64,000 nt of DNA from Sphingomonas bisphenolicum (GTDB lineage Bacteria; Pseudomonadota; Alphaproteobacteria; Sphingomonadales; Sphingomonadaceae). Shown here piece after piece: positions 1-64,000 of the stretch. Each line of letters begins with the position of its first letter. The stretch's first letter is position 1. The translations under genes and the position numbers were made by a program. The notes under the pieces were generated by a model, which saw nothing but the letters and a program-made list of their open reading frames with translations, was not told the DNA's origin and did no database searches. The stretch covers positions 16,313 through 80,312 of the forward strand of contig NZ_AP018819.1 in the NCBI RefSeq assembly GCF_024349785.1, read 5' to 3'.

Positions 1-174
1 TGCCTGCAGCCCGGCATCAGGGGCGAGGTGCGCCTTGTGGAGAGAGCTTTTGGCATTGGGCCCTCGGCGCTGACGGAGGCCATGGGCATGCTCAACCACC
101 ATTTCGCAGCAGCCGCCTGATCGGCGCAGAGCGACAGCCTACCTCTGACTGCCGCCAATCTTTGCAACAGAGCC
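1..174 (+). mobile_element. IS6100, right-hand fragment
   Basis: This is the last 174 bp of an IS6100 copy; the rest lies left of the window. It carries the final 39 transposase codons and the TGA at 118-120, then the terminal inverted repeat TTTGCAACAGAGCC ending at 174. It is identical to the same part of the complete copies at 2178, 32326 and 40036. The copy points rightward, opposite to the one at 2178-3057, so the P450 locus sits between inverted IS6100 sequences. The 8 bp after it (ATCAAAAG) match no other IS flank seen here. Confidence 0.97.
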
Positions 175-221
175 ATCAAAAGAAACCTGAGATCATCTGC
201 TCAGGTACTTGAAAGCCCGGC

Positions 222-1511
222 TCAGTTTTTGTCCCAGACCAGCGGAAGCCCCTTGAGAACCGTCGTCGCCACGGAAGGCATGTATTCCAGCTTGAAACCA
301 TCAGCGAGACGCATGTTGGGAATACGGCGCATCAGTTCTTCGTAGGCCGCTTTTGCTTCGATACGGGACAGGTACTGTCCTGCGCAGACGTGACGACCGA
401 AGCCGAAAGAGACCATTTCCTTGATATTGTCGCGGTTCAGGCGAAACGTCTCAGGTTCGGGGAATACATCGGGGTCAAGATTTGCAGCGGTGAGATCGAG
501 GTAGACGATCGATCCGGATTCGATTTTCTGGCCGCATAGTTCTACATCCGACAGCGTTCGCCGGAACAGCCCGTCGACCGGACAGCGACGGCGCAGCGTT
601 TCGGAAATCGCCGCGGGGATCAGCGACGGATCCTCGGTAAGAGTGTCCTTGAGGTCCGGCGTGGTCAGCACGAAATAGGTGAGGTGCGCGATCAGCGTTG
701 CCGTGGTGTCATGACCAGCCGCCCCGAATTCCAGTGCGTTGCAAACATTGGCGCTGATCGTGATCGTGCGTGAGCCGTCCGGTTCGCGCAGCTGCAACAG
801 GTTTGACAGCATGTTGTTGCCGGGATTGCGATCAAGGTTCTCGACGACTTCGCGCAGGTAGTCGTTCGCCTCCGCCAGGCCTTCCCAGTTCTGCCGCAGT
901 ACCTCTTCCGGCATCGGCACGAAGAATCTTGCGTCGGCGCGCTCCGGTACCTTAGGGGTGAACAGCTGGAAGAAGCAGTTGGACCAGCGATGATAATCTT
1001 CCGCCCGTTCCTTGGGGATCCCGAGCAGATCGACGATCAAGTAGAGCGCAAGTTTGTAGCTGAAATCGTGGAGGAGATCGCATTCGCCCTTGTCGATGAA
1101 GGTATCGATAAGTTCGTTGGCGATCCGGCGAACGACCTCGTCCTTACCCACCAGCCGACCGGGGAGGAGGGCTTGCTGGACGGGAACCCTGAGCTTGGTG
1201 TGCTCCGGCGGGTCCATCGAGGGCAGATGCACGTCGGTGTAAAGGTCCGGCACGCGCGGCGCGATATCATCGGGCGGGGGGAGCAGGCCAAACGCGACAG
1301 AAGAAAAGACCTGCGGAGTGAACAAGGCCGAGCGCACATCCTTGTGCTTGCTGACGATCCACAAATTCAGCGGCTTATAGAAGTGCAGCGGATAGTCCCT
1401 AAGGGCGCGGGCTGCGTATTTTTCGCGGTTGCAGGCATATTCGGGCGAAAAGATGTCGAGGTCTGGAAAGACCGGCAGTGTCTGAGGGTTCATGTTCGGA
1501 TTCCCGCTCAT
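222..1511 (-). CDS. bisdB: cytochrome P450, bisphenol A hydroxylase-like (BisdB-like)
   Basis: Soluble class I bacterial cytochrome P450 of 429 residues. The I-helix oxygen-binding motif AGHDTT is at 265-270, the K-helix ExxR (ETLR) at 304-307, and the heme loop FGFGRHVCAG at 369-378 with the cysteine thiolate at 376. There is no membrane anchor. A [2Fe-2S] ferredoxin gene lies 56 bp upstream on the same strand, so this pair should need only a ferredoxin reductase from elsewhere. Ferredoxin-then-P450 order and IS6100 flanking agree with what I recall of bisdA-bisdB of the bisphenol A degrader Sphingomonas bisphenolicum AO1. The stilbene-cleaving and 4-hydroxybenzoate genes at 43-59 kb support that substrate. 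Family is certain; the bisphenol A assignment is inferred from context. An in-frame ATG at 1493 is an alternative start. Confidence 0.85.
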   Translation of the reverse strand: MSGNPNMNPQTLPVFPDLDIFSPEYACNREKYAARALRDYPLHFYKPLNLWIVSKHKDVRSALFTPQVFSSVAFGLLPPPDDIAPRVPDLYTDVHLPSMDPPEHTKLRVPVQQALLPGRLVGKDEVVRRIANELIDTFIDKGECDLLHDFSYKLALYLIVDLLGIPKERAEDYHRWSNCFFQLFTPKVPERADARFFVPMPEEVLRQNWEGLAEANDYLREVVENLDRNPGNNMLSNLLQLREPDGSRTITISANVCNALEFGAAGHDTTATLIAHLTYFVLTTPDLKDTLTEDPSLIPAAISETLRRRCPVDGLFRRTLSDVELCGQKIESGSIVYLDLTAANLDPDVFPEPETFRLNRDNIKEMVSFGFGRHVCAGQYLSRIEAKAAYEELMRRIPNMRLADGFKLEYMPSVATTVLKGLPLVWDKN

Positions 1512-1567
1512 TTTCGAATTGGGAAGGAAGGACGGCGTCGGCGCGCGTGCGCAGACAGCCTAGGCGC

Positions 1568-1885
1568 TCAGGAGTCCGGCGGGATCGTGAGCTTAAGGCC
1601 ATCCAGTTCGGCCGTGACCGGTATTTGGCAGGAGAGCCGCGACCGTCCGGGGGTCGAGACCAGGCCGGAAAGCAGCATCTCCTCGTCGGAGGAGACCGGC
1701 GGCAGGGTCCCGGCGGGAGCAGCGTCGATGTAGACGTGGCAGGTCGCGCAGGAGCAGCATCCGCCGCACATCGCCTCGACGCCGTCGATATTGGCGTCGC
1801 GAAGGGCTTCCATCAGGAACCCGGAGGCTGCGACGTCGAGTTCGCGTATCTCCCCATCGCGGGTAGTCACTTGGATATGAGGCAT
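1568..1885 (-). CDS. bisdA: [2Fe-2S] ferredoxin of the P450 system (BisdA-like)
   Basis: A 105-residue adrenodoxin/putidaredoxin-type ferredoxin that should pass electrons to the P450 encoded just downstream. Cluster ligands fit C40-x5-C46-x2-C49 and C86. Two extra cysteines (C43, C44) fall inside the first loop, giving CGGCCSCATC, which is unusual for the family. It is the first gene of the pair; 56 bp separate its stop from the P450 start. No reductase gene is present, so a host flavoprotein must be used. The BisdA label rests on gene order, the IS6100 context and the downstream pathway genes elsewhere in the window. Confidence 0.85.
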   Translation of the reverse strand: MPHIQVTTRDGEIRELDVAASGFLMEALRDANIDGVEAMCGGCCSCATCHVYIDAAPAGTLPPVSSDEEMLLSGLVSTPGRSRLSCQIPVTAELDGLKLTIPPDS

Positions 1886-2016
1886 TTTCTTCCAACTCCC
1901 GTCAGGCTCGCTTGGCTGGTGTAGGCATTGGCAAACCGAAGATCCGACGCCTCGTCGCCCGCTTGGTCGCGTTCTGTTCGACCGAATCGTGCGGCGTCAG
2001 AGCGCTTGCTATGCTA

Positions 2017-2036
2017 TATTGATCCCTTTATCAATA
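2017..2036. promoter_or_regulatory. inverted repeat upstream of ferredoxin-P450 genes
   Basis: TATTGAT and ATCAATA arms (2017-2023 and 2030-2036) flank CCCTTT in an A+T-rich patch about 130 bp upstream of the ferredoxin start. On the minus strand the right arm contains TTGATA, which could serve as a -35 box. It is a candidate operator/promoter for the pair. Nothing else is recognisable between 1886 and 2177. Confidence 0.3.
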
Positions 2037-2177
2037 GCGGGAAGCGTGCGGACTTCTGCGGCCAAGCGACGTTTGCAATCAGGCTGTGCGGAGGCCATAG
2101 GGCCGCTGTCGCGGGGCATGGCTGGCCGGAGTCGAAGCGGACATAAAATGGGCAAGGCTTAACAGGGAGCTCCGGAG

Positions 2178-3057
2178 GGCTCTGTTGCAAAGATTGGCGG
2201 CAGTCAGAGGTAGGCTGTCGCTCTGCGCCGATCAGGCGGCTGCTGCGAAATGGTGGTTGAGCATGCCCATGGCCTCCGTCAGCGCCGAGGGCCCAATGCC
2301 AAAAGCTCTCTCCACAAGGCGCACCTCGCCCCTGATGCCGGGCTGCAGGCACCAGGGGCGAGCCTGTCCTTTGCGCAGGGCTCGCATGACTTCGAATCCC
2401 TTGATCGTGGCATAGGCCGTGGGGATCGATTTGAAACCGCGCACCGGCTTGATCAGTATCTTGAGCTTTCCGTGATCGGCCTCGATCACGTTATTGAGAT
2501 ACTTCACCTGCCGGTGGGCCGTCTCCCGGTCCAGCTTTCCTTCGCGCTTCAATTCGGTGATCGCTGCACCATAGCTCGGCGCTTTGTCGGTATTGAGCGT
2601 GGCAGGCTTTTCCCAGTGCTTCAGGCCTCGCAGGGCCTTGCCCAGGAACCGCTTCGCTGCCTTGGCGCTGCGGGTCGGCGACAGGTAGAAATCGATCGTG
2701 TCGCCCCGCTTGTCGACTGCCCGGTACAGGTAGGTCCACTTGCCCCGCACCTTGACGTAGGTTTCATCCAGGCGCCAGCTCGGATCAAAGCCACGCCGCC
2801 AGAACCAGCGCAGCCGCTTCTCCATCTCCGGGGCGTAGCACTGGACCCAGCGATAGATCGTCGTATGGTCGACCGAAATGCCGCGTTCCGCCAGCATTTC
2901 CTCAAGGTCGCGATAGCTGATCGGATAGCGACAATACCAGCGCACCGCCCACAGGATCACATCACCCTGGAAATGGCGCCACTTGAAATCCGTCATCGTT
3001 CCGTCCGTCCAATCTCCGCCAAGCATGCTCAAGCTTCACGATTTTTGCAACAGAGCC
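2178..3057 (-). mobile_element. IS6100, complete (880 bp)
   Basis: Complete 880-bp IS6-family element bounded by GGCTCTGTTGCAAA (2178) and TTTGCAACAGAGCC (ending 3057). It interrupts trbB: the trbB reading frame stops abruptly at its right edge. Flanking octamers CTCCGGAG (left) and GGCGCGGG (right) differ, so there is no target duplication and the copy sits at a rearrangement junction. It is in direct orientation with the copy at 32326-33205, which brackets the whole plasmid backbone. Confidence 0.98.
2232..2996 (-). CDS. tnpA: IS6100 transposase
   Basis: A 254-residue DDE transposase of the IS6/IS26 family, starting MTDFKW. It contains the conserved HTTIYRW segment, the W-x-x-DETYVKV catalytic region, the middle D in the NTDKAPSY block, and the EADHGKLK glutamate region. 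It drives cointegrate-forming replicative transposition. An upstream in-frame ATG exists at 3032, but MTDFKW is the usual start. Confidence 0.97.
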   Translation of the reverse strand: MTDFKWRHFQGDVILWAVRWYCRYPISYRDLEEMLAERGISVDHTTIYRWVQCYAPEMEKRLRWFWRRGFDPSWRLDETYVKVRGKWTYLYRAVDKRGDTIDFYLSPTRSAKAAKRFLGKALRGLKHWEKPATLNTDKAPSYGAAITELKREGKLDRETAHRQVKYLNNVIEADHGKLKILIKPVRGFKSIPTAYATIKGFEVMRALRKGQARPWCLQPGIRGEVRLVERAFGIGPSALTEAMGMLNHHFAAAA

Positions 3058-3392
3058 GGCGCGGGCACGACCGGGGGCATCTGTCCGGCGAAGCGCGAGC
3101 CATCTATAGGAAACTCGCCTTCCAGAACCGGGGAGGCCCGCGTCACTTCCTTGTTATGATAGCCAGCGACCGCCTTGATGATCGCCTCGGCCCGGCTTGG
3201 GGCGACCTTACCGATGCAGATCATGCGTTCGCCAAGGCGTTCCAGCCATAGCTTGCCATCGGCGTTCAGGATCAGCTCAACGGTTTTGGGGTCGGCAAGC
3301 GCATCCAACATAAGCGGTTGCATGGAGCGGCGAAGCATCTCCTTCGCACGCTCTTTTACCGTATCTTGAGCGGGTTCCCCCTTGGCCTCCAT
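3058..3392 (-). pseudogene. trbB: trbB 5' remnant (conjugal transfer ATPase), truncated by IS6100
   Basis: About 112 codons of the N-terminal domain of TrbB, the hexameric VirB11-type ATPase of the IncP mating-pair-formation apparatus. The region resembling TrbB runs through ALADPKTVELILNADGKLWL and the later FPIDGSRFAGQMPPVV block. The frame ends at the IS6100 boundary (3057), so Walker A and the catalytic domain are missing. It follows trbA on the same strand, as in RK2. No other trb gene is in the window, so the Mpf operon was probably removed by an IS6100-associated deletion or lies elsewhere. The ATG at 3390-3392 is preferred; one eight codons upstream is possible. Confidence 0.85.
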
Positions 3393-3498
3393 GAAGCACC
3401 GTCCCTGCCAAAACAAAATGGACGCAAGGGATATACCGGAATTTTCATGGAGGCAACCAGAACGATTGCAAAGAATTAGGTTCAGATTGGGGGGATTG

Positions 3499-3900
3499 TC
3501 AGGACCGACGCAACTTAGCGTGGGCAGCCTTGTGCCATTGTGCTATCTGAAACGCTTGATGATCCGTGACGATAGCGGAAACGCGCTTATAACCGGGAGG
3601 AAGCCCCAGCTTTTTATCTTCTTTTGATAAGGTATCGGCTAGGCTGGCGTCCCAGCCATCGGTGCCGATAGGCGGCGGTTCCAGTAGCGCGACAAGCGGG
3701 ACTTCCAGAGCATTTGCGATGGCGGCGATTGTTTCGAGCGACGGGTTTCCCTTACCGGCTGTAACGTCAGATACGAAGGACACAGACAGCCCCGCGTTCT
3801 CCGCGAGGTCTTTTTTCTTGAGCCGTCTTAAGGCCAAGAAGCGGTTAATGTTAATCGCGAGAACCTTCCGATACACAGGTTCGGTTTCTTTCTTCCGCAA
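3499..3900 (-). CDS. trbA: TrbA-like transcriptional regulator
   Basis: A 133-residue protein with an N-terminal XRE-type helix-turn-helix (about residues 18-72, LKKKDLAENAGLSVSFVSD) and a C-terminal segment (PPGYKRVSAIVTDHQAFQIAQWH) closely resembling the C terminus of KorA encoded at 11485. That two-part build is typical of IncP TrbA, which represses tra/trb promoters, and trbA directly precedes trbB as in RK2. The start used is TTG at 3898-3900; a GTG eight codons in is possible. A perfect KorB operator lies 10 bp upstream of the TTG. Confidence 0.8.
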   Translation of the reverse strand: MRKKETEPVYRKVLAININRFLALRRLKKKDLAENAGLSVSFVSDVTAGKGNPSLETIAAIANALEVPLVALLEPPPIGTDGWDASLADTLSKEDKKLGLPPGYKRVSAIVTDHQAFQIAQWHKAAHAKLRRS

Positions 3901-3910
3901 GGGGGTTGGT

Positions 3911-3923
3911 TTTAGCCGCTAAA
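3911..3923. promoter_or_regulatory. KorB operator OB-1 (trbA)
   Basis: Perfect 13-bp palindrome TTTAGCCGCTAAA, the published IncP KorB operator consensus (TTTAGCSGCTAAA). It lies immediately upstream of trbA and would let KorB control the trb side of the plasmid. Confidence 0.9.
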
Positions 3924-4272
3924 ATTCCGGGTAGCTGCGGAGGATATGCCGGAGCGCGCGAGAAAGGAAGCGGTATGACGCCGAATATGATTGTTTATAG
4001 CATCATTTTTGGACGAGCCGGGCCGAGCGCGCGAGCGCGCATAACGGGTGGCAGCGAACGGATTGAAAGAAGAAAGTGACGCGCGAGAGACAAGATCAGG
4101 CTTCCGCGTAATTCTCTTTGGCGTCCATTCCGTAAATGCTCGCAGGATCGAGCGCAGGCCCCAAGATGCTAATTGCCGATCAGATCGCGGCGACCAATTT
4201 TGAAAATTACGGCTGTAGCGCGTAGCTCGATAATGTAAGGCTATAGCTTCGATTCTTTCAGTTGGTAGGCCC
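3924..4272. other. non-coding stretch upstream of trbA
   Basis: About 350 bp with no convincing gene. A 120-codon minus-strand frame crosses it but has atypical composition and no recognisable domain. On the minus strand CTATAAAC near 3991-3998 could be part of a trbA promoter. A replication origin could lie here because the rep region is next to it once the transposon is removed, but no iterons are evident. Confidence 0.4.
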
Positions 4273-4505
4273 AAGAAGCCACTCGTTGATGCTCTTGAAC
4301 TGCGGACTTCGACGTAAACGCAGACCGCTTTTCTATATATGTCTTTCAGTCGCCAGCATATTTTTTCAGCACTGAATTGCCAGAACCTTTAATGTCCTTT
4401 AAGCCGGGGCATTATGGCGAATCATACGCAACTCAAACCCTCCACGCTGTCCCAGCGCAAACGCGCCAAGGCACAGAGCGAGCAGGGCTTTAAGCGCATG
4501 AGTTT
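4273..4505 (+). repeat. 233-bp direct repeat, left copy, flanking the Tn3 element
   Basis: This segment recurs unchanged at 8610-8842, on the other side of the transposon. It holds the promoter region and first ~31 codons of the small regulator gene. It starts AAGAAGCC and ends GAGTTT. The 5 bp touching the transposon differ on its two sides (AGTTT left, AAGAA right), which does not fit a simple 5-bp Tn3 target duplication. Confidence 0.95.
4414..4505 (+). pseudogene. 5' stump of the small RHH-like regulator
   Basis: The first ~31 codons (MANHTQLKPSTLSQRKRAKA...) of the gene intact at 8751-8990, cut at the left end of the Tn3 element. After the junction the frame continues briefly into transposon sequence and has no meaning. 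Confidence 0.85.
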
Positions 4506-4627
4506 GGCCCAGTCGGCCCGAAGCTGCGATTTTGGTCATCTTGGAGAACACGTCGGGAACGGGCTGGTTGTTGTTGACGATCGCCCATGCGAGGAACGAC
4601 GTTCCGCTCCGATAAGGGAGCGGCGTT

Positions 4628-7537
4628 ATGAGCCTTGGCGTTTCGAGTGGGGATCTGATCGGCTCCTGGAGCCTGAGTTTTTCGGACATCGCGTTCGTGA
4701 CCGGCAAAGCGGAGACGGCACGACTGGGATTGGCGGTTCAGCTTAGATTTTTCGCCGGGCATGGCTTCTTTGTGCCGGATCATGCGTCGATACCCTCCGA
4801 CGGTGTCTTGTATCTGGCGGAGCAACTTGGTCTCGATGCCAAATCCGTGAACCACTATGATTTTTCCGGGCGCACCGCCCGCCGGCATTGCGCGGAGATT
4901 TTGCGGCATCTCGGGTTCCGCCGTATGACGCAGACGGATCGCAGGGCGTTGTCGAGGTGGATTTCCGACGATCTTTGTGCGGGCGGGCAGCCGATCAATG
5001 CCATGCTCGAGCATGTTTTCCTGTGGTGCCGCGACCGCCGTATCTATGGGCCGTCGCGCAAGGAGCTGGAACGCCTCGTCCGTTCGCAACGACACCTCTA
5101 TCTGGAGGCCCTGTTGGCCCGAGTCCGCGATCGGCTTGCGCCGGATGCGGTCGCCTTGCTGGAAGCCTCGCTCGCCGATCCCGATGGCCCGACCGGCTTC
5201 AACACGATGAAGGGGGATGCAGGTCAGGCGACGCTCGAAAACATTCTTGGCGTGACCGCCAAACTCGCCTTTATCCAACGGCTTGCTCTTCCCCGAGATT
5301 TCCTATCGGTCACGGGCAAGGCATGGGTCGATCAGATCGTTCGCCGGGTTGCCGGCGAGAAAGCCTCGGAGATGCGCCGGCATGTACCGGCGCGCCAGCT
5401 CGGGCTCTATGCCGTTTATCTGATGGCGCGGGAAGCTCAGCTTACGGATGCGATGGTCGACCTGCTGATCGAGACGGTCCATAAGATCGGATCGCGCTCG
5501 AAACGCAAGGTGGTGGGCGATATCGCGAAAGACATCGAGCGGGTCTATGGCAAGGAGCGACTCCTGGTCGAGATTGCCAGCGCTTCGATCGACGATCCAT
5601 CCGGGCGCATCTGCGATGTCATTTTCCCAATCGCCGGCAAGGACAAACTGGCGGCGATCATCAAGGAAAGCCAGGCAAAGGGCGCCTTGGATCGGCGGAT
5701 CTACAAGGTGATGCGGAGGTCATGGGCCAATCATTATCGCCGTATGCTGCCAAGCCTGCTTTCGGCACTGGAGTTCCGGTCGAACAACGCCGTGTGGCGT
5801 CCGGTGCTGGCGGCCCTGGACTGGATCAGAAGCAAAGTGGATGATGGATGCCGCTACGTGCCGCCGCACGCAGTGCCGGTCGACGAGGTCATTCCGGCGA
5901 GATGGCGCAGTTCCGTCATTGATGAAGAGGGGCGCGTAAACCGGATCAGTTATGAGCTTTGTGTCCTCGCGCAACTGCGCGATCGCATCCGTTCTAAGGA
6001 AATCTGGGTTGTCGGGGCGGACCGATACCGCAATCCCGATGACGATCTTCCCAAGGACTTCGATGCGCGGCGAGAAGCATATTACACAGGATTGAACCTG
6101 ACGGCGGATGCGCGTGCATTTTCAAGCGCCATCCGGGAAGAGCTTGCTCAGGAACTGTTGCTCCTCAATGCCAATATTCCCCGGAACGACAAGGTTCGGC
6201 TGCTGTGGCGCGGCGAGAACCGTATATCTCTCACCCCGTTCAAACCCTTGCCCGAACCCAGGGGTCTCGCCTCGATCAAGACCGAGATCGGCCAACGCTG
6301 GCCGATGACCGGGCTGCTCGACGTACTGAAGGAGGCTGCCCTTGATACGGGACTTCTCGAAGCGTTCGAAACATCGGCCTCGCGTGTTGCACTGCCGAAA
6401 ACCGCGCTGGATCAACGTCTCCTGCTATGCCTCTACGGCCTGGGAACGAATGCCGGGCTCAAGCGGATCGCCGGCGCCACCCCCGATGTCAGCTATGAAG
6501 AGCTGCTGCATGTCCATCGCCGCTTCGTTCATGCCGCGGCGCTCAAGGAGGCGTGTGCCAGGGTTGCGAATGCGACCCTGGCAATCCGCAATGCTGCAGT
6601 CTGGGGGGACGCCGGCACGGCCTGTGCGTCAGATTCCACAAAGTTCGGAGCCTGGGATCGCAACCTGATGACGGAATGGCATGCGCGTTATGGTGGACGG
6701 GGCGTCATGATCTACTGGCATGTCGAACGACGCGCGACATGCGTCTATTCCCAGCTCAAGCGCTGCTCTTCCTCCGAGGTCGCCTCCATGATCGAGGGCG
6801 TGCTGCGCCATTGCACCGACATGGAAATCCAGCGACAATATGTTGATAGTCATGGCCAAAGCGCGGTTGGCTTTGCATTTTGCCGGCTTCTCGGATTTGA
6901 GCTTGCACCCCGCCTGAAAGCGATCGCTCGCCAGAAGCTGGCTCTTCCCGATGTCGGCATGCGAACGCGGCTTCCCCACTTGCAGCCGATCCTCTCCAGT
7001 CCGATCAACTGGGATGAGATCGAGCAGCAATATGACGAGATGGTCAAATATGCAGCCGCGATGCAGACAAAAACCGCCGACCCGGAGGCGATCCTGCGCC
7101 GGTTTAGCCGCTCCGAGGTGATGCACCCGACCTACAAGGCGTTGAGTGAGCTGGGCCGCGCGGTCAAGACGATCTTCCTGTGCCGGTATCTGCGCGAGGA
7201 GTCCTTCCGCCGCGAAATTCATGAAGGCCTGAATGTCGTTGAAAACTGGAACAGTGCCAATGGGTTCGTTTTCTTCGGCAAGGGCGGCGAGATCGCCACT
7301 AACCGCATCGATGAGCAGCAGCTCTCGGTCCTGGCGCTACATTTGCTGCAAGCGTCGCTTGTCTATGTGAACACCCGAATGCTTCAGAGCGTGCTGGTGG
7401 AACCGAAATGGACGGGCCGGATGACGCCGGATGATTATCGCGGCCTCACACCGCTGATTTACAGCCACGTCAATCCTTATGGCCGCTTCGACCTCGATCT
7501 GAATAGCCGGATCGATTTTGGGCGGCTTGCTGCCTGA
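4628..7537 (+). CDS. tnpA: Tn3-family transposase
   Basis: A 969-residue TnpA of the usual Tn3 length. It has the N-terminal DUF4158-like DNA-binding region (residues ~1-170) and the C-terminal DDE domain. Recognisable stretches include [25 protein letters not shown] (split around D and the [13 protein letters not shown] block), the [20 protein letters not shown] segment, and the [17 protein letters not shown] region with the terminal catalytic Glu. AGGGAG precedes the ATG by 7 nt. The resolvase follows on the same strand after a ~140-bp res region. Confidence 0.95.
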
Positions 7538-7539
7538 CC

Positions 7540-7679
7540 GGGGCCTTTCCGCTCGCACCATTTGGGTGCACCCGAACGTGACGATCGGAAGTGACATATA
7601 CGACATGTCACAAAAGGGTGGTTCCGTCACCAATGTTACTGTACGAGGGCAAAGCCACCCTAATGTGACGGATTTGCCC
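7540..7679. other. putative res site of the Tn3 element
   Basis: The 142-bp gap between tnpA and tnpR holds several TGACR-type half-sites and a good palindrome at 7592-7610 (TGACAT...ATGTCA), as expected for a three-subsite resolution site bound by the resolvase. The identical region lies at 61503-61642 in the inverted copy. Confidence 0.55.
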
Positions 7680-8546
7680 ATGACCCGCGTCGGCTACGCC
7701 CGCGTCAGCACCATCGACCAGGATCTCGACATCCAGGTTGCCCGGTTGAAGGCAGCGGGCTGTGAAATCCTCCGCTCCGAAACAGGCTCGGGCGCATCGC
7801 GCACTGGACGCACGGAGCTTGAGACGATCATGCAGTTCCTGCGCGCCGATGACGAACTCGTCGTCCTGCGTCTCGATCGGCTCGGTCGCTCCACACGCGA
7901 TGTTCTCAATCTGGTTCATGAACTCGACCAGAAGGGAGCCTCATTGCGGGTGCTTGAGCCGGAGGTGACGACGGCCGGAAGCATGGGGCGGATGGTGATC
8001 ACCATTCTGGGCATGGTCGCGGACATGGAACTGACGTTCATCAAGGACCGGCAGCGCGCCGGGATCGAGGCGGCGCGCGCCGAAGGCGTCTACAAAGGCC
8101 GGAAGAAAAACATCGATGACGATGAAATCCGACGCCGGATCACCGCCGGCGCGAGCAAGGCCAGCGTCGCGCGCGACCTCAAGATCTCAAGAATGACCGT
8201 CTATCGGGCGCTTGACGTCATTCCTTCAAGGATCGGGCTGCCGGAAAAGCCGCCTTCTGTCACCATCGCCCTGCATCTGACCATCGAGAACTTCAACAAG
8301 CATGGTCGTGGCAGAAAGCCCGCTCGCGAGCGCATTGAGGCGATGCTGGAGCGGGATTACCAGATGCAAAAGACCGGGAACTGCGATTACACGCTGACCG
8401 TCGCCTATGATCAGGGTGCCGATGGCGTCAGCCTCGATGATGAGATCGCATCTCTCCAGACAGAGATGTTCAACATCGCAGAGAGCTACAGGTGCTCGAT
8501 CGAGACCGATGTTTACGAGATTGGAGGACAAGAGCGAGCCTGGTAG
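7680..8546 (+). CDS. tnpR: serine resolvase with C-terminal extension
   Basis: Resolves cointegrates at the adjacent res site. The conventional start MTRVGYARVST at 7680 gives 288 residues. The catalytic domain (~1-140) has YARVST with the nucleophilic Ser, and RLDRLGRSTRDVL. A HIN-type helix-turn-helix follows (~150-185, ASKASVARDLKISRMTVYRAL). About 100 further residues extend beyond the HTH, whereas classical TnpR proteins stop near 185; this tail ends in an acidic segment and has no domain I recognise. The frame is open upstream to 7518 but that part overlaps tnpA and res. Confidence 0.93.
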   Translation: MTRVGYARVSTIDQDLDIQVARLKAAGCEILRSETGSGASRTGRTELETIMQFLRADDELVVLRLDRLGRSTRDVLNLVHELDQKGASLRVLEPEVTTAGSMGRMVITILGMVADMELTFIKDRQRAGIEAARAEGVYKGRKKNIDDDEIRRRITAGASKASVARDLKISRMTVYRALDVIPSRIGLPEKPPSVTIALHLTIENFNKHGRGRKPARERIEAMLERDYQMQKTGNCDYTLTVAYDQGADGVSLDDEIASLQTEMFNIAESYRCSIETDVYEIGGQERAW

Positions 8547-8609
8547 ATCGCCATGTTCAATCTTTGTTCTTCAACATGGCCAAAATCGCAGCTTCGGGCC
8601 GACTGGGCC

Positions 8610-8842
8610 AAGAAGCCACTCGTTGATGCTCTTGAACTGCGGACTTCGACGTAAACGCAGACCGCTTTTCTATATATGTCTTTCAGTCGCCAGCATATTT
8701 TTTCAGCACTGAATTGCCAGAACCTTTAATGTCCTTTAAGCCGGGGCATTATGGCGAATCATACGCAACTCAAACCCTCCACGCTGTCCCAGCGCAAACG
8801 CGCCAAGGCACAGAGCGAGCAGGGCTTTAAGCGCATGAGTTT
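8610..8842 (+). repeat. 233-bp direct repeat, right copy
   Basis: Identical to 4273-4505. This copy remains joined to the intact small regulator gene, so the right side is the native continuation and the left copy is the duplicate edge. It contains an A+T-rich upstream region (TATATATG, TATTTTTTC) likely to hold the promoter of the gene at 8751. Confidence 0.95.
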
Positions 8843-8990
8843 GGCCTTGTCCCCTAAAGCCGTCGAGATCGTGGAGAGGGTGAAAGCCAGCAAGGGATTC
8901 ACGTCCCGCGAGGCTGCAATCAACGCGATCCTAGAGCGGATCGGGGACGATATGTTTCTGCAACAGGAGTTTCTGGCCGTGAGTGGATAA
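8751..8990 (+). CDS. small ribbon-helix-helix-like protein upstream of rep
   Basis: A 79-residue basic protein. After a polar N terminus, residues 29-68 (MSLALSPKAVEIVERVKASKGFTSREAAINAILERI) have the strand-helix-helix pattern of CopG/Arc-type DNA-binding proteins. It lies 178 bp upstream of the putative replication gene on the same strand, so a role in copy-number or rep control is plausible but inferred. Its promoter and first ~31 codons are duplicated at 4273-4505 by the transposon event. A hairpin lies just after its stop. Confidence 0.65.
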   Translation: MANHTQLKPSTLSQRKRAKAQSEQGFKRMSLALSPKAVEIVERVKASKGFTSREAAINAILERIGDDMFLQQEFLAVSG

Positions 8991-8996
8991 GAAAAT

Positions 8997-9015
8997 GCCC
9001 GGCTCGAAGCCGGGC
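8997..9015. terminator. hairpin after the RHH-like gene
   Basis: GCCCGGCT (8997-9004) and AGCCGGGC (9008-9015) form an 8-bp stem with a 3-nt loop, starting 7 nt after the stop codon. There is no U-tract, so it may be an attenuating or RNA-stabilising hairpin rather than a full intrinsic terminator. Confidence 0.45.
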
Positions 9016-9021
9016 ACCCTC

Positions 9022-9086
9022 AAAACCGCTTAGTGGGACAGTGCGCCAACACTGAACCTACAGACAATTTCCCACTTAGCGGTTTT
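9022..9086. repeat. long imperfect inverted repeat before rep
   Basis: Arms 9022-9038 (AAAACCGCTTAGTGGGA) and 9070-9086 (TCCCACTTAGCGGTTTT) are complementary over 17 positions with one mismatch, around a 31-nt loop. It lies ~85 bp upstream of the putative replication gene. It could be a rep-controlling RNA structure, a protein-binding site or part of the origin. Confidence 0.6.
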
Positions 9087-9168
9087 CGGACTTCGGTTCA
9101 AGGGCGCTTGATTCGCGCAACGGGATTTTTTTGCCTGTCTCCCGGCCCTTCGCAAAGGAGGGACGACG

Positions 9169-9936
9169 ATGAGTGACACCAGAAGAAAAGGGCCGCTGGC
9201 GATCGGGGAGCTGACCCAGCAGCTTTTCGGCCGAGCCTATGGCGACCGTAGCCGGGGCGGGAAGCACATCACCAAGGCCCGCGTGCGCGGCGGCAGCAAG
9301 GAAGCCGGGAGCGACGTAGAAAAGGGCTTCCTCGCGGCGCGAGACACCAAGACGCGCAAGGGATGCTGGCGTGCGATCAATCTGGCGTTTGAAAAGGGCC
9401 GCGCCCTGCGCGCGGAGCTGCGGCGCGAGCCGCGCGAGATAACGCAGTTCGAGCACTATTGCATGAGCATCACCAATTCCACGATCCGGGTGTATCAAGC
9501 CCTGTTGCGGATGGAGGAGCGTTTCAGGGGCAACGTGGTGCCCAGCTATGAAATGATAGCCGAATGGGCGACCGTCTCTAGGGCCACCGTCGCAAGGGCC
9601 TTGAACGCCCTTACCAGCATCGGCTTGCTGGCGCGCCTGCGGCGCTACGTCCACACCGTCACAGAGGACGGGGCGCGATCAGAGCAGACCTCCAATGCCT
9701 ATCGGGTGGAATTGCCGAGGATGCTTCTCGAATTGCTCGACCGGCGCAAGCGCCCTGCCCCGGTGCCCGACGACGAGGCCCAGCGCCTACAGGACCGGCT
9801 TGAAGATGAGGCTTGGATGCTCTCCCGGTTGAGCAAGGCCGATTACATACGGGAGACGACGACATGCAAGGCCACAGCGGAGGCCCTAATCAGCCTATGG
9901 AACGGCATTTGCGCCCGTGATGGCGTTGTTGCCTAG
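9169..9936 (+). CDS. putative plasmid replication initiator (winged-helix)
   Basis: A 255-residue basic protein. The middle part (~100-175, STIRVYQALLRMEE... then EWATVSRATVARALNALTSIGLL) is a clear winged-helix/MarR-GntR-like fold that reads like plasmid Rep proteins. It is not an obvious TrfA. AAAGGAGG lies 7 nt upstream of the ATG. Its place between a small regulator with hairpins and the stability/partition genes, and the absence of any other rep candidate in the window, argue for replication initiation. A transcriptional regulator is the alternative. Confidence 0.5.
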   Translation: MSDTRRKGPLAIGELTQQLFGRAYGDRSRGGKHITKARVRGGSKEAGSDVEKGFLAARDTKTRKGCWRAINLAFEKGRALRAELRREPREITQFEHYCMSITNSTIRVYQALLRMEERFRGNVVPSYEMIAEWATVSRATVARALNALTSIGLLARLRRYVHTVTEDGARSEQTSNAYRVELPRMLLELLDRRKRPAPVPDDEAQRLQDRLEDEAWMLSRLSKADYIRETTTCKATAEALISLWNGICARDGVVA

Positions 9937-10159
9937 CCGTGAGTCTCATAATGGTTCTGAACCTCCCCTTGAGTTTATTTATCTAAGGTGATGCGGAGTT
10001 GCGCTAGTCGCGCAACGCTTAATTGAGACTGTTTGAACACCAAAAAGGGGGTAAGGCTCCGATTTGGGGAGCTGACATGCGTGTCCATTCGGGGCGCGGA
10101 TAGCGGCACTCTGTAAAACTGCGGGGCAGCGACCAAATATGCCTTGCGATGGAGGCCAT
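9937..10159. other. non-coding region after rep, hairpin and A+T-rich tract
   Basis: No gene. It has an A+T-rich run (GAGTTTATTTATCTAAG, ~9971-9987) and a 7-bp stem GTTGCGC/GCGCAAC at 9998-10016. It could include origin sequence or terminate rep transcription. I see no repeated iterons. Confidence 0.35.
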
Positions 10160-10172
10160 TTTAGCGGCTAAA
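10160..10172. promoter_or_regulatory. KorB operator OB-2 (klcA)
   Basis: Perfect TTTAGCGGCTAAA, 26 bp upstream of the -35 box of the klcA promoter. The spacing matches the operator/promoter pair ahead of kleE. Confidence 0.9.
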
Positions 10173-10198
10173 AGATTTTCATGGCGGGCGAGCGTAAC

Positions 10199-10227
10199 TT
10201 GACAGCAACCGGGAAACTTCCAATATA
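10199..10227 (+). promoter_or_regulatory. klcA promoter
   Basis: Consensus -35 TTGACA (10199-10204), 17-bp spacer, -10 AATATA (10222-10227). The leader that follows contains CCAAGGTCGAAACCGGAG, repeated almost exactly in the kleE leader, and supplies the ribosome-binding site. Confidence 0.75.
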
Positions 10228-10275
10228 TCGGATATGGCCGGGCTATGGTGCCAAGGTCGAAACCGGAGAAGTCCG

Positions 10276-10689
10276 ATGAGCAACAGAGAGAGAATTGCCG
10301 CCGTGCTGGTTGGCGAAGAAGACCGGATTATGTGCCTGCCCCGGCTGTTCGGGCTGGCGCGCATGATCGAGGTCGAGGCCGTCACCTATGGCTATATGTC
10401 CAAGCTATCCGCCGACTACACGGGCGCATATTGGCATTTCTACACCCTATCGAACGGCGGGTTCTACATGGCCCCCGGCGATCAGCCCCAATATCGTCTG
10501 GAATGGGACGGCAACGGCTTCTCTGGCGACGTTTCGGCCGACGCGGCGGGCCTTATAGCCACCCTGTTCATGCTGGGGCATATGCACGAAAAATACGGCG
10601 AGGATCAATTTGCCCAGCTCTATGCGTGGGCATCTGCCTATGCCGCCCAACATTCGGAAGCGGGGCCGATCGGTGCCGCGCTCGACTAG
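10276..10689 (+). CDS. klcA: KlcA/ArdB-family antirestriction protein
   Basis: A 137-residue ArdB/KlcA protein that inhibits type I restriction of incoming plasmid DNA. Signature: CLPRLFGLARMIEVEA, then ADYTGAYWHFYTLSNGGFYM, then the DGNGFSGDVSADAAGLIATLF stretch (shown as separate motifs at about residues 15-30, 46-65 and 78-98). Length matches the family. Start ATG 10276 has CCGGAG 7 nt upstream. In IncP plasmids klcA is the first gene of a KorB-controlled operon, as here. Confidence 0.92.
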   Translation: MSNRERIAAVLVGEEDRIMCLPRLFGLARMIEVEAVTYGYMSKLSADYTGAYWHFYTLSNGGFYMAPGDQPQYRLEWDGNGFSGDVSADAAGLIATLFMLGHMHEKYGEDQFAQLYAWASAYAAQHSEAGPIGAALD

Positions 10690-10793
10690 CGCCACAGGGG
10701 GGCAGCGTGCCCCCCTTCCCTTCCCTGCCTATCGGGCATATTCCTCATTCGGCCGCCATGAGGAGCAACGCCAGCGAAGGAACAGACGCGCGC

Positions 10794-11057
10794 ATGATTG
10801 ATGTTCGGCCAGATTGCCTATTGCCCGCCGATCAGGGGTGGCAGCAGCCGACGCCGGATGAGGTAAGGGCGGTCCTCAAAGCAGCGGACATGACAGGGGG
10901 CAGCGCGTCCAAGTTTCTAGGCTTGAGCAATACCCGCGTTATTCGGCGCTGGACGGGCGGCGACGATCAGATTCCCTATTCGGCATGGGCGCTGTTGTGC
11001 GCGGCTGCGGGCTTGGGAAATATTTGGGAACACCAGAACGACGATTTTAGCGGCTAA
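10794..11057 (+). CDS. KorC-like HTH regulator
   Basis: An 87-residue protein with a short helix-turn-helix (TPDEVRAVLKAADMTGGSAS, then VIRRWTGGDDQIPYSAWALL) in the style of IncP KorC, which in RK2 follows klcA in the same operon. No gene lies between it and klcA (104 bp). Its last four codons (TTT AGC GGC TAA) are the KorB operator OB-3, so the operator supplies the stop codon. The korC assignment is by position and general fold; similarity is modest. Confidence 0.6.
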   Translation: MIDVRPDCLLPADQGWQQPTPDEVRAVLKAADMTGGSASKFLGLSNTRVIRRWTGGDDQIPYSAWALLCAAAGLGNIWEHQNDDFSG

Positions 11058-11058
11058 A
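11046..11058. promoter_or_regulatory. KorB operator OB-3 (kleE-korA-incC-korB)
   Basis: Perfect TTTAGCGGCTAAA, 28 bp upstream of the -35 box of the operon that includes korB itself, giving autoregulation. It also encodes Phe-Ser-Gly-stop of the upstream gene. Confidence 0.92.
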
Positions 11059-11086
11059 ATTATTGCCGTTCAGACTTTACGGGGGC

Positions 11087-11115
11087 TTGACACGGTTCGG
11101 GATGCTGTCATTATA
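11087..11115 (+). promoter_or_regulatory. promoter of kleE-korA-incC-korB
   Basis: TTGACA (11087-11092), 17-bp spacer, ATTATA (11110-11115), then a leader with CCAAGGTCGAAACCGGAG shared with klcA. ATATCGG just past the -10 is also shared by both promoters and might be part of a KorA-type site. Confidence 0.75.
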
Positions 11116-11162
11116 TCGGTTGTGACCGGGCAGCCCGCCAAGGTCGAAACCGGAGTATTCCG

Positions 11163-11492
11163 ATGAAGGCGAAAATTCCCCCGCTGCCCGCACGTTTTGC
11201 GGTCATGCGGCTTCCCAATCCTCCACCCGCATGGGAGGGCAACCGCGTGGATTACGTCATTGCGGCCGTCTGGACGTTCGGAGTCCTGATCTGGACCGTC
11301 GCGCGTTTCATCATCCCGCTTGTCGTCTTCTGGCAGTTCTGCCGGATGCTCTGGTATTGGAACACGCCGGATGTTCATGCCGGTTGGCAGTTCCTCGCCT
11401 ATTATGCGGTCTATATCGCCCTCTACATCTTCCTTGGCGTCTATGAGCCGAAGCTATACCGCGAGAAGAATCGCGGCAGGCGCAATGGATAA
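11163..11492 (+). CDS. kleE: KleE-like inner-membrane protein
   Basis: A 109-residue protein with two hydrophobic segments (~29-58 and ~76-95). The block RMLWYWNTPDVHAGWQFLAY, followed by AVYIALYIFLGVYEPK, is very like IncP KleE, a stable-inheritance accessory protein of the kil/kle operon. It is the first gene of the central control operon. Its stop overlaps the start of korA by 8 bp (ATGGATAA). Confidence 0.85.
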   Translation: MKAKIPPLPARFAVMRLPNPPPAWEGNRVDYVIAAVWTFGVLIWTVARFIIPLVVFWQFCRMLWYWNTPDVHAGWQFLAYYAVYIALYIFLGVYEPKLYREKNRGRRNG

Positions 11493-11784
11493 ACGCTTGA
11501 GCGCGTCGGCCTTTGAGCAAGCTGCTGGACGGCTCAATATCGCGGCGCGTCCGCTCGACATGGCGCGCGCCGTTCTGGTGGACGGCGAGGCCCAATCGGC
11601 CGTGGCGAAGCGCGAAGGCGTGTCCCGCAATGCCGTTTGTCTGGCGGTCAACCGGATTTGGAACGCGCATAGCGAGGTTCCCGAAGGTTTCGAGCGTGTG
11701 ACGGCGATTTTACCGAAACATAAAGCCTTCCTTGTGCGGCAATGGCAGCGCGAGGCGGTGGAAAGATTGGACGCCAAACGATGA
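11485..11784 (+). CDS. korA: KorA (TrfB)-like global repressor
   Basis: A 99-residue KorA homologue: an N-terminal HTH half (MARAVLVDGEAQSAVAKREG then VSRNAVCLAVNRIW) and a C-terminal dimerisation segment (PEGFERVTAILPKHKAFLVR, then QW). The C terminus is shared with TrbA, as in IncP plasmids. KorA acts with KorB to repress replication, stability and transfer genes. ATG 11485 overlaps the kleE stop; the TGA overlaps the incC ATG (ATGA). An upstream frame to 11320 is only the kleE shadow. Confidence 0.9.
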   Translation: MDKRLSASAFEQAAGRLNIAARPLDMARAVLVDGEAQSAVAKREGVSRNAVCLAVNRIWNAHSEVPEGFERVTAILPKHKAFLVRQWQREAVERLDAKR

Positions 11785-12527
11785 AAACACTTGTCATAGC
11801 GAACCAGAAAGGCGGCGTTGGTAAAACTTCAACGACCGTTCATCTTGCCTATTACTTCAAAGAACAGGGGTTGAAGGTCGCAGTTATTGACTTGGACACC
11901 CAAGGAAATGCCAGCTTCACCCTTGGCGAATATGATAGCGGAGCCTTGGCGAGCGGCCTTTTCGATGCCGTGTCACAATTCGACCTGGCTAACGCCGAGG
12001 GGATTGCTGTCTTTTCCGCCGACGCGCGGTTGGCCGATCTTGAGAAACTAGATCTCGGTGCGGCTGCTGGCGCGTTCAAGCGCAGTCTGGCCGTGATCGA
12101 GGCGGAAGGCTTTGACGTGTGCCTGATAGATACCCCCCCGTCCCTTGGGGTCCGAATGGCAGCGGCGTTGCTATCGGCCGACTTTGCGGCCTCGCCCATC
12201 GAGCTTGAAGCCTACAGTTTGCAGGGCATTGAGAAGATGGTGACGACGATCGCCAATATCCGGCGCGCGAACCCGGCGCTGCAATTCCTTGGCATGATAC
12301 CGAGCAAGGTTGATGGCCGGAATCCCCGGCACGGGCAGCACCTTGACGAGCTGACCCGTGCTTATCCCCAGTTGGTCATTCCGACGCCGATCGGAAACCG
12401 GAGCAGCGTTGCGGACGCGCTGGCGTCGGGCTTGCCGGTTTGGTCGATCAAACGGACTTCGGCGCGGAAAGCGGCGCAGGAAATGCGAGCGATGGCCCGC
12501 CACATTCAAGAAAAGATGGAGATTTGA
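11781..12527 (+). CDS. incC: IncC, ParA-type partition ATPase
   Basis: A 248-residue ParA-family ATPase for active partition with KorB. The deviant Walker A KGGVGKTS is at 10-17, with the Walker A' aspartate in VIDLDTQGN and Walker B in CLIDTPPSLG. It has no N-terminal extension, corresponding to the short IncC2 form. It is translationally coupled to korA and followed 2 bp later by korB, the same order as in RK2. Confidence 0.95.
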   Translation: MKTLVIANQKGGVGKTSTTVHLAYYFKEQGLKVAVIDLDTQGNASFTLGEYDSGALASGLFDAVSQFDLANAEGIAVFSADARLADLEKLDLGAAAGAFKRSLAVIEAEGFDVCLIDTPPSLGVRMAAALLSADFAASPIELEAYSLQGIEKMVTTIANIRRANPALQFLGMIPSKVDGRNPRHGQHLDELTRAYPQLVIPTPIGNRSSVADALASGLPVWSIKRTSARKAAQEMRAMARHIQEKMEI

Positions 12528-12529
12528 CG

Positions 12530-13552
12530 ATGGCCGACAACACCGAGGACAAGAAGCCGGGCAAATCGTCCACCAAAGCCGCGCAGAAGCCCGCGCAGAA
12601 CGCGGGGCTAGGGTTGGAGGGGTTGGGCGACCTTTCGAGCCTCCTAGCCTCTCCTGCGGCCCCGGAGGGCGGTTCTGGCGCTCCGCTCGAATTGGAGCTG
12701 GCGCTGATTGACGAAGACCCGAACCAGCCCCGCAAGCAGTTTGACGAAAATTCGCTGGCGGAAATGGCCGAGACGATCAGGGAGCGCGGCGTGAAGACGC
12801 CTATTTCCGTTCGGCCCAATCCCAAGGTGGAGGGGCGCTATCTCATCAACCACGGCGCGCGCCGCTATCGCGCGTCCCTGTTGGCCGAGAAAGTGACAAT
12901 TCCGGGCTTCATCGACCCCGATTATACCGAGGCCGATCAGGTCATTGAGAATTTGCAGCGGGACGCTCTCACGGCCCGCGAGATTGCCGACTACATCGGC
13001 CGCGAGCTGGCCAACGGGAAAAAGAAGGGCGAGATTGCCAAGGCCATCGGGAAATCCCCGGCCTTTGTCACCCAGCACGCGGCATTGCTCGATTTGCCGG
13101 AGCCGATCGCCAAGGCGTTCCAGAGCGGGCGTTGCAAGGACGTGACGTTGATCTATGACCTTGTGGGCCTCCACAAGAAGCATAGCGAGGGCGTTGCGCG
13201 CTGGCTGGCCGATGCCGATCAGGAGATTACGCGCGGATCGGTGCGGCTCTTGAAGGAGTTCCTTGAGTCCGGCTTGAGCGGCGAGGCCGAGGAGGAATCG
13301 GGCGACGACGAGGGCAACGGCGGCGCTAGTGACGACGCCGGGGCCGGAGAGGAGAAGGAACCGAAGGAGGAAGACCCGCTAAAGCTGAAAAAGGCCATTG
13401 TGCAGGTTTCTCATAACAAGCGCCCTGCCCGTCTGATCCTGAATAAGCGGCCCTCGCGCGATGGCGTGGCGTGGATCAAGTATGAAGACAGCGGCGAGGA
13501 AACCGAGGCCGATCTTGGAAAAGTGCAGCTTCTTGCGCTTCTTGAAGGATAG
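12530..13552 (+). CDS. korB: KorB, ParB-type partition protein and repressor
   Basis: A 340-residue ParB-family protein. The N-terminal ParB domain includes IDEDPNQPRKQFDENSLAEM (~60-80). The central HTH is KGEIAKAIGKSPAFVTQHAALL (split; about residues 164-186). An acidic, glycine-rich linker (~255-290) leads to a C-terminal SH3-like dimerisation domain (KKAIVQVSHNKRPARLIL onward), all as in IncP KorB. Six perfect copies of its operator lie between 3911 and 21118. It should serve both partition and co-ordinated repression of stability and transfer genes. Confidence 0.95.
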   Translation: MADNTEDKKPGKSSTKAAQKPAQNAGLGLEGLGDLSSLLASPAAPEGGSGAPLELELALIDEDPNQPRKQFDENSLAEMAETIRERGVKTPISVRPNPKVEGRYLINHGARRYRASLLAEKVTIPGFIDPDYTEADQVIENLQRDALTAREIADYIGRELANGKKKGEIAKAIGKSPAFVTQHAALLDLPEPIAKAFQSGRCKDVTLIYDLVGLHKKHSEGVARWLADADQEITRGSVRLLKEFLESGLSGEAEEESGDDEGNGGASDDAGAGEEKEPKEEDPLKLKKAIVQVSHNKRPARLILNKRPSRDGVAWIKYEDSGEETEADLGKVQLLALLEG

Positions 13553-13576
13553 TCCCCTCCCCTGCCCAGCCTTACA

Positions 13577-13602
13577 GGCCCCGCTTGTGCGGGGCCTTTT
13601 TT
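13577..13602 (+). terminator. intrinsic terminator after korB
   Basis: GGCCCCGC and GCGGGGCC form an 8-bp G+C-rich stem with a TTGT loop, followed by TTTTTT. It lies 24 bp after the korB stop and closes the central control operon. Confidence 0.92.
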
Positions 13603-13647
13603 ATGGCGCGAGAGGTAAGAAAATCGGATATAGTGCAAGCTAGAAAT

Positions 13648-13660
13648 TTTAGCCGCTAAA
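13648..13660. promoter_or_regulatory. KorB operator OB-4
   Basis: Perfect TTTAGCCGCTAAA, 9 bp upstream of the ATG at 13670, placing that unknown gene under KorB control. Confidence 0.9.
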
Positions 13661-13669
13661 GGAACGGCC

Positions 13670-14302
13670 ATGCAGGACACGCCGATTGCAGACCCGGACA
13701 AGTTTTCACTGGACGAGGGAACGGGCGACCCACAGGCCGACGCCGACCGGCTGTTAGACGAGGCGCGCACGCTGGATAGTCAGGAAACGGCAGCTATCGC
13801 CACCGCGCCAACCGAGGAAACCTATAACGCCCAGCTACAGACGGTCATTGAGGAGAAGGTTGAACAGGCGAACCAGATCGAGGACCGCCTAGAAAGCATG
13901 ATGGAGCAGCAAACCGCCCGTTTGCAGCAAATCCAGCAGCAGCCCCCCGGCTTCCTGTCCCTGCCCGGCAAGCGCCAAGCATGGCAGGCCCGGATTGCCA
14001 ACGCGCAAGCGGCCGTGCAGCGGATCGCGGTAAGGCTGGAAGCCGTGCGCGAAATCCGCGACGGCATGGCCGTTCACGGCCCGCGCGTGGAGACGATCGC
14101 AGCGGCCAAGCTCGAATATCGAGAGCCGAAACTTGTCGATGATTTCGAGGAGCTGATGCAGGCACGTCGGTTGCATGAGCTGCACATGCGCGCGGAGCGG
14201 GAGAAAGAACAGATCAGGGAAAAGACGATCGAGCGCGGCGCGGACGATCGGAAACCGGCAGGCCGCACGCTCGCGCGCGGATTGGCGAGAGATGGGGGAT
14301 AG
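13670..14302 (+). CDS. coiled-coil plasmid protein of unknown function
   Basis: A 210-residue hydrophilic protein. An acidic N terminus leads into long helices rich in Q, E and R (residues ~45-85, 100-140 and 160-195) that look coiled-coil, with a short FLSLPGKRQAWQ motif near residue 95. No signal peptide or membrane segment. It is transcribed convergently with traM and preceded directly by a KorB operator, so it belongs to the korB regulon. The position between korB and Tra1 recalls KfrA-type proteins, but it lacks a clear N-terminal HTH. I do not recognise the family. Confidence 0.7.
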   Translation: MQDTPIADPDKFSLDEGTGDPQADADRLLDEARTLDSQETAAIATAPTEETYNAQLQTVIEEKVEQANQIEDRLESMMEQQTARLQQIQQQPPGFLSLPGKRQAWQARIANAQAAVQRIAVRLEAVREIRDGMAVHGPRVETIAAAKLEYREPKLVDDFEELMQARRLHELHMRAEREKEQIREKTIERGADDRKPAGRTLARGLARDGG

Positions 14303-14332
14303 TGCGACATGGGGGAGGGGCCTTCGCTGGCG

Positions 14333-14773
14333 TCAATGATGGAACAGGGCGGCGGCCAACACTACCAGCGCCGCGATCAGCGTCAGGCCCGACGCTAGGA
14401 GATTGCGGTTAGCGACGGCCCGGCCATCGTTTAGGGGCTTTTGCAGCCCCGTCCCGATATGCTCCCCCACTTCCTTGATGATCGCCTTCGCTGCGGCCCC
14501 CATACGCTCGTTCATGGCGGCTTCCGAGGCGTCCAGCGCCGCGTTCAGCACCGATTCCGCCTTGTCGGTGATAGCAATCGACCAACGATTGCTCATGTCT
14601 TCCAGCTCGCTTTTGAACGCCTTTAGTTGCTCCTCCTGCGCATCGGCGCTTTCGCCCAGCAACATCGCGTTGATGGTTTGCAGGATCATCAAGGGATCAT
14701 CGGCGGACAGCGTGACCCCGTGCTGGCGCGAGATTTCCGCGATCAGCGCCGCGATTTTTTCGTGATCGGCCAT
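14333..14773 (-). CDS. traM: TraM
   Basis: A 146-residue IncP TraM-type protein, last gene of traK-traL-traM. The N-terminal half (HEKIAALIAEISRQHGVTLS, then DDPLMILQTINAMLL) and the KAESVLNAAL segment match TraM. A C-terminal hydrophobic helix (~122-143) suggests membrane attachment. In RK2 TraM contributes to DNA transfer; its exact job is not established. Its start abuts the traL stop. Confidence 0.88.
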   Translation of the reverse strand: MADHEKIAALIAEISRQHGVTLSADDPLMILQTINAMLLGESADAQEEQLKAFKSELEDMSNRWSIAITDKAESVLNAALDASEAAMNERMGAAAKAIIKEVGEHIGTGLQKPLNDGRAVANRNLLASGLTLIAALVVLAAALFHH

Positions 14774-15498
14774 TACACGACCTTAGCCTTGTCGAGTTCA
14801 GCAAAGACCGCATCACGAACGCGGCCGAGGCGGTGACGCTGCATCAGGGCTATGTCGCCATCGGCAAGCGTTTCCTCAAAAGTCTTGCGTGCGGCCAGCA
14901 TGTCCCGAACGTCCGCCCCGAAGGTTTCCTTTCTCAGATCGGGGAGGGTGACGATCGCGGCGACCCGATCCTTTAGCTCCCGGTAGGCTTTGAGCTGTTC
15001 AAAACTCTTACCCTCTGCCTCGACAGGCCCATGATAGGGGTTGAGCCACACGACGATTGCAGCCGGATCGGGGAAGGCTTCGGCTACCGAGGCGAAGCCT
15101 TGAAGCGTGTCGATCAGCGATTGCCCGCCTACGATAATGGTATGCAGGACGAGCTTATGGCCCAGATCGGCAATCACGTCAGGCGCACCGTTGTCGAACA
15201 TATAGGAGGATAGGGCGCTGTAGCTGCTCGCGCCGCTGTCAATGACCACCGATTCCTTGGAACCGGCGATCATTTCCATCATGGCGTCGAATTTGCGCGG
15301 GTTTATGTCGCCGTTTTCCAGCAGCTCGACCTTGGACACGTTGAGGGACTGAAACCCGGCAAGGGTGGCGTTGATCGGATCGGTATCAATGCAGAGCGGG
15401 CTTTCGCCTCGCTTGGTCAGATATTGGGCCAGCATCGAGGCGGCGAGCGACTTGCCCACACCTCCCTTGCCCTGCAAAACTATGTGGACGTTGCTCAT
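14773..15498 (-). CDS. traL: TraL, ParA-like NTPase of the transfer region
   Basis: A 241-residue MinD/ParA-type P-loop protein. HIVLQGKGGVGKSLAASMLA is at residues 4-23, then CIDTDPINAT, VVIDSGASSY, and the LNPYHGPVEAEGKSFEQLKA segment, which are near-exact TraL hallmarks; 241 residues is also the RK2 TraL length. It is the middle gene of the leftward operon from oriT, with an ATGA-type overlap with traK and a stop/start junction with traM. Confidence 0.93.
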   Translation of the reverse strand: MSNVHIVLQGKGGVGKSLAASMLAQYLTKRGESPLCIDTDPINATLAGFQSLNVSKVELLENGDINPRKFDAMMEMIAGSKESVVIDSGASSYSALSSYMFDNGAPDVIADLGHKLVLHTIIVGGQSLIDTLQGFASVAEAFPDPAAIVVWLNPYHGPVEAEGKSFEQLKAYRELKDRVAAIVTLPDLRKETFGADVRDMLAARKTFEETLADGDIALMQRHRLGRVRDAVFAELDKAKVV

Positions 15499-15881
15499 AC
15501 CAAATCCTCTTTGTTCGGAGTGGCCGGGTGATTGAAGCGCGCCGGTTTGGGCCGGGGCGGCGGATCAGCTTCGGCCGAGGCCGTTGCTGATCGGGAAGGG
15601 GAGGGGGGCGCTGGAGGTGCCTTGGGCGGTTCCCCGGTAGCTGGCGCGCGATACCGGCGAACGTATTTGGCGAACCACGCATAGCCGAAGCTAATGCGGC
15701 CTTCCTCCGTCAGCAGCTCCCATATGCCGCGCACCGGCCATCCTTCCGCAAGGGCTGCATCTATGTCCGATCGAGCGGCGAGGAATTGCGCGAGGTTCCG
15801 GTTTTTGCCCCCCGGCTCCCGTGAGGCCGCCCGTTCGCGCAATCGCTCCGTGAAGGATTTCCCGCTGTCTGTCATTTCCAC
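15495..15881 (-). CDS. traK: TraK, oriT-binding relaxosome protein
   Basis: A 128-residue basic protein. The core (NRNLAQFLAARSDIDAALAE then GWPVRGIWELLTEEGRISFG) is homologous to IncP TraK, which wraps the bent DNA beside nic to assemble the relaxosome. The C terminus is proline-rich and low complexity. It is divergent from traJ with oriT between them, exactly as in RK2. The intergenic DNA on its side has phased A/T tracts suited to TraK wrapping. Confidence 0.92.
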   Translation of the reverse strand: MEMTDSGKSFTERLRERAASREPGGKNRNLAQFLAARSDIDAALAEGWPVRGIWELLTEEGRISFGYAWFAKYVRRYRAPATGEPPKAPPAPPSPSRSATASAEADPPPRPKPARFNHPATPNKEDLV

Positions 15882-16190
15882 CTACGATATTTTTCGGCGC
15901 ATAATCGGCTATAAAGCGTTCATAAACCGGCCACGAACCGATGAACTCCCGCTATATCGTATTTTTCTGCCAGATTAGGCCGTGTGGCGCTAGATATTTT
16001 CGGGGGTGAACGATATATGATCGTTCCAGCAACAGTTTCTATTTGGCGTCTAAACGTCGAAGACGGGGCAGGATAGGTAATGGAGGCATCCACGCAAGCG
16101 CGGACACCCCCATTACTCCCCTTATTCGCACCGGGGGCGCTCAACGGGAATCCTGCTCTGCGAGGCCCGCCGCTACCGCGTCGAAAGGGA
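15882..16190. other. oriT, IncP (RK2) type
   Basis: Transfer origin between traK and traJ. The core GGGGCAGGATAGGTAATGG (16065-16083) is the complement of the IncP nic motif; by analogy TraI should cut the minus strand between 16069 and 16068 (ATCCTG/C). Next comes an inverted repeat GTAATGG (16077-16083)/CCATTAC (16110-16116) and then CTTATTCGCACC and GCTCAACGGGAATCCTGCTC, both nearly identical to RK2 oriT as I remember it. On the traK side three copies of roughly GATATTTTTCGG (15886, 15958, 15993) give phased A/T tracts. Confidence 0.93.
16008..16026. promoter_or_regulatory. palindrome at the edge of oriT
   Basis: GAACGAT and ATCGTTC arms (16008-16014, 16020-16026) around ATATG. It lies between the A/T-tract region and nic, where the divergent traJ and traK promoters should be, so it is a candidate operator for a transfer regulator such as TrbA or KorA. 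Confidence 0.45.
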
Positions 16191-16195
16191 GAGAG

Positions 16196-16582
16196 TTGAA
16201 CGACAAGCCCAAGGCCAAACGCGAGCGGCACCACGTCAAGATATGGTGCAGCGCGGAGGAGAAAGCGGAGATCGAAGCCGCCGCGCAGGCAACCGGCTTG
16301 AGCGCATCCACCTATCTCCGCGTCCTTGGATTAGGGCATGAGCCGCGCCCTCTGATCGACATAGAACAGGGGCGCGAGTTGGTGCGCGTGAATGGCGACC
16401 TTGGCCGCCTTGGCGGCCTGTTGAAGCTATGGCTTACCGACGACGCCAAGTTGGAGGAGATGGCCCCGGAGCGGATGCCGGTTATCATCCGGGGCGTGCT
16501 GGCCAAAATCGAGGCCAATCAGGAGGAGTTATCCGGCATCATTCGGAAGGTCTTGCGCTCCCGGCAAGATTTTAGCGGCTAA
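16196..16582 (+). CDS. traJ: TraJ, nic-proximal relaxosome protein
   Basis: A 128-residue TraJ: KRERHHVKIWCSAEEKAEIE then AQATGLSASTYLRVLGLGHE forms a ribbon-helix-helix-like DNA-binding start, followed by ELVRVNGDLGRLGGLLKLWL and TDDAKL, near-identical to RK2 TraJ. It binds next to nic and recruits TraI. Translation probably starts at TTG 16196, with AAGGGAGAG just upstream; an open frame reaches back to 16043 but through oriT. The gene ends in Phe-Ser-Gly-stop, which is KorB operator OB-5. Confidence 0.92.
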   Translation: MNDKPKAKRERHHVKIWCSAEEKAEIEAAAQATGLSASTYLRVLGLGHEPRPLIDIEQGRELVRVNGDLGRLGGLLKLWLTDDAKLEEMAPERMPVIIRGVLAKIEANQEELSGIIRKVLRSRQDFSG

Positions 16583-16583
16583 A
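16571..16583. promoter_or_regulatory. KorB operator OB-5 (traJ end / traI start)
   Basis: Perfect TTTAGCGGCTAAA that spans the traJ stop codon and lies 15 bp upstream of the traI start. It is the second operator in this plasmid that provides the stop codon of the gene before it. Confidence 0.9.
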
Positions 16584-16598
16584 AAAGGGGCCGCGCCG

Positions 16599-18917
16599 AT
16601 GATCGCAAAACACGTCCCCATGAAGGCGACTTCCAAGAGCGATTTTGGCGGGTTGGTGCGATACATCACCAGCGCGCAGGGACGTGACGAGCGCGTGGGT
16701 CTGGTGACTGTCACCAACTGCAACGGCCATACGCCAGAAGATGCTGCGCAGGACGTTATGCTTGTCCAATCCGCCAACCAGCGGGCGGCGTCGGATAAGA
16801 CCTACCACTTGATTATTTCCTTCCGGCCCGGCGAGAATCCCAGCGCCGAGGTTATGCGTGACATAGAGGAGGCGGTATGCGCCGCGTTGGGCTTTGCCGA
16901 GCATCAACGGGTTAGCGCCGTCCACCACGACACCGACAACACGCATATTCATCTAGCGATCAACAAGATTCACCCTGTCCGGCACACGATCCACGCGCCG
17001 TTGCGGGATTATCAAACCCTTGCCGCTGTTTGTGAGCGGCTAGAGGTCAAGCACGGGTTAGAGCCGGATAATCATGCGGCCCGGCAGCGCGCGGGAGAAG
17101 CACGCGCGCGCGACATGGAGCAGATCGCGGGCACGGAAAGCCTGATAGGTTGGGCGCAGCGGAATTGCGCCGAGCCATTGAAGGCCGCCGCGAGTTGGGC
17201 CGAGTTGCACCAGATCGCGGCCAATTTCGGCTTGTCGGTGCAGGCGCGCGGCAACGGCCTGATATTTGCGGCGATGGACGGAACGACCGTAAAGGCCAGC
17301 TCCATCGCGCGCGAACTGTCAAAAGGGGCGCTAGAGAAACGCTTGGGAGCCTTCCAGAGCGCACAGGGAGGGGAGGGGGCACCGAAGGCCCGTCAGACCT
17401 ATGAAAAGCGCCCCGTGCCCTCCCGTATCGACACCAGCGCCCTATTCTCCGCCTACCGCGAGCAGCAGGGCACACGCGCCACGCGCCGAAAGGTCGAGCT
17501 GGCCGAGGCCGCAGCCAAGCGCCGCGCGGCCATTGAACAGGTGAAGCGCATCGGGAGGACGAAGCGGGCGGCGATAAAGCTGCTAGGTGGCGGCCCGGTT
17601 GTTAAGCGCCTCAATTACGCATTGGCGGCCCGCTCCACCAAGGCCGCCATTGCCAAGATTGTCGCCGCCCACGGGCGGGAACGGGAGCGCATTGCGTCGC
17701 GCAATTCCCGGCGCGGGTGGAATGACTGGCTACAGGAGCAGGCCAAGGCAGGCGACCAGACCGCCCTTGAGGCCCTGCGCGCGCGGGAGGGGCGGCGCAC
17801 AGCCCCCAATGACGCGCTGCATATAGCCGCCATGCCGACCGCAGCGCATCCCGCAGCGATCAGGCAAGACCACATCACTAAGCGCGGGACGATCATCTAC
17901 CGCACCGCCAATGCAGCGGTGCGCGATGATGGCCAGCGCCTGCATGTATCGCGCGGGGCGCAGATCGAGGGCGTTGTTGCCGCCTTGCGGCTTGCGCACG
18001 AACGCTATGGCGACAGGCTGGCGATCAGCGGCAGCGATCAATTCAAGGCCCTTGTGGTGGAAGCCGCCGCCCGTTCGGCCATGCCCATCACTTTCGCGGA
18101 CCCCGATCTAGAGGCCCGCCGTCAAAATATCAGGCAAGAGGAGCGTGCGCGTGACAGACAAATCATTGGACGAGGAGATAGAGGCGGCGCTGGCGTTGTT
18201 GGGCGAAACGCCGTCAATGGCGCTGGACGAGACGCCAGCGCCACAGCACCAGGTCGAAACGGGACATTCCGACCCGGAGCCGTCAGCGCCGGAGGAACCA
18301 ACGCCGGAACCGGCCTTGCAGCCGGAGGAGCCAGCATCGCCGCCGTTGGAATTGGTCACGCACAGCCCGCCAGAAATGGACATTCTAGCGCCGGAGGAGC
18401 CGAGGCCCCCAGCGAGCGCGCCGTTAAGCCCAACATTGGCCGCGTTGGACGAGAGCCGCCGCCCGAAAGCCGAGGTAGTTTGCGCGACCTGTCCAAACTC
18501 GGTCTGGTTCAGCACGCCGAGCGAGGTAGCTTGCTATTGCCGCGTCATGTTCATTCAGACGTGGACGACCAAAAAGCCCGGCCAGATCGTCTTGTGCGAC
18601 GGGACGACGATCGGCCGCGAATGAGCGACGATCAGGCCAGAGCAGCGGATAAATACATTGCGGAACGTAATGCGAAGCGTCACATTGGAATGGATATACC
18701 GGCGCATCGGCTGTTCACTGGCGATCATGGGCCGCTGATTTACGCCGGGACGCGACAAATCGAAGGGCAGAAATTGATACTCCTAAGAGATGGCGCTGAC
18801 ATGCTTGTGCTGCCCGTGGACGCGCGCAGCGCCGCCCGCGCGGGCAAGCTGGCGATTGGCGAGCCGATCGAGATTGCCAGCAACGGCACCGTCAAAAGCA
18901 AGGGGCGCAGCCGGTAA
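16599..18917 (+). CDS. traI: TraI relaxase (MOBP)
   Basis: A 772-residue MOBP relaxase that nicks oriT and pilots the transferred strand. The N terminus aligns position for position with RK2 TraI: catalytic Tyr22 (GGLVRYIT), Ser74 (LIISFRPG) and the histidine motif HHDTDNTHIHLAINKIHP with His116 and His118. The C-terminal half is long, basic and low complexity; between ~515 and 675 it overlaps traH in another frame, which explains its odd glycine/alanine-rich sequence there. A folded C-terminal end follows (~685-765). It is followed by traG after 21 bp. Confidence 0.96.
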   Translation: MIAKHVPMKATSKSDFGGLVRYITSAQGRDERVGLVTVTNCNGHTPEDAAQDVMLVQSANQRAASDKTYHLIISFRPGENPSAEVMRDIEEAVCAALGFAEHQRVSAVHHDTDNTHIHLAINKIHPVRHTIHAPLRDYQTLAAVCERLEVKHGLEPDNHAARQRAGEARARDMEQIAGTESLIGWAQRNCAEPLKAAASWAELHQIAANFGLSVQARGNGLIFAAMDGTTVKASSIARELSKGALEKRLGAFQSAQGGEGAPKARQTYEKRPVPSRIDTSALFSAYREQQGTRATRRKVELAEAAAKRRAAIEQVKRIGRTKRAAIKLLGGGPVVKRLNYALAARSTKAAIAKIVAAHGRERERIASRNSRRGWNDWLQEQAKAGDQTALEALRAREGRRTAPNDALHIAAMPTAAHPAAIRQDHITKRGTIIYRTANAAVRDDGQRLHVSRGAQIEGVVAALRLAHERYGDRLAISGSDQFKALVVEAAARSAMPITFADPDLEARRQNIRQEERARDRQIIGRGDRGGAGVVGRNAVNGAGRDASATAPGRNGTFRPGAVSAGGTNAGTGLAAGGASIAAVGIGHAQPARNGHSSAGGAEAPSERAVKPNIGRVGREPPPESRGSLRDLSKLGLVQHAERGSLLLPRHVHSDVDDQKARPDRLVRRDDDRPRMSDDQARAADKYIAERNAKRHIGMDIPAHRLFTGDHGPLIYAGTRQIEGQKLILLRDGADMLVLPVDARSAARAGKLAIGEPIEIASNGTVKSKGRSR
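18151..18624 (+). CDS. traH: TraH, encoded inside traI in another frame
   Basis: A 157-residue, strongly acidic, proline-rich protein read in a different frame wholly within traI. In RK2 traH is likewise embedded in traI and its acidic product stabilises the relaxosome. It starts MTDKSLDEEIEAALALLG and ends in a cysteine-containing block (CATCPNSVWFSTPSEVACYC, then RVMFIQTW), suggesting a zinc-binding end. The GTG at 18151 has AAGAGGAG 7 nt upstream; a second GTG lies two codons earlier. Confidence 0.82.
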   Translation: MTDKSLDEEIEAALALLGETPSMALDETPAPQHQVETGHSDPEPSAPEEPTPEPALQPEEPASPPLELVTHSPPEMDILAPEEPRPPASAPLSPTLAALDESRRPKAEVVCATCPNSVWFSTPSEVACYCRVMFIQTWTTKKPGQIVLCDGTTIGRE

Positions 18918-18938
18918 CGGCCGCGAGAAGGGCAAAGC

Positions 18939-20831
18939 ATGGCAAAGAAGCGCAATACAGCCATCGGGCCGCAAGTGCGGGAGCGCGGAAGCAAGGGCGA
19001 TAATCGCCCGTTGCTGGCGGCCCTTGTGGCCGGTTCCGCCCTTGGAGGCTTATGGAGCGCAACGCAGATGTTCGCGCACCAGATGGCCTATCAGGCTACC
19101 TTGGGGCCGAACGCGGGCCATATCTATGCCCCGTGGCGTTTCCTGCAATGGTTCAGCAAATGGAGCGAGGTTCCGGCGCTGAAACCCGCCTTCGGGCAAG
19201 CCGTGGGCGTGGGCACCGTGGTTTTCGGCGTGGGCGTCCTGATAACCGCTGCTGTCAAACTGGCGAAATCGAACGCCGGGAAGGGCAATGCCTATCTGCA
19301 TGGATCGGCCCGCTGGGCCGACATGGAGGACATTCGCGCGGCCAGCCTCGTTGAAAATGATGGGGTCTATATTGGCGCATATCAGGAGAAGAACGGGAAG
19401 ACGGTCTATCTACGCCATTCCGGCCCGGAGCATTGCCTAACCTATGCCCCGACCCGATCGGGGAAGGGCGTGGGCCTTGTCATCCCGACGCTGCTTTCGT
19501 GGCCGCATAGCGCCGTCATCACCGATTTGAAGGGCGAGCTATGGGCGTTGACCGCCGGTTGGAGGAAGCAGCACGCCAACCAGATCGTCATGCGGTTTGA
19601 ACCGGCCAGCTCGCGCGGCTCCGCCCACTGGAACCCGCTGGACGAAATCAGGGTAGGGACTGACAACGAAGTCGCAGACGTTCAGAATCTCGCTACGCTG
19701 ATAGTGGACCCGGACGGGAAGGGGGTCGAAAGCCATTGGCAAAAGACCTCGCGGGCGCTTCTGGTAGGCGTGATCCTGCATGTCATCTACAAAGCCAAGC
19801 ATGGCGGCAACGCGGCGACCTTGGCCGAAGTGGATGCCGTATTGGCCGATCCGGTTCGGCCCGCGCAGGAAGTTTGGGAGGAAATGCTTACGTTCGGCCA
19901 TTTGCCGGGCGGCAAAAATCATCCCGTTGTCGGCAAAGCCGCACGCGCCCAGCTCAATCGCCCCGATGATGAGGGCGGATCGGTTCTATCGACCGCGCAG
20001 AGCTATCTAGAATTATATCAAGACCCGGTTGTGGCCGCGAATACCGCCACTTCCGATTTTCTCATTCGTGACCTGATGAACAGCGAGAGGCCGGTTAGCC
20101 TCTACATCATCACCCAGCCCACGGATAAGGACCGGCTGCGCCCGCTTGTCCGCGTCATGCTCAACATGATGGTGCGTATCCTCGCGCCCAAGCAGGAGTT
20201 CGAGGAGGGCCGCGTAGTTCAGAGCTACAAGCACCGCGCGCTATTTATGATTGATGAGTTTCCCAGCCTTGGGAAACTTGGAATCATTCAGGAGTCCTTG
20301 GCGTTCGCCGCAGGCTACGGCCTGAAATTCTATCTCATTTGTCAGGACACCAACCAGCTTAGGAGCCGGGAAACCGGCTATGGGCCGGATGAGCTGATAA
20401 CCTCCAATGCTCATATCCAGAACGCCTATCCGCCCAACCGCGTTGAGACGGCCGAGCATCTTTCCAAACTCACCGGGCAGACCACCGTTCTTAAAGAGCA
20501 AATCACTAAAAGCACGGGACGCGGGGGCGGGGGGTTCTTTGGTGGCACCGTGTCCAAGACCGTGCAGGAAACCCAGCGCCCGCTTTTGACGCCGGATGAG
20601 TGCATGAGGATGCCGGGGCCGAAGAAGACCCCGGACGGAGATATTTCGGAAGCGGGCGACATGCTGATTTATGTCGCAGGCTATCCCATGATCTACGGCC
20701 GTCAGCCCCTCTATTTCCAAGACCCGACCTTTAGTGCCCGCGCCAAGATTCCCGCGCCGGATCGGAGCGACACGATCAGGGGCAATCAAGCGCCGAAGCC
20801 GCCCGAAGGGGGCCGGAGGATCAAACTATGA
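18939..20831 (+). CDS. traG: TraG coupling protein (VirD4 type)
   Basis: A 630-residue type IV coupling protein linking the relaxosome to the secretion channel at the inner membrane. Two N-terminal membrane segments (~23-45, ~86-107). Walker A APTRSGKGVG is at 170-179 and Walker B is RALFMIDEFPSLG. The IITQPTDKDRLRPLVRVMLN block is typical of IncP TraG. The last four bases overlap the traF start (ATGA). Confidence 0.95.
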   Translation: MAKKRNTAIGPQVRERGSKGDNRPLLAALVAGSALGGLWSATQMFAHQMAYQATLGPNAGHIYAPWRFLQWFSKWSEVPALKPAFGQAVGVGTVVFGVGVLITAAVKLAKSNAGKGNAYLHGSARWADMEDIRAASLVENDGVYIGAYQEKNGKTVYLRHSGPEHCLTYAPTRSGKGVGLVIPTLLSWPHSAVITDLKGELWALTAGWRKQHANQIVMRFEPASSRGSAHWNPLDEIRVGTDNEVADVQNLATLIVDPDGKGVESHWQKTSRALLVGVILHVIYKAKHGGNAATLAEVDAVLADPVRPAQEVWEEMLTFGHLPGGKNHPVVGKAARAQLNRPDDEGGSVLSTAQSYLELYQDPVVAANTATSDFLIRDLMNSERPVSLYIITQPTDKDRLRPLVRVMLNMMVRILAPKQEFEEGRVVQSYKHRALFMIDEFPSLGKLGIIQESLAFAAGYGLKFYLICQDTNQLRSRETGYGPDELITSNAHIQNAYPPNRVETAEHLSKLTGQTTVLKEQITKSTGRGGGGFFGGTVSKTVQETQRPLLTPDECMRMPGPKKTPDGDISEAGDMLIYVAGYPMIYGRQPLYFQDPTFSARAKIPAPDRSDTIRGNQAPKPPEGGRRIKL

Positions 20832-21361
20832 AGCGGCCGAGCTTCGCCAAGGTCAGCCGCTATGCGGTTTGTGGCGTGGCGGGGGCCATGATCGCCATGC
20901 TTGGCGCGAAGGCGGCGGGCCTTCGCTTCAACGCTACGCCGAGCATCCCGCTAGGCGTCTATCGGGCGACGGGCGGGACCGCGCAAAAGGGCGATCTTGT
21001 GGCGTTCTGTCCGCCCGCAGCGCCGCCCTTTTTGGAGGCGTTGCGTAGGCGCTACATCGAACCCGGCGACTGCCCCAGCGGAAGCTATGAAATGATGAAG
21101 CGGATTTTAGCCGCTAAAGGCGACCGCGTTCAGATTGGCGGGCAGGGCGTGCGGATCAACGGCCGCCTTGTCCCCGACAGCGCTCCGCAGCTTGCCGATG
21201 GGGCAGGGCGGGCCTTGCCCCGGCTCAATGCCGATTGGACGCTAGGCGACGGGGAAATCCTTGTCCTTGGCGATGGCGCGGCCTCTTTCGACGGCCGCTA
21301 TTTCGGGCCGATCAGCGCGCGGCAAGTGACCGCCCCTATCAAACCCGTAGTGACGTGGTGA
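20828..21361 (+). CDS. traF: TraF, S26-type pilin-maturation protease
   Basis: A 177-residue inner-membrane serine protease of the LepB/S26 family. RK2 TraF cyclises the TrbC pilin. A single N-terminal membrane segment (~10-30) is followed by the nucleophile Ser39 (NATPSIPLGVY) and the general-base Lys91 (YEMMKRILAAKGD), then the FDGRYFGP motif. Its natural substrate gene trbC is not in the window. A KorB operator lies inside the coding sequence at 21106. Confidence 0.92.
   Translation: MKRPSFAKVSRYAVCGVAGAMIAMLGAKAAGLRFNATPSIPLGVYRATGGTAQKGDLVAFCPPAAPPFLEALRRRYIEPGDCPSGSYEMMKRILAAKGDRVQIGGQGVRINGRLVPDSAPQLADGAGRALPRLNADWTLGDGEILVLGDGAASFDGRYFGPISARQVTAPIKPVVTW
21106..21118. promoter_or_regulatory. 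KorB operator OB-6, inside traF
   Basis: Perfect TTTAGCCGCTAAA at codons ~93-97 of traF, in a frame where it reads as Ile-Leu-Ala-Ala-Lys. It may be an intragenic silencer or partition site, 248 bp before traE. Confidence 0.85.
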
Positions 21362-21365
21362 CGGC

Positions 21366-23546
21366 ATGAGCGGGGAGATCATTGTCATTGCTGAAAAGCC
21401 CGAACTCGCGCGGGCCATTGCCGAGGGCCTTGGGGGAGGGGCGCGACAAGACGGCTTCATAGATTGCGGCCGTCATTATGTGACATGGGCGATCGGCCAC
21501 ATGCTTGAGCTGGTGGACCCGCAAGACCCGTGGAACATGGCCGCGCTGCCGATCAGCTTCATCCCGTGGGAAAAGCGGCCCGTCGCCAAGACGAGCGCCC
21601 AGCTCCGCACGATCGGCAAACTCCTCAAATCGGCGCGGAGCGTCATTCACGCGGGCGACCCCGACGATGAGGGCCAGCTTATTGTTGACGAGATTCTGCA
21701 ATGGGCCGGGAGCCGGTTGCCGGTCCAACGCCTGCTAATCAATGACAACAATCTAAAGGTTGTGCAGCGGGCCTTGGCGTCCATGCGGGATAACCGTGAA
21801 TTTGCCGGGTTGTCCGCATCGGCCGAGGCGCGCAGCGTGGGCGACTTGCTCTATGGCGTGAACATGACCCGCGCCTATACCCTCGCGGCGCAGGCGCGGG
21901 GGTTTCAGGGCGTTCTTAGCGTCGGCCGCGTGCAGACCCCTATCTTGGGCCTTGTCGTCCGCCGTGACCGCGATTTTGAGGCGCACACCAAGAGCTATTA
22001 TTACACGGTTTCGGGCCAGTTCAGTTTCGCCGGGCTGACCTTTCCCGCGCGCTACCAGATCGGAGAGGGCGACCCGGTTGATGAGCAGCGCCGCTTGATC
22101 GACCGCAATTTTGCGACGGCGGTAGCCGGGGCGGTGCAGGGGCAACCGGCTCGCATCGCCAGCGCCAAGACCACGGCGAAAGAGGCAGCGCCGCCGCTGC
22201 CCTACAACCTCTTGAAGCTGCAAACCGATGCCGCACGGAAATTCGGCTATAAGCCCAATCAGGTGAAGGACATTACGCAGGCGTTGCGGGAGAAGCATCG
22301 CCTTATCACCTACAACCGCAGCGACAGCGAATATTTGAGTGATGAGCAGCACGCGGACGCCCCCGGCGTGCTGGCGGCCGTCGCCGCGACGGTCCCGATG
22401 CTGGCGGCGATCGCGCAGCGCGCGGACCCGGCGATAAAAAGCCGTGCCTTCAACTCGCAGAAGGTTTCCGCGCATCACGCCATCATTCCGACCGAAGCCA
22501 CGGCCGATTTTGCCGCGCTGACAGAGCCGGAGCAGCGAACCTATATGCTGATCGCGCGCGCCTATGTCGCGCAGTTCTGGCCCGCGAACCAATATGACCA
22601 GACCGAAATCGAGATAGAGGTTGCGGGTCACGCCTTTGCCGCGCGGGGCAAGGTTGTGACCAAGCCGGGTTGGACGGTTCTCTATAAGAACGATGTAGGC
22701 AATGAGGACATTGCCGAGGACGAGGACACCCTTGCGGCCGATTTGCGTTCGATCGCGTCGGGCATGGCCGGGCAATGCCTTTCCGCCAGCGCCGACCAGC
22801 AGGAAACCAAGCCCAAGCCGCTCTATACGATGGCCACGCTTTTGACCGACCTAACGCGGGTGGCCAAATATGTTCGGGACGAGCGGCTTAGGAAACTCCT
22901 GATCGAGAAGGACAAGGGGAAGGCGGGCGAGCATGGCGGAATTGGAACCCCGGCGACCCGCGACAGCATCATAGCCACGCTTTTCGATCGCGGCTTTTTG
23001 ATCGAGAAGGGCAAGAATATCATCAGCTCCCCGCAGGCGCGCGGCTTCTATGACGCCTTGCCGGATCAGGCGAAATTTCCCGACATGACCGCCATTTGGC
23101 ACGAACAGCAGCGCGCGATTGCCGAGGGCAAGAGCGATGCCATGACATTCGTTCGCGGACTGGCCGATTATGTCGGCCGCGAGGTCGCGCGGGTGAAAGA
23201 GCAGGGCCTTGCCATAGCGATCGACGCGCCGCCTTGCCCGTCATGTTCCAAGCCGCTGCGCCGGATCAAAGGGAGCAAGGGCTATTTTTGGTCCTGCACC
23301 GGCTATGCCGACGGCTGTAAATTCACCGCCAATGACAAGGCGGGCAAGCCGGAGCTGGTGAAGGCTCCCGCGCCCGTGCCGTCGCAGCAGCACAAATGCC
23401 AAGCGTGCGGCGCTGGCCTAGTGCGGCGTCCTTCCGCGAAAAAGAAGGGGGCCTTCTGGTGGAGTTGCAGCGCCTATCCCGGCTGCAAACAGACCTATTT
23501 CGACAACAAGGGACAGCCCGATTTCAGCAAAGGAGAACGAGCATGA
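21366..23546 (+). CDS. traE: TraE, topoisomerase III-like
   Basis: A 726-residue type IA topoisomerase like RK2 TraE and TopB. The TOPRIM domain starts at residue 3 ([16 protein letters not shown]) and includes DPDDEGQL. The core has [15 protein letters not shown] and the active-site tyrosine region [12 protein letters not shown]. Two C-terminal zinc-ribbon modules ([12 protein letters not shown]..., [12 protein letters not shown]...) follow. The SNRS-type change in ITYNRSD (usually ITYPRTD) is a small oddity. It overlaps the traD start by 4 bp. Confidence 0.93.
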
Positions 23547-23794
23547 CGGATCAACCCAATGCGCAGGACGTGCCCACCCTTGACGAGCTGGTGACGCGCA
23601 AACTTGCCGACGCCGAGACTCCCGGCGCGGTTGTGGAGTTCGACCCGGAGGAGGCGGAGCGGGCGGGGGCCTTTGTTGAGGATGCCATGAGCGAGGCCGA
23701 CGCGCGCGAGGCCGAGGAAGGGCTTGATGGTGACGCGGAGCCGATCGCCACGGGACGCGGCGAATTGATCGCGGCAGCGCGCAACGCCGACTAA
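23543..23794 (+). CDS. traD: TraD-like small acidic protein
   Basis: An 83-residue acidic protein ([18 protein letters not shown], then [20 protein letters not shown]) between topoisomerase and primase genes, the position of traD in IncP Tra1. ATG 23543 overlaps the traE stop and has AAAGGAG upstream. No catalytic motif. The symbol rests on synteny plus the small-acidic character. Confidence 0.7.
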
Positions 23795-23812
23795 TCGGGA
23801 GGAGGCGAGGAT

Positions 23813-26800
23813 ATGGCCGAGGGCAAGATACCTTTTCACCAGCGCGTTGCCGACAAGCTGATAGAGCAGTTGAAGCAGGGCACCGCCCCTTGGCAAAAGC
23901 CTTGGGAGGCGACGGGCAGCAGCGGGTTGCCGTTCAACCCCACCACGGGGAAACGCTATCGCGGCGTCAATGTCCTCAATCTCATGTCCGAGGGCCGGGC
24001 TGATAATCGCTGGCTGACATACAAGCAGGCCGCAGCCCAAGGCGCACAGGTGCGGAAGGGCGAGAAAGGCTCCCTTGTCCAATACTGGCAGTTCGAGGAG
24101 GAGCGGGTAGTTCGGGACGAGAGCGGTAAGCCCGTTCTGGATGCCGAGGGTCGCCAGAGGAAAGAGAAGGTCGAGCTTGAGCGGCCCCGTGCGTTTTATG
24201 CCGTGGTGTTCAACGCCGAGCAGATCGACGGGCTTGCCCCGATCGTCACCACTACGCACGAATGGAATCCGGTGGAGCGGGCCGAGGCCATCTTGCGGGC
24301 GTCGGGCGCGAAAATCACCGAGGAAGCGGGCGACCGCGCCTATTATCGGCCTTCGACCGACAGCATCACCTTGCCGTTGCGGAGCCAGTTTCCGAGCGCG
24401 GATCGGTTCTACGCCACGGCGCTGCACGAGCTGGGGCACTGGACTGGCCACCCCAACCGCCTTGACCGGGATTTGGCGCACCCGTTCGGTTCGGAAGGCT
24501 ATGCCCGCGAAGAATTGCGGGCCGAGATTGCGAGCCTCATAACCGGGCAGGAATTGCAGATCGGCCACGACCCGGAGCAGCACGCGGCCTATGTCGGATC
24601 ATGGATCAAAGTCCTTGAGGAAGACCCGCTTGAGATTGTCCGTGCCGCATCGGACGCCGAGAAGATTCACACCTATGTTCTGGCGCTGGAACAAAAACAG
24701 GTTCAGCAGGTCGAGCAGGCACACGACCATACGCAATATTTCGTCAGCAACGAAAATACGCTTTGCTATCAGCAGCCGGGCATGGCGATGTTGGGCGTTC
24801 TTGCCAGCAATATAGACGGGCGCAACCCGATTAACGGGCCATTCTATGCCAGTCCGCTAGATCAAATCCGGCCTGCCACGCGCGAGGATTTTGACAGGTT
24901 CCGCGTTACTCTACCGCCAGACTTCCAGCAGGCGCAGGAGTATCGCCAGAATGATCTTGATGAGGGCGATCGGCTTGCGGTCGCGGACATGGCCAAGACT
25001 GTTCAAGCCTATGAGGAGTGGCAGAACGGCCCCCATTTCGAGGGGAACGAGGAAGCGGACCTAGTAATATCCGACGACCTCAATATGGAGCTGGACGAGC
25101 GTATAAAGGCCGCCTTCGCCAGACCGGGGCTTGCGGCGGCGCTCAATGCCTCCGGGTTTACGGTCGAGCGGCTGACAGACCATAGCGGCGACAGATGGGC
25201 CGCCGCAGCCGGGGCCGTTGCCGCCATAGGCGATCCTATACCGGAGCCGCAGCAGCACTATTCCGACCGCACTTTGCGCGCGCTGATCGACAAGCACGGT
25301 TGGGAGCCGGTTGATAGTGGCGGGCCGATGCACACCGTTCGACGGCAATTTGAGGGCGTCGGGCCGATCGGCACGATGATAACCCCGAACGGCGAGCGAA
25401 ACCTTATGGCGGGCTATTCCGCAGATAGCGAACGCCGCCGCTATATCGCCTTGTCGCTTGGGCCGAACCAGATCACCGATTTTGACGGCCGCGACCAGAA
25501 CCCGGAGGACGTTGCCCGCCTTGTCAATTTGAAGGCCGAGCAATATGCCGATGAGCGCCGCGAGCGGCAGGGCTTGGCCCCTCTCTATGCGGTCAATTCG
25601 CCGCCCTTGGGCATCGCCGCGACCGACCAGCGGGACGCCGCGCCAGAGCCTTCCACCCGCACATATCTTGCGGTCCCCTATCGGGAAAAGGACGAGGCGA
25701 AAGCCTTGGGCGCGAAATGGGATAAGGCCGAAAAGTCGTGGTATGTTCCGGCAGGCGCTAATGTCGAGCCGTTCCAGAAATGGCTTTCAAGCGCCGTAGA
25801 GGCACCCGCAGGAGATCTAGGCCAATCGCTCCCCGGCGAGCGCGCGCAGCGCCCCACGGCCCCGGAGCAGCCGCAGGAAGGGCAAACGATGCAGGAAACC
25901 CCGCGACAGGCACGCGAATATCTGGCGGTGCCTTATGGCGAACGAACCCTTGCCAAAGCCAACGGCGCGAAATGGGATGCCGCTCGCAAGAGCTGGTATG
26001 CGCCGGAGGGCGCGGACCCGGAGAAGCTGGCGCGCTGGAAAATAGACAATCAGCCGCGCCAGAAGGAGGCGAAAAGCCCGGAGGTCGAATTTGCCGACGC
26101 GATGAAATCTCTTGGCCTTGAGGTTCCCGCAGGGCACCCGATGATGGACGGCAAGACCCACCGCGTTCCGGCACAGGGCGATGGAAAGGGCGAGGTGGCG
26201 GGTTTCTATGTCGCCTTCACCGATGGCCACCCAGCGGGCTACATCAAGAACAACCGTTCGGGGCTGGATATGCGATGGAAAAGCACCGGCTACACGTTGA
26301 GCGAGGAGGAAAAGGCCCGGTTGAACGCCGAGGCCGCCACCAAGCGAGAGGAGCGCGAGCGGGAGCGGGCGGCGACATATGATGCGACGGCCGAGCGCGT
26401 GCAGCAGCGCGCCGCGCAATGCCGTCAGATCGAGCAGGCAACGCCCTACATGGAGAGGAAGGGTATTGCGCCGACGATCGGCGCGCTCGCCAGCGCCAGC
26501 GATACTACAATCCACCTTCCGGCGATCGACACCAGCGGCAAGCACTGGACGACGCAATATATTCAGGAAGACGGCACGAAGCGTTTTGCGAAGGAGAGCC
26601 ACAAGGAAAGCTGTTTCCATGTGGTCAACGGGGGCGTGACGCCGCAGGCCGCACTAGCCGCGCTCGACAAGGCCCCGCGCATTATGATTGGCGAAGGCTA
26701 CGCGACGATGGCGACCGTCTCTAGCGTGGTGGACCATGCGACCGTCGCGGCGTTCGATTCCGGCAACCTCCCCGCCGTCGCAGCCGCGTTGCGCGAGCGT

Positions 26801-27172
26801 TACCCCGACAAGCCGATTTTCATCATGGGCGAGGACGATCAGCGCGTCTTGGAGAAATTCGGCTACAATCCCGGCAAGGAGAAGGCGACCCAAGCGGCGC
26901 AGGCCGTGAACGGCGTTCCGGTCTTCCCGACCTTCGCCCCCGGCGAGCAGCAGGCCGACCCGGCACGCTTCACCGACTTCAACGACTTGCAGCAGAACAG
27001 CCGCTTGGGCCGTGAAGGCGCGGTGCGCCAGATCAGGGCGGCGATCGAGAACCCGCGTCAGCAGGAGCGGGAGGCTCCCCGGATCAAGCTGGACGACGAA
27101 CGCGAAAGGAAGCGTTCCGGGCCGGTTATCGGAGACGATCAACCGGCCCAGCGCCGCAGCGTTCGACGCTAG
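23813..27172 (+). CDS. traC: TraC DNA primase with ArdC-type N terminus
   Basis: A 1119-residue transfer primase, exported with the transferred strand in IncP systems. Domains in order: ArdC-like/DUF1738 ssDNA-binding domain (~1-130); zincin-like domain with HELGHWTGHPNRL (~205-220); two DUF5710-type repeats (YLAVPYREKDEAKALGAKWD and YLAVPYGERTLAKANGAKWD at ~620 and ~703); C-terminal DUF7146/Toprim primase region with the EGYATMATV motif (~960), equivalent to the EGYATA active site of IncP primases. The double DUF5710 insertion is notable. GGGAGGAGG lies just upstream. Confidence 0.93.
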   Translation: MAEGKIPFHQRVADKLIEQLKQGTAPWQKPWEATGSSGLPFNPTTGKRYRGVNVLNLMSEGRADNRWLTYKQAAAQGAQVRKGEKGSLVQYWQFEEERVVRDESGKPVLDAEGRQRKEKVELERPRAFYAVVFNAEQIDGLAPIVTTTHEWNPVERAEAILRASGAKITEEAGDRAYYRPSTDSITLPLRSQFPSADRFYATALHELGHWTGHPNRLDRDLAHPFGSEGYAREELRAEIASLITGQELQIGHDPEQHAAYVGSWIKVLEEDPLEIVRAASDAEKIHTYVLALEQKQVQQVEQAHDHTQYFVSNENTLCYQQPGMAMLGVLASNIDGRNPINGPFYASPLDQIRPATREDFDRFRVTLPPDFQQAQEYRQNDLDEGDRLAVADMAKTVQAYEEWQNGPHFEGNEEADLVISDDLNMELDERIKAAFARPGLAAALNASGFTVERLTDHSGDRWAAAAGAVAAIGDPIPEPQQHYSDRTLRALIDKHGWEPVDSGGPMHTVRRQFEGVGPIGTMITPNGERNLMAGYSADSERRRYIALSLGPNQITDFDGRDQNPEDVARLVNLKAEQYADERRERQGLAPLYAVNSPPLGIAATDQRDAAPEPSTRTYLAVPYREKDEAKALGAKWDKAEKSWYVPAGANVEPFQKWLSSAVEAPAGDLGQSLPGERAQRPTAPEQPQEGQTMQETPRQAREYLAVPYGERTLAKANGAKWDAARKSWYAPEGADPEKLARWKIDNQPRQKEAKSPEVEFADAMKSLGLEVPAGHPMMDGKTHRVPAQGDGKGEVAGFYVAFTDGHPAGYIKNNRSGLDMRWKSTGYTLSEEEKARLNAEAATKREERERERAATYDATAERVQQRAAQCRQIEQATPYMERKGIAPTIGALASASDTTIHLPAIDTSGKHWTTQYIQEDGTKRFAKESHKESCFHVVNGGVTPQAALAALDKAPRIMIGEGYATMATVSSVVDHATVAAFDSGNLPAVAAALRERYPDKPIFIMGEDDQRVLEKFGYNPGKEKATQAAQAVNGVPVFPTFAPGEQQADPARFTDFNDLQQNSRLGREGAVRQIRAAIENPRQQEREAPRIKLDDERERKRSGPVIGDDQPAQRRSVRR

Positions 27173-27173
27173 A

Positions 27174-27575
27174 TCAAGCGGAAACCAACTTCCTAGAATA
27201 GTCGAGGGAACGGAGCGCGGTTTTGAGATGGAAGGCGGTTATGTCGTCGTCCATCTCCACCGCGATAACGAGGCTTTCCCGTGCGAGGTCTATAGCGTGG
27301 AGGAGGCGGCGATATTGTTCATCGCTCAAGTCCGTGTCTCGCATTGTTCTCGCAGTTCGCGGGGCCTTCGCTTCATCCACGGTCAGGGTGACAGGCTCCC
27401 GATCGTCATGGCCTTCGGCCTCTAGCTCGCTAATGTAATGCAGCGAATGGAGCGCGTGTTTCAGTTGGAAGGCTGATAGATCGTCGCCCAGCTCCGCCGC
27501 GATAGCGAGGCTTTCGCGCGTGAGGGCTATAGCATGTTGGAGGCGGTGATATTGTTCGTCGTTCAAGTCCATCAT
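27174..27575 (-). CDS. small protein built of two tandem repeats
   Basis: A 133-residue protein, convergent with traC. Residues ~1-53 and ~79-131 are the same module: DLNDEQYHRLQHAIALTRES versus DLSDEQYRRLLHAIDLARES, each followed by an A-A/V-E-x-x-D-D helix and an F-x-L-K-x-A-L-x-S-L ending. All-helical, no membrane segment. I do not recognise the family. ATG 27573-27575 (or the next Met) is chosen because the upstream 11 codons overlap the divergent XRE gene region. Confidence 0.65.
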   Translation of the reverse strand: MMDLNDEQYHRLQHAIALTRESLAIAAELGDDLSAFQLKHALHSLHYISELEAEGHDDREPVTLTVDEAKAPRTARTMRDTDLSDEQYRRLLHAIDLARESLVIAVEMDDDITAFHLKTALRSLDYSRKLVSA

Positions 27576-27628
27576 CACCCGACTCCGAAGCAGGTTCCAG
27601 AATGGCAATATACCTACGTTTGGACGAT

Positions 27629-27847
27629 ATGGCGCACCCGTTGAGCAAATTATTCGGGAAGCGGTTGAGGGCGCGGAGGCAGGCCCTCAAAATGTCGCAA
27701 GCGATGCTGCATGAGCAAACCGGCGTCACGGCTTCCTACATTTCGTTTATCGAGAACGGGAAGGCCAATCCGACCTTGGATGTTATGGCGCAGCTCGCGG
27801 ACGCGATCGGGTGCCCTGTCTCGGAAATGTTGGCCGCTGAAGCATAG
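27629..27847 (+). CDS. XRE-family HTH regulator
   Basis: A 72-residue single-domain Cro/C1-type regulator: LFGKRLRARRQALKMSQAML then QTGVTASYISFIENGKANPT and LADAIGCPVSEML. Divergent from the repeat-protein gene. An in-frame ATG at 27602 is an alternative start. Three 20-bp palindromes begin at its stop codon, and similar ones lie at 28141 and 30489 upstream of the zeta-like gene; they are candidate binding sites for this protein. Confidence 0.85.
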   Translation: MAHPLSKLFGKRLRARRQALKMSQAMLHEQTGVTASYISFIENGKANPTLDVMAQLADAIGCPVSEMLAAEA

Positions 27848-27920
27848 TCGCCGCTGTCTATGTGCTGCAGCATAGCCGCCCGCGTCTATGTCGCCGGTGG
27901 CATAGACGTTCCCGTCTATG
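27843..27920. promoter_or_regulatory. three tandem 20-bp palindromes CATAGnCG...CGtCTATG
   Basis: Units at 27843-27862, 27871-27890 and 27901-27920 share CATAGNCG...SNGTCTATG, spaced 28 and 30 bp start to start (about three helical turns). This is what co-operative repressor sites look like. They fall between the XRE gene and the small membrane-protein gene at 27995. Confidence 0.65.
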
Positions 27921-27994
27921 ATGCGGGCCGGTGAAGCCTCCTTGCTGGCTTAGGAGGTTGCAGCATCGAGCCGGAGCCGTAATCATCCGGTGCC

Positions 27995-28144
27995 ATGAAG
28001 GAATGGCCCGATCCGAACGACGATACCGGCAGCGACTTGCTTATCCACATCGAGTTTTGGGGATTGCTGGCGCTTACCGGGCTTGCCTTCCTCGCGGGCG
28101 TTGGGCCGCCGATCGTCCGCTTTGTCCGTTCAGTCATCGGATAG
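27995..28144 (+). CDS. 49-residue single-span membrane protein
   Basis: A short frame starting MKEWPDPNDDTGSDLL with one hydrophobic segment (~16-38, FWGLLALTGLAFLAGVG) and a basic C-terminal tail, predicted N-out/C-in or a small inner-membrane peptide. It lies just downstream of the three palindromes, so may be controlled through them. The ribosome-binding site is weak. Function unknown. Confidence 0.5.
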   Translation: MKEWPDPNDDTGSDLLIHIEFWGLLALTGLAFLAGVGPPIVRFVRSVIG

Positions 28145-28158
28145 GCGCGCACGCCTAT
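28141..28158. promoter_or_regulatory. fourth, divergent palindrome ATAGGCG-CGCA-CGCCTAT
   Basis: Perfect 7-bp arms resembling the CATAGACG family but with GG in place of GA. It sits at the meeting point of the two small membrane-protein genes and could be a related site or a short bidirectional hairpin. Confidence 0.4.
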
Positions 28159-28319
28159 GATGCTGTCCCGTGGCGGGGAACAATGTAGGCCCATATGCCG
28201 CCTTGGCTCGCCCACTCTGGATGCGAATAATTATAGGCCATCATGGCGAGCGTGAACAGCAGCAGCAGAAGCGCCGACAAATCGCCGCGCGAAAAGGGCC
28301 TGTTGTTATCGCCGTTCAT
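28155..28319 (-). CDS. 54-residue single-span membrane protein
   Basis: MNGDNNRPFSRGDLSALLLL then LFTLAMMAYNYSHPEW: one membrane segment (~15-33). Convergent with the 27995 gene. The frame is open for 26 codons upstream, but the internal ATG has AGAGG nearby and gives the more typical small membrane protein. Function unknown. Confidence 0.45.
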   Translation of the reverse strand: MNGDNNRPFSRGDLSALLLLLFTLAMMAYNYSHPEWASQGGIWAYIVPRHGTAS

Positions 28320-28402
28320 CGCCTCTTTTGACACAGGAGCGGTAATCGGACCCTTGCCCGCCTTGGTTAAATGTTGGTGGACGAGCTGGGGGCGCAAAAA
28401 GA

Positions 28403-28432
28403 TGGACCCGACAGCTAATGCAGCCGGGTCCA
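28403..28432 (-). terminator. terminator of the DNA methylase gene
   Basis: TGGACCCG/CGGGTCCA arms (28403-28410, 28425-28432) followed on the minus strand by CATCTTTTTG. It lies about 105 bp after the methylase stop in the direction of transcription. Confidence 0.65.
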
Positions 28433-28536
28433 GTGAAAGAACCTAAATGATCGAGAAAGGTTCTTCGGGTCGCAGGGCTGATCTAGGATGCTTTGGTTAA
28501 TCATTTCACAACGGCAACGAGTGCGGTGCTGGCCTG

Positions 28537-29241
28537 CTATGAGTCCACTTCCAGCAGCGCGGCGAGGATCGCAATTCGCTCGCCCGCAGGCAGCTCGCTA
28601 AACATGCGTTTCCAACGTGCCGCCTTGCGCTTGATCCTCTGGCGATCGGTGAAATCCACCCCGGCATGGGTGGCCCAATGCGCCGCATCGGGCGCATAGT
28701 TCATCCATAGACATTCGGTGCGCGGCCCGCCTCGCGTCATGGCCTGATAGGACAGGACGCGCCAGCGCGGCGCGGGCAGCAGCTCGCTATACAGGGACGA
28801 GGGATAGCCTGAAATCATCACCGAGGCGGGCAGCGCATCGAGGACGGCCAGCAGTTCCCTATGGTCCGCTTCCGTATAGTCATAGCGGTAGCGCGTGCCC
28901 GGATGGGAGCGCGTGGCGAGGACATAGGGCGGATCAGCATAGATCAGCACGCGCCCAGCGGCCGAAAAGTCGAAATCGCGCAGGAAGGCGAGGCAATCGA
29001 CGTTGTAGGTTTCGACGGCCGCGCCATCGAACGCGCTCGATTCCTCTGCCGCGATCGAGCCGAAGCACTCAAAGGTAGCCGGATCAATTTCGAGGCCGAT
29101 CGAGCGGGCAGCGGGAGGCTTGCGCCGGAGGACGATGCCGGAGCCTAGATGCGTCTCAATGTAGGTATCGTGCGGCGGCATATTGGCAATCACAGCCTGA
29201 TATGCGCCCGAAACCTGTTTCGAGCCGAGATAGCCGGTCAT
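28537..29241 (-). CDS. D12-class DNA adenine methylase (Dam-like)
   Basis: A 234-residue adenine-N6 methyltransferase of the D12/Dam class. SAM-binding motif I region is ETHLGSGIVL (29-38) and the catalytic DPPY is at 103-106. The N-terminal GYLGSKQVSGAYQAVIANM resembles the GGK motif region. No restriction endonuclease gene is nearby, so it is an orphan plasmid methylase, possibly protecting the plasmid from host restriction during establishment, like KlcA. Start chosen at MTGYLGSK (29241); the upstream open frame is G+C-rich and lacks homology. Confidence 0.85.
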   Translation of the reverse strand: MTGYLGSKQVSGAYQAVIANMPPHDTYIETHLGSGIVLRRKPPAARSIGLEIDPATFECFGSIAAEESSAFDGAAVETYNVDCLAFLRDFDFSAAGRVLIYADPPYVLATRSHPGTRYRYDYTEADHRELLAVLDALPASVMISGYPSSLYSELLPAPRWRVLSYQAMTRGGPRTECLWMNYAPDAAHWATHAGVDFTDRQRIKRKAARWKRMFSELPAGERIAILAALLEVDS

Positions 29242-29388
29242 GGCACCTACTGGAAAAGAAGGAGCAGGCGGGGAAGCGTCCCCCTGCGATCGGGCCGCCC
29301 AGCGTCCCGCTCGACCCCCACAGCAAGGGGCCAGCCCCTCGCAACGCTCCCCGGCTAACACCAAACGGAAGGTTCGGGCTGGGGGCGT

Positions 29389-30465
29389 TCATCTGGAACG
29401 CCGGGGCGACGGCGGCTTAGGCAGGCCGTGGCCGATTTCGTTGGATTTGGTTTTGCCGTCGCCTTCGCTCTGGCCTGTCTTGAGGGCGTCGGAGAGTCCG
29501 GCGAGCGAGCTTCCCCGCGCCGCGTTCAGGAGAGACGTTCGGCCACTTTCCGGCGTAGCTTTTCGTCCGTCGCCATGTGCGAGGCTCCCACCAACATCAG
29601 GGCTTCCAACCGCGTAAAGTTGCCCGTGGGGAGACTGTCCTTTGAATTGGAGGGCGCAATCGGCGCTGACGCGGCCGAGCTGGTTGAGCCGGTCGAACTC
29701 TCTTTCAAGTCTTTCTTGGACAGGTCCATTTTCCAATTCCTTCCGCCAGATATTTACACCGTCCATGCCTTCTAGGCGATGAACATTCGCACGATCGCGC
29801 ACGTCATGGACCGCAACCGAAATCTGATCGCCAAAGCGACCTAGAAGGGCCTCTAGGCCGTCAGGCGTGCCCTCCTGAATACGCACCATCACGGCCGCGC
29901 TCGCACCCCGGCCCAGCTCCTCAAAGCGTTGGAATGTGTGCGCAAGCGCCTCCTCTGGCCGAGGCAGAACCGCTATTACCCCGACCCTGCATCCGGCGCT
30001 CAATGCCTGTTCGACCTTGGCTATGCTTGCTTGCGGATCGACAAGCTGGCCCTCAAAGATCGCGCGCACGTCACGGCCGAGCCGGTTTCCTTCATGCAGC
30101 GCCGCATACTGGATTTCAGAGGTTTTCCCGGCTCCCGGCATCCCGGTTACGAACAGCACCAGGTTGCGGGCTGGATCGGAGCTATCGGCCACTACACGGC
30201 GGTATTGTTCGGCCGCCAGAACGGCCGCGGCATTGTGGACGGGCGCGTTGTATCGGCCGCGGGCCTCCCTTGAGGCGGTATATTCGGGAAGCAGCTCTTT
30301 CATGGCGTCCGCACAGACGTAGCGCCCCCCGAACGTGCCGGGTCGGGCCGCATAGTCCGTCAGGAACCGTTCGGGCGCAGCTTGCACGGCATCGACCACG
30401 CGCCGTTGCACGTCCGCGCGATCGGCGTCCGCGAACTCCAATACCCTGATAGGTTCCAATGCCAT
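29389..30465 (-). CDS. zeta-toxin-like P-loop protein
   Basis: A 358-residue protein. Residues ~25-95 form a helical lead-in; the P-loop GMPGAGKTS is at 108-116, in the setting LVLFVTGMPGAGKTSEIQYA typical of zeta/PezT kinases and related plasmid AAA proteins. DPQASIAKVEQAL and RPEEALAHTFQRF follow. The C-terminal ~80 residues are low complexity and contain a second coding frame (next entry). No epsilon-like antitoxin gene is adjacent. A 20-bp palindrome lies 24 bp upstream of the start. It may be a toxin or a plasmid-establishment kinase. Confidence 0.7.
   Translation of the reverse strand: MALEPIRVLEFADADRADVQRRVVDAVQAAPERFLTDYAARPGTFGGRYVCADAMKELLPEYTASREARGRYNAPVHNAAAVLAAEQYRRVVADSSDPARNLVLFVTGMPGAGKTSEIQYAALHEGNRLGRDVRAIFEGQLVDPQASIAKVEQALSAGCRVGVIAVLPRPEEALAHTFQRFEELGRGASAAVMVRIQEGTPDGLEALLGRFGDQISVAVHDVRDRANVHRLEGMDGVNIWRKELENGPVQERLEREFDRLNQLGRVSADCALQFKGQSPHGQLYAVGSPDVGGSLAHGDGRKATPESGRTSLLNAARGSSLAGLSDALKTGQSEGDGKTKSNEIGHGLPKPPSPRRSR
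29526..29729 (-). CDS. candidate 67-residue gene nested in the zeta-like gene
   Basis: A second frame on the same strand encodes MDLSKKDLKESSTG... ending in RLEALMLVGASHMATDEKLR RKVAERLS. AAGGA lies 8 nt before its ATG. Over these 67 codons G/C-ending codons number 50 in this frame but only 36 in the host frame, whereas the host gene before and after this interval uses mostly G/C endings. That points to selection on the nested frame. The C-terminal part is a plausible helix pair. It might be an antitoxin to its host gene, by analogy only. Confidence 0.5.
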   Translation of the reverse strand: MDLSKKDLKESSTGSTSSAASAPIAPSNSKDSLPTGNFTRLEALMLVGASHMATDEKLRRKVAERLS

Positions 30466-30488
30466 CCCGCTTCCTCTGTCAGATCCGG

Positions 30489-30508
30489 CATAGACGCAGG
30501 CGTCTATG
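30489..30508. promoter_or_regulatory. palindrome CATAGACG...CGTCTATG upstream of the zeta-like gene
   Basis: The best example of the family: CATAGACGC-AG-GCGTCTATG, 24 bp upstream of the zeta-like start codon, a usual operator position. Together with the 27843-27920 cluster it suggests one regulator for this block. Confidence 0.65.
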
Positions 30509-30552
30509 AGAACCAGAACTATTTGTTGGGGCGTGGTCTAGCACGAATATAA

Positions 30553-30579
30553 GAAAGCCCGACACAGGGCCGGGCTTTC
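30553..30579. terminator. bidirectional hairpin
   Basis: GAAAGCCCG (30553-30561) and CGGGCTTTC (30571-30579): 9-bp stem with a 9-nt loop between divergently arranged genes. It separates the zeta-like promoter from the rightward small gene. Confidence 0.55.
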
Positions 30580-30582
30580 GCA

Positions 30583-30619
30583 CTTTCGGACACAACGGGG
30601 GTTGTGCGCGACCCGAAAG
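30583..30619. other. second stem-loop next to the terminator
   Basis: CTTTCGG/CCGAAAG (30583-30589, 30613-30619) with an inner ACACAAC/GTTGTGC pairing. The tail of the first hairpin and this one share CTTTCG, so the two could be alternative structures of one transcript. The remaining DNA to 30766 shows nothing else. Confidence 0.4.
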
Positions 30620-30766
30620 CAGAGTTGTTGCAGAACCGTATCGGGCAGGCACGGCGCTGGCAGGGCGAAGGAGCCGCGCCAGCGCGATATGCTCAATCTA
30701 TCGTCGGCAGGCTGTTAATCATGGTGTGCAACGGAACCTTACCATTAATCGTGCAGCGCGAGATTC

Positions 30767-30973
30767 ATGGATAGCGATCCCGGAGAAGCGCGAAGGCTGC
30801 ACGCGGTTGAGAACCGCGCAATGGCGCGCCGCATTGAGGCGGAGCGTTGGAAAGCTCTATGGGATGAGGCGCACCCCGCAGCGACGGAGGCCCCGGCCCC
30901 GGACCATGCAGCTCCCGACAAACCGAGCCGCTTGCGCTCGATATTAACGCTATTCCGAAGGGATAGCCTCTAG
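30767..30973 (+). CDS. small basic/amphipathic protein of unknown function
   Basis: A 68-residue frame: MDSDPGEARRLHAVENRAMA then RRIEAERWKALWDEAHP, ending in LRSILTLFRRDSL. One amphipathic helix, an acidic Pro/Ala-rich linker and a basic tail. Coding-like composition; GCGAGA shortly upstream. It converges on the next gene with a 4-bp overlap. Confidence 0.5.
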   Translation: MDSDPGEARRLHAVENRAMARRIEAERWKALWDEAHPAATEAPAPDHAAPDKPSRLRSILTLFRRDSL

Positions 30974-31206
30974 TCTCGCTTATGACGCTGTTCAGGCTGG
31001 CCTAGAATGTGATCGTTGATGGTCGCAACGGCAAGCGGGATCAGGTTGAATAGCTGGTAGGCGAAGATCGCGCCGACAAAGAACACCAGAAGCGGGTGCG
31101 CCTCAATCAGATCATAGTTGGCCCGCACGAACACTGTCCCCGCTGCGAAAGCGAGGACATAGAGGATCATCGTCAAAGCCCCGTCGAATAGGCTGCGCAT
31201 CGTCAT
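30970..31206 (-). CDS. small two-span membrane protein
   Basis: A 78-residue protein with two hydrophobic segments (~9-27 LTMILYVLAFAAGTVFV and ~39-62 LLVFFVGAIFAYQLFNLIPL). A cytoplasmic charged tail follows (EQRHKRD). It lies 18 bp downstream of the SprT-like gene on the same strand and is likely co-transcribed. Unknown function; the Met two codons in is an alternative start. Confidence 0.65.
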   Translation of the reverse strand: MTMRSLFDGALTMILYVLAFAAGTVFVRANYDLIEAHPLLVFFVGAIFAYQLFNLIPLAVATINDHILGQPEQRHKRD

Positions 31207-31224
31207 GGGCCGATCCTAGCCCCT

Positions 31225-31929
31225 TTATTCGACAGGGGCGAGGGGCGCGCTGGCGCAATCGTCGCCACCGCACAGGAGCCGCAGCGCGGGCTTGCCCCAT
31301 GCCTGCACGCCGCATGTAGGGCAGCGATATTTGATCCGGTTCGATCGGTTCCCCGTGGCGGGCTGAAGCACGTCCGCCAGATGGCCGCCGGCAGCGCCGG
31401 CGCCGGCGCCGGCGTCGATCGCCGGCGTCGGCATGATCGCCGGGAACCGATCGAGCCACGAAATGCGGAAATTCTGCGTCAACAGGGCATCCGTGGCGAG
31501 CATGAAGGGGCCGCCCGGAATGGCATAGTCGGCCATTTTCTGCCCTGTCCTAGCGCCTCCGGGCTGGCCCGTGCTGGACGGCATGAGGCCGATAGCTTCC
31601 ATTTTGTCGGCCCATTCCCGGTTGTGATAGCCGGAGCGCGACGGGTTGCCGAAATGGAACTGCCATGCGTGGACCATTTCATGCACTACAGTTTGGAGGA
31701 CTTCGAGCAGGGGGACCACGGCGAAATATGCCGGGTTGATGGCGATTTCATCGGTCTTGCTCTTGTCGTGATGATGCACGAACCGTTCCGATGAGAAATA
31801 GCCGTAGCTCCGCTTTTCCCTCTGCATCGTAATCAGACAGGAGGGCAGCTCGCCCGCGAACAGCTCCCGGTTGTAATGGTCGAACGCCAGTTGCAATTCA
31901 GCATAGGCTTGCGCGGTCGGGTTGGTCAT
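31225..31929 (-). CDS. SprT-like zinc metalloprotease-domain protein
   Basis: A 234-residue protein. The SprT-like domain has AFDHYNRELFAGELPSCLIT near residue 15 and the zinc motif HEMVHAWQ (~84-91). A C-terminal zinc-ribbon (CPTCGVQAWGKPALRLLCGG, then DDC) follows a Gly/Ala run encoded by a GCCGGC microsatellite near 31386-31410. SprT/Spartan proteins act on DNA-protein crosslinks; plasmid versions are common in leading regions. It overlaps the next upstream gene by 4 bp. Confidence 0.82.
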   Translation of the reverse strand: MTNPTAQAYAELQLAFDHYNRELFAGELPSCLITMQREKRSYGYFSSERFVHHHDKSKTDEIAINPAYFAVVPLLEVLQTVVHEMVHAWQFHFGNPSRSGYHNREWADKMEAIGLMPSSTGQPGGARTGQKMADYAIPGGPFMLATDALLTQNFRISWLDRFPAIMPTPAIDAGAGAGAAGGHLADVLQPATGNRSNRIKYRCPTCGVQAWGKPALRLLCGGDDCASAPLAPVE

Positions 31930-32111
31930 GCGCCCAGCGCCTTCGCTTCGGCCGCGCAGCGATCCTTATGGGAATACCATTCACCCAGCGCGCTACCGCG
32001 ACCACCCTTCCCGAACCACGTCCCGGAGCGCCAACCGCACTCGCAGCTTACCGAAACACCAAAGCTATAGCCTGCCAGCTTGTGCCCCTTGAGGGGCTTT
32101 TCCTTCGCCAT
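31926..32111 (-). CDS. small protein with CxC...HxxxC motif
   Basis: A 61-residue basic protein (SVSCECGWRSGTWFGKGGRG, then WYSHKDRCAAEAKALG) with Cys/Cys/His/Cys that could bind zinc. Its stop overlaps the SprT-like start and it follows the 57-residue gene after 2 bp, so the leftward run 32287 to 30970 is one operon. Confidence 0.65.
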   Translation of the reverse strand: MAKEKPLKGHKLAGYSFGVSVSCECGWRSGTWFGKGGRGSALGEWYSHKDRCAAEAKALGA

Positions 32112-32113
32112 AA

Positions 32114-32287
32114 TCAGACCCCCCTTTCATTGCGGCGTCGTTCAACGTAGCCATCGGCCTTGCCGTCCTCGTAAGGCTCCCAAAGGTCGGGGTTGGTCGG
32201 TTCGCAGCCCTGATAGCGGGGATCATCGGGCCAGCGGCCACAGTTCCACCCGGCGTTATAGGCGCGCTGCTGATCCTCATGGGTCAT
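32114..32287 (-). CDS. 57-residue protein of unknown function
   Basis: Short gene MTHEDQQRAYNAGWNCGRWP then DDPRYQGCEPTNPDLWEPYE, ending DGYVERRRNERGV. Rich in W, Y and charged residues, like many small plasmid proteins. Its ATG overlaps the stop of the truncated gene upstream (ATGA), a sign of translational coupling. Function unknown. Confidence 0.6.
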   Translation of the reverse strand: MTHEDQQRAYNAGWNCGRWPDDPRYQGCEPTNPDLWEPYEDGKADGYVERRRNERGV

Positions 32288-32325
32288 TGGCTGGCTCCCT
32301 GTTCAGCGAGGCGGGCCATGACGCG
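32284..32325 (-). pseudogene. 3' tail of a gene cut by IS6100
   Basis: Thirteen codons (ending VMARLAEQGASQ-stop) run out of the IS6100 edge and overlap the next start codon. They are the remains of the first gene of this operon, removed when IS6100 arrived or recombined. Too short to identify. Confidence 0.6.
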
Positions 32326-33205
32326 GGCTCTGTTGCAAAGATTGGCGGCAGTCAGAGGTAGGCTGTCGCTCTGCGCCGATCAGGCGGCTGCTGCGAAATG
32401 GTGGTTGAGCATGCCCATGGCCTCCGTCAGCGCCGAGGGCCCAATGCCAAAAGCTCTCTCCACAAGGCGCACCTCGCCCCTGATGCCGGGCTGCAGGCAC
32501 CAGGGGCGAGCCTGTCCTTTGCGCAGGGCTCGCATGACTTCGAATCCCTTGATCGTGGCATAGGCCGTGGGGATCGATTTGAAACCGCGCACCGGCTTGA
32601 TCAGTATCTTGAGCTTTCCGTGATCGGCCTCGATCACGTTATTGAGATACTTCACCTGCCGGTGGGCCGTCTCCCGGTCCAGCTTTCCTTCGCGCTTCAA
32701 TTCGGTGATCGCTGCACCATAGCTCGGCGCTTTGTCGGTATTGAGCGTGGCAGGCTTTTCCCAGTGCTTCAGGCCTCGCAGGGCCTTGCCCAGGAACCGC
32801 TTCGCTGCCTTGGCGCTGCGGGTCGGCGACAGGTAGAAATCGATCGTGTCGCCCCGCTTGTCGACTGCCCGGTACAGGTAGGTCCACTTGCCCCGCACCT
32901 TGACGTAGGTTTCATCCAGGCGCCAGCTCGGATCAAAGCCACGCCGCCAGAACCAGCGCAGCCGCTTCTCCATCTCCGGGGCGTAGCACTGGACCCAGCG
33001 ATAGATCGTCGTATGGTCGACCGAAATGCCGCGTTCCGCCAGCATTTCCTCAAGGTCGCGATAGCTGATCGGATAGCGACAATACCAGCGCACCGCCCAC
33101 AGGATCACATCACCCTGGAAATGGCGCCACTTGAAATCCGTCATCGTTCCGTCCGTCCAATCTCCGCCAAGCATGCTCAAGCTTCACGATTTTTGCAACA
33201 GAGCC
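32326..33205 (-). mobile_element. IS6100, complete (880 bp)
   Basis: Identical to 2178-3057 and in the same orientation, exactly 30,148 bp away. It truncates the small-gene operon on its left. Flanking octamers ATGACGCG and GTGCAAAC do not match each other or the flanks of the other copies. Confidence 0.98.
32380..33144 (-). CDS. tnpA: IS6100 transposase
   Basis: 254-residue IS6-family transposase, identical in sequence to the product of the copy at 2232-2996. Confidence 0.97.
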   Translation of the reverse strand: MTDFKWRHFQGDVILWAVRWYCRYPISYRDLEEMLAERGISVDHTTIYRWVQCYAPEMEKRLRWFWRRGFDPSWRLDETYVKVRGKWTYLYRAVDKRGDTIDFYLSPTRSAKAAKRFLGKALRGLKHWEKPATLNTDKAPSYGAAITELKREGKLDRETAHRQVKYLNNVIEADHGKLKILIKPVRGFKSIPTAYATIKGFEVMRALRKGQARPWCLQPGIRGEVRLVERAFGIGPSALTEAMGMLNHHFAAAA

Positions 33206-33409
33206 GTGCAAACAGCCATTTTCTGTAATCGTTTACTAATTATGATTTCAACGTTTTTTCAATGATATAAAAAGCAATGCAAATGTTAATCATCTAAAAT
33301 TTCTGAAAACGTTGTGATCCTAATTCGCTAGCCGACGGTCACCCCTGCGCCGCCCCTCTGACAGCATCACGAAGCCTCCCAACAAGCGACTCGCGCATCC
33401 CGAACAACA

Positions 33410-33439
33410 AACGGCCCGGTCCACCAGAACCGGGCCGTT
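33410..33439 (-). terminator. terminator of the TonB-dependent receptor gene
   Basis: AACGGCCCGGT (33410-33420) and ACCGGGCCGTT (33429-33439) pair perfectly; on the minus strand TTTGTTGTT follows. It lies 30 bp after the receptor stop. The 200 bp between it and IS6100 are A+T-rich and hold no gene. Confidence 0.88.
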
Positions 33440-33468
33440 CATCAGTGATCGTTCAACGATGCCAGCCG

Positions 33469-35979
33469 TCAGAACTTGGCGCCAACCTCCACGGCCAGAG
33501 TGCGGGGCTTCTCGACAAAGCCGAAGAAGTATCCCGGCCCTGCCAGCGGCACCGACGTCGCGTGCGAGTAGGTCAGCGTATTGGTCAGGTTGCGGCCGAC
33601 CAGCGCGATGCTCCAGCGCGAGGTCTGCAGGGCTACGCGGGCGTCCAGTTTCCAGTAAGCCTGCTGCATGTTCTCCGGCTCGCCGGTGTTCTCCATGAAG
33701 TACTTGCTGGAATGCTGCGCAGCACCGCTCAGAGCCAGTTCCCACGGACCGGTGAGCGGAACGGTGTAGTCCGCCGTCAGCGTGAACGCCGCCTTGGGCG
33801 CGAAGGCCGTGCGTCGGCCCTTGAGGTTGCAGGCCGGAGACCCGGTGGGCGTCACCCCGCTGACCTCGCCAGCCGTCGCATCGCTCGGGCACTGCGCCCC
33901 CGGGAAGTCGAGGAACTTGGAATCGAGGAGCGAGAGACTGCCGCCCAGCGTCAGCCTGTCGATGGGCCGCCAGCGCGCATCCACTTCGATACCGCGCGAA
34001 CGCGACTTGCCCGCGTTGACGATGTTGAGACCAGCGATGCCATCGAACTGCGATACCTGCAGGTTCTTGAAGTCGTTCTGGAACAGCGCGATGTTGACCT
34101 GAAGATTGGCGGCCGGGAACGTCAGCTTTGTGCCCACTTCATAGGCGTTCACGCTCTCGTTCTTGAACACGAAGGCATCGGGAATGCCATCGCCGTTGGA
34201 GTCCACGCGGGTCGGCGGGCCTGCGGTAAGCTGCGCCGGCAGGTTGCGCATCTCCATGTCGAAACCACCGGCCTTGAAGCCCTGCTTGAACGAGGCATAG
34301 GCCATCACGTCGCGGTTGGGTCGCCAGCGCAGCGTCACGGCGGGCGAGAGGTTGTTCTCCTTCAGCTTGGCGCGATAGTGCAGGTCTTCCGCGATCAGCG
34401 GCACGATGGCCGGCGTATCGTCGGACGTGATCCCGCAGGTGGGATGGTTCAGCGGACCTACGCAGACGCGGTGATCGATGTCCTTGCGCTCATTGGTGTA
34501 GCGAAGGCCCGCGCTGAGTTCGAGCGTGGGGGTAAAGGCGAAGGTCGCCTCGCCGAACAGCGCGATCGAACGCCCGTTCTGGTCGGACCGCTTGTACCAT
34601 GTGCCCGAAGGCGGAACGACCGTTCCTGGAGCGGGCGCGGGGAAGCCCGGATAGGGGAAGATGTAAGCAGAATCGTCCTCGATGAATTCAAGGTTCGAAC
34701 GCTCGAAGTAGGCGCCTGCCACCCACGACAGCTTGTTCTCGCGCGGAGAGGCCAGCCGCAGTTCCTGCATGAAGGTGTTGAACCGCTCATACCGGCGCAG
34801 CGTCGTGAACGGCACGTCGGTGTTGTCGATTTCGGAGTAGTTGCGCTGGTTGTGGCGGATATAGCTGGTCACCGAGGTCAGCGTCAGATCGCCGGCATGC
34901 CAGTTCGCCGTATTGGTCAGCGCCAGGCCCCGGAAGCGGTCGCCGTTGTCGACCGGATCGATCTGCTCCCCTGTGATCGCGCTGACTACAGCCGCGCTCG
35001 CCGGATCGAGGTTGATGCTGGAATTCCGGAAGTTGGCCTTGCAGTCCTCGTGGCTGGCGCCCACCGCAAGCGCGGTGTTGAGCGACGGCGGATCGCCCGC
35101 TGCCGGTGCACGCGGCTCGCAGCGGAAGACCTCCGCCGAAGATCCCTTCGTATCGGACTTCACGTAAGTGACGCTCAGCGTGCTGTCGAAATTGCTCGAC
35201 GGCTCCCAGGTCAGCGTGCCGCGCGTCAGGAACTGGTCGTTGATGGGGCCGTCAGGGCCACCCGGCGCATTGTTCTTGATGTAGCCCTTGGACTCGTCGC
35301 TGTAGCGCATCGCGAGGCGTGCCTTGAGCGTATGATCGGCATTGAGCGGCCCGGAAATCGCCCCCTCGATGCTGGCCTGATCGCTTGCCTCGAATTCATA
35401 GGCCGCGCGGACATAGGCTTCGAATTCATCCGTCGGCTTCTTGGACGTGATGTTGATCGCGCCGGCCACGGTGTTCTTGCCGAAGAGCACGCCCTGCGGT
35501 CCCTTCAGCACTTCCACCCGCTCGATATCCAGCTGACCGGCACGCGCCCAGGCCGCGCGCGAATAGTAGGCGCCATCGACGAACAGACCCACGGTCTGCT
35601 CGAAGCCGGGATTGAAGGAGCCCGAACCCACACCGCGCAGATAAGCCGATGTGCCGAGATCCTGAATCACGATCTTGGCGGCAGGAACCAGCTGAACCGC
35701 CTCGGACGTCTTGGTGATGCCAAGGTTCGCCAGTCCCTCGCCCGTTACCGCGCTGACCGAAACCGGGACTTCCGAAAGCCGTTCCGCTCGCTTGCGTGCG
35801 GTCACGACGATCTCATCTATGCCGCGCGGCGATTCCGCCGCCGTTTCGCCCTGCCCTTGAGGCTGCCCCTGCGGCTGCTCCTGAGCCTGCGCCTGTGCCG
35901 CCATCAGCAGCGTCATGGCCGTTGCCGCCATGCTTGTGCTGATCCGAAGTGCGCCGTTTAGAAAACGTGTCGTCTTCAT
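33469..35979 (-). CDS. TonB-dependent outer-membrane receptor
   Basis: An 836-residue sphingomonad-type TonB receptor. Signal peptide (MKTTRFLNGALRIST... ending AAQAQAQ, ~33 residues), then a Gln/Gly-rich linker, a TonB-box-like DEIVVTARKR, a plug domain (~50-165, VEVLKGPQGVLFGKNTVAGA) and a 22-strand barrel ending in EVGAKF with a terminal Phe. Such receptors import aromatic or siderophore-type ligands; substrate unknown. The start is taken at ATG 35979, with GGGGAGG 6 nt upstream; open codons further up lack a Shine-Dalgarno. Followed by a strong terminator. Confidence 0.93.
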   Translation of the reverse strand: MKTTRFLNGALRISTSMAATAMTLLMAAQAQAQEQPQGQPQGQGETAAESPRGIDEIVVTARKRAERLSEVPVSVSAVTGEGLANLGITKTSEAVQLVPAAKIVIQDLGTSAYLRGVGSGSFNPGFEQTVGLFVDGAYYSRAAWARAGQLDIERVEVLKGPQGVLFGKNTVAGAINITSKKPTDEFEAYVRAAYEFEASDQASIEGAISGPLNADHTLKARLAMRYSDESKGYIKNNAPGGPDGPINDQFLTRGTLTWEPSSNFDSTLSVTYVKSDTKGSSAEVFRCEPRAPAAGDPPSLNTALAVGASHEDCKANFRNSSINLDPASAAVVSAITGEQIDPVDNGDRFRGLALTNTANWHAGDLTLTSVTSYIRHNQRNYSEIDNTDVPFTTLRRYERFNTFMQELRLASPRENKLSWVAGAYFERSNLEFIEDDSAYIFPYPGFPAPAPGTVVPPSGTWYKRSDQNGRSIALFGEATFAFTPTLELSAGLRYTNERKDIDHRVCVGPLNHPTCGITSDDTPAIVPLIAEDLHYRAKLKENNLSPAVTLRWRPNRDVMAYASFKQGFKAGGFDMEMRNLPAQLTAGPPTRVDSNGDGIPDAFVFKNESVNAYEVGTKLTFPAANLQVNIALFQNDFKNLQVSQFDGIAGLNIVNAGKSRSRGIEVDARWRPIDRLTLGGSLSLLDSKFLDFPGAQCPSDATAGEVSGVTPTGSPACNLKGRRTAFAPKAAFTLTADYTVPLTGPWELALSGAAQHSSKYFMENTGEPENMQQAYWKLDARVALQTSRWSIALVGRNLTNTLTYSHATSVPLAGPGYFFGFVEKPRTLAVEVGAKF

Positions 35980-36042
35980 CGTCATCCTCCCCTCTTCCTT
36001 GGCTTCGTCCGAACTCGTCTCCCGGATCGAAGCCGCCATGTG

Positions 36043-36095
36043 TCAGTGCATGATCGCTCCGCCATCGACGAACAGCGTCTGCCCGGTGATAAATC
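36043..36095 (-). pseudogene. C-terminal scrap of a short-chain dehydrogenase
   Basis: Seventeen codons reading FITGQTLFVDGGAIMH-stop, the hallmark C-terminal strand of SDR enzymes (ITGQTLxVDGG). The rest was removed at the IS6-family element that begins at 36096. It lies 63 bp upstream of the TonB receptor on the same strand, so an SDR was once in that operon. Confidence 0.85.
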
Positions 36096-36977
36096 GGCTC
36101 TGTTGCAAACTCTGACACGGTTTCCAAGATTGGGCTCATGTACTGTCAAGGTCAGTTGCGATGAACGATTTCAAAGGACGGCATTTTACCGGCGAGGTCA
36201 TCCTATGGGCGGTGCGCTGGTATTGTCGATACGGCATCAGCTACCGTGATCTCGAGGAAATGCTGTCCGAGCGTGGGATCGATGTCGATCATACGACGAT
36301 CTATCGCTGGGTGCAGCGCTACGCGCCGGAGATGGAGAAGCGTCTCCGCTGGTTCTGGCGGCGCGGCTTTGATCCGAGCTGGCGTCTGGATGAGACCTAC
36401 GTAAAGGTGCGGGGCAAATGGACCTACCTGTACCGGGCGGTCGACAAACGGGGCGACACGATTGATTTCTATCTGTCATCGACACGCAGCGCCAAAGCGG
36501 CGAAGCGCTTTCTGGGCAAAGCTCTTCGTGGCCTGAAGGACTGGGAAAAGCCGGCCAAACTCAATACCGACAAGGCACCCAGCTACGGCGCAGCAATCGC
36601 TGAGCTGAAACGCGAAGGCAAACTGGCGGCGGAAACCGAGCACCGGCAGGTGAAATATCTGAACAACGTGCTCGAGGCCGACCACGGCAAGCTGAAGATG
36701 CTGATCAAGCCGGTACGTGGCTTCAAGTCGATGCCAACGGCCTACGCCACGATCAAGGGCTTCGAGGTCATGCGCGCCCTACGCAAAGGACAGGCCCAGG
36801 CATGGTGCCTGCAGCCAGGTATCATGGGGGAGGTGCGCCTGGTTGAAAGAGCATTCGGAATTGGACCCTCGGCCCTGACCGAAACCATGATTATGCTCAA
36901 TAAGCATTTCGCCAATGCTGCCTAATCCCCCAACTGGGTGACGCCGCGCGGCCGTGCCCCATGTTTGCAACAGAGCC
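36096..36977 (+). mobile_element. IS6-family element related to IS6100 (882 bp)
   Basis: Ends GGCTCTGTTGCAAA (36096) and TTTGCAACAGAGCC (36977) are the same as IS6100, but the interior differs in many positions. It cut an SDR gene on the left and an IS21 istA gene on the right. Flanks GATAAATC and ATTGATCA do not match, so DNA was deleted at insertion or later. Confidence 0.93.
36161..36925 (+). CDS. tnpA: IS6-family transposase, IS6100 relative
   Basis: A 254-residue DDE transposase roughly 90% identical by eye to the IS6100 enzyme; differences include NDFKGRHFTGEV for TDFKWRHFQGDV and the C-terminal MIMLNKHFANAA. All catalytic-region motifs (DETYVKV, NTDKAPSY, EADHGKL) are kept. Apparently intact. 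Confidence 0.95.
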   Translation: MNDFKGRHFTGEVILWAVRWYCRYGISYRDLEEMLSERGIDVDHTTIYRWVQRYAPEMEKRLRWFWRRGFDPSWRLDETYVKVRGKWTYLYRAVDKRGDTIDFYLSSTRSAKAAKRFLGKALRGLKDWEKPAKLNTDKAPSYGAAIAELKREGKLAAETEHRQVKYLNNVLEADHGKLKMLIKPVRGFKSMPTAYATIKGFEVMRALRKGQAQAWCLQPGIMGEVRLVERAFGIGPSALTETMIMLNKHFANAA

Positions 36978-38255
36978 ATTGATCAGGAACTGCGCAAGCG
37001 CGGGGTCACGCGCATGTTGCTGTGGCAGGAATACCGGGCACAGCACCCCCACGGATTTGGCTACACATGGTTTTGCACCCACTTTGACGCGTGGAAAGGC
37101 CGTGTACGGCCGAGCATGCGGCAAACGCATGTGGGCGGCGAAAAGGTGTTTGTCGACTTCTCCGGCGACACGATCGAGATCGTTGACCCGGCAACCGGTG
37201 AGGTGAAAGCGGCCAAGCTGTTCGTCGCAGCGATGGGGGCCTCAAGCTATACCTACGCCTTGGCTGTTGCCAGCGAAGGGCTGGAGGATTGGATTGCGGC
37301 CCATGTGGGGATGTTTGCCTATCTGGGCGGTGTGCCGAAGGTGGTCGTACCCGACAACCTGAAATCGGCTGTGATTAAGCCGGACCGCTATGATCCCGGC
37401 TTGAACCGGACCTATGCTGAAATGGCCGGGTACTACGGCACAGCAATCCTGCCGGCGCGCGTGCGAAAGCCAAAAGACAAGGCCAAAGTCGAGGTAGCCG
37501 TGCAAGTCGCCCAGCGCTGGATCCTGGCAAGGTTGCGCAATCGCAGGTTCTTCTCACTAGCCGAGCTGAACACTGCCATCCGGCCATTGCTCGACGAATT
37601 GAACATGCGCGTCATGCGTGACTATGGCGCCAGTCGCGCTGATTTGTTCGCCACATTGGATCGTCCGAACTTGCAGCCGCTGCCCGCCGATCCCTATGTC
37701 TTTGCGCGCTGGAAACGGGCCCGTGTCGCCCCCGATTATCACATCGAGGTAGATCGCTGCTGGTATTCTGTGCCGTTCAACTTGATCCGGCAGGACGTGG
37801 ACGCGCGGGTTACTCATGCCACGGTAGAAATCTTCCATCGTGGCAAACGCGTCGCTAGCCATCTGCGCGATCCCGGACGGCGTAGTCATGTCACGGCGGC
37901 CGAGCATATGCCGTCGGCGCACCGCCGCTATGCCGAATGGTCCGCGACGCGCATTCTGAACAGCGCCGCAAAGCTGGGGCCCTCCGTGGCTGCGTTTTGC
38001 GATATCGTAATGCAGGACAGGCCGCACCCCGAACAAGGCTTCCGAACCTGCCTGGGCGTGCTGTCGTTGGCCAAAAGCTTCGAGCCCCGGCGGATCGATG
38101 CCGCATGCCGCCGGGCCGTCGCCATCAAGGCCCGATCGGTCGCATCCATCCGCTCGATCCTGAAGACCGGTCTTGATCAGGCTTTCCTGGAACCAGACCC
38201 CGAAGAGCTGCCGCTGCAACACCGCAACATCCGCGGCCAGAACTATTACCACTGA
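36978..38255 (+). pseudogene. istA: istA, 5'-truncated IS21 transposase
   Basis: 425 codons remain of a ~510-codon IstA. The N-terminal HTH is missing, cut at the IS6-family element. The rve/DDE domain is present (VFVDFSGDTIEIVDP, YALAVASEGLEDW, VPKVVVPDNLKSAV, KDKAKVEVAVQVAQRW), as is the Mu-type C-terminal domain (WYSVPFNLI). Non-functional without its DNA-binding part. Confidence 0.9.
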
Positions 38256-38270
38256 CAGAGGAGATTACTG

Positions 38271-39035
38271 TTGCTGTCCCATCCCACTTGCGACCGTCTG
38301 GAGGCTATCGGGCTTTCCGGTATGGCAAAGGCACTTCATGAACAGCGGCGCGTTGGCGCGACGTTTGAAAGCCTCAGCTTTGAAGAAAGGCTGGGATTGC
38401 TCGTCGATCGCGAAGCTGCAGAGCGTGACGCCAAGAAGCTGGCTACGCGGTTACGTTTTGCCGCCCTGCGCCACGCGGCCTGTGTTGAAGATATCGACAT
38501 GCGCAGCCCTCGCGGCATTGATGTCGCGGTGATGGCGCATCTGATCGATGGCAGCTGGATCAACCGGCACGAAAATTTGCTGATCACAGGGCCAACAGGG
38601 TTGGGCAAAAGCTGGATCGCCTGCGCACTGGGCAACAAAGCTTGCCGTGATGGTCGCCGGGTTGTCTATCATCGCGTGCCCCGCCTGTTCCAGATGTTGG
38701 CCATAGCCAAAGGCGACGGACGACATGCCCGCGTTCTCAAAGCCATCGAACGTACGGAACTGCTCATCCTTGATGATTGGGGGCTCTCAGTCCTGACGGC
38801 AACAGAGCGACGCGATCTGCTGGAAATCCTCGACGATCGACAAGGTCGGGGCTCCACCATCGTCACCAGTCAGCTTCCGGTGGATCAATGGTTCGAGGTT
38901 ATCGGCGATCCCACCCTGGCAGATGCGATCCTCGACCGCCTGGTCCACAACGCTCACCGCCTAACCCTGAGCGGCGACAGCATGCGAAAAAAGATGAGCA
39001 CCATGAAATTGCTTGACCAAAGCCTTCAGCCCTGA
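38271..39035 (+). CDS. istB: IstB, IS21 helper ATPase
   Basis: A 254-residue AAA+ ATPase that activates IstA. Walker A GPTGLGKSW at ~104-112, Walker B LLILDDWGL, and the sensor region STIVTSQLPVDQW. TTG start 38271 preceded by GAGGAG, 15 bp after the istA stop. Intact, but its partner is truncated. Confidence 0.93.
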   Translation: MLSHPTCDRLEAIGLSGMAKALHEQRRVGATFESLSFEERLGLLVDREAAERDAKKLATRLRFAALRHAACVEDIDMRSPRGIDVAVMAHLIDGSWINRHENLLITGPTGLGKSWIACALGNKACRDGRRVVYHRVPRLFQMLAIAKGDGRHARVLKAIERTELLILDDWGLSVLTATERRDLLEILDDRQGRGSTIVTSQLPVDQWFEVIGDPTLADAILDRLVHNAHRLTLSGDSMRKKMSTMKLLDQSLQP

Positions 39036-39122
39036 CTCAATAACACCCGTTGGCCAGCCTGCCCGAGGGCGCGAAATGGCTGCCCGCGATGCCGTGAAAC
39101 GCGTGCCCGAGATCGCGCGAAA

Positions 39123-39422
39123 TCACTGCCCAACTTCCGCGAAATGCGCACTCACGCCGATCGGATCATCGAGCAGCGGCAGGATGCTGGCCCGATAGGC
39201 CTTGTAGTGGTCGGTCTCGCGGTGAAAGGCGACCGCGTCGTCATCTCGATAACGTTCGATCAGATGAAAAAGCGTTCGCCCTTCGTGATCGGCCTTGAAG
39301 AGATCATAGCGCAAATTGCCGGGTTCGGCCCGCGTGTTCGGCACCATAATGCGCAGGATAGCCTCGACTTCGGCTTCGTGGCCGGCCTTTGGAAGAAAAC
39401 GTACGAACACGATCTTATTCAT
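39123..39422 (-). CDS. ABM-family (YgiN-like) monooxygenase, C terminus altered by IS21
   Basis: A 99-residue antibiotic-biosynthesis-monooxygenase-fold protein: KIVFVRFLPKAGHEAEVEAI, then NLRYDLFKADHEGRTLFHLI, then HYKAYRASILPLLDD. Such cofactor-free dimeric proteins oxidise quinols or related phenols. About the last ten codons (VSAHFAEVGQ) come from the IS21 right end, replacing the native tail; the fold may survive. Twelve bp downstream of the GMC oxidoreductase remnant on the same strand. Confidence 0.75.
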   Translation of the reverse strand: MNKIVFVRFLPKAGHEAEVEAILRIMVPNTRAEPGNLRYDLFKADHEGRTLFHLIERYRDDDAVAFHRETDHYKAYRASILPLLDDPIGVSAHFAEVGQ

Positions 39423-39434
39423 CTCAATTATCCT

Positions 39435-40035
39435 TCATGGTGTTGATTGGCGATCTTGTGCGTGCCGGACGAGATCCGACGCCTTCTCCGCAATCATCAT
39501 CACGGCCGCGGCCGTATTGCCGCGCACGACATTGGGCATCACCGAAGCGTCGATGACGCGGAGGCCGTGAAGGCCGTGTACGGATAGCTGTGGATCGACG
39601 ACCGCACCCTTACCCCTGCCCATCGCACACGTGCCGACTGGATGATGGACGGTCACGGCCGTCTGGCGGATCGCGGCTCGCAGTTCGTCAGGCGTTATGG
39701 CGTCGGGGCCCGGCACTATCTCCCATGCCTCCATCCGCGTGAACGCCTTGCTCGCAAAAAGACGGCGGCTGAGCGCGATGCCCGCTAGCAGAGGTTCGAA
39801 ATCGCGTTCGTCAGCAAAGAACTTCGGATCGATCAGCGGCGCGCTACGCGGGTCGGCACTTGCCAGGCGCACTGAGCCCCGGCTCTTCGGGTGAAGGAGT
39901 ACGTTCAGAATGCCATAGCCGTGTCCCAGCGGAATGGGAAAGCCCGACGCGTTGCGATGTGCGGGCATGAACACCAGTTGGAGGTCGGGCACCTTTTCGT
40001 CATGTCGAGTGCGGACCATGCCGGTCGCTTCGAAC
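39435..40035 (-). pseudogene. GMC oxidoreductase, 3' half, cut by IS6100
   Basis: About 199 codons of the C-terminal domain of a glucose-methanol-choline FAD oxidoreductase (choline dehydrogenase/alcohol oxidase type). The substrate/catalytic segment HHPVGTCAMGRGKGAVVDPQ includes the conserved His, followed by GLRVIDASVMPNVVRGNTAA and AVMMIAEKASDLV. The FAD-binding N-terminal half is missing: the frame enters directly from IS6100 at 40036. Confidence 0.9.
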
Positions 40036-40915
40036 GGCTCTGTTGCAAAAATCGTGAAGCTTGAGCATGCTTGGCGGAGATTGGACGGACGGAACGATGA
40101 CGGATTTCAAGTGGCGCCATTTCCAGGGTGATGTGATCCTGTGGGCGGTGCGCTGGTATTGTCGCTATCCGATCAGCTATCGCGACCTTGAGGAAATGCT
40201 GGCGGAACGCGGCATTTCGGTCGACCATACGACGATCTATCGCTGGGTCCAGTGCTACGCCCCGGAGATGGAGAAGCGGCTGCGCTGGTTCTGGCGGCGT
40301 GGCTTTGATCCGAGCTGGCGCCTGGATGAAACCTACGTCAAGGTGCGGGGCAAGTGGACCTACCTGTACCGGGCAGTCGACAAGCGGGGCGACACGATCG
40401 ATTTCTACCTGTCGCCGACCCGCAGCGCCAAGGCAGCGAAGCGGTTCCTGGGCAAGGCCCTGCGAGGCCTGAAGCACTGGGAAAAGCCTGCCACGCTCAA
40501 TACCGACAAAGCGCCGAGCTATGGTGCAGCGATCACCGAATTGAAGCGCGAAGGAAAGCTGGACCGGGAGACGGCCCACCGGCAGGTGAAGTATCTCAAT
40601 AACGTGATCGAGGCCGATCACGGAAAGCTCAAGATACTGATCAAGCCGGTGCGCGGTTTCAAATCGATCCCCACGGCCTATGCCACGATCAAGGGATTCG
40701 AAGTCATGCGAGCCCTGCGCAAAGGACAGGCTCGCCCCTGGTGCCTGCAGCCCGGCATCAGGGGCGAGGTGCGCCTTGTGGAGAGAGCTTTTGGCATTGG
40801 GCCCTCGGCGCTGACGGAGGCCATGGGCATGCTCAACCACCATTTCGCAGCAGCCGCCTGATCGGCGCAGAGCGACAGCCTACCTCTGACTGCCGCCAAT
40901 CTTTGCAACAGAGCC
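40036..40915 (+). mobile_element. IS6100, complete (880 bp)
   Basis: Same 880 bp as the other copies, here in the rightward orientation (direct to the fragment at 1-174, inverted to those at 2178 and 32326). It truncates genes on both sides: the GMC oxidoreductase (left) and the DUF1612-like gene (right). Flanks CTTCGAAC and ATTTCCAC do not match. Confidence 0.98.
40097..40861 (+). CDS. tnpA: IS6100 transposase
   Basis: 254-residue IS6-family transposase, same sequence as the other IS6100 copies. Confidence 0.97.
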   Translation: MTDFKWRHFQGDVILWAVRWYCRYPISYRDLEEMLAERGISVDHTTIYRWVQCYAPEMEKRLRWFWRRGFDPSWRLDETYVKVRGKWTYLYRAVDKRGDTIDFYLSPTRSAKAAKRFLGKALRGLKHWEKPATLNTDKAPSYGAAITELKREGKLDRETAHRQVKYLNNVIEADHGKLKILIKPVRGFKSIPTAYATIKGFEVMRALRKGQARPWCLQPGIRGEVRLVERAFGIGPSALTEAMGMLNHHFAAAA

Positions 40916-41736
40916 ATTTCCACGAGCAGACCGGCCGTCGCGGCGCGCTCGAACAGCTTGCTCGCTCCGGCGATACTCATGCAAAGTAACTCTGCAGCCG
41001 ATTGCGGGGAGAGCAAAGGGCGATATTGGATCAGCGCCAGCAGCGCAGGGAGGGCGCCAGGGCGGTATTCGGCGGCGATCGCGCGCTGAGCGTCGCGATA
41101 GTGCCGCTCGAGGCTGTGCAGCCGCTGCAGCGCGATCGTCGCCGCGCTTTCGAGGGCGCGCAGCACGGCCAGCCAATCATCGTCATTGGGCCGGGGCTTC
41201 AGCCGGAACGCCTTGGCGCCGCCGGCAAGGCAGGGGAGGGGGCTAGCCACAAGGCCGCGGTCGCGCAACGCGAATGGCAAGGACAGCCAGGCCATGATGC
41301 TGTGGTCGATCCGCGCGAGCTGGCGGACGGTATCGAGCGCGCGGACAAGGGGGGCGTGCTCGGTCGCCGTTGCTGGATCTCCGATCGCGGTCGGCAGGCG
41401 GTCGCGCCAGCGAAGCCGATCGTCATCCTGCAACGCTGCTCGCCATTCCGCGAAGCGGTCGAACAGGTCGAGATGGCTGGGGAGGGGAGGACGACCAGGG
41501 ATTTTGAGGTCGCAGCCCCACGAAAATACGTCAATTTCCTCAACCTCGGCCGACTGCAATTGCAAGGCCCGCGCATAGCCGCTCCACGCGGCGCGCGTGG
41601 ACCATGCTTTGGCCACCGGACTGACGATAATCCGGGCATCGAGACGGGCAATCGCGGCTGTCGCGGCCGCTATCGCCGTGACCATTTTTGGGGTATAGTC
41701 GGGACCGTATCGGATGGGCGAGGGCCGGTTTTCCAT
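40916..41736 (-). pseudogene. DUF1612/HTH-type plasmid protein, 3' end cut by IS6100
   Basis: About 273 codons remain, starting MENRPSPIRYGPDYTPKMVT. The build (an ARLDARIIVSPVAKAW lead, a central helical region, and a C-terminal winged-helix start LLSPQSAAELLCMSIAGASK LFERAATAGLLVE) resembles RHE_PE00001/DUF1612-type proteins of alphaproteobacterial plasmids, from memory. The recognition helix and C terminus were lost at IS6100. Divergent from the recombinase gene. Confidence 0.65.
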
Positions 41737-41787
41737 AGCCAATAGTGAACTGAAACGACCTCTCGGTAAAGCATGCCCGGACGCATA

Positions 41788-41814
41788 GTGTTGATAATGG
41801 ATCGTTATCAACAC
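41788..41814. promoter_or_regulatory. operator-like palindrome between divergent genes
   Basis: GTGTTGATAA and TTATCAACAC arms (10 bp each, perfect) around TGGATCG. It sits between the DUF1612-like gene and the recombinase, the likely binding site of the HTH protein or of the recombinase's regulator. Confidence 0.6.
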
Positions 41815-41852
41815 CCTATACATTGGAAAGTGGGCGCGCTATCCCTCGGCGC

Positions 41853-43001
41853 ATGAGCGCGCTCCCGCCTGAAACTCTTCCTTCCGGGCCGCCAGCGGCC
41901 TTGCCGCCCCCCTCGGCCGATGTCGGGGAGGTTGTCGACGATGTGCGCGCGCTCGCCGGAACCGTGCGGGAGATCAAGGCTGAGCTGATCGAGGCGGCCG
42001 TGCGGGCCTGGTCGCACAACACGCGTCGCGCCTTCCGCTCGGATCTGAAAATTTGGGGAGCGTGGTGCCGTCGCCGGCGTCTCGATCCGCCGAAGGCGGA
42101 GGTCAGCGCCGTGGCGGCCTATATCCGCCAGATCGCCGGGATTGACGCCTCGGCCGAAAAGGTCCGCGCGATGGCGACGATCGAACGCTACATCGTCAAC
42201 ATTGGCTGGGCCTATCGTATGGCGGGCCTGCCCGATCCCACCGCCGGGGAGCTGGTCACGCTCGAAATGAAAGCGGCGCGCAAGACAGTGGGCGTGCGCC
42301 AGAAGCAGGCCCGCGCGATCCGCTTCAAGGGCGACATTGCCGATTTTGATTCACCGCCCTCCGGCGTGTGCCTCGCCCATCTTCTCAAGGCTGTCCGGCG
42401 CGATCTGCTGGGCTATCGCGACGCGGCGCTGCTGCGCGTGGCCTATGACAGCGCTGGGCGCCGCTCGGAGTTGGTGGCGATCGCCGTCGACCATATCCAC
42501 GGGCCGGATGCGGACGGGGCAGGGGCCTTGTTCATTCCGACAAGCAAGACAGATCGCGAAGGGGAGGGGGCCTGGGCCTATCTTGCGCCCCCGACGATGC
42601 AGGCGATCGCGCGCTGGCGCGCGGCCGCGCATATCGACAAGGGGCCGTTGTTCCGGCGCGTCGAGACGCATTTTGACGGGACGGTCGCGGCGATCGGGCG
42701 CAGGGCGCTGCATCCCAACAGCATCACGCTCATTTACAGGCGGTTGATCCGCGCGGCCCATGCGAAGAAGCTGCTCGGCGAGATGTCGAACGCCGAGCTT
42801 GAGCGCTGGGTGACGGCGGTGTCGTCGCATTCGATCCGGGTCGGGGTGGCACAGGACAACTTTGCTGCCGCTGAAAGTCTGCCGGCGATCATGCAGGCCT
42901 ATCGCTGGCGTGATCCCAAGACCGTCATGCGATATGGCGCGAAGCTTGCCGCAAAAGGTGGAGCAGGCGCCCGCATGGCGAAGCGCTTTGCGACTGCATA
43001 G
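41853..43001 (+). CDS. tyrosine site-specific recombinase
   Basis: A 382-residue phage-integrase-family recombinase. A SAM-like core-binding domain (~45-160) precedes the catalytic domain with Arg in DSAGRRSELV, Lys in TSKTDREGEG, H-x-x-R in SSHSIRVG, the second His/Trp position in YRWRDPKT and the nucleophile Tyr in VMRYG. Plasmid-borne enzymes of this kind resolve multimers or move cassettes. ATG 41853 is preferred over the TTG at 41823. Confidence 0.88.
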   Translation: MSALPPETLPSGPPAALPPPSADVGEVVDDVRALAGTVREIKAELIEAAVRAWSHNTRRAFRSDLKIWGAWCRRRRLDPPKAEVSAVAAYIRQIAGIDASAEKVRAMATIERYIVNIGWAYRMAGLPDPTAGELVTLEMKAARKTVGVRQKQARAIRFKGDIADFDSPPSGVCLAHLLKAVRRDLLGYRDAALLRVAYDSAGRRSELVAIAVDHIHGPDADGAGALFIPTSKTDREGEGAWAYLAPPTMQAIARWRAAAHIDKGPLFRRVETHFDGTVAAIGRRALHPNSITLIYRRLIRAAHAKKLLGEMSNAELERWVTAVSSHSIRVGVAQDNFAAAESLPAIMQAYRWRDPKTVMRYGAKLAAKGGAGARMAKRFATA

Positions 43002-43150
43002 AAATCCGCCATGCTCAGGGTGTTGGTTGGGTTTGGACACATCTAGCTGGACTATCCGAATGACGGTTCGGTTCATTCTGGCGATCGGAGATATTTGATA
43101 CCAGAGCGCCGCTGGATAGCGAGCTATGGAAGGTGTTCGTTTCACGTCGA

Positions 43151-43536
43151 TTACTGGTTTGCATCGATATCAGAAATGATTTTCCCGGCTTCTGCAAAGG
43201 CAGTATTGGCGGCGGGCACGCTGGCTTAGATAGCGATTTGCATGGGCACTTACGTCAACTCGTCGCGCGTGAAGCCGCCACCGGTCAAGCCGGCGCGGAC
43301 ATGGAGTGCAGACTCTTCCCAACGGCCGAGGCTGGCGGCAAACGCCAGCACAAGTAGGCGCCGGATATGGTCATCGAGCCCGGTGCGGCCTGGATTTCAT
43401 TCCAGGCGATACGTGTAATCATCGCCTAGAAATCGCTATTGCACGATGTGCAATTGGCGAGCGAGCGGTCCACCCATTCGTCGCCCAAAACACGACGACG
43501 ATTGAGCAGGCCAGCCTCGAGTGGTAGCCTTTTCAT
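43151..43536 (-). pseudogene. carboxymuconolactone decarboxylase-family pseudogene
   Basis: Minus-strand remains of a PcaC-like gene spread over two frames. From ATG 43536: LLNRRRVLGDEWVDRSLANC, then an in-frame TAG, then ITRIAWNEIQAAPG. After a frameshift the second frame gives IRRLLVLAFAASLGRWEESA, LHVRAGLTGGGFTRDELT and, after another lesion, VPAANTAFAEAGKIISDIDA. These match the CMD fold in order. The enzyme family acts in protocatechuate catabolism, which fits the neighbouring pobA, but this copy is dead. Confidence 0.8.
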
Positions 43537-43863
43537 CGGGCTCCGGCAGTACGAAGCTTCTGAGCGCGGACGGCAGCGCTGCGGGCGCCTCGAGTGACGG
43601 CAGATGCGCTGAGTCCCGTTTGAGATGGCGTTTCCCTGCGATAGAAGAGAGCGGTGACTGCATCCCGAATTCTGGACCGTTTTGAGCTGGAAAATTCCAA
43701 TTATGATCGGGTGTAGTTTATGAAGGAGCCGGACGCTGCCTCGGACTGGTAACAATCAGGGAAGCACGTCATGCCGGATAAACCGAAGACGCCCACATAA
43801 TAGTCATTCTGTCGAACAACTCGCCCCTTAGCGCCGACGTGCGGTTATCGTAAATCTTAGTGC
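43537..43863. other. gene-free stretch between CMD pseudogene and pobA
   Basis: About 330 bp with no convincing frame, repeat or hairpin. It may hold the 3' untranslated region of pobA and decayed DNA. Confidence 0.4.
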
Positions 43864-45045
<1,182 letters not shown>

Positions 45046-45176
45046 CTAATCCTCTTATTGGTACGGCGGGCTCGCATGGCCACCCCACGCCCCAAATTAG
45101 CTGGCAATACGCTACGCACCATGTCACGGCCGATAAAAAGATTGGACGATTCAACGGCAAAAATTATAGTCGGACC

Positions 45177-46052
45177 ATGACCGCACGGCAGCAGATCCCA
45201 ACCTTTTACCTCTATGGGGAGCCACATAGACTCGTCGAAGATTGCTTTACACATGTCGAGTCGTTAGACGATCGATCCCGGCCAAGTGAGTGGACGATCA
45301 AGCCACATGCTCACGCCGAGCTTTGCCATATTTTCCTGATCTGGGCCGGTGGAGGGAGTATGCGTGCCGATGGCCAGGTGCTGCGTTTTATAGCGCCATC
45401 CCTTCTGGTCGTACCGGCGACGGTGGTGCATGGCTTTTCCTGGGATGAGGATTCATCGGGAACGGTCGTCACGATGGCGACGCGATACATTAGCGACCTC
45501 GCGCGCCATGATCACGCGCTTGCACGGATATTTGACGCCGCAAGAGCGCTAACGTTGTCGCATTTCGAAAAGGAGACAGCTGAGCGTCTTGTGCAGGAAC
45601 TTATGCGCGAACTGGCATGGTCGGCACCGGGCCACCGGGCAGCCGTCGATGCAACTCTTCTCTCGCTTCTCGTCGTTGTTCTGCGCAACGCTACGCTAGA
45701 CGACAGGCCGATTAGAAGACCAGGCTATTATGCCGGAATCGTCGCGCGTCTTAGGGAGAGGATCGAGCACAGGTTCCGGGAACGAGAGCCCGTCTCTGTC
45801 TACGCCGAAACGCTGGGGGTGAGCGAAACGACCCTACGCCTGGCCTGCTCGAAAGTTGCCGGCATGTCCCCGACCCAAGTGCTTAATCAGCGCGCTCTGC
45901 TCGAAGCACGGCGCTCGCTACTTTATACAAATCTAACGGTCGCTGAAGTCGGCTACTCGCTCGGGTTTCCGGACCCGGCCTATTTTTCCCGGTTCTTTAG
46001 CCGCCATGTGGGGCTGTCTCCAACGGACTTCCGTAGCTCTCGTTCGTCATAG
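45177..46052 (+). CDS. pobR: AraC-family regulator of pobA
   Basis: A 291-residue AraC/XylS regulator starting MTARQQIPTFYLYGEP. The N-terminal cupin-like effector domain (HAHAELCHIFLIWAGGGSMR) is followed by a C-terminal double HTH (~195-288: VYAETLGVSETTLRLACSKV and NLTVAEVGYSLGFPDPAYFS). Divergent from pobA across a 131-bp gap, matching AraC-type PobR activators that respond to 4-hydroxybenzoate. The 50 open codons upstream overlap pobA and are not used. Confidence 0.88.
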   Translation: MTARQQIPTFYLYGEPHRLVEDCFTHVESLDDRSRPSEWTIKPHAHAELCHIFLIWAGGGSMRADGQVLRFIAPSLLVVPATVVHGFSWDEDSSGTVVTMATRYISDLARHDHALARIFDAARALTLSHFEKETAERLVQELMRELAWSAPGHRAAVDATLLSLLVVVLRNATLDDRPIRRPGYYAGIVARLRERIEHRFREREPVSVYAETLGVSETTLRLACSKVAGMSPTQVLNQRALLEARRSLLYTNLTVAEVGYSLGFPDPAYFSRFFSRHVGLSPTDFRSSRSS

Positions 46053-46251
46053 CGCGTCATCACGGCTTCGTCAGTTTTATTCCCCTCAAAAATGCATATG
46101 ACTTGTATGTCATTAAATTCCTATGACTTATCCAGAGTTGGATGACAGATGATCAAGTCGAAAATTGCACGCCTAATTATCCAAATCACGAATAGCGGAA
46201 CTCACCATATATAATCTACATAACTTTCTAGGCGTACTTCGTAATCGGGGT

Positions 46252-46899
46252 CTAATCGGCGCCGATAACCATAGTTCCATGCCGCACTCGTGGCATAACA
46301 TTTGGCAAAGAAAGGCATTTTTCAATCACAAATGATCTGCATAGAGTATCGTACTTTTTATCGTGCAAAATGTGTTGAAGGCGGCGGGTGGTCGAAAGCA
46401 TCGCAAATCCGTGCAGGAGAGACCAGCAAGAAATTGCAAGAGCCTCTAAATAATGCTCATCATGTTTCGGCACCAAAAGAGATATATAATTAGAAAATAT
46501 ATTAAACTTATTCTGTACGTCTCGCATATAATCGTCGCTCGCCGGGAGATCTATAAATATATCTGCTGCAAAACATAGTTGATATAATTGCGGATGCTCC
46601 TCGGAAAACCGAAGGTATCTATCAAATACGGAACGTACCTTTTCGATAGGCGCTTCATAAGGCTCGGCTGCTTGGGCCAAGCCGTCATTAATCATCCTTA
46701 ATCCATGAGAGATCAGGGCTTCCAGGAAACGGCGTCTGTTAGCAAAATGTCGATAAGGCGCTCCCCGAGACACCCCGGTTGCGGCGGCCATTTCCCGAAG
46801 GGAAAGGTTACCGTAGCCAACCCGTTCGATTTCAACAACGGCAAGGTCAAGGAGCGCACTCTGAAGCTCTCCATGGTGGTAGGGACGATCTTTGCTCAT
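46252..46899 (-). CDS. TetR-family regulator
   Basis: A 215-residue TetR/AcrR repressor. The N-terminal HTH is YGNLSLREMAAATGVSRGAP then YRHFANRRRFLEALI (~28-62); the C-terminal helical ligand domain includes RYLRFSEEHPQLYQLCFAAD. Start MSKDRPYHHGEL at 46899, the usual beginning for the family. It could control the catabolic operon starting at 48460, but transposon remnants separate them. The 200 bp on its 3' side are A+T-rich, with an ATGAC/GTCAT inverted repeat near 46098-46113. Confidence 0.85.
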   Translation of the reverse strand: MSKDRPYHHGELQSALLDLAVVEIERVGYGNLSLREMAAATGVSRGAPYRHFANRRRFLEALISHGLRMINDGLAQAAEPYEAPIEKVRSVFDRYLRFSEEHPQLYQLCFAADIFIDLPASDDYMRDVQNKFNIFSNYISLLVPKHDEHYLEALAISCWSLLHGFAMLSTTRRLQHILHDKKYDTLCRSFVIEKCLSLPNVMPRVRHGTMVIGAD

Positions 46900-47134
46900 G
46901 CGAGGAGTTTGGCAGAAACCTCGGGTATTCTCAATGATTACGGACAAGCGGTCGATAAATCCGCAGCAGCCAAATACCCGATCGAATGTGTATGGGTCAG
47001 ATTGGAGGTGCGCAGGCATATTCATAAATTTCAAAGGTCGTATCTCCGCCTGGGCTGCGGATTTCACAGCGCAGATGTGGGTACAGACGAGCTTGATGGC
47101 GACGAGATTGTTCTTGGGGTACCTGTCGTAGTAG

Positions 47135-47541
47135 GTGGCTATGCTGCGGAACCGTTCGATCCGAAATTATGCCGGATTGGACCTGTCGATGGAAACGTCG
47201 CACGTCTGCGTCGTCGATGCCGATGGGCGCAAGGTTGGAATGCAATGCGTAGACAGCACGTCAGAGGCGATCGCCGCGGTGCTGGAGCGCTATGGTCCCA
47301 TTGAGCGCGCTGTGATCGAAACGGGCCGGATGAGTCCGTCGGTTGCGCTCGGGCTGCGCGAACTTGGTGTCGCGATCATCTGCATCGACGCGCGTCAGGC
47401 CCACCAGAGCCTGAAGGCGATGAAGGCGAACAAGACCGATCCGCATGATGCGGCCAGCCTTGCCCAACTGGCGTACACCGGCTTCTCGACAACACGATCC
47501 GCGGCCTGTGCGCCACATTCGGCTATCGTCCCTATCCGTTA
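47135..47541 (+). pseudogene. IS110-family transposase remnant
   Basis: N-terminal DEDD domain of an IS110 transposase: NYAGLDLSMETSHVCVVDAD, VIETGRMSPSVALGLRELGV, DARQAHQSLKAMKANKTDPH DAASLAQLAYTG. After ~118 codons an internal deletion and frameshift join it to LLDNTIRGLCATFGYR, a mid-protein IS110 segment in another frame, then a stop. The C-terminal transposase domain is absent. Confidence 0.85.
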
Positions 47542-47608
47542 AAAAGACTCGGCCTTGAAGTAGCGCCGGTGTCCTGATTCAGTCTGCGCGAGTGGCGGAG
47601 ACGGGTCG

Positions 47609-47755
47609 ATGATGGGCGAGCTGACAGTGGCGCAGGAGGCGCTGTTCTACACCTTCAGCCTGGAGCGGCATGTGCCGGCGGATCATCTGCTGCGCTCGAT
47701 TGACCGGTTTTGTCGATCTGTCGGACATTCGCGAGCATCTGCGCCCCTGCCTCCC
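47609..47755 (+). pseudogene. IS1182-type transposase N-terminal remnant
   Basis: MMGELTVAQEALFYTFSLER then HVPADHLLRSIDRF is the beginning of IS1182/IS5-like transposases; a frameshift puts the next piece (FVDLSDIREHLRP) into another frame, after which similarity ends. Confidence 0.75.
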
Positions 47756-48459
47756 GATTGCGGTGAGAAAGCTTGTCGACTTCGGTGTCCCGCGAGGGAA
47801 CGCAGGGTCGGATGATCTGCGAAGGTCGAGGGATGGGCCGCCGAGCTCGCTTCAAGTCAATGCAACGTCCGGCCTTGTGAGACCCGATACAGCACCACCG
47901 GCCTCAGGGTCGGCGAGTGCGGGCAGATCCTTGAGACCCTCAAGGGACAACCGCCAAGCGATCGCAAATTACAGATCACGACTTAGTTGGCCGCTGAACT
48001 GCGCGAAACTTTATTTCAGGCCCTTCCCCAATCTGGAAGCCGAAGGTGGCGCGTTCGATTGAGGTCTCACGAACTACGGCTACCCGCCTCGCTTCTCCAC
48101 TTGACATCGTAAATCTCGCCTGCAATGTATGCGCCGACAACATCGCTCATAGCTTGCATGATCCCGATGAAGGGACGCAGCGGTTTGGGAAGTTAGGAGA
48201 GGATGTATGGTGATAGGAGCGCCGCGATGCGAACGCGGCAACGCTACGCGTACGCGTCGTGAAATGGCGGACTCGTGCCGATCTCGTCTGAAGGTGCCTC
48301 ATAGTGGGAGCGACGGGCGGCCATCGAATATAGGCGAGTCCTCAATCCCAACCGATACACGATTATTCGCGCCGCTAGTCAAACTTCATAATGTTTTATT
48401 CGCTGAATATGTTCCTGCAGCAAAGCGCAGGCGCGTAACACTTAAAAAGGCATGCGTTC
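47756..48459. other. decayed region upstream of the catabolic operon
   Basis: About 700 bp with no intact gene, only short unrelated frames. TTGACA (48101-48106) and ATGTAT (48125-48130) are 18 bp apart and could form a promoter, 330 bp before the first catabolic gene. The last ~90 bp are A+T-rich (CATAATGTTTTATTCG), so the main operon promoter may be there. Confidence 0.35.
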
Positions 48460-49899
48460 ATGACTAAGCTATTTCCTGACGGTCTCTCTTTCAGTGGATA
48501 CAACACTCCAAGTAGAATTGAATGCGATATATATGATCTTGAGGTGGAGGGTGATGTTCCCCCGGATCTTAATGGTAGATGGTATCGCTCCGGCCCGGAT
48601 CCCCAATATCCGCCATATCTGGGAGACGACATTTACGTGAATGGGGACGGGATGATCTCGATGTTTAACTTCGAGAACGGCCATGTCGATTTCAAGATGC
48701 GCTATATTCAGACCGAAAGATGGAAAGCTGAGCGGGCTGCCCGACGTTCTCTCTATGGGAAATATCGCAATCCGTGGACTGATAAACCTGAAGTCGCCGG
48801 GAAAAGCCGAGGGACCGCAAATACCGCGCCAATTTGGCACGCTGGCCGTCTCCTGGTGCTCAAGGAGGACCATGTGCCGATGGCTGTCGATCCGGACACT
48901 CTAGCCACCTTGGGCGATTTCACTTGGAATGGGCAGCTTAAAAGTAAAACAGTTACAGCCCACCCGAAGATAGACCCCGTTACGGGTGAGCTTCTTCTGT
49001 TTAGCTATGAATGTGAAGGTGATGGTTCGTCGCCAATGTGCTTCCTGATCGAGGACAAAAGTGGGAATCTTGTTAAAGAAGAGTGGTTCGATCCCCCATA
49101 TGTCGGGATGGTCCATGACTTCGCGATCACGACTGATTACGTGATCTTTCCAATCTTTCCGACGACAATGGATCCCGAGCGCTTGAAGGCAGGTGGGGAT
49201 CATTGGAAGTGGGACGGGAGTTTGCCTAGTTGGGTTGGCATTATGCCGCGAGCCGGCAGTACGACCGATATCCGATGGTTCAAAGTGCCTACGTCGTGTG
49301 GCTTTCACGTCATCAACGGCTTTAACGAAGGCACAATAGTCCATCTCGATATGATGATCTCCAAGCGGAATGGCTTCCCCTACATCGGCGACATCGCAGG
49401 ATCGGCCGCGGATCCTCAGGATGGCGTCCCCTATCCCACGCGTTGGTCTTTCGACATGACGTCGAACGCCGTCGATGGAGGATTCTCATCGAAGAGTTTG
49501 GCCCCATATGGCGGTGAGCTGCCGCTCATCGATCCGCGATGCGTCGGTCGGGATTATCGCTACGCCTATATCTCAATGGTGGATCCGGAGAGGCGGATAT
49601 TGATGGCCGGCCCTACCTACATGGGCGCTAACATGATCGGCAAAATCGATCTGACGACCGGCGAAGTCCAAACCTATCACGGGACTGACGAGACTAGCTT
49701 CCAGGAGGGCGCGTTCATCCCGCGCGGGCCTGGCGAAGATGAAGGTTGGTATATCAATATCGCCGATCGACATGACCAAAACCGTTCCGATCTGCTGATC
49801 TTCGACGCGCGCGCCATCTCCGAGGGGCCGCTTGCAACGGCCCGATTGCCGATTCGTCTCAGGAGCGCCTTTCACACGACTTGGGTTCCGGGAGTATGA
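48460..49899 (+). CDS. stilbene-cleaving dioxygenase (lignostilbene dioxygenase type)
   Basis: A 479-residue carotenoid-cleavage-family Fe(II) dioxygenase. The four iron-binding histidines are H168 (TVTAHPK), H219 (MVHDFAI), H283 (CGFHVIN) and H472 (AFHTTWVP), each within a few residues of the positions known for lignostilbene dioxygenases and NOV1. Tyr102 and Lys135 correspond to the residues that recognise the 4-hydroxyl of the stilbene in those enzymes, which marks it as a stilbenoid rather than carotenoid cleaver. Predicted reaction here: 4,4'-dihydroxy-alpha-methylstilbene to 4-hydroxybenzaldehyde plus 4-hydroxyacetophenone. First gene of the operon; AAAAAGG lies upstream of ATG. The stop overlaps the next start (ATGA). 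Confidence 0.9.
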   Translation: MTKLFPDGLSFSGYNTPSRIECDIYDLEVEGDVPPDLNGRWYRSGPDPQYPPYLGDDIYVNGDGMISMFNFENGHVDFKMRYIQTERWKAERAARRSLYGKYRNPWTDKPEVAGKSRGTANTAPIWHAGRLLVLKEDHVPMAVDPDTLATLGDFTWNGQLKSKTVTAHPKIDPVTGELLLFSYECEGDGSSPMCFLIEDKSGNLVKEEWFDPPYVGMVHDFAITTDYVIFPIFPTTMDPERLKAGGDHWKWDGSLPSWVGIMPRAGSTTDIRWFKVPTSCGFHVINGFNEGTIVHLDMMISKRNGFPYIGDIAGSAADPQDGVPYPTRWSFDMTSNAVDGGFSSKSLAPYGGELPLIDPRCVGRDYRYAYISMVDPERRILMAGPTYMGANMIGKIDLTTGEVQTYHGTDETSFQEGAFIPRGPGEDEGWYINIADRHDQNRSDLLIFDARAISEGPLATARLPIRLRSAFHTTWVPGV

Positions 49900-50246
49900 C
49901 CATGATATTGCCTAACGGCGTGACTGAGGCGTCAATGCGCGCAGCACTCACGGAATTTTCCGCGATCGTCGGGAACGAATGGTTCTTTGGTCCCGAAAAC
50001 GAACGACTGACAGCCTATAACGACGCCTACCCGCTGGACGATCTCGCTCAGCAAGGATATATGATGTCGAATGCGAGTTTGACATGGCGCGGCCCTGAAA
50101 ACCGCTACTCTGTTGCTGTGTATATCGATAATATCGAGAACGAGACGTTAAAGGCGACCTCGTTTGTACAACCAATCGTCGGTCTTCCTGTAGTTACACT
50201 TGAAGCTCCTCGGACTTACGGAATTCGAGCTAGATTTAATTTCTGA
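49896..50246 (+). pseudogene. chimeric scar: VAO-type oxidase 5' end fused to TonB-receptor 3' end
   Basis: An open frame of 116 codons with two origins. The first ~45 residues (MILPNGVTEASMRAALTEFS then NDAYPL) match the N terminus of vanillyl-alcohol-oxidase/4-alkylphenol-oxidase flavoproteins. From about residue 50 it becomes GYMMSNASLTWRGPENRYSV ... LPVVTLEAPRTYGIRARFNF, the last barrel strands of a TonB-dependent receptor with its terminal Phe. A deletion of several kilobases must have joined them, near 50040. It overlaps the dioxygenase stop, so the oxidase was once coupled to it. Confidence 0.82.
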
Positions 50247-50306
50247 TTCGTAGGGACGGCCTGCTTTCTCCATTGATCTTCTATTTACCACTAAAGAGGT
50301 GGAAAC

Positions 50307-51704
50307 ATGCGGTTTGAACGAATCAATCCACTCACTGGCGAAGTAGCATCCTCGGCTGAGGCTATGCAGGCCGCTGACATTCCGAACTTAGGCAATAGGG
50401 CTGCCGAAGGTCAAAAGGTCTGGGCAGCGCTGGGTCCCAACACTCGTCGCATGGTTCTGCTGCGGGCGGCATCGGCCTTGGAGGCCCGCAAGGACCAGTT
50501 TGTTGCTTCGATGATGCAAGAGACTGGGTCCACACGTGGTTGGGCATTGTTCAATCTGGAACTTGCTGCCGGTATAGTCCGAGAAGCGGCAGCGCTGACT
50601 ACTCAAATATGCGGTGAAGTAATTCCTTCGGACAAGCCCGGCTGTCTGGCCCTTGTGATGAAGGAACCTGTCGGGGTCGTGCTTGGGATAGCACCTTGGA
50701 ACGCACCGATTATTCTCGGCGTTCGTGCTATCGCGGTGCCGCTTGCCTGTGGGAACTCGGTGATCCTCAAAGCTAGTGAATTATGTCCAAATACCCACGC
50801 GCTTATCGTCGAGGCCTTCGCTGACGCGGGGTTTCCCGAGTCGGTAGTAAATATCGTGACTAATGCGCCAGAAGATGCTGCAGAAGTAGTCGGCGCGCTG
50901 ATCGACGCGCCAGAGATCAAGCGTATCAACTTTACTGGCAGCACCCATGTCGGTCGGATTATCGCTCGTCGGGCGGCGGAAAATCTTAAACCTTGCCTGC
51001 TCGAGCTTGGCGGTAAGGCGCCGCTCCTGATTCTGGAAGATGCCGATCTCGACGAAGCCGTCAAGGCGGCAGCTTTTGGTGCGTTTATGAACCAAGGCCA
51101 AATTTGCATGAGCACCGAGCGAATTATCGTGGTTGACGCAGTCGCAGAGGCTTTTGCGGAAAAGTTTGCATCAAAGACGGCGACCCTTGTCGCGAGCGAC
51201 CCGCGTGAAGGGAAGGCGCCGCTGGGTTCGGTGGTCGACATGAGCACTGTGAACCGCGTCAACGAGTTGGTTGACGATGCGATCGAGAAAGGTGCCAAGA
51301 TCTTGACGGGCGGAAAAGGGGACAATGTGGTGATGTCTGCCATCGTGCTTGATGGCGTAACTCCCGCAATGGATCTCTATCGCGACGAGAGCTTCGGCCC
51401 GGTCGTGGCCTTAATCCGTGCTCGCGATGCCGACCAAGCGGTGGAGATTGCCAATGACAGCCAATACGGGCTTTCTGCGGCTATCTTCACACGCGATATC
51501 GCAAAGGGGTTGATGCTCGCGAAGAGGATCAAATCAGGCATCTGTCATATCAATGGGCCCACGGTTCATGACGAGCCGCAGATGCCTTTCGGGGGTACCG
51601 GAGCGTCTGGCTATGGCCGGTTCGGAGGCAAACAGGGGATCGATAGTTTTACTGAAACTCGCTGGATTACAGTTGAAACCCTGCCAGGACAGTTTCCGAT
51701 TTAA
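50307..51704 (+). CDS. aromatic aldehyde dehydrogenase
   Basis: A 465-residue NAD(P)-dependent ALDH. Catalytic Glu233 in LELGGKAP and nucleophile Cys267 in NQGQICMST; cofactor loop FTGSTHVG; the terminal motif PFGGTGASGYGRFGG. By sequence style it belongs with vanillin/salicylaldehyde-type dehydrogenases. In this operon it should oxidise 4-hydroxybenzaldehyde, one product of stilbene cleavage, to 4-hydroxybenzoate. AGAGGTGG lies 6 nt before ATG. This part of the window has visibly lower G+C than the plasmid backbone. Confidence 0.92.
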   Translation: MRFERINPLTGEVASSAEAMQAADIPNLGNRAAEGQKVWAALGPNTRRMVLLRAASALEARKDQFVASMMQETGSTRGWALFNLELAAGIVREAAALTTQICGEVIPSDKPGCLALVMKEPVGVVLGIAPWNAPIILGVRAIAVPLACGNSVILKASELCPNTHALIVEAFADAGFPESVVNIVTNAPEDAAEVVGALIDAPEIKRINFTGSTHVGRIIARRAAENLKPCLLELGGKAPLLILEDADLDEAVKAAAFGAFMNQGQICMSTERIIVVDAVAEAFAEKFASKTATLVASDPREGKAPLGSVVDMSTVNRVNELVDDAIEKGAKILTGGKGDNVVMSAIVLDGVTPAMDLYRDESFGPVVALIRARDADQAVEIANDSQYGLSAAIFTRDIAKGLMLAKRIKSGICHINGPTVHDEPQMPFGGTGASGYGRFGGKQGIDSFTETRWITVETLPGQFPI

Positions 51705-51743
51705 ACCAAGTCTAATCAAACTTACCAGTTGGGAATTAAAACA

Positions 51744-52427
51744 ATGGATTTCACCACATATATAGATGCATTCAATTCCGGGGATTACGTTAATCTCGTG
51801 GATCAATGGTTTACGGAGGATGTGGTCTGGGAGGATGGCGGTCAAACGGTGACGGGCCGCGATGAATGGTTGAATTTGTTCCATTTCCTTCGAAATGGTA
51901 TCCGTGAGATATTTCGGCCTATCACAGGCTTTGATGGCCCGTCGGGTCATTTTCGTGAGATCGACATGGATTTTCATGCACTAAAGTCGCGGCCAGACTT
52001 TCCGTTTGGACCGTTGGCGCCAGGCGACATGATGACGGTGAAGTTCTTTATCATATATGAGTGTGAAGGTAATCGGATTCGTCGCCTGAAAGCAGCGACT
52101 TGGCCTGTCAACTATGGAACGAGTAAATTACCGCGCTTGGGCGCTCACGTTACTCAGCGAGCCGCGTTTCAGGCTTTCCAAGCAGCGCTGGCCCATGAGC
52201 ATGGCGCAAATGCAAGGCAGTATCTTGCCGCTCAATTGCAAATGGGCAGCACCGGTGGGACGCGTTCCAGTTCGCATGAAGACGCGATTGGCTCGCTTAG
52301 AGAGGCTGGCGTGGCCACGGCGACGTTGAAGGACGCGAGGGACGATGAACTGTTGCTAGATGCAGGCGGGCGTCTGATGAGACTAGGCCTGCAAAACGGT
52401 CTAATATCTCAATTCGAACTGGTTTAA
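51744..52427 (+). CDS. SnoaL-like (NTF2-fold) protein, possible dehydratase
   Basis: A 227-residue protein. Residues ~1-125 form an NTF2/SnoaL-like alpha+beta barrel (MDFTTYIDAFNSGDYVNLVD QWFTEDVVWEDGG, then GDMMTVKFFIIYECEGNRIR). The remaining ~100 residues are an unusual helical extension. SnoaL-like folds include polyketide cyclases and scytalone dehydratase, so the missing dehydration of 1,2-bis(4-hydroxyphenyl)-2-propanol to the stilbene is an attractive but unproven role. It lies 39 bp after the ALDH; start MDFTTY chosen over an upstream ATG. Confidence 0.7.
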   Translation: MDFTTYIDAFNSGDYVNLVDQWFTEDVVWEDGGQTVTGRDEWLNLFHFLRNGIREIFRPITGFDGPSGHFREIDMDFHALKSRPDFPFGPLAPGDMMTVKFFIIYECEGNRIRRLKAATWPVNYGTSKLPRLGAHVTQRAAFQAFQAALAHEHGANARQYLAAQLQMGSTGGTRSSSHEDAIGSLREAGVATATLKDARDDELLLDAGGRLMRLGLQNGLISQFELV

Positions 52428-52475
52428 TTCGGCGCCGACACGTCCGGCGTCCGGCATAGCGTGAGACATGCCCTC

Positions 52476-52919
52476 ATGTTTGTAAATAAAATCTCCGTTG
52501 AGATAAGTTGGGGTGATTGCGATCCCGCCGGGATAGTTTATTATCCCCAGTATTTCCGAATGTTTGACAGCTGCACCGCCGCGATTTTTCGCATGGTGAC
52601 CGGTATTGACAAGCGCGCTATGATTGAGAGGTACGGGATTGTTGGTTTTCCGATGGTGGATACCGGAGCCCGTTTTTATATTCCCAGTCGGTTTGGTGAA
52701 GAAATTCAGGTGCATACCTCCGTTCCCAAGATTGGCCGTAGTAGTTTTGAGGTGTCACATCGCGTCTTCAGAGGTGAGGATCTGGCGATCGAGGCATTCG
52801 AAAAGCGCGTTTGGTCTGCCATCGACCAGGAGAGCGGAAGATTGCGAGGCATTCCATTGCCCCCTGAAATCGTGTCCGCGCTTTCCACTCCCTCCATCCA
52901 TGAAGGTGTTTCGTCGTGA
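52476..52919 (+). CDS. 4-hydroxybenzoyl-CoA thioesterase-type hotdog enzyme
   Basis: A 147-residue hotdog-fold acyl-CoA thioesterase of the 4HBT family. The active-site loop SWGDCDPAGIVYYPQYFRMF (11-30) carries Asp16, matching the catalytic Asp17 of 4-hydroxybenzoyl-CoA thioesterase. Predicted to hydrolyse 4-hydroxybenzoyl-CoA made by the next enzyme to 4-hydroxybenzoate, comparable to the vanilloyl-CoA thioesterase VceB of Sphingobium SYK-6. ATG 52476 used; a GTG lies five codons earlier. Its TGA overlaps the next start. Confidence 0.88.
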   Translation: MFVNKISVEISWGDCDPAGIVYYPQYFRMFDSCTAAIFRMVTGIDKRAMIERYGIVGFPMVDTGARFYIPSRFGEEIQVHTSVPKIGRSSFEVSHRVFRGEDLAIEAFEKRVWSAIDQESGRLRGIPLPPEIVSALSTPSIHEGVSS

Positions 52920-53803
52920 GCAAGCTGATTATCACCGTTGCTCCTACGGGCGGCATGGCATCCAAGAAGCAGAGTTCGCTTCTTCCCACGCAACCCGATG
53001 AAATTGCAGCTTCCGTATACGCATCTTACAAGGAAGGGGCAGCAGTTGCTGCGCTTCACGCTCGTAGGCCGGATGATGGCGCAACTTGTAACGCGGATAT
53101 TTACCGTGATATTAACGGACGTATTCGCGATTGCTGCGACATCATTATAAACAATTCCACCGGGGGCGGATCAAGCGGTGACATGCTTGTCGAGAGGCCG
53201 GACGGATTGTTCGAATCAAGCTTCGAGGAACGACTAAAGGGCTGCGAAGCCGGTGCGGAGATGGCGACCTTCGATGGCATGACCTTCGTCGACGTCCATG
53301 GCGGACGGGAAATATGCGTAATCACGCCGCCCAGCCGCTGCGAAACGCTGGTGCAGCGTATGACGGACAGGGGCATCAAGCCTGAATGGGAGGTATTTTC
53401 ACCAACCCATATATTGCAGGATGTAACACGACTCATTCAGAAAGGCTATGACAAGCCTCCCTACTACATCAATATGGTCCTGGGCGCAGACAAGGGCTTT
53501 CAAGGCGCCATGCCCTATAGTCACGATATCCTAGCGGCAATGATCGCGGCTTTGCCGCCGCAGTCGATTTTCTGTGTGTCGGCGATTGGGGCGGCGCAGC
53601 TGCCCGCGACCACACAGGCTATGCTGTTGGGCGGACACGTGCGCGTCGGCCTAGAGGACAATCTTTACTATAGCCGCGGGCAGTTAGCGACCAATGAACA
53701 GCTCGTGGCTCGAACCCGCCGCATCGCGACGGAACTGGGGATTGACATCGCATCTTCCGCAGAGGCGCGTGAGATCCTCGGCCTGAGTACCCCGAATTCT
53801 TGA
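52916..53803 (+). CDS. beta-keto acid cleavage enzyme (BKACE, DUF849)
   Basis: A 295-residue TIM-barrel BKACE, which transfers an acyl group from a beta-keto acid to CoA: beta-keto acid plus acetyl-CoA gives acyl-CoA plus acetoacetate. Matches: KLIITVAPTGG (3-13), IIINNSTGGG, VEVFSPTHI region, VRVGLEDNLYYSRGQLA with the zinc Glu. Of the two zinc histidines in the usual HLHARDP, the second is kept (His48) but the first is Ala46 and the Asp is Arg51 (AALHARRP). Expected substrate is 4-hydroxybenzoylacetate, as for VceA acting on vanilloylacetate. Start overlaps the thioesterase stop. Confidence 0.87.
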   Translation: MSKLIITVAPTGGMASKKQSSLLPTQPDEIAASVYASYKEGAAVAALHARRPDDGATCNADIYRDINGRIRDCCDIIINNSTGGGSSGDMLVERPDGLFESSFEERLKGCEAGAEMATFDGMTFVDVHGGREICVITPPSRCETLVQRMTDRGIKPEWEVFSPTHILQDVTRLIQKGYDKPPYYINMVLGADKGFQGAMPYSHDILAAMIAALPPQSIFCVSAIGAAQLPATTQAMLLGGHVRVGLEDNLYYSRGQLATNEQLVARTRRIATELGIDIASSAEAREILGLSTPNS

Positions 53804-53847
53804 ATGATGGAGCCGGTCTATCAGCGTGCGCAAATCAGCGGGCTATA

Positions 53848-55092
53848 ATGGAGAAGAGGATGGTTGGAAAGAAGCCACTTGTTCTGATGATCGTCACCCA
53901 CGACACGAAAGAATTCGAGGGACGTTTTCTCAGAACCTGCCTTGAAGAAGCTGGATGCGAAATAGTCCATCTCGATCCAAGCGTGCGGCGTACGGTCGGA
54001 AGCCCCGAGATTCCACCCGAAGAGGTTGCTGAAGCGGCGGGGTGGAGCATTGAGAGAGTGCGTGCGCTTGGTCATGAGGGCAAATGCCAGGCTGTGATGA
54101 TCGAGGGTGCTATCCGAGTTGCCCTTCATCATCATGAGGCGCAACCCTTCTCCGGCATTATCTCTATCGGCGGGTCGATGGGAACAACGCTTGGCACAGC
54201 GGTCATGAAGGCCTTTCCCTATGGTCTTCCCAAGTTGATGGTCTCCACCATGGCGTCGGGGTTCACTGCACCATTCGTAGGGGCGAAGGACATCATAATG
54301 TCCAATGCCGTCACGGATGTCTCAGGCATCAATTCGATCAGCCGCGATGTCTATCGCAACGCCGCGCTCGCTATTGCTGGCATGGCGAAGGGTTATGACC
54401 CTGCCGCACAGAGGGAAGATCGACCTCTCGTTCTTATGACCACATTGGGTACTACCGAAGCATCAGTTCGACGTGTAAGGGAAGCGCTTCAGGACGACGG
54501 CAACGAAGTCATGGTGTTCCATTGTGCTGGCGGCGGCGGCGGAACCCTCGATGCGATCGTTGAAGGACGTGATGTCGCTCTAGTGCTCGATTTGTCGGCA
54601 ACAGAAATCGTCGACCATCTTCACGGCGGCCTTACAGATGGTGGTCCTGAGCGTGCGATGGCGGCGCTGCGAAAGGGCATTCCGACGATCTTGGCTCCCG
54701 GCAATGCCGATTTCATCATCGGCGGGCCGTTAGCGGAGGCTAAGAAGCGGTTCCCAGGCACGCGCTATCACATGCATAATGCTGCGCTGACTGCTGTTCG
54801 CACACAGATGCAGGAGCTACGAAATCTGGCCGATCACTATGCCAAAATGGTCATTGAAGCGAAAGGACCTGTACGCTTTTTCGTACCGTTGGGCGGCTTT
54901 TCCAGCCATGACAGCCCGGAAGGGCATCTCCACGATATCAATGTGCCCGGCCCCTTCGCCGAATATCTTCGCAAAGTCATTCCCAGCGCTATTCCGGTCG
55001 AAGCGGTGGATGCTCACTTTAATGATGAAGTGTTTGCTGACCGCATCATTCTCGCGGCCCGCGATTATCTCAAGATCGGAGTGCATGCGTGA
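53848..55092 (+). CDS. Tm-1-like ATP-binding (UPF0261) protein
   Basis: A 414-residue protein of the UPF0261/Tm-1-like ATP-binding family, named after the N-terminal domain of the tomato Tm-1 resistance protein. Visible features: LVLMIVTHDTKEFEGRFLRT near the start, a glycine-rich loop GIISIGGSMGTTLGTAVMK, a second fold from ~205 (PLVLMTTLGTTEASVRRVRE), HCAGGGGGTLDAIVEG, and the conserved end VPLGGFSSHDSPEG. No biochemical role is established that I know of. It is locked between BKACE and the carboxylase (4-bp overlap), so a role in ATP-dependent activation of the acetophenone is the natural guess. Start 53848; the 16 codons before it lack a ribosome-binding site. Confidence 0.85.
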   Translation: MEKRMVGKKPLVLMIVTHDTKEFEGRFLRTCLEEAGCEIVHLDPSVRRTVGSPEIPPEEVAEAAGWSIERVRALGHEGKCQAVMIEGAIRVALHHHEAQPFSGIISIGGSMGTTLGTAVMKAFPYGLPKLMVSTMASGFTAPFVGAKDIIMSNAVTDVSGINSISRDVYRNAALAIAGMAKGYDPAAQREDRPLVLMTTLGTTEASVRRVREALQDDGNEVMVFHCAGGGGGTLDAIVEGRDVALVLDLSATEIVDHLHGGLTDGGPERAMAALRKGIPTILAPGNADFIIGGPLAEAKKRFPGTRYHMHNAALTAVRTQMQELRNLADHYAKMVIEAKGPVRFFVPLGGFSSHDSPEGHLHDINVPGPFAEYLRKVIPSAIPVEAVDAHFNDEVFADRIILAARDYLKIGVHA

Positions 55093-55562
55093 AAGGTGAT
55101 CTGCCTCTAAGTCCTGAGGATGTGAACGAAATCGTCACAATCCTGAAAGGCAGTCAATATGATCGGTTGGACATCCGAACCGATCGCTATCGGCTTCGCG
55201 TCAGCAGGGCCGATGCAGGAGAAGGTCAAGGGGAAGGCTGGAGCCAGGCGTGGTCGCTCGAAGACGAAGCGTCGCCTGCCGGGGCGACTGCCCAGTCGGG
55301 TCAGGAAGAAATCCCGGTTCCCGAAGGCATGCATGCCATTCGCGCACCTTTGCCTGGCGTCTTTTACCGCTCCCCAGCTCCTGGAACTGCATACTTCGTT
55401 GAGGTCGGCAGCAGCGTCGAGGCAGAATCCAATGTCGGTATCATCGAGACCATGAAGCTCTTCAATCCCGTCCCCGCAGCTTGTGCAGGCGAGATCGCGG
55501 AAATCTTAGTCGAGAATGGCGCGATGGTAGATGCCGGCGCCATTTTGATGCTCGTCAAATGA
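55089..55562 (+). CDS. biotin carboxyl carrier protein subunit
   Basis: A 157-residue AccB-like protein. N-terminal ~45 residues contact partner subunits; an acidic Ala/Gly linker (~45-78) leads to the biotinyl domain (~80-156) with the biotinylated Lys123 in ETMKLF (usually AMKM/ETMK). GTG start overlaps the stop of the Tm-1-like gene (GTGA). With the next two genes it forms a three-subunit acyl/aryl-ketone carboxylase comparable to AcvCDE of Sphingobium SYK-6 and HpeCBA of Rhodococcus. Confidence 0.92.
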   Translation: MKGDLPLSPEDVNEIVTILKGSQYDRLDIRTDRYRLRVSRADAGEGQGEGWSQAWSLEDEASPAGATAQSGQEEIPVPEGMHAIRAPLPGVFYRSPAPGTAYFVEVGSSVEAESNVGIIETMKLFNPVPAACAGEIAEILVENGAMVDAGAILMLVK

Positions 55563-56896
55563 TCAGGCGTCTCCTCATTGCCAATCGCGGCGAAATCGCT
55601 TTTAGAGTTATTCGCACAGCAAAGCGTCTGGGCATCGAGACTGTCCTTGGGGCGTCCGAAGCGGATCTGAATAGCGCGGCCGCATGGCTGGCGGATCATA
55701 TCGTAAAGGTCGGTCCGGCTCCCTCGGCGCAAAGCTATCTCGACGTTGCCAAGGTGATCGCCGCGACCAAACTAAGTGGGGCGGATGCGCTGCACCCCGG
55801 CTATGGCTTTCTCTCCGAAAATGTGGGCCTTGCCCGTGCTTGCGCGGAAGCGGGGATCGCTTTCGTCGGCCCTTCCTCATCCAGCCTCGAGGCAATGGGT
55901 GACAAGCTGATGGCGCGTAAGGTCGGCATCGAAGCGGGCCTCCCGGTGGTCCCGGGCGGTGAGGCAGGCGATAAGGAGGAAGCGCGAAGGCGCGCGCAGG
56001 AAACGGGCTATCCGCTATTGCTCAAAGCTGTGTCCGGGGGCGGCGGTAAGGGAATGAAAAGAGTCGATAATGAATCGCAGCTAGATGGTCAGATCGATCT
56101 TGCCATGGCTGAAGCGCAGGCTTCCTTCGGGGATCCACGCATCTACGTCGAGCGCTTTATCACGAGCGGCCGGCATATCGAAGTGCAGGTGCTTGGCGAT
56201 GGTGTGAATGCGATTCATCTGGGCACGCGCGACTGTTCGATACAGCGCCGCTTCCAGAAGCTGGTCGAGGAAGCTCCAGCAGCCCTTCTTCCCGATGACA
56301 AGCGCACGGCTATCGAGCAGGCGGCGGTCGATTTGGCCAAGTTTCTGGCATATCGAGGAGCAGGTACGGTCGAATTTCTGGTAGATGCCGTTACTTTCGA
56401 TTTTTATTTCCTAGAGATGAATGCGCGTATCCAGGTAGAGCATCCCGTAACGGAAGCGATCACCGGCGTCGATCTGATTGAGCAACAGCTGTTAGTAGCA
56501 GCCGGTAGCAAATTGGCGCTGACACAGGAGATGATACGGCCTCGCGGTCATGCCATTGAGGTGCGCATCAACGCCGAAAACTGGCGCGAAGATTTCCAGC
56601 CCTCGCCCGGGCGCGCCGCATCGGCCAAGTGGCCGGCGGGCGAAGGCATACGCGTCGATACCCATATATTCAATGGCGGCCTCGTCCCGCCCTTTTACGA
56701 CTCCCTCGCCGGGAAGCTCATTGTCCATGGCAACGACCGAGCCGAGGCTATTGAGCGCCTGACTGCTGCCTTATCGGTATTCGAGCTAGAAGGCATGGAT
56801 TCAACAGCTGGGCTTCACGCCATTATCGCGGCTGATCCGCGATTCCGTGCCGGCGACGTCGACACCCGCTTCTTCGGAAATTTGAACAATGGCTGA
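55559..56896 (+). CDS. biotin carboxylase subunit
   Basis: A 445-residue AccC-type ATP-grasp biotin carboxylase starting MIRRLLIANRGEIAFRVIRT. Contains the HPGYGFLSEN loop, the glycine-rich ATP lid KAVSGGGGKGMKRV, EVQVLGDG and the MNARIQVEHPVTE active-site segment. Charges the biotin of the upstream carrier with CO2 using ATP. ATG overlaps the carrier's stop (ATGA); its own stop overlaps the next start by 8 bp. Confidence 0.95.
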   Translation: MIRRLLIANRGEIAFRVIRTAKRLGIETVLGASEADLNSAAAWLADHIVKVGPAPSAQSYLDVAKVIAATKLSGADALHPGYGFLSENVGLARACAEAGIAFVGPSSSSLEAMGDKLMARKVGIEAGLPVVPGGEAGDKEEARRRAQETGYPLLLKAVSGGGGKGMKRVDNESQLDGQIDLAMAEAQASFGDPRIYVERFITSGRHIEVQVLGDGVNAIHLGTRDCSIQRRFQKLVEEAPAALLPDDKRTAIEQAAVDLAKFLAYRGAGTVEFLVDAVTFDFYFLEMNARIQVEHPVTEAITGVDLIEQQLLVAAGSKLALTQEMIRPRGHAIEVRINAENWREDFQPSPGRAASAKWPAGEGIRVDTHIFNGGLVPPFYDSLAGKLIVHGNDRAEAIERLTAALSVFELEGMDSTAGLHAIIAADPRFRAGDVDTRFFGNLNNG

Positions 56897-58373
56897 AATA
56901 AATCTCGTCGACGTTTCGGTGCGCGATGGCAACCAGTCGCTGTGGGGCGCGACAGGCCTCGATACAGCAAAGATCCTCCAGGTCGCCGGCCAGATGGATC
57001 GCGTAGGCTTTAGAGCAATCGATTTCACATCATCGACCCACATGGCCGTAGCAGTGCGTTATTTCCGTAACAATCCCTGGGAGCGTATCAGGCGTGTCCG
57101 GGCTGCCATGCCCAACACACCGCTTCAATTTATCACCACCGGCCTACGATTCATTGCTTGGCAGCAGGCTGGTCCCGAATTTATGCGAATCGTCTATCGC
57201 CGGCTCCAACATAATGGCATCGGCCGCTTCATTGTTCTTGATCCCATGCATGACATAGATGCGGTTCTTGAAGCAGCTCAGCTCATCAAAGAAGAGGGTG
57301 ATGCGCAAGTTATGGCGGCGCTGACATTCACCCTCTCTGCCGTGCACGATGATGCATTCTATGCAGATTTCGCAGCGAAACTCGCCAGATCGCCCCATAT
57401 CGACCTGTTCTACATCAAAGATCCGGGCGGCCTGCTATCTCCAGATCGCGTGAAGACACTCGCACCGGCGATCAAGGCGGTGATCGGCGGGAAATCGCTG
57501 GAAGTCCACCCGCACTGCACGATCGGTTATGGTCCACTTACCGCTTTGGCGGCCGCCGATTGCGGAGCTGTCGATGGCATTCATGTCGGTATCGGCCCCC
57601 TCGGGGATGGCAGTTCGTTGCCCGAGGCCGGTAGGCTTGTCGCGAATTTGCGGGAAGCAGGCCATAGTGTGCCGATCGATGACAGGGCTCTAGCAAACGT
57701 TACCGATTATTGGTGGCGTCTGGCTAAGGCGGAAGGCCTCCAACCGGGCACGCCTCAAGCCTTCGATGCCAGTTTTCTGCGTCACCAGATCGCGGGAGGG
57801 GTGATGACCACCACTCGTCGACAACTGAGTGAACTGAAGCTCGAGCACCTTTTTGGCGCGGTAGTCGAAGAGACGGAGCGTGTTCGTGCTGAACTTGGAT
57901 ATCCTATCATGGTAACGCCCTTTCCCCAGATGGTGATGACGCAGGCGACAACAAATATCGTCAGCGGCCAGCGGTACGTTCAGGTATCGGATCAGATTTT
58001 GCGCTATGCAATGGGCAAGCTTGGGCGTCCGACGAGCCCAATCGATCCGGTGATCCTGGATGTCATCATGGATCGACCGCGGGCAAAGGAGATAGCTGGT
58101 GAACCGGATTTCCCTGACTATTCGGATCTCCGTCGCAAGTTTGGCGCGCATCTGGACGATGAGGAATTTCTGTTGCGCGCCGTGATGCCGGCGGATCAGG
58201 TCGACGCAATGCTTGCGATGGGACCCAGCCGCGCAACCTATACTCCGGAGGCTGCGCCGTTGATGAAATTGCTACGAGAACTTATTGCTAACCCGACCCT
58301 GAAAGATGTCGTAATCGACAGAAAAGGTTTACGATTGGCACTTCATTCTGGCGCTTCCGCGGGCAAAATGTAA
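56889..58373 (+). CDS. carboxyltransferase subunit (pyruvate-carboxylase type)
   Basis: A 494-residue DRE-TIM carboxyltransferase like the oxaloacetate decarboxylase alpha/pyruvate carboxylase CT domain. VSVRDGNQSLWG (9-20) is the metal/substrate loop, the carbamylated-Lys-type region IKDPGGLL and the metal-binding HPHCTIG follow; a C-terminal allosteric-like domain (~300-460) is present. A type with a single TIM-barrel CT subunit suits carboxylation of a small ketone methyl group. Predicted acceptor: (phospho-)4-hydroxyacetophenone, giving the benzoylacetate. Confidence 0.92.
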   Translation: MAEINLVDVSVRDGNQSLWGATGLDTAKILQVAGQMDRVGFRAIDFTSSTHMAVAVRYFRNNPWERIRRVRAAMPNTPLQFITTGLRFIAWQQAGPEFMRIVYRRLQHNGIGRFIVLDPMHDIDAVLEAAQLIKEEGDAQVMAALTFTLSAVHDDAFYADFAAKLARSPHIDLFYIKDPGGLLSPDRVKTLAPAIKAVIGGKSLEVHPHCTIGYGPLTALAAADCGAVDGIHVGIGPLGDGSSLPEAGRLVANLREAGHSVPIDDRALANVTDYWWRLAKAEGLQPGTPQAFDASFLRHQIAGGVMTTTRRQLSELKLEHLFGAVVEETERVRAELGYPIMVTPFPQMVMTQATTNIVSGQRYVQVSDQILRYAMGKLGRPTSPIDPVILDVIMDRPRAKEIAGEPDFPDYSDLRRKFGAHLDDEEFLLRAVMPADQVDAMLAMGPSRATYTPEAAPLMKLLRELIANPTLKDVVIDRKGLRLALHSGASAGKM

Positions 58374-59245
58374 TGGTCAGTGAATCGCTTGACGGCTTGG
58401 CTGCCCGGCTTGCTGGTGCATCGGGTTTCATTTTCGACATGGACGGCACGCTTGTACTTGGCGACAGCGCCAGTTCTGGATATCGCCCGCTTCCGGGCGC
58501 AGAAGTGCTGCTGGAAGAACTTACAGCGCGCGGCATGCCCTTTAGGATTTTCACCAATGGGTCTGCCATAGCCCCGGCTCAATATGCGTATAACCTGCGC
58601 GTTGCCGGGTTGAAGGTGCCTGACAGTGCTGTGATGACGCCGACGACGGCCGCTGCATATTGGTTTTCTGAACGGGGGATCCGCAAAGTCAGGGCGCTGG
58701 GGCGTAGCGAATCATTCGTGCCGCTGCGTGCCGCTGGTATCGAAGTCGTCGAAAATGCCGCTCCTTCTTGCGCGGTTGAGGCTGTCTATGTCGCCTATCA
58801 CCGCGCATTCACGTTCGACGATCTGGAGGCGGTGCTCGCGGACCTCGAAGACGGCGCGCAGCTCACAACGGCGTCCAATGTTCCCTTTTTCGCTTCGGAG
58901 GGCGGGCGCAAGATCGGAACTAGCTTCGCGATTAATGCGGCCATCACCGCGATGACGGGGATCGAGCCTGTCATACTCGGCAAGCCATCGCTCGCAGCAC
59001 TGCATTGCGCCCGATCTTTGATGGGTCTGCCGACTGATGCGACGCATAAATTGATCGTCGTGGGTGACGACCCAGGGCTAGAAATGAGAATGGCGCGGGC
59101 CGCGTCCGCCGCGAGCATTGGTGTGACGACTGGTCTCTCAGATGCAACCGACTTTGGCGCACATGCCGATGAGCAGGCAGATTTCGTCGTCAGATCGCTC
59201 GACGAATTGTGCGTGCGGTTAGGCGAAAGAATTGACGCAGTATGA
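58373..59245 (+). CDS. HAD-superfamily phosphatase (NagD type)
   Basis: A 290-residue HAD-IIA hydrolase. Motif I is FDMDGTLV (Asp22 nucleophile, Asp24), motif II TNGS, motif III Lys in LGKPS, motif IV GDDPGLEM. Last gene of the operon, overlapping the carboxyltransferase stop by one base. A phosphatase next to an acetophenone carboxylase is diagnostic of the phosphorylation-carboxylation-dephosphorylation routes (AcvF, HpeD), where it removes the aryl phosphate. Confidence 0.9.
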   Translation: MVSESLDGLAARLAGASGFIFDMDGTLVLGDSASSGYRPLPGAEVLLEELTARGMPFRIFTNGSAIAPAQYAYNLRVAGLKVPDSAVMTPTTAAAYWFSERGIRKVRALGRSESFVPLRAAGIEVVENAAPSCAVEAVYVAYHRAFTFDDLEAVLADLEDGAQLTTASNVPFFASEGGRKIGTSFAINAAITAMTGIEPVILGKPSLAALHCARSLMGLPTDATHKLIVVGDDPGLEMRMARAASAASIGVTTGLSDATDFGAHADEQADFVVRSLDELCVRLGERIDAV

Positions 59246-59654
59246 GGCTTTCGGAAGCTGCGCAATCAGGACTAGAGTAATCCTACGTTGACGGTGCTTC
59301 GCTGCGCTTCTTGGTGTGCACAATCACAATGAGACGACATTGATGATGATGGTTCCGCAAATCGGGCCGGGTTAGCAGCGAAAGATTGGGAAGGTTACGC
59401 TGGTGCGCGCTGGCGACTTTGCCCCATTGGCATCAATCCCGGGCCGCTCGGCAACCGTTTGGATCGCATAGTCCAGATCGGTCGTGGTCGGCTTGCGGAA
59501 GCTTTCATGCGACTTCTCGTGCTAGGTTCATAAATTGGCAGTGCCCGGCTAGCCGCAGGGCGTTCATCCAGAACTCTCGCCGTTGGCCGGTGGCGGCCAG
59601 GGCATGGCCGCGATCTTCTGCAATTCGGCCCCTGTGCATTATGCGGACACAGAT
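59246..59654. other. region between catabolic operon and Tn3 remnant
   Basis: About 400 bp with no intact gene; short frames only. The far end of the older Tn3-type element whose transposase is cut at 60573 should lie here, but I could not define its inverted repeat. Confidence 0.35.
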
Positions 59655-60572
59655 TCACGGTAGCGGTTTGATGAGCAGCGGCATGAGGCCATTGGCGTCG
59701 AGATCGAGGTGATCGGACCAGACATAATCGCCGGTGAGATTGATGCGATCCCAACCCAATGGTGAGAGCCGAGACAGCATAGCCGGATCGATCTGGCTTC
59801 CGCGGCGGCGCATTTCTTCGACGGCGTGCCCAAGATAGCGACAGTTGAACAGGATGATCGCTGCGGTGACGAGGTTGAGGGCAGCCGCGCGGGTTTGCTG
59901 GTTCTCCAAGCCACGGTCGCGAAAGCGACCGAGCCGATGGAAGGCGACCGCTCGCGCCAGGCTGTTGCGCGCCTCGCCCTTGTTCAACTCGGCGGTGACC
60001 GTGCGGCGTAGCGCCGGATCGTCGAACCAGCGCAACGTGAACAGCGTGCGCTCGATCCGTCCTACCTCGCGGAGCGCCGCGGCGAGGCTGTTCTGCTGGC
60101 GGTAGGCGGATAGCTTTTTGAGGATCAGCGAGGGCGTAACGGTGCGATCACGCATCGCGCCGATGACGCGTTCGATATCCGGCCAGTGGCTGACGATCAG
60201 ATCCCGGTTGAGCCTGTGACCGAACAGTGGCGCAAGCCTGCCATAGCGCTTCGAAGGTTCGAATGCGTAGAGGCGCCGGTCGGACAGGCGAGGAATGCGC
60301 GGCTCGAAATCGAGCCCGAGGAGATGCATCGTTGCGAACACGATGTCGGAAACGCCGCCTCCATCGACGTGCAGCGCGGTCAGATCGGCGTTGCTGTCAT
60401 GGCCGAGGAGCCCATCGAGCGCATGGATGGCTTCTCCTGCCGTGCCGGCGATCACCGTCTGGTGCAGCGGCGCGTAGCGGTCGGTGATGGTGGTGTAGAT
60501 CTTGACCACTGGGTCGCGACCATAATGGGCGTTGACCGCTCCGCCGGCTTCGCCCGGCCCGCCCAGGTAGAA
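59655..60572 (-). pseudogene. tnpA: C-terminal part of a different Tn3-family transposase
   Basis: About 305 codons from the DDE domain to the stop: YGRDPVVKIYTTITDRYAPL, ALHVDGGGVSDIVFATMHLL, LNKGEARNSLARAVAFHRLG and the terminal LGWDRINLTGDYVWSDHLDL. It is a different subgroup from the 4.1-kb transposon's TnpA. Its N-terminal two-thirds are missing because the second copy of that transposon begins at 60573. Confidence 0.9.
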
Positions 60573-60635
60573 GGCCCAGTCGGCCCGAAGCTGCGATTTT
60601 GGCCATGTTGAAGAACAAAGATTGAACATGGCGAT

Positions 60636-61502
60636 CTACCAGGCTCGCTCTTGTCCTCCAATCTCGTAAACATCGGTCTCGATCGAGCACCTGTAGCTCT
60701 CTGCGATGTTGAACATCTCTGTCTGGAGAGATGCGATCTCATCATCGAGGCTGACGCCATCGGCACCCTGATCATAGGCGACGGTCAGCGTGTAATCGCA
60801 GTTCCCGGTCTTTTGCATCTGGTAATCCCGCTCCAGCATCGCCTCAATGCGCTCGCGAGCGGGCTTTCTGCCACGACCATGCTTGTTGAAGTTCTCGATG
60901 GTCAGATGCAGGGCGATGGTGACAGAAGGCGGCTTTTCCGGCAGCCCGATCCTTGAAGGAATGACGTCAAGCGCCCGATAGACGGTCATTCTTGAGATCT
61001 TGAGGTCGCGCGCGACGCTGGCCTTGCTCGCGCCGGCGGTGATCCGGCGTCGGATTTCATCGTCATCGATGTTTTTCTTCCGGCCTTTGTAGACGCCTTC
61101 GGCGCGCGCCGCCTCGATCCCGGCGCGCTGCCGGTCCTTGATGAACGTCAGTTCCATGTCCGCGACCATGCCCAGAATGGTGATCACCATCCGCCCCATG
61201 CTTCCGGCCGTCGTCACCTCCGGCTCAAGCACCCGCAATGAGGCTCCCTTCTGGTCGAGTTCATGAACCAGATTGAGAACATCGCGTGTGGAGCGACCGA
61301 GCCGATCGAGACGCAGGACGACGAGTTCGTCATCGGCGCGCAGGAACTGCATGATCGTCTCAAGCTCCGTGCGTCCAGTGCGCGATGCGCCCGAGCCTGT
61401 TTCGGAGCGGAGGATTTCACAGCCCGCTGCCTTCAACCGGGCAACCTGGATGTCGAGATCCTGGTCGATGGTGCTGACGCGGGCGTAGCCGACGCGGGTC
61501 AT
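60636..61502 (-). CDS. tnpR: serine resolvase (second transposon copy)
   Basis: Identical 288-residue resolvase with the long C-terminal extension described for 7680-8546. The res region follows at 61503-61642. Confidence 0.93.
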   Translation of the reverse strand: MTRVGYARVSTIDQDLDIQVARLKAAGCEILRSETGSGASRTGRTELETIMQFLRADDELVVLRLDRLGRSTRDVLNLVHELDQKGASLRVLEPEVTTAGSMGRMVITILGMVADMELTFIKDRQRAGIEAARAEGVYKGRKKNIDDDEIRRRITAGASKASVARDLKISRMTVYRALDVIPSRIGLPEKPPSVTIALHLTIENFNKHGRGRKPARERIEAMLERDYQMQKTGNCDYTLTVAYDQGADGVSLDDEIASLQTEMFNIAESYRCSIETDVYEIGGQERAW

Positions 61503-61644
61503 GGGCAAATCCGTCACATTAGGGTGGCTTTGCCCTCGTACAGTAACATTGGTGACGGAACCACCCTTTTGTGACATGTCGTATATGTCACTTCCGATCG
61601 TCACGTTCGGGTGCACCCAAATGGTGCGAGCGGAAAGGCCCCGG

Positions 61645-64000
61645 TCAGGCAGCAAGCCGCCCAAAATCGATCCGGCTATTCAGATCGAGGTCGAAGCGGC
61701 CATAAGGATTGACGTGGCTGTAAATCAGCGGTGTGAGGCCGCGATAATCATCCGGCGTCATCCGGCCCGTCCATTTCGGTTCCACCAGCACGCTCTGAAG
61801 CATTCGGGTGTTCACATAGACAAGCGACGCTTGCAGCAAATGTAGCGCCAGGACCGAGAGCTGCTGCTCATCGATGCGGTTAGTGGCGATCTCGCCGCCC
61901 TTGCCGAAGAAAACGAACCCATTGGCACTGTTCCAGTTTTCAACGACATTCAGGCCTTCATGAATTTCGCGGCGGAAGGACTCCTCGCGCAGATACCGGC
62001 ACAGGAAGATCGTCTTGACCGCGCGGCCCAGCTCACTCAACGCCTTGTAGGTCGGGTGCATCACCTCGGAGCGGCTAAACCGGCGCAGGATCGCCTCCGG
62101 GTCGGCGGTTTTTGTCTGCATCGCGGCTGCATATTTGACCATCTCGTCATATTGCTGCTCGATCTCATCCCAGTTGATCGGACTGGAGAGGATCGGCTGC
62201 AAGTGGGGAAGCCGCGTTCGCATGCCGACATCGGGAAGAGCCAGCTTCTGGCGAGCGATCGCTTTCAGGCGGGGTGCAAGCTCAAATCCGAGAAGCCGGC
62301 AAAATGCAAAGCCAACCGCGCTTTGGCCATGACTATCAACATATTGTCGCTGGATTTCCATGTCGGTGCAATGGCGCAGCACGCCCTCGATCATGGAGGC
62401 GACCTCGGAGGAAGAGCAGCGCTTGAGCTGGGAATAGACGCATGTCGCGCGTCGTTCGACATGCCAGTAGATCATGACGCCCCGTCCACCATAACGCGCA
62501 TGCCATTCCGTCATCAGGTTGCGATCCCAGGCTCCGAACTTTGTGGAATCTGACGCACAGGCCGTGCCGGCGTCCCCCCAGACTGCAGCATTGCGGATTG
62601 CCAGGGTCGCATTCGCAACCCTGGCACACGCCTCCTTGAGCGCCGCGGCATGAACGAAGCGGCGATGGACATGCAGCAGCTCTTCATAGCTGACATCGGG
62701 GGTGGCGCCGGCGATCCGCTTGAGCCCGGCATTCGTTCCCAGGCCGTAGAGGCATAGCAGGAGACGTTGATCCAGCGCGGTTTTCGGCAGTGCAACACGC
62801 GAGGCCGATGTTTCGAACGCTTCGAGAAGTCCCGTATCAAGGGCAGCCTCCTTCAGTACGTCGAGCAGCCCGGTCATCGGCCAGCGTTGGCCGATCTCGG
62901 TCTTGATCGAGGCGAGACCCCTGGGTTCGGGCAAGGGTTTGAACGGGGTGAGAGATATACGGTTCTCGCCGCGCCACAGCAGCCGAACCTTGTCGTTCCG
63001 GGGAATATTGGCATTGAGGAGCAACAGTTCCTGAGCAAGCTCTTCCCGGATGGCGCTTGAAAATGCACGCGCATCCGCCGTCAGGTTCAATCCTGTGTAA
63101 TATGCTTCTCGCCGCGCATCGAAGTCCTTGGGAAGATCGTCATCGGGATTGCGGTATCGGTCCGCCCCGACAACCCAGATTTCCTTAGAACGGATGCGAT
63201 CGCGCAGTTGCGCGAGGACACAAAGCTCATAACTGATCCGGTTTACGCGCCCCTCTTCATCAATGACGGAACTGCGCCATCTCGCCGGAATGACCTCGTC
63301 GACCGGCACTGCGTGCGGCGGCACGTAGCGGCATCCATCATCCACTTTGCTTCTGATCCAGTCCAGGGCCGCCAGCACCGGACGCCACACGGCGTTGTTC
63401 GACCGGAACTCCAGTGCCGAAAGCAGGCTTGGCAGCATACGGCGATAATGATTGGCCCATGACCTCCGCATCACCTTGTAGATCCGCCGATCCAAGGCGC
63501 CCTTTGCCTGGCTTTCCTTGATGATCGCCGCCAGTTTGTCCTTGCCGGCGATTGGGAAAATGACATCGCAGATGCGCCCGGATGGATCGTCGATCGAAGC
63601 GCTGGCAATCTCGACCAGGAGTCGCTCCTTGCCATAGACCCGCTCGATGTCTTTCGCGATATCGCCCACCACCTTGCGTTTCGAGCGCGATCCGATCTTA
63701 TGGACCGTCTCGATCAGCAGGTCGACCATCGCATCCGTAAGCTGAGCTTCCCGCGCCATCAGATAAACGGCATAGAGCCCGAGCTGGCGCGCCGGTACAT
63801 GCCGGCGCATCTCCGAGGCTTTCTCGCCGGCAACCCGGCGAACGATCTGATCGACCCATGCCTTGCCCGTGACCGATAGGAAATCTCGGGGAAGAGCAAG
63901 CCGTTGGATAAAGGCGAGTTTGGCGGTCACGCCAAGAATGTTTTCGAGCGTCGCCTGACCTGCATCCCCCTTCATCGTGTTGAAGCCGGTCGGGCCATCG
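61645..64000 (-). CDS. tnpA: Tn3-family transposase, 5' part outside window
   Basis: The last 784 or so codons of the same transposase encoded at 4628-7537; the reading frame is open to the window edge, so the missing ~185 N-terminal residues should lie beyond 64000. Confidence 0.93.

Follow-up and report, generated by a model that had tools for sequence, protein, structure and literature searches.

A mobile plasmid of Sphingomonas bisphenolicum pairs the known first-step enzyme of bisphenol A breakdown with intact genes that could, on paper, complete the route to protocatechuate

The closest described systems to the locus reported here are the bisdAB genes of Sphingomonas bisphenolicum AO1, Sphingobium YC-JY1 and Pseudomonas putida YC-AE1, which encode the same cytochrome P450 and ferredoxin. 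Hydroxylation of bisphenol A was published for such near-identical BisdAB copies (PMC7278973, PMC9733184). In YC-JY1, 1-BP, 4-DM, 4-HBD and 4-HAP were detected, and 4-HAP and 4-HBD each supported growth as sole carbon source (PMC7278973). A 2019 study stated that the enzymes beyond the first step “are still unknown” (PMC6366072). For YC-AE1, 15 genes were assigned in a supplement, and up-regulated “dehydratase enzymes” were reported for the conversion of 1-BP to 4-DM, together with a hydroquinone route (PMC9733184). In the accessible parts of the bisdAB papers from 2020 and 2022, no gene is assigned to stilbene cleavage (PMC7278973, PMC9733184), and the terms “lignostilbene”, “carotenoid oxygenase” and “stilbene” have zero occurrences in the accessible text of PMC9733184, whose “dehydratase enzymes” could not be matched to the NTF2 gene described below.

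The DNA analysed was a stretch of 64,000 nucleotides (the window) from a replicon of S. bisphenolicum represented by an 80,312-base contig (Table 1). Its backbone (window 3057-31873) displayed 99.95% identity to plasmid pSYA3-2. BisdB was identical at 422 of 423 positions to that of Sphingobium A3, at 414 to that of YC-JY1 and at 416 to that of YC-AE1; the corresponding values for BisdA were 105, 104 and 104 of 105. The resulting BisdB percentages towards YC-JY1 (97.9%) and YC-AE1 (98.3%) are the values printed for AO1 in the accessible parts of the two papers (PMC7278973, PMC9733184), which makes AO1 itself a possible source of the window. Three published primers matched the window bisdAB exactly over their gene-derived parts. 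Judged by this near identity to characterised proteins, the P450 and ferredoxin that the first-pass annotation had set at the start of the route are BisdB and BisdA.

Table 1 Features of the window (positions counted from its first base)
Feature	Position	Strand	Evidence
bisdB, cytochrome P450 starting bisphenol A breakdown	222..1493	-	Pfam p450 E 3.6e-25; heme motif FGFGRHVCAG
bisdA, [2Fe-2S] ferredoxin	1568..1885	-	Fer2 E 2.2e-7
IS6100 copy, right of bisdAB	2178..3057	-	transposase match 100%, end repeats
Second IS6100 copy, left of bisdAB	L125 into window base 174	opposite orientation	transposase match 100%, end repeats
pobA, 4-hydroxybenzoate 3-monooxygenase	43864..45045	-	TIGR02360 659.6 bits (cut-off 538.7)
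AraC-family regulator, pobR-like by position, start uncertain	45027..46052	+	HTH_18 E 6.2e-23
TetR-family regulator, divergent to LSD operon	46252..47067	-	TetR_N E 6.2e-9
Lignostilbene-type dioxygenase (LSD), proposed 4,4'-dihydroxy-alpha-methylstilbene cleavage	48460..49899	+	RPE65 E 3.8e-124
Aldehyde dehydrogenase (ALDH), proposed 4-hydroxybenzaldehyde dehydrogenase	50307..51704	+	Aldedh E 3.5e-142
SnoaL/NTF2-fold protein, proposed dehydratase giving methylstilbene	51744..52427	+	SnoaL_2 29.4 bits (cut-off 27), E 1.3e-6
4HBT-type thioesterase, proposed 4-hydroxybenzoyl-CoA thioesterase	52461..52919	+	best PDB relative 1bvq
BKACE, proposed 4-hydroxybenzoylacetate + acetyl-CoA to 4-hydroxybenzoyl-CoA + acetoacetate	52916..53803	+	Pfam BKACE E 3.7e-78, 263.1 bits (cut-off 24.8)
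UPF0261 (Tm-1-like) protein, proposed hydroxyphenylethanone kinase, Saro_1862/MarK kind	53860..55092	+	UPF0261 domains; start as annotated in A3
Biotin carboxyl carrier protein (BCCP)	55089..55562	+	Biotin_lipoyl E 6.8e-18
Biotin carboxylase (BC)	55559..56896	+	Biotin_carb_N E 1.8e-39, CPSase_L_D2 E 6e-67; GGGGKG
Carboxyltransferase (CT), proposed phospho-4-hydroxyacetophenone carboxylase	56889..58373	+	PYC_OADA E 4.8e-19
HAD-IIA (NagD-like) phosphatase, HpeD-like	58373..59245	+	TIGR01460 E 3.1e-23, 82.8 bits, below cut-off 100.15; DMDGT

All genes named in the first-pass annotation were found where it had placed them, and their reading frames were intact: internal stops were absent from 13 of the 13 ORFs checked. 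The 48.5-59.2 kb block is a single unbroken gene string that includes the LSD, ALDH, thioesterase, BKACE and biotin carboxylase genes, and pobA adjoins it. The near-complete route claimed earlier stood in its named genes; what it had overlooked was a SnoaL/NTF2 dehydratase candidate, a UPF0261 kinase candidate and a NagD-like phosphatase, three genes that would, on paper, close the route.

Our main reading, to which we give a probability of about three in four, is that two IS6100/Tn3-mobile plasmid modules together encode the conversion of bisphenol A to protocatechuate. BisdA and BisdB would oxidise bisphenol A to 1,2-bis(4-hydroxyphenyl)-2-propanol, as demonstrated by others for near-identical proteins. 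The SnoaL/NTF2 protein would then dehydrate this tertiary alcohol, probably via a quinone methide, to 4,4'-dihydroxy-alpha-methylstilbene, which the LSD would split into 4-hydroxybenzaldehyde and 4-hydroxyacetophenone. The aldehyde may be converted by the ALDH to 4-hydroxybenzoate, while the ketone would be phosphorylated (UPF0261), carboxylated (BCCP-BC-CT) and dephosphorylated (HAD) to 4-hydroxybenzoylacetate, a chemistry shown for homologous pathways (PMC9618137). BKACE and the thioesterase would yield 4-hydroxybenzoate, from which PobA would form protocatechuate; ligAB, for ring opening, lies outside the plasmid, on C2 of the same genome. On paper, the mobile plasmid thus pairs the known first-step enzyme with intact genes completing the route, laboratory proof covering the first step only.

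The stilbene-type dioxygenase predicted earlier proved to be a member of the lignostilbene family. Its best PDB relative was 6ojw (E 2.8e-127), and the four Fe-binding histidines (168, 219, 295 and 472), Tyr102 and Lys135 are all in place. In this family the Tyr/Lys pair binds the 4-hydroxyl of the substrate. The protein scored under both NCBIfam LSD equivalog cut-offs (NF053778, 550.2 against 800 bits; NF053780, 533.3 against 650 bits), which sets it outside those two curated equivalogs. Two further LSDs are encoded in the same genome. For the ALDH, no NCBIfam equivalog cut-off was reached among the 25 of 45 matches listed. As for the pobA/pobR pair of the first-pass annotation, pobA was confirmed over the TIGR02360 cut-off; its AraC-type neighbour can be called pobR by position only, because its match to the HpaA equivalog (138.5) is under the cut-off of 274.65.

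The family profile of the SnoaL/NTF2 protein matched 3i0y (E 1.2e-6), and relatives were found in 31 of 397 genomes of the same family, its own genome counted. The window protein is the sole alignment row without a His-Asp pair, which the other 12 rows have. Its own structure model was poor (pLDDT 59.9). Among the 43 NTF2 profile matches no row was named LdpA, and no sequence match to the solved LdpA was obtained. A more far-reaching reading, which we hold tentatively, is that the set is complete and dedicated to bisphenol A and adds a novel type of enzyme, in which a shortened SnoaL/NTF2 protein dehydrates 1,2-bis(4-hydroxyphenyl)-2-propanol to the methylstilbene; the pathway would have arisen from lignin-dimer parts, and all or some of it would have spread through three or more families ranging from sphingomonads to Pseudomonas. 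The same reading would make the protein a relative of the approximately 270-aa two-part sphingomonad NTF2 proteins, altered at the conserved His-Asp.

In the ketone arm, the UPF0261 protein was 65% identical to acetovanillone-bound Saro_1862 (PDB 9mpy), probably the published kinase MarK, and is proposed from this similarity as a candidate 4-hydroxyacetophenone kinase. Of 7996 candidates scored against the carboxyltransferase, 4820 were relatives at E <= 1e-40. Among the 80 best related carboxylase loci, UPF0261 filled the kinase slot in 65, HpeHI in 11 and both in none, the other four loci being cut off. The HpeHI/AcvAB dikinase was absent from the window's own genome, where PPDK_N was found in one ORF (928 aa) and PEP-utilizers domains only there and in a 772-aa ORF; the HpeD-like phosphatase is retained though HpeHI is absent. 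Thioesterase and BKACE genes lie immediately 3' of the phosphatase in loci L033, L046-L048 and L079. The HxH motif of BKACE proteins binds the metal. In the window protein its first His is replaced by Ala, as seen in 14 of 16 rows of one alignment (five distinct sequences, 71-100% identity), the remaining two rows (one gene, 30% identity) carrying HIH; a second alignment set the protein against 2y7d. The thioesterase matched the 4-hydroxybenzoyl-CoA thioesterase 1bvq (E 3e-15) and reached no NCBIfam cut-off. Both share GDCDPAGIV, to whose Asp a role is assigned in 4HBT thioesterases.

The carboxylase genes are present as first annotated, but “ketone carboxylase” should be read as the kind that takes a phosphorylated ketone in the Hpe pathway, where HpeCBA carboxylated only the phosphorylated ketones (PMC9618137). 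Likewise, the lower genes fit the funnelling of 4-hydroxyacetophenone to 4-hydroxybenzoate claimed before, except that the kinase and phosphatase steps had been missed. With UPF0261 and the NagD-like phosphatase beside the carboxylase, this arm looks like a phosphorylation-carboxylation pathway of the MarK/Hpe type.

Searches of 72,556 plasmid records for the NTF2 gene (tblastn, E <= 1e-5) and for full-length bisdB (megablast) converged on the same three, all belonging to published bisphenol A degraders. The YC-JY1 plasmid carries the operon. In YC-AE1 the genes LSD-ALDH-NTF2-Fdx-P450 are contiguous, which covers just the upper steps, without the 4-hydroxyacetophenone arm; the Pseudomonas copies are almost unchanged (LSD 478/479, ALDH 464/465 identical). 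In S. bisphenolivorans YL23, C. bisphenolivorans H4, A. xanthus and a Sphingomonas MAG, each of the ten operon proteins had a match at 100% (rounded); in H4 the block at 40.9-64.0 kb was 99.99-100% identical, and the bisphenol A degrader BiD32 has the end of the operon. The bisdAB genes were detected in none of the five draft genomes holding the operon or its end (the own genome being positive in the same search) and in none of 12 in a separate search run without a positive control; H4 was also negative in the family-genome search.

In one alternative, the 48.5-59.2 kb operon would encode a lignin-type pathway for diarylpropanes/stilbenes and acetovanillone that rides on the plasmid, its real substrates being methoxylated lignin dimers and acetovanillone rather than bisphenol A products. 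Every module has lignin relatives (LSDs; Saro_1862 with its bound acetovanillone; NTF2-type LdpA, PMC12997858), UPF0261-carboxylase operons occur in many sphingomonads while bisdB at E <= 1e-60 was found in one of 397 family genomes, and no bisphenol A record was found for the operon carriers A. xanthus and the MAG. We nevertheless consider it unlikely, since all or the upper part of a near-identical operon accompanies full-length bisdB in three of three plasmid records, carriers include strains whose names or publications refer to bisphenol A, LSD-ALDH-NTF2 is joined to bisdAB in YC-AE1, and pobA, acting on 4-hydroxybenzoate, adjoins.

Just as improbable, in our estimation, is that the steps after BisdAB, dehydration and cleavage, proceed spontaneously or through BisdB itself or host enzymes, with LSD and NTF2 dispensable. 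Escherichia coli with bisdAB alone yielded 1-BP, 2-BP and both cleavage products, 4-HBD and 4-HAP (PMC7278973), hence cleavage requires neither LSD nor NTF2 in that host. However, YC-JY1 was found to contain 4-DM as an intermediate (PMC7278973), 4-DM is degraded fast by a Sphingomonas isolate but not by a Pseudomonas (PMC6366072), and the window copies of the genes are intact and nearly unchanged in Pseudomonas. The least probable alternative sends 4-hydroxyacetophenone through 4-hydroxyphenyl acetate to hydroquinone by chromosomal Baeyer-Villiger genes, the plasmid carboxylase arm being minor: it was proposed for YC-AE1, which degrades 4-HAP (PMC9733184) though its cassette has no such arm, and for a bisphenol A community (PMC6366072), and five FMO-like ORFs that could serve it exist in the own genome. 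Yet that community showed decreased hapA and hapB in the early phases of bisphenol A degradation (PMC6366072), and the plasmid arm, with its steps intact, fits the Hpe/MarK route and is retained in other bisphenol A strains.

The locus we favour as a bisphenol A to protocatechuate route is a new assembly of known modules. In the accessible parts of the literature searched, no report noting its genes together was found. Compared with the MarK pathway of Novosphingobium aromaticivorans, kinase, carboxylase, phosphatase, BKACE, thioesterase and stilbene dioxygenase here share one string on a mobile plasmid; a count cited in PMC13101465 has kinase and carboxylase in one cluster in just 52 of 836 cases. 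One candidate gene per step, linked to bisdAB, turns the old gap into a set of single-gene tests. With the Hpe/Acv pathway (Rhodococcus GD02, Sphingobium SYK-6) the window shares, after the kinase slot, a three-part biotin carboxylase and then the NagD-like HAD phosphatase, in the same order; the HpeHI/AcvAB dikinase marks the difference. BKACE and thioesterase occupy the place of GD02 HpeE/HpeF. SYK-6 VceA is presumably a BKACE. SYK-6 uses VceA/VceB where the window has BKACE and thioesterase (PMC9618137). In the LdpA/LSD route for beta-1 lignin dimers, an NTF2-superfamily protein makes the stilbene that LSD then cleaves (PMC12997858); LdpA deformylates a diol, whereas the window protein would perform a dehydration without loss of formaldehyde. 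The locus illustrates how components of lignin-dimer and acetovanillone pathways can be combined into a pollutant pathway and mobilised by IS6100, Tn3 and plasmids.

Taken together, the modules of this plasmid probably encode the conversion of bisphenol A to protocatechuate, a reading to which we give roughly three chances in four. The first-pass annotation had proposed a near-complete route. The gene set proved real and intact. It has close ties to published degraders of bisphenol A and offers a candidate for each step; beyond bisdAB, the functions are those that we infer. Protocatechuate 4,5-dioxygenase genes lie on another contig of the same genome (C2).

Features located in the 64,000-nucleotide stretch (empty cells, nothing recorded)
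Feature	Position	Strand	Remark
IS6100 copies flanking bisdAB	1-174; 2178-3057		opposite orientation
bisdB	222-1493	-	cytochrome P450 gene
bisdA	1568-1885	-	ferredoxin gene
Further IS6100 copies	32326-33205; 40036-40915		
TonB-dependent receptor	33469-36039		flanked by IS6-type elements
GMC oxidoreductase, C-terminal piece	39435-40019		adjoins an IS6100 copy
Dioxygenase-aldehyde dehydrogenase spacer	49900-50306		variable among plasmids
SnoaL/NTF2-fold protein	51744-52427		candidate dehydratase
BKACE	52916-53803		

The P450 and ferredoxin genes were compared with BisdB and BisdA, as had been proposed, and were identified as bisdAB. BisdB was identical at 422/423 positions to that of Sphingobium A3, 414/423 to YC-JY1 and 416/423 to YC-AE1 (P. 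putida), and BisdA at 105/105, 104/105 and 104/105, respectively. Three published primers agree exactly, in their gene portions, with bisdAB of the window. The published identities of strain AO1 (97.9% to YC-JY1, 98.3% to YC-AE1) are the same as those of the window (PMC7278973, PMC9733184). Among 397 genomes drawn from the family, a BisdB relative at E ≤ 1e-60 was detected in the own genome only. Recombination between IS6100 copies could explain the AO1 mutant that lost the bisdAB region, mentioned in PMC7278973. On the P. putida plasmid NC_013176.1, positions 43129-43461 comprise the final 111 bases of bisdB and its flank, a relic of the bisdAB module.

The window covers bases 16313-80312 of the 80,312-base contig C3, in a 5.2 Mb genome of six contigs. 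Its backbone, which bears conjugation and partition genes, is shared with plasmid pSYA3-2 of A3 (99.95% over 3057-31873), and over a second block (43.6-59.6 kb) the window and pSYA3-2 agree at 99.9% except for one 113-base gap. TonB receptor genes occur on pSYA3-2 too, and an aromatic uptake role of the receptor is possible. The second block runs pobA, AraC-type regulator, TetR-type regulator, IS110-type remnant, lignostilbene-type dioxygenase (LSD), aldehyde dehydrogenase (ALDH), NTF2-fold protein, thioesterase, BKACE, UPF0261, BCCP, BC, CT (the biotin carboxylase parts) and a NagD-like phosphatase (HAD). The genes from UPF0261 to HAD overlap by 1 to 8 bases and thioesterase and BKACE by 4, a layout suggestive of a single transcript. 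The G+C content of the ten operon genes was 0.51-0.59 versus 0.635 for traI. An operator search upstream of LSD yielded two short palindromes and nothing more. The LSD-ALDH spacer lacks 113 bases in pSYA3-2 and about 364 in YC-AE1; because of this variation, a 121-aa ORF within it is probably not a gene.

In order to assess the link to bisphenol A degraders, the plasmid records were searched. The 48.4-59.3 kb stretch matched 7 of 72,556 records by DNA, three of them at 99% or more, and the NTF2-fold protein matched 3 of 72,556 (tblastn, E ≤ 1e-5). Full-length bisdB was found by DNA in the same three records, a fourth, NC_013176.1, holding only the terminal piece. These three belong to A3, YC-JY1 and YC-AE1, all published bisphenol A degraders (PMC8407694, PMC7278973, PMC9733184). 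In YC-AE1, LSD, ALDH, NTF2, ferredoxin and P450 genes form an unbroken cassette, with window segments 48015-49931, 50296-52464 and 2096-1 adjoining and the thioesterase-to-HAD part absent. We do not put this order forward as ancestral: its junction shows no sharp common boundary and the P450 is followed by an IS6100 remnant, so that it may be derived.

In S. bisphenolivorans YL23, C. bisphenolivorans H4, A. xanthus and a Sphingomonas MAG, each of the ten operon proteins reached 100% identity (rounded). The one contig examined of BiD32 holds BCCP-BC-CT-HAD with a piece of UPF0261. H4 is 99.99-100% identical to the window over 40.9-64.0 kb; H4 and A. xanthus belong to a family other than that of Sphingobium (NCBI taxonomy). 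By DNA, bisdAB was detected in none of these five drafts (short 74-90% matches only; own genome positive), nor in 12 genomes of an earlier search run without a control. The draft set comprised contigs of at least 3,000 bases, and the 2.1 kb bisdAB stretch between IS6100 copies may have been lost in draft assembly. No bisphenol A record was seen for A. xanthus or the MAG. A. xanthus, YL23 and the MAG (loci L046, L047 and L048, about 5700-17000) also carry a second UPF0261-carboxylase-HAD-thioesterase-BKACE operon, with a P450 upstream (28% to BisdB) and a ferredoxin downstream (48% identical to BisdA); this operon might represent another route for alkylphenols or bisphenols.

For the upper arm, LSD keeps the four His and the Tyr/Lys pair. 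It scores below both curated LSD equivalog cut-offs and is thus only a candidate for cleavage of 4,4'-dihydroxy-alpha-methylstilbene (4-DM). Two more LSD genes lie on contig C2 (703521-704951, 47%; 732119-733546, 40%), possible backups. In the YC-AE1 cassette, the NTF2-fold gene is the only one with no assigned step, and dehydration the only upper step with no gene. LdpA, of the NTF2 superfamily, forms lignostilbene via dehydration to a quinone methide (PMC12997858); no link of the window protein to LdpA was found by sequence. A first search gave two proteins and the protein was taken as an orphan; this was abandoned when a later search showed relatives in 31 of the 397 family genomes, counting its own (identity 100% in two and 38-47% in the others). 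The 14 relatives examined have 265-277 aa. At locus L112, the gene of one relative and an LSD gene are about 3 kb apart. In an alignment of the window protein, P0122 and 11 of these 14, the 12 other rows have His-Asp (HD) where the window protein alone has RN, with its second half shortened. The predicted structure was of too poor quality for use.

For the ketone arm, a kinase function of UPF0261 was first deduced because HpeHI is missing and the phosphatase is kept. It was dropped as a new discovery in view of MarK, a published single-component kinase of N. aromaticivorans (PMC13101465), and the title of PDB entry 9mpy (Saro_1862); we infer that both are one protein. The excerpt of PMC5028733 gives no enzyme function for Tm-1-like proteins. 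The kinase slot was surveyed in the best 80 of 359 relatives, picked by similarity to the window carboxyltransferase. As some loci are identical or pieces of one operon (L018-L021 with L055; L046-L048), at most about 59 distinct UPF0261-type loci are represented; of the 65 loci with UPF0261 in the kinase slot, 3 had less than 4.5 kb of upstream DNA available. Genome-wide exclusion of the two kinases was discarded, an HpeH-like gene (28-73% identity) lying elsewhere in 6 of 28 genomes with a UPF0261-type operon (controls 3/3 positive); exclusion holds per operon only. Operon-linked BKACE proteins read ALHARR or IHARR versus HIHVR in an unlinked one, so this subfamily may have a modified form of the usual metal site.

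YC-JY1 forms 1,2-bis(4-hydroxyphenyl)-2-propanol (1-BP), 4-DM, 4-hydroxybenzaldehyde (4-HBD) and 4-hydroxyacetophenone (4-HAP), and uses each of the last two as sole carbon source (data not shown there; PMC7278973). Of all single observations, the formation of 4-HBD and 4-HAP by E. coli given only bisdAB argues most strongly against LSD and the NTF2-fold protein being needed (PMC7278973). YC-AE1 degrades 4-HAP; its cassette has no ketone arm. Up-regulated dehydratases were reported there for 1-BP to 4-DM, with 15 genes listed (PMC9733184). Proteomics of BiD32 led to a p-hydroxybenzoate hydroxylase being hypothesised, as mentioned in PMC7278973. A community study described an AO1-like CYP and ferredoxin, a 4-HBD gene in neither Sphingomonas genome, hapA/hapB down in early phases and slow 4-HAP use by a Sphingomonas isolate (PMC6366072).

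A literature search for bisphenol A, bisdB and lignostilbene jointly found no paper, and a joint search on the features of a stilbene-dioxygenase cluster likewise found none; most subscription papers lay outside their scope and prior notice is possible. The stilbene-dioxygenase cluster was named in no title or abstract start among the matches listed, and the community study terms the enzymes after the first step unknown (PMC6366072). Compared with the published systems, the plasmid presents known modules in a new combination, possibly with one new enzyme.
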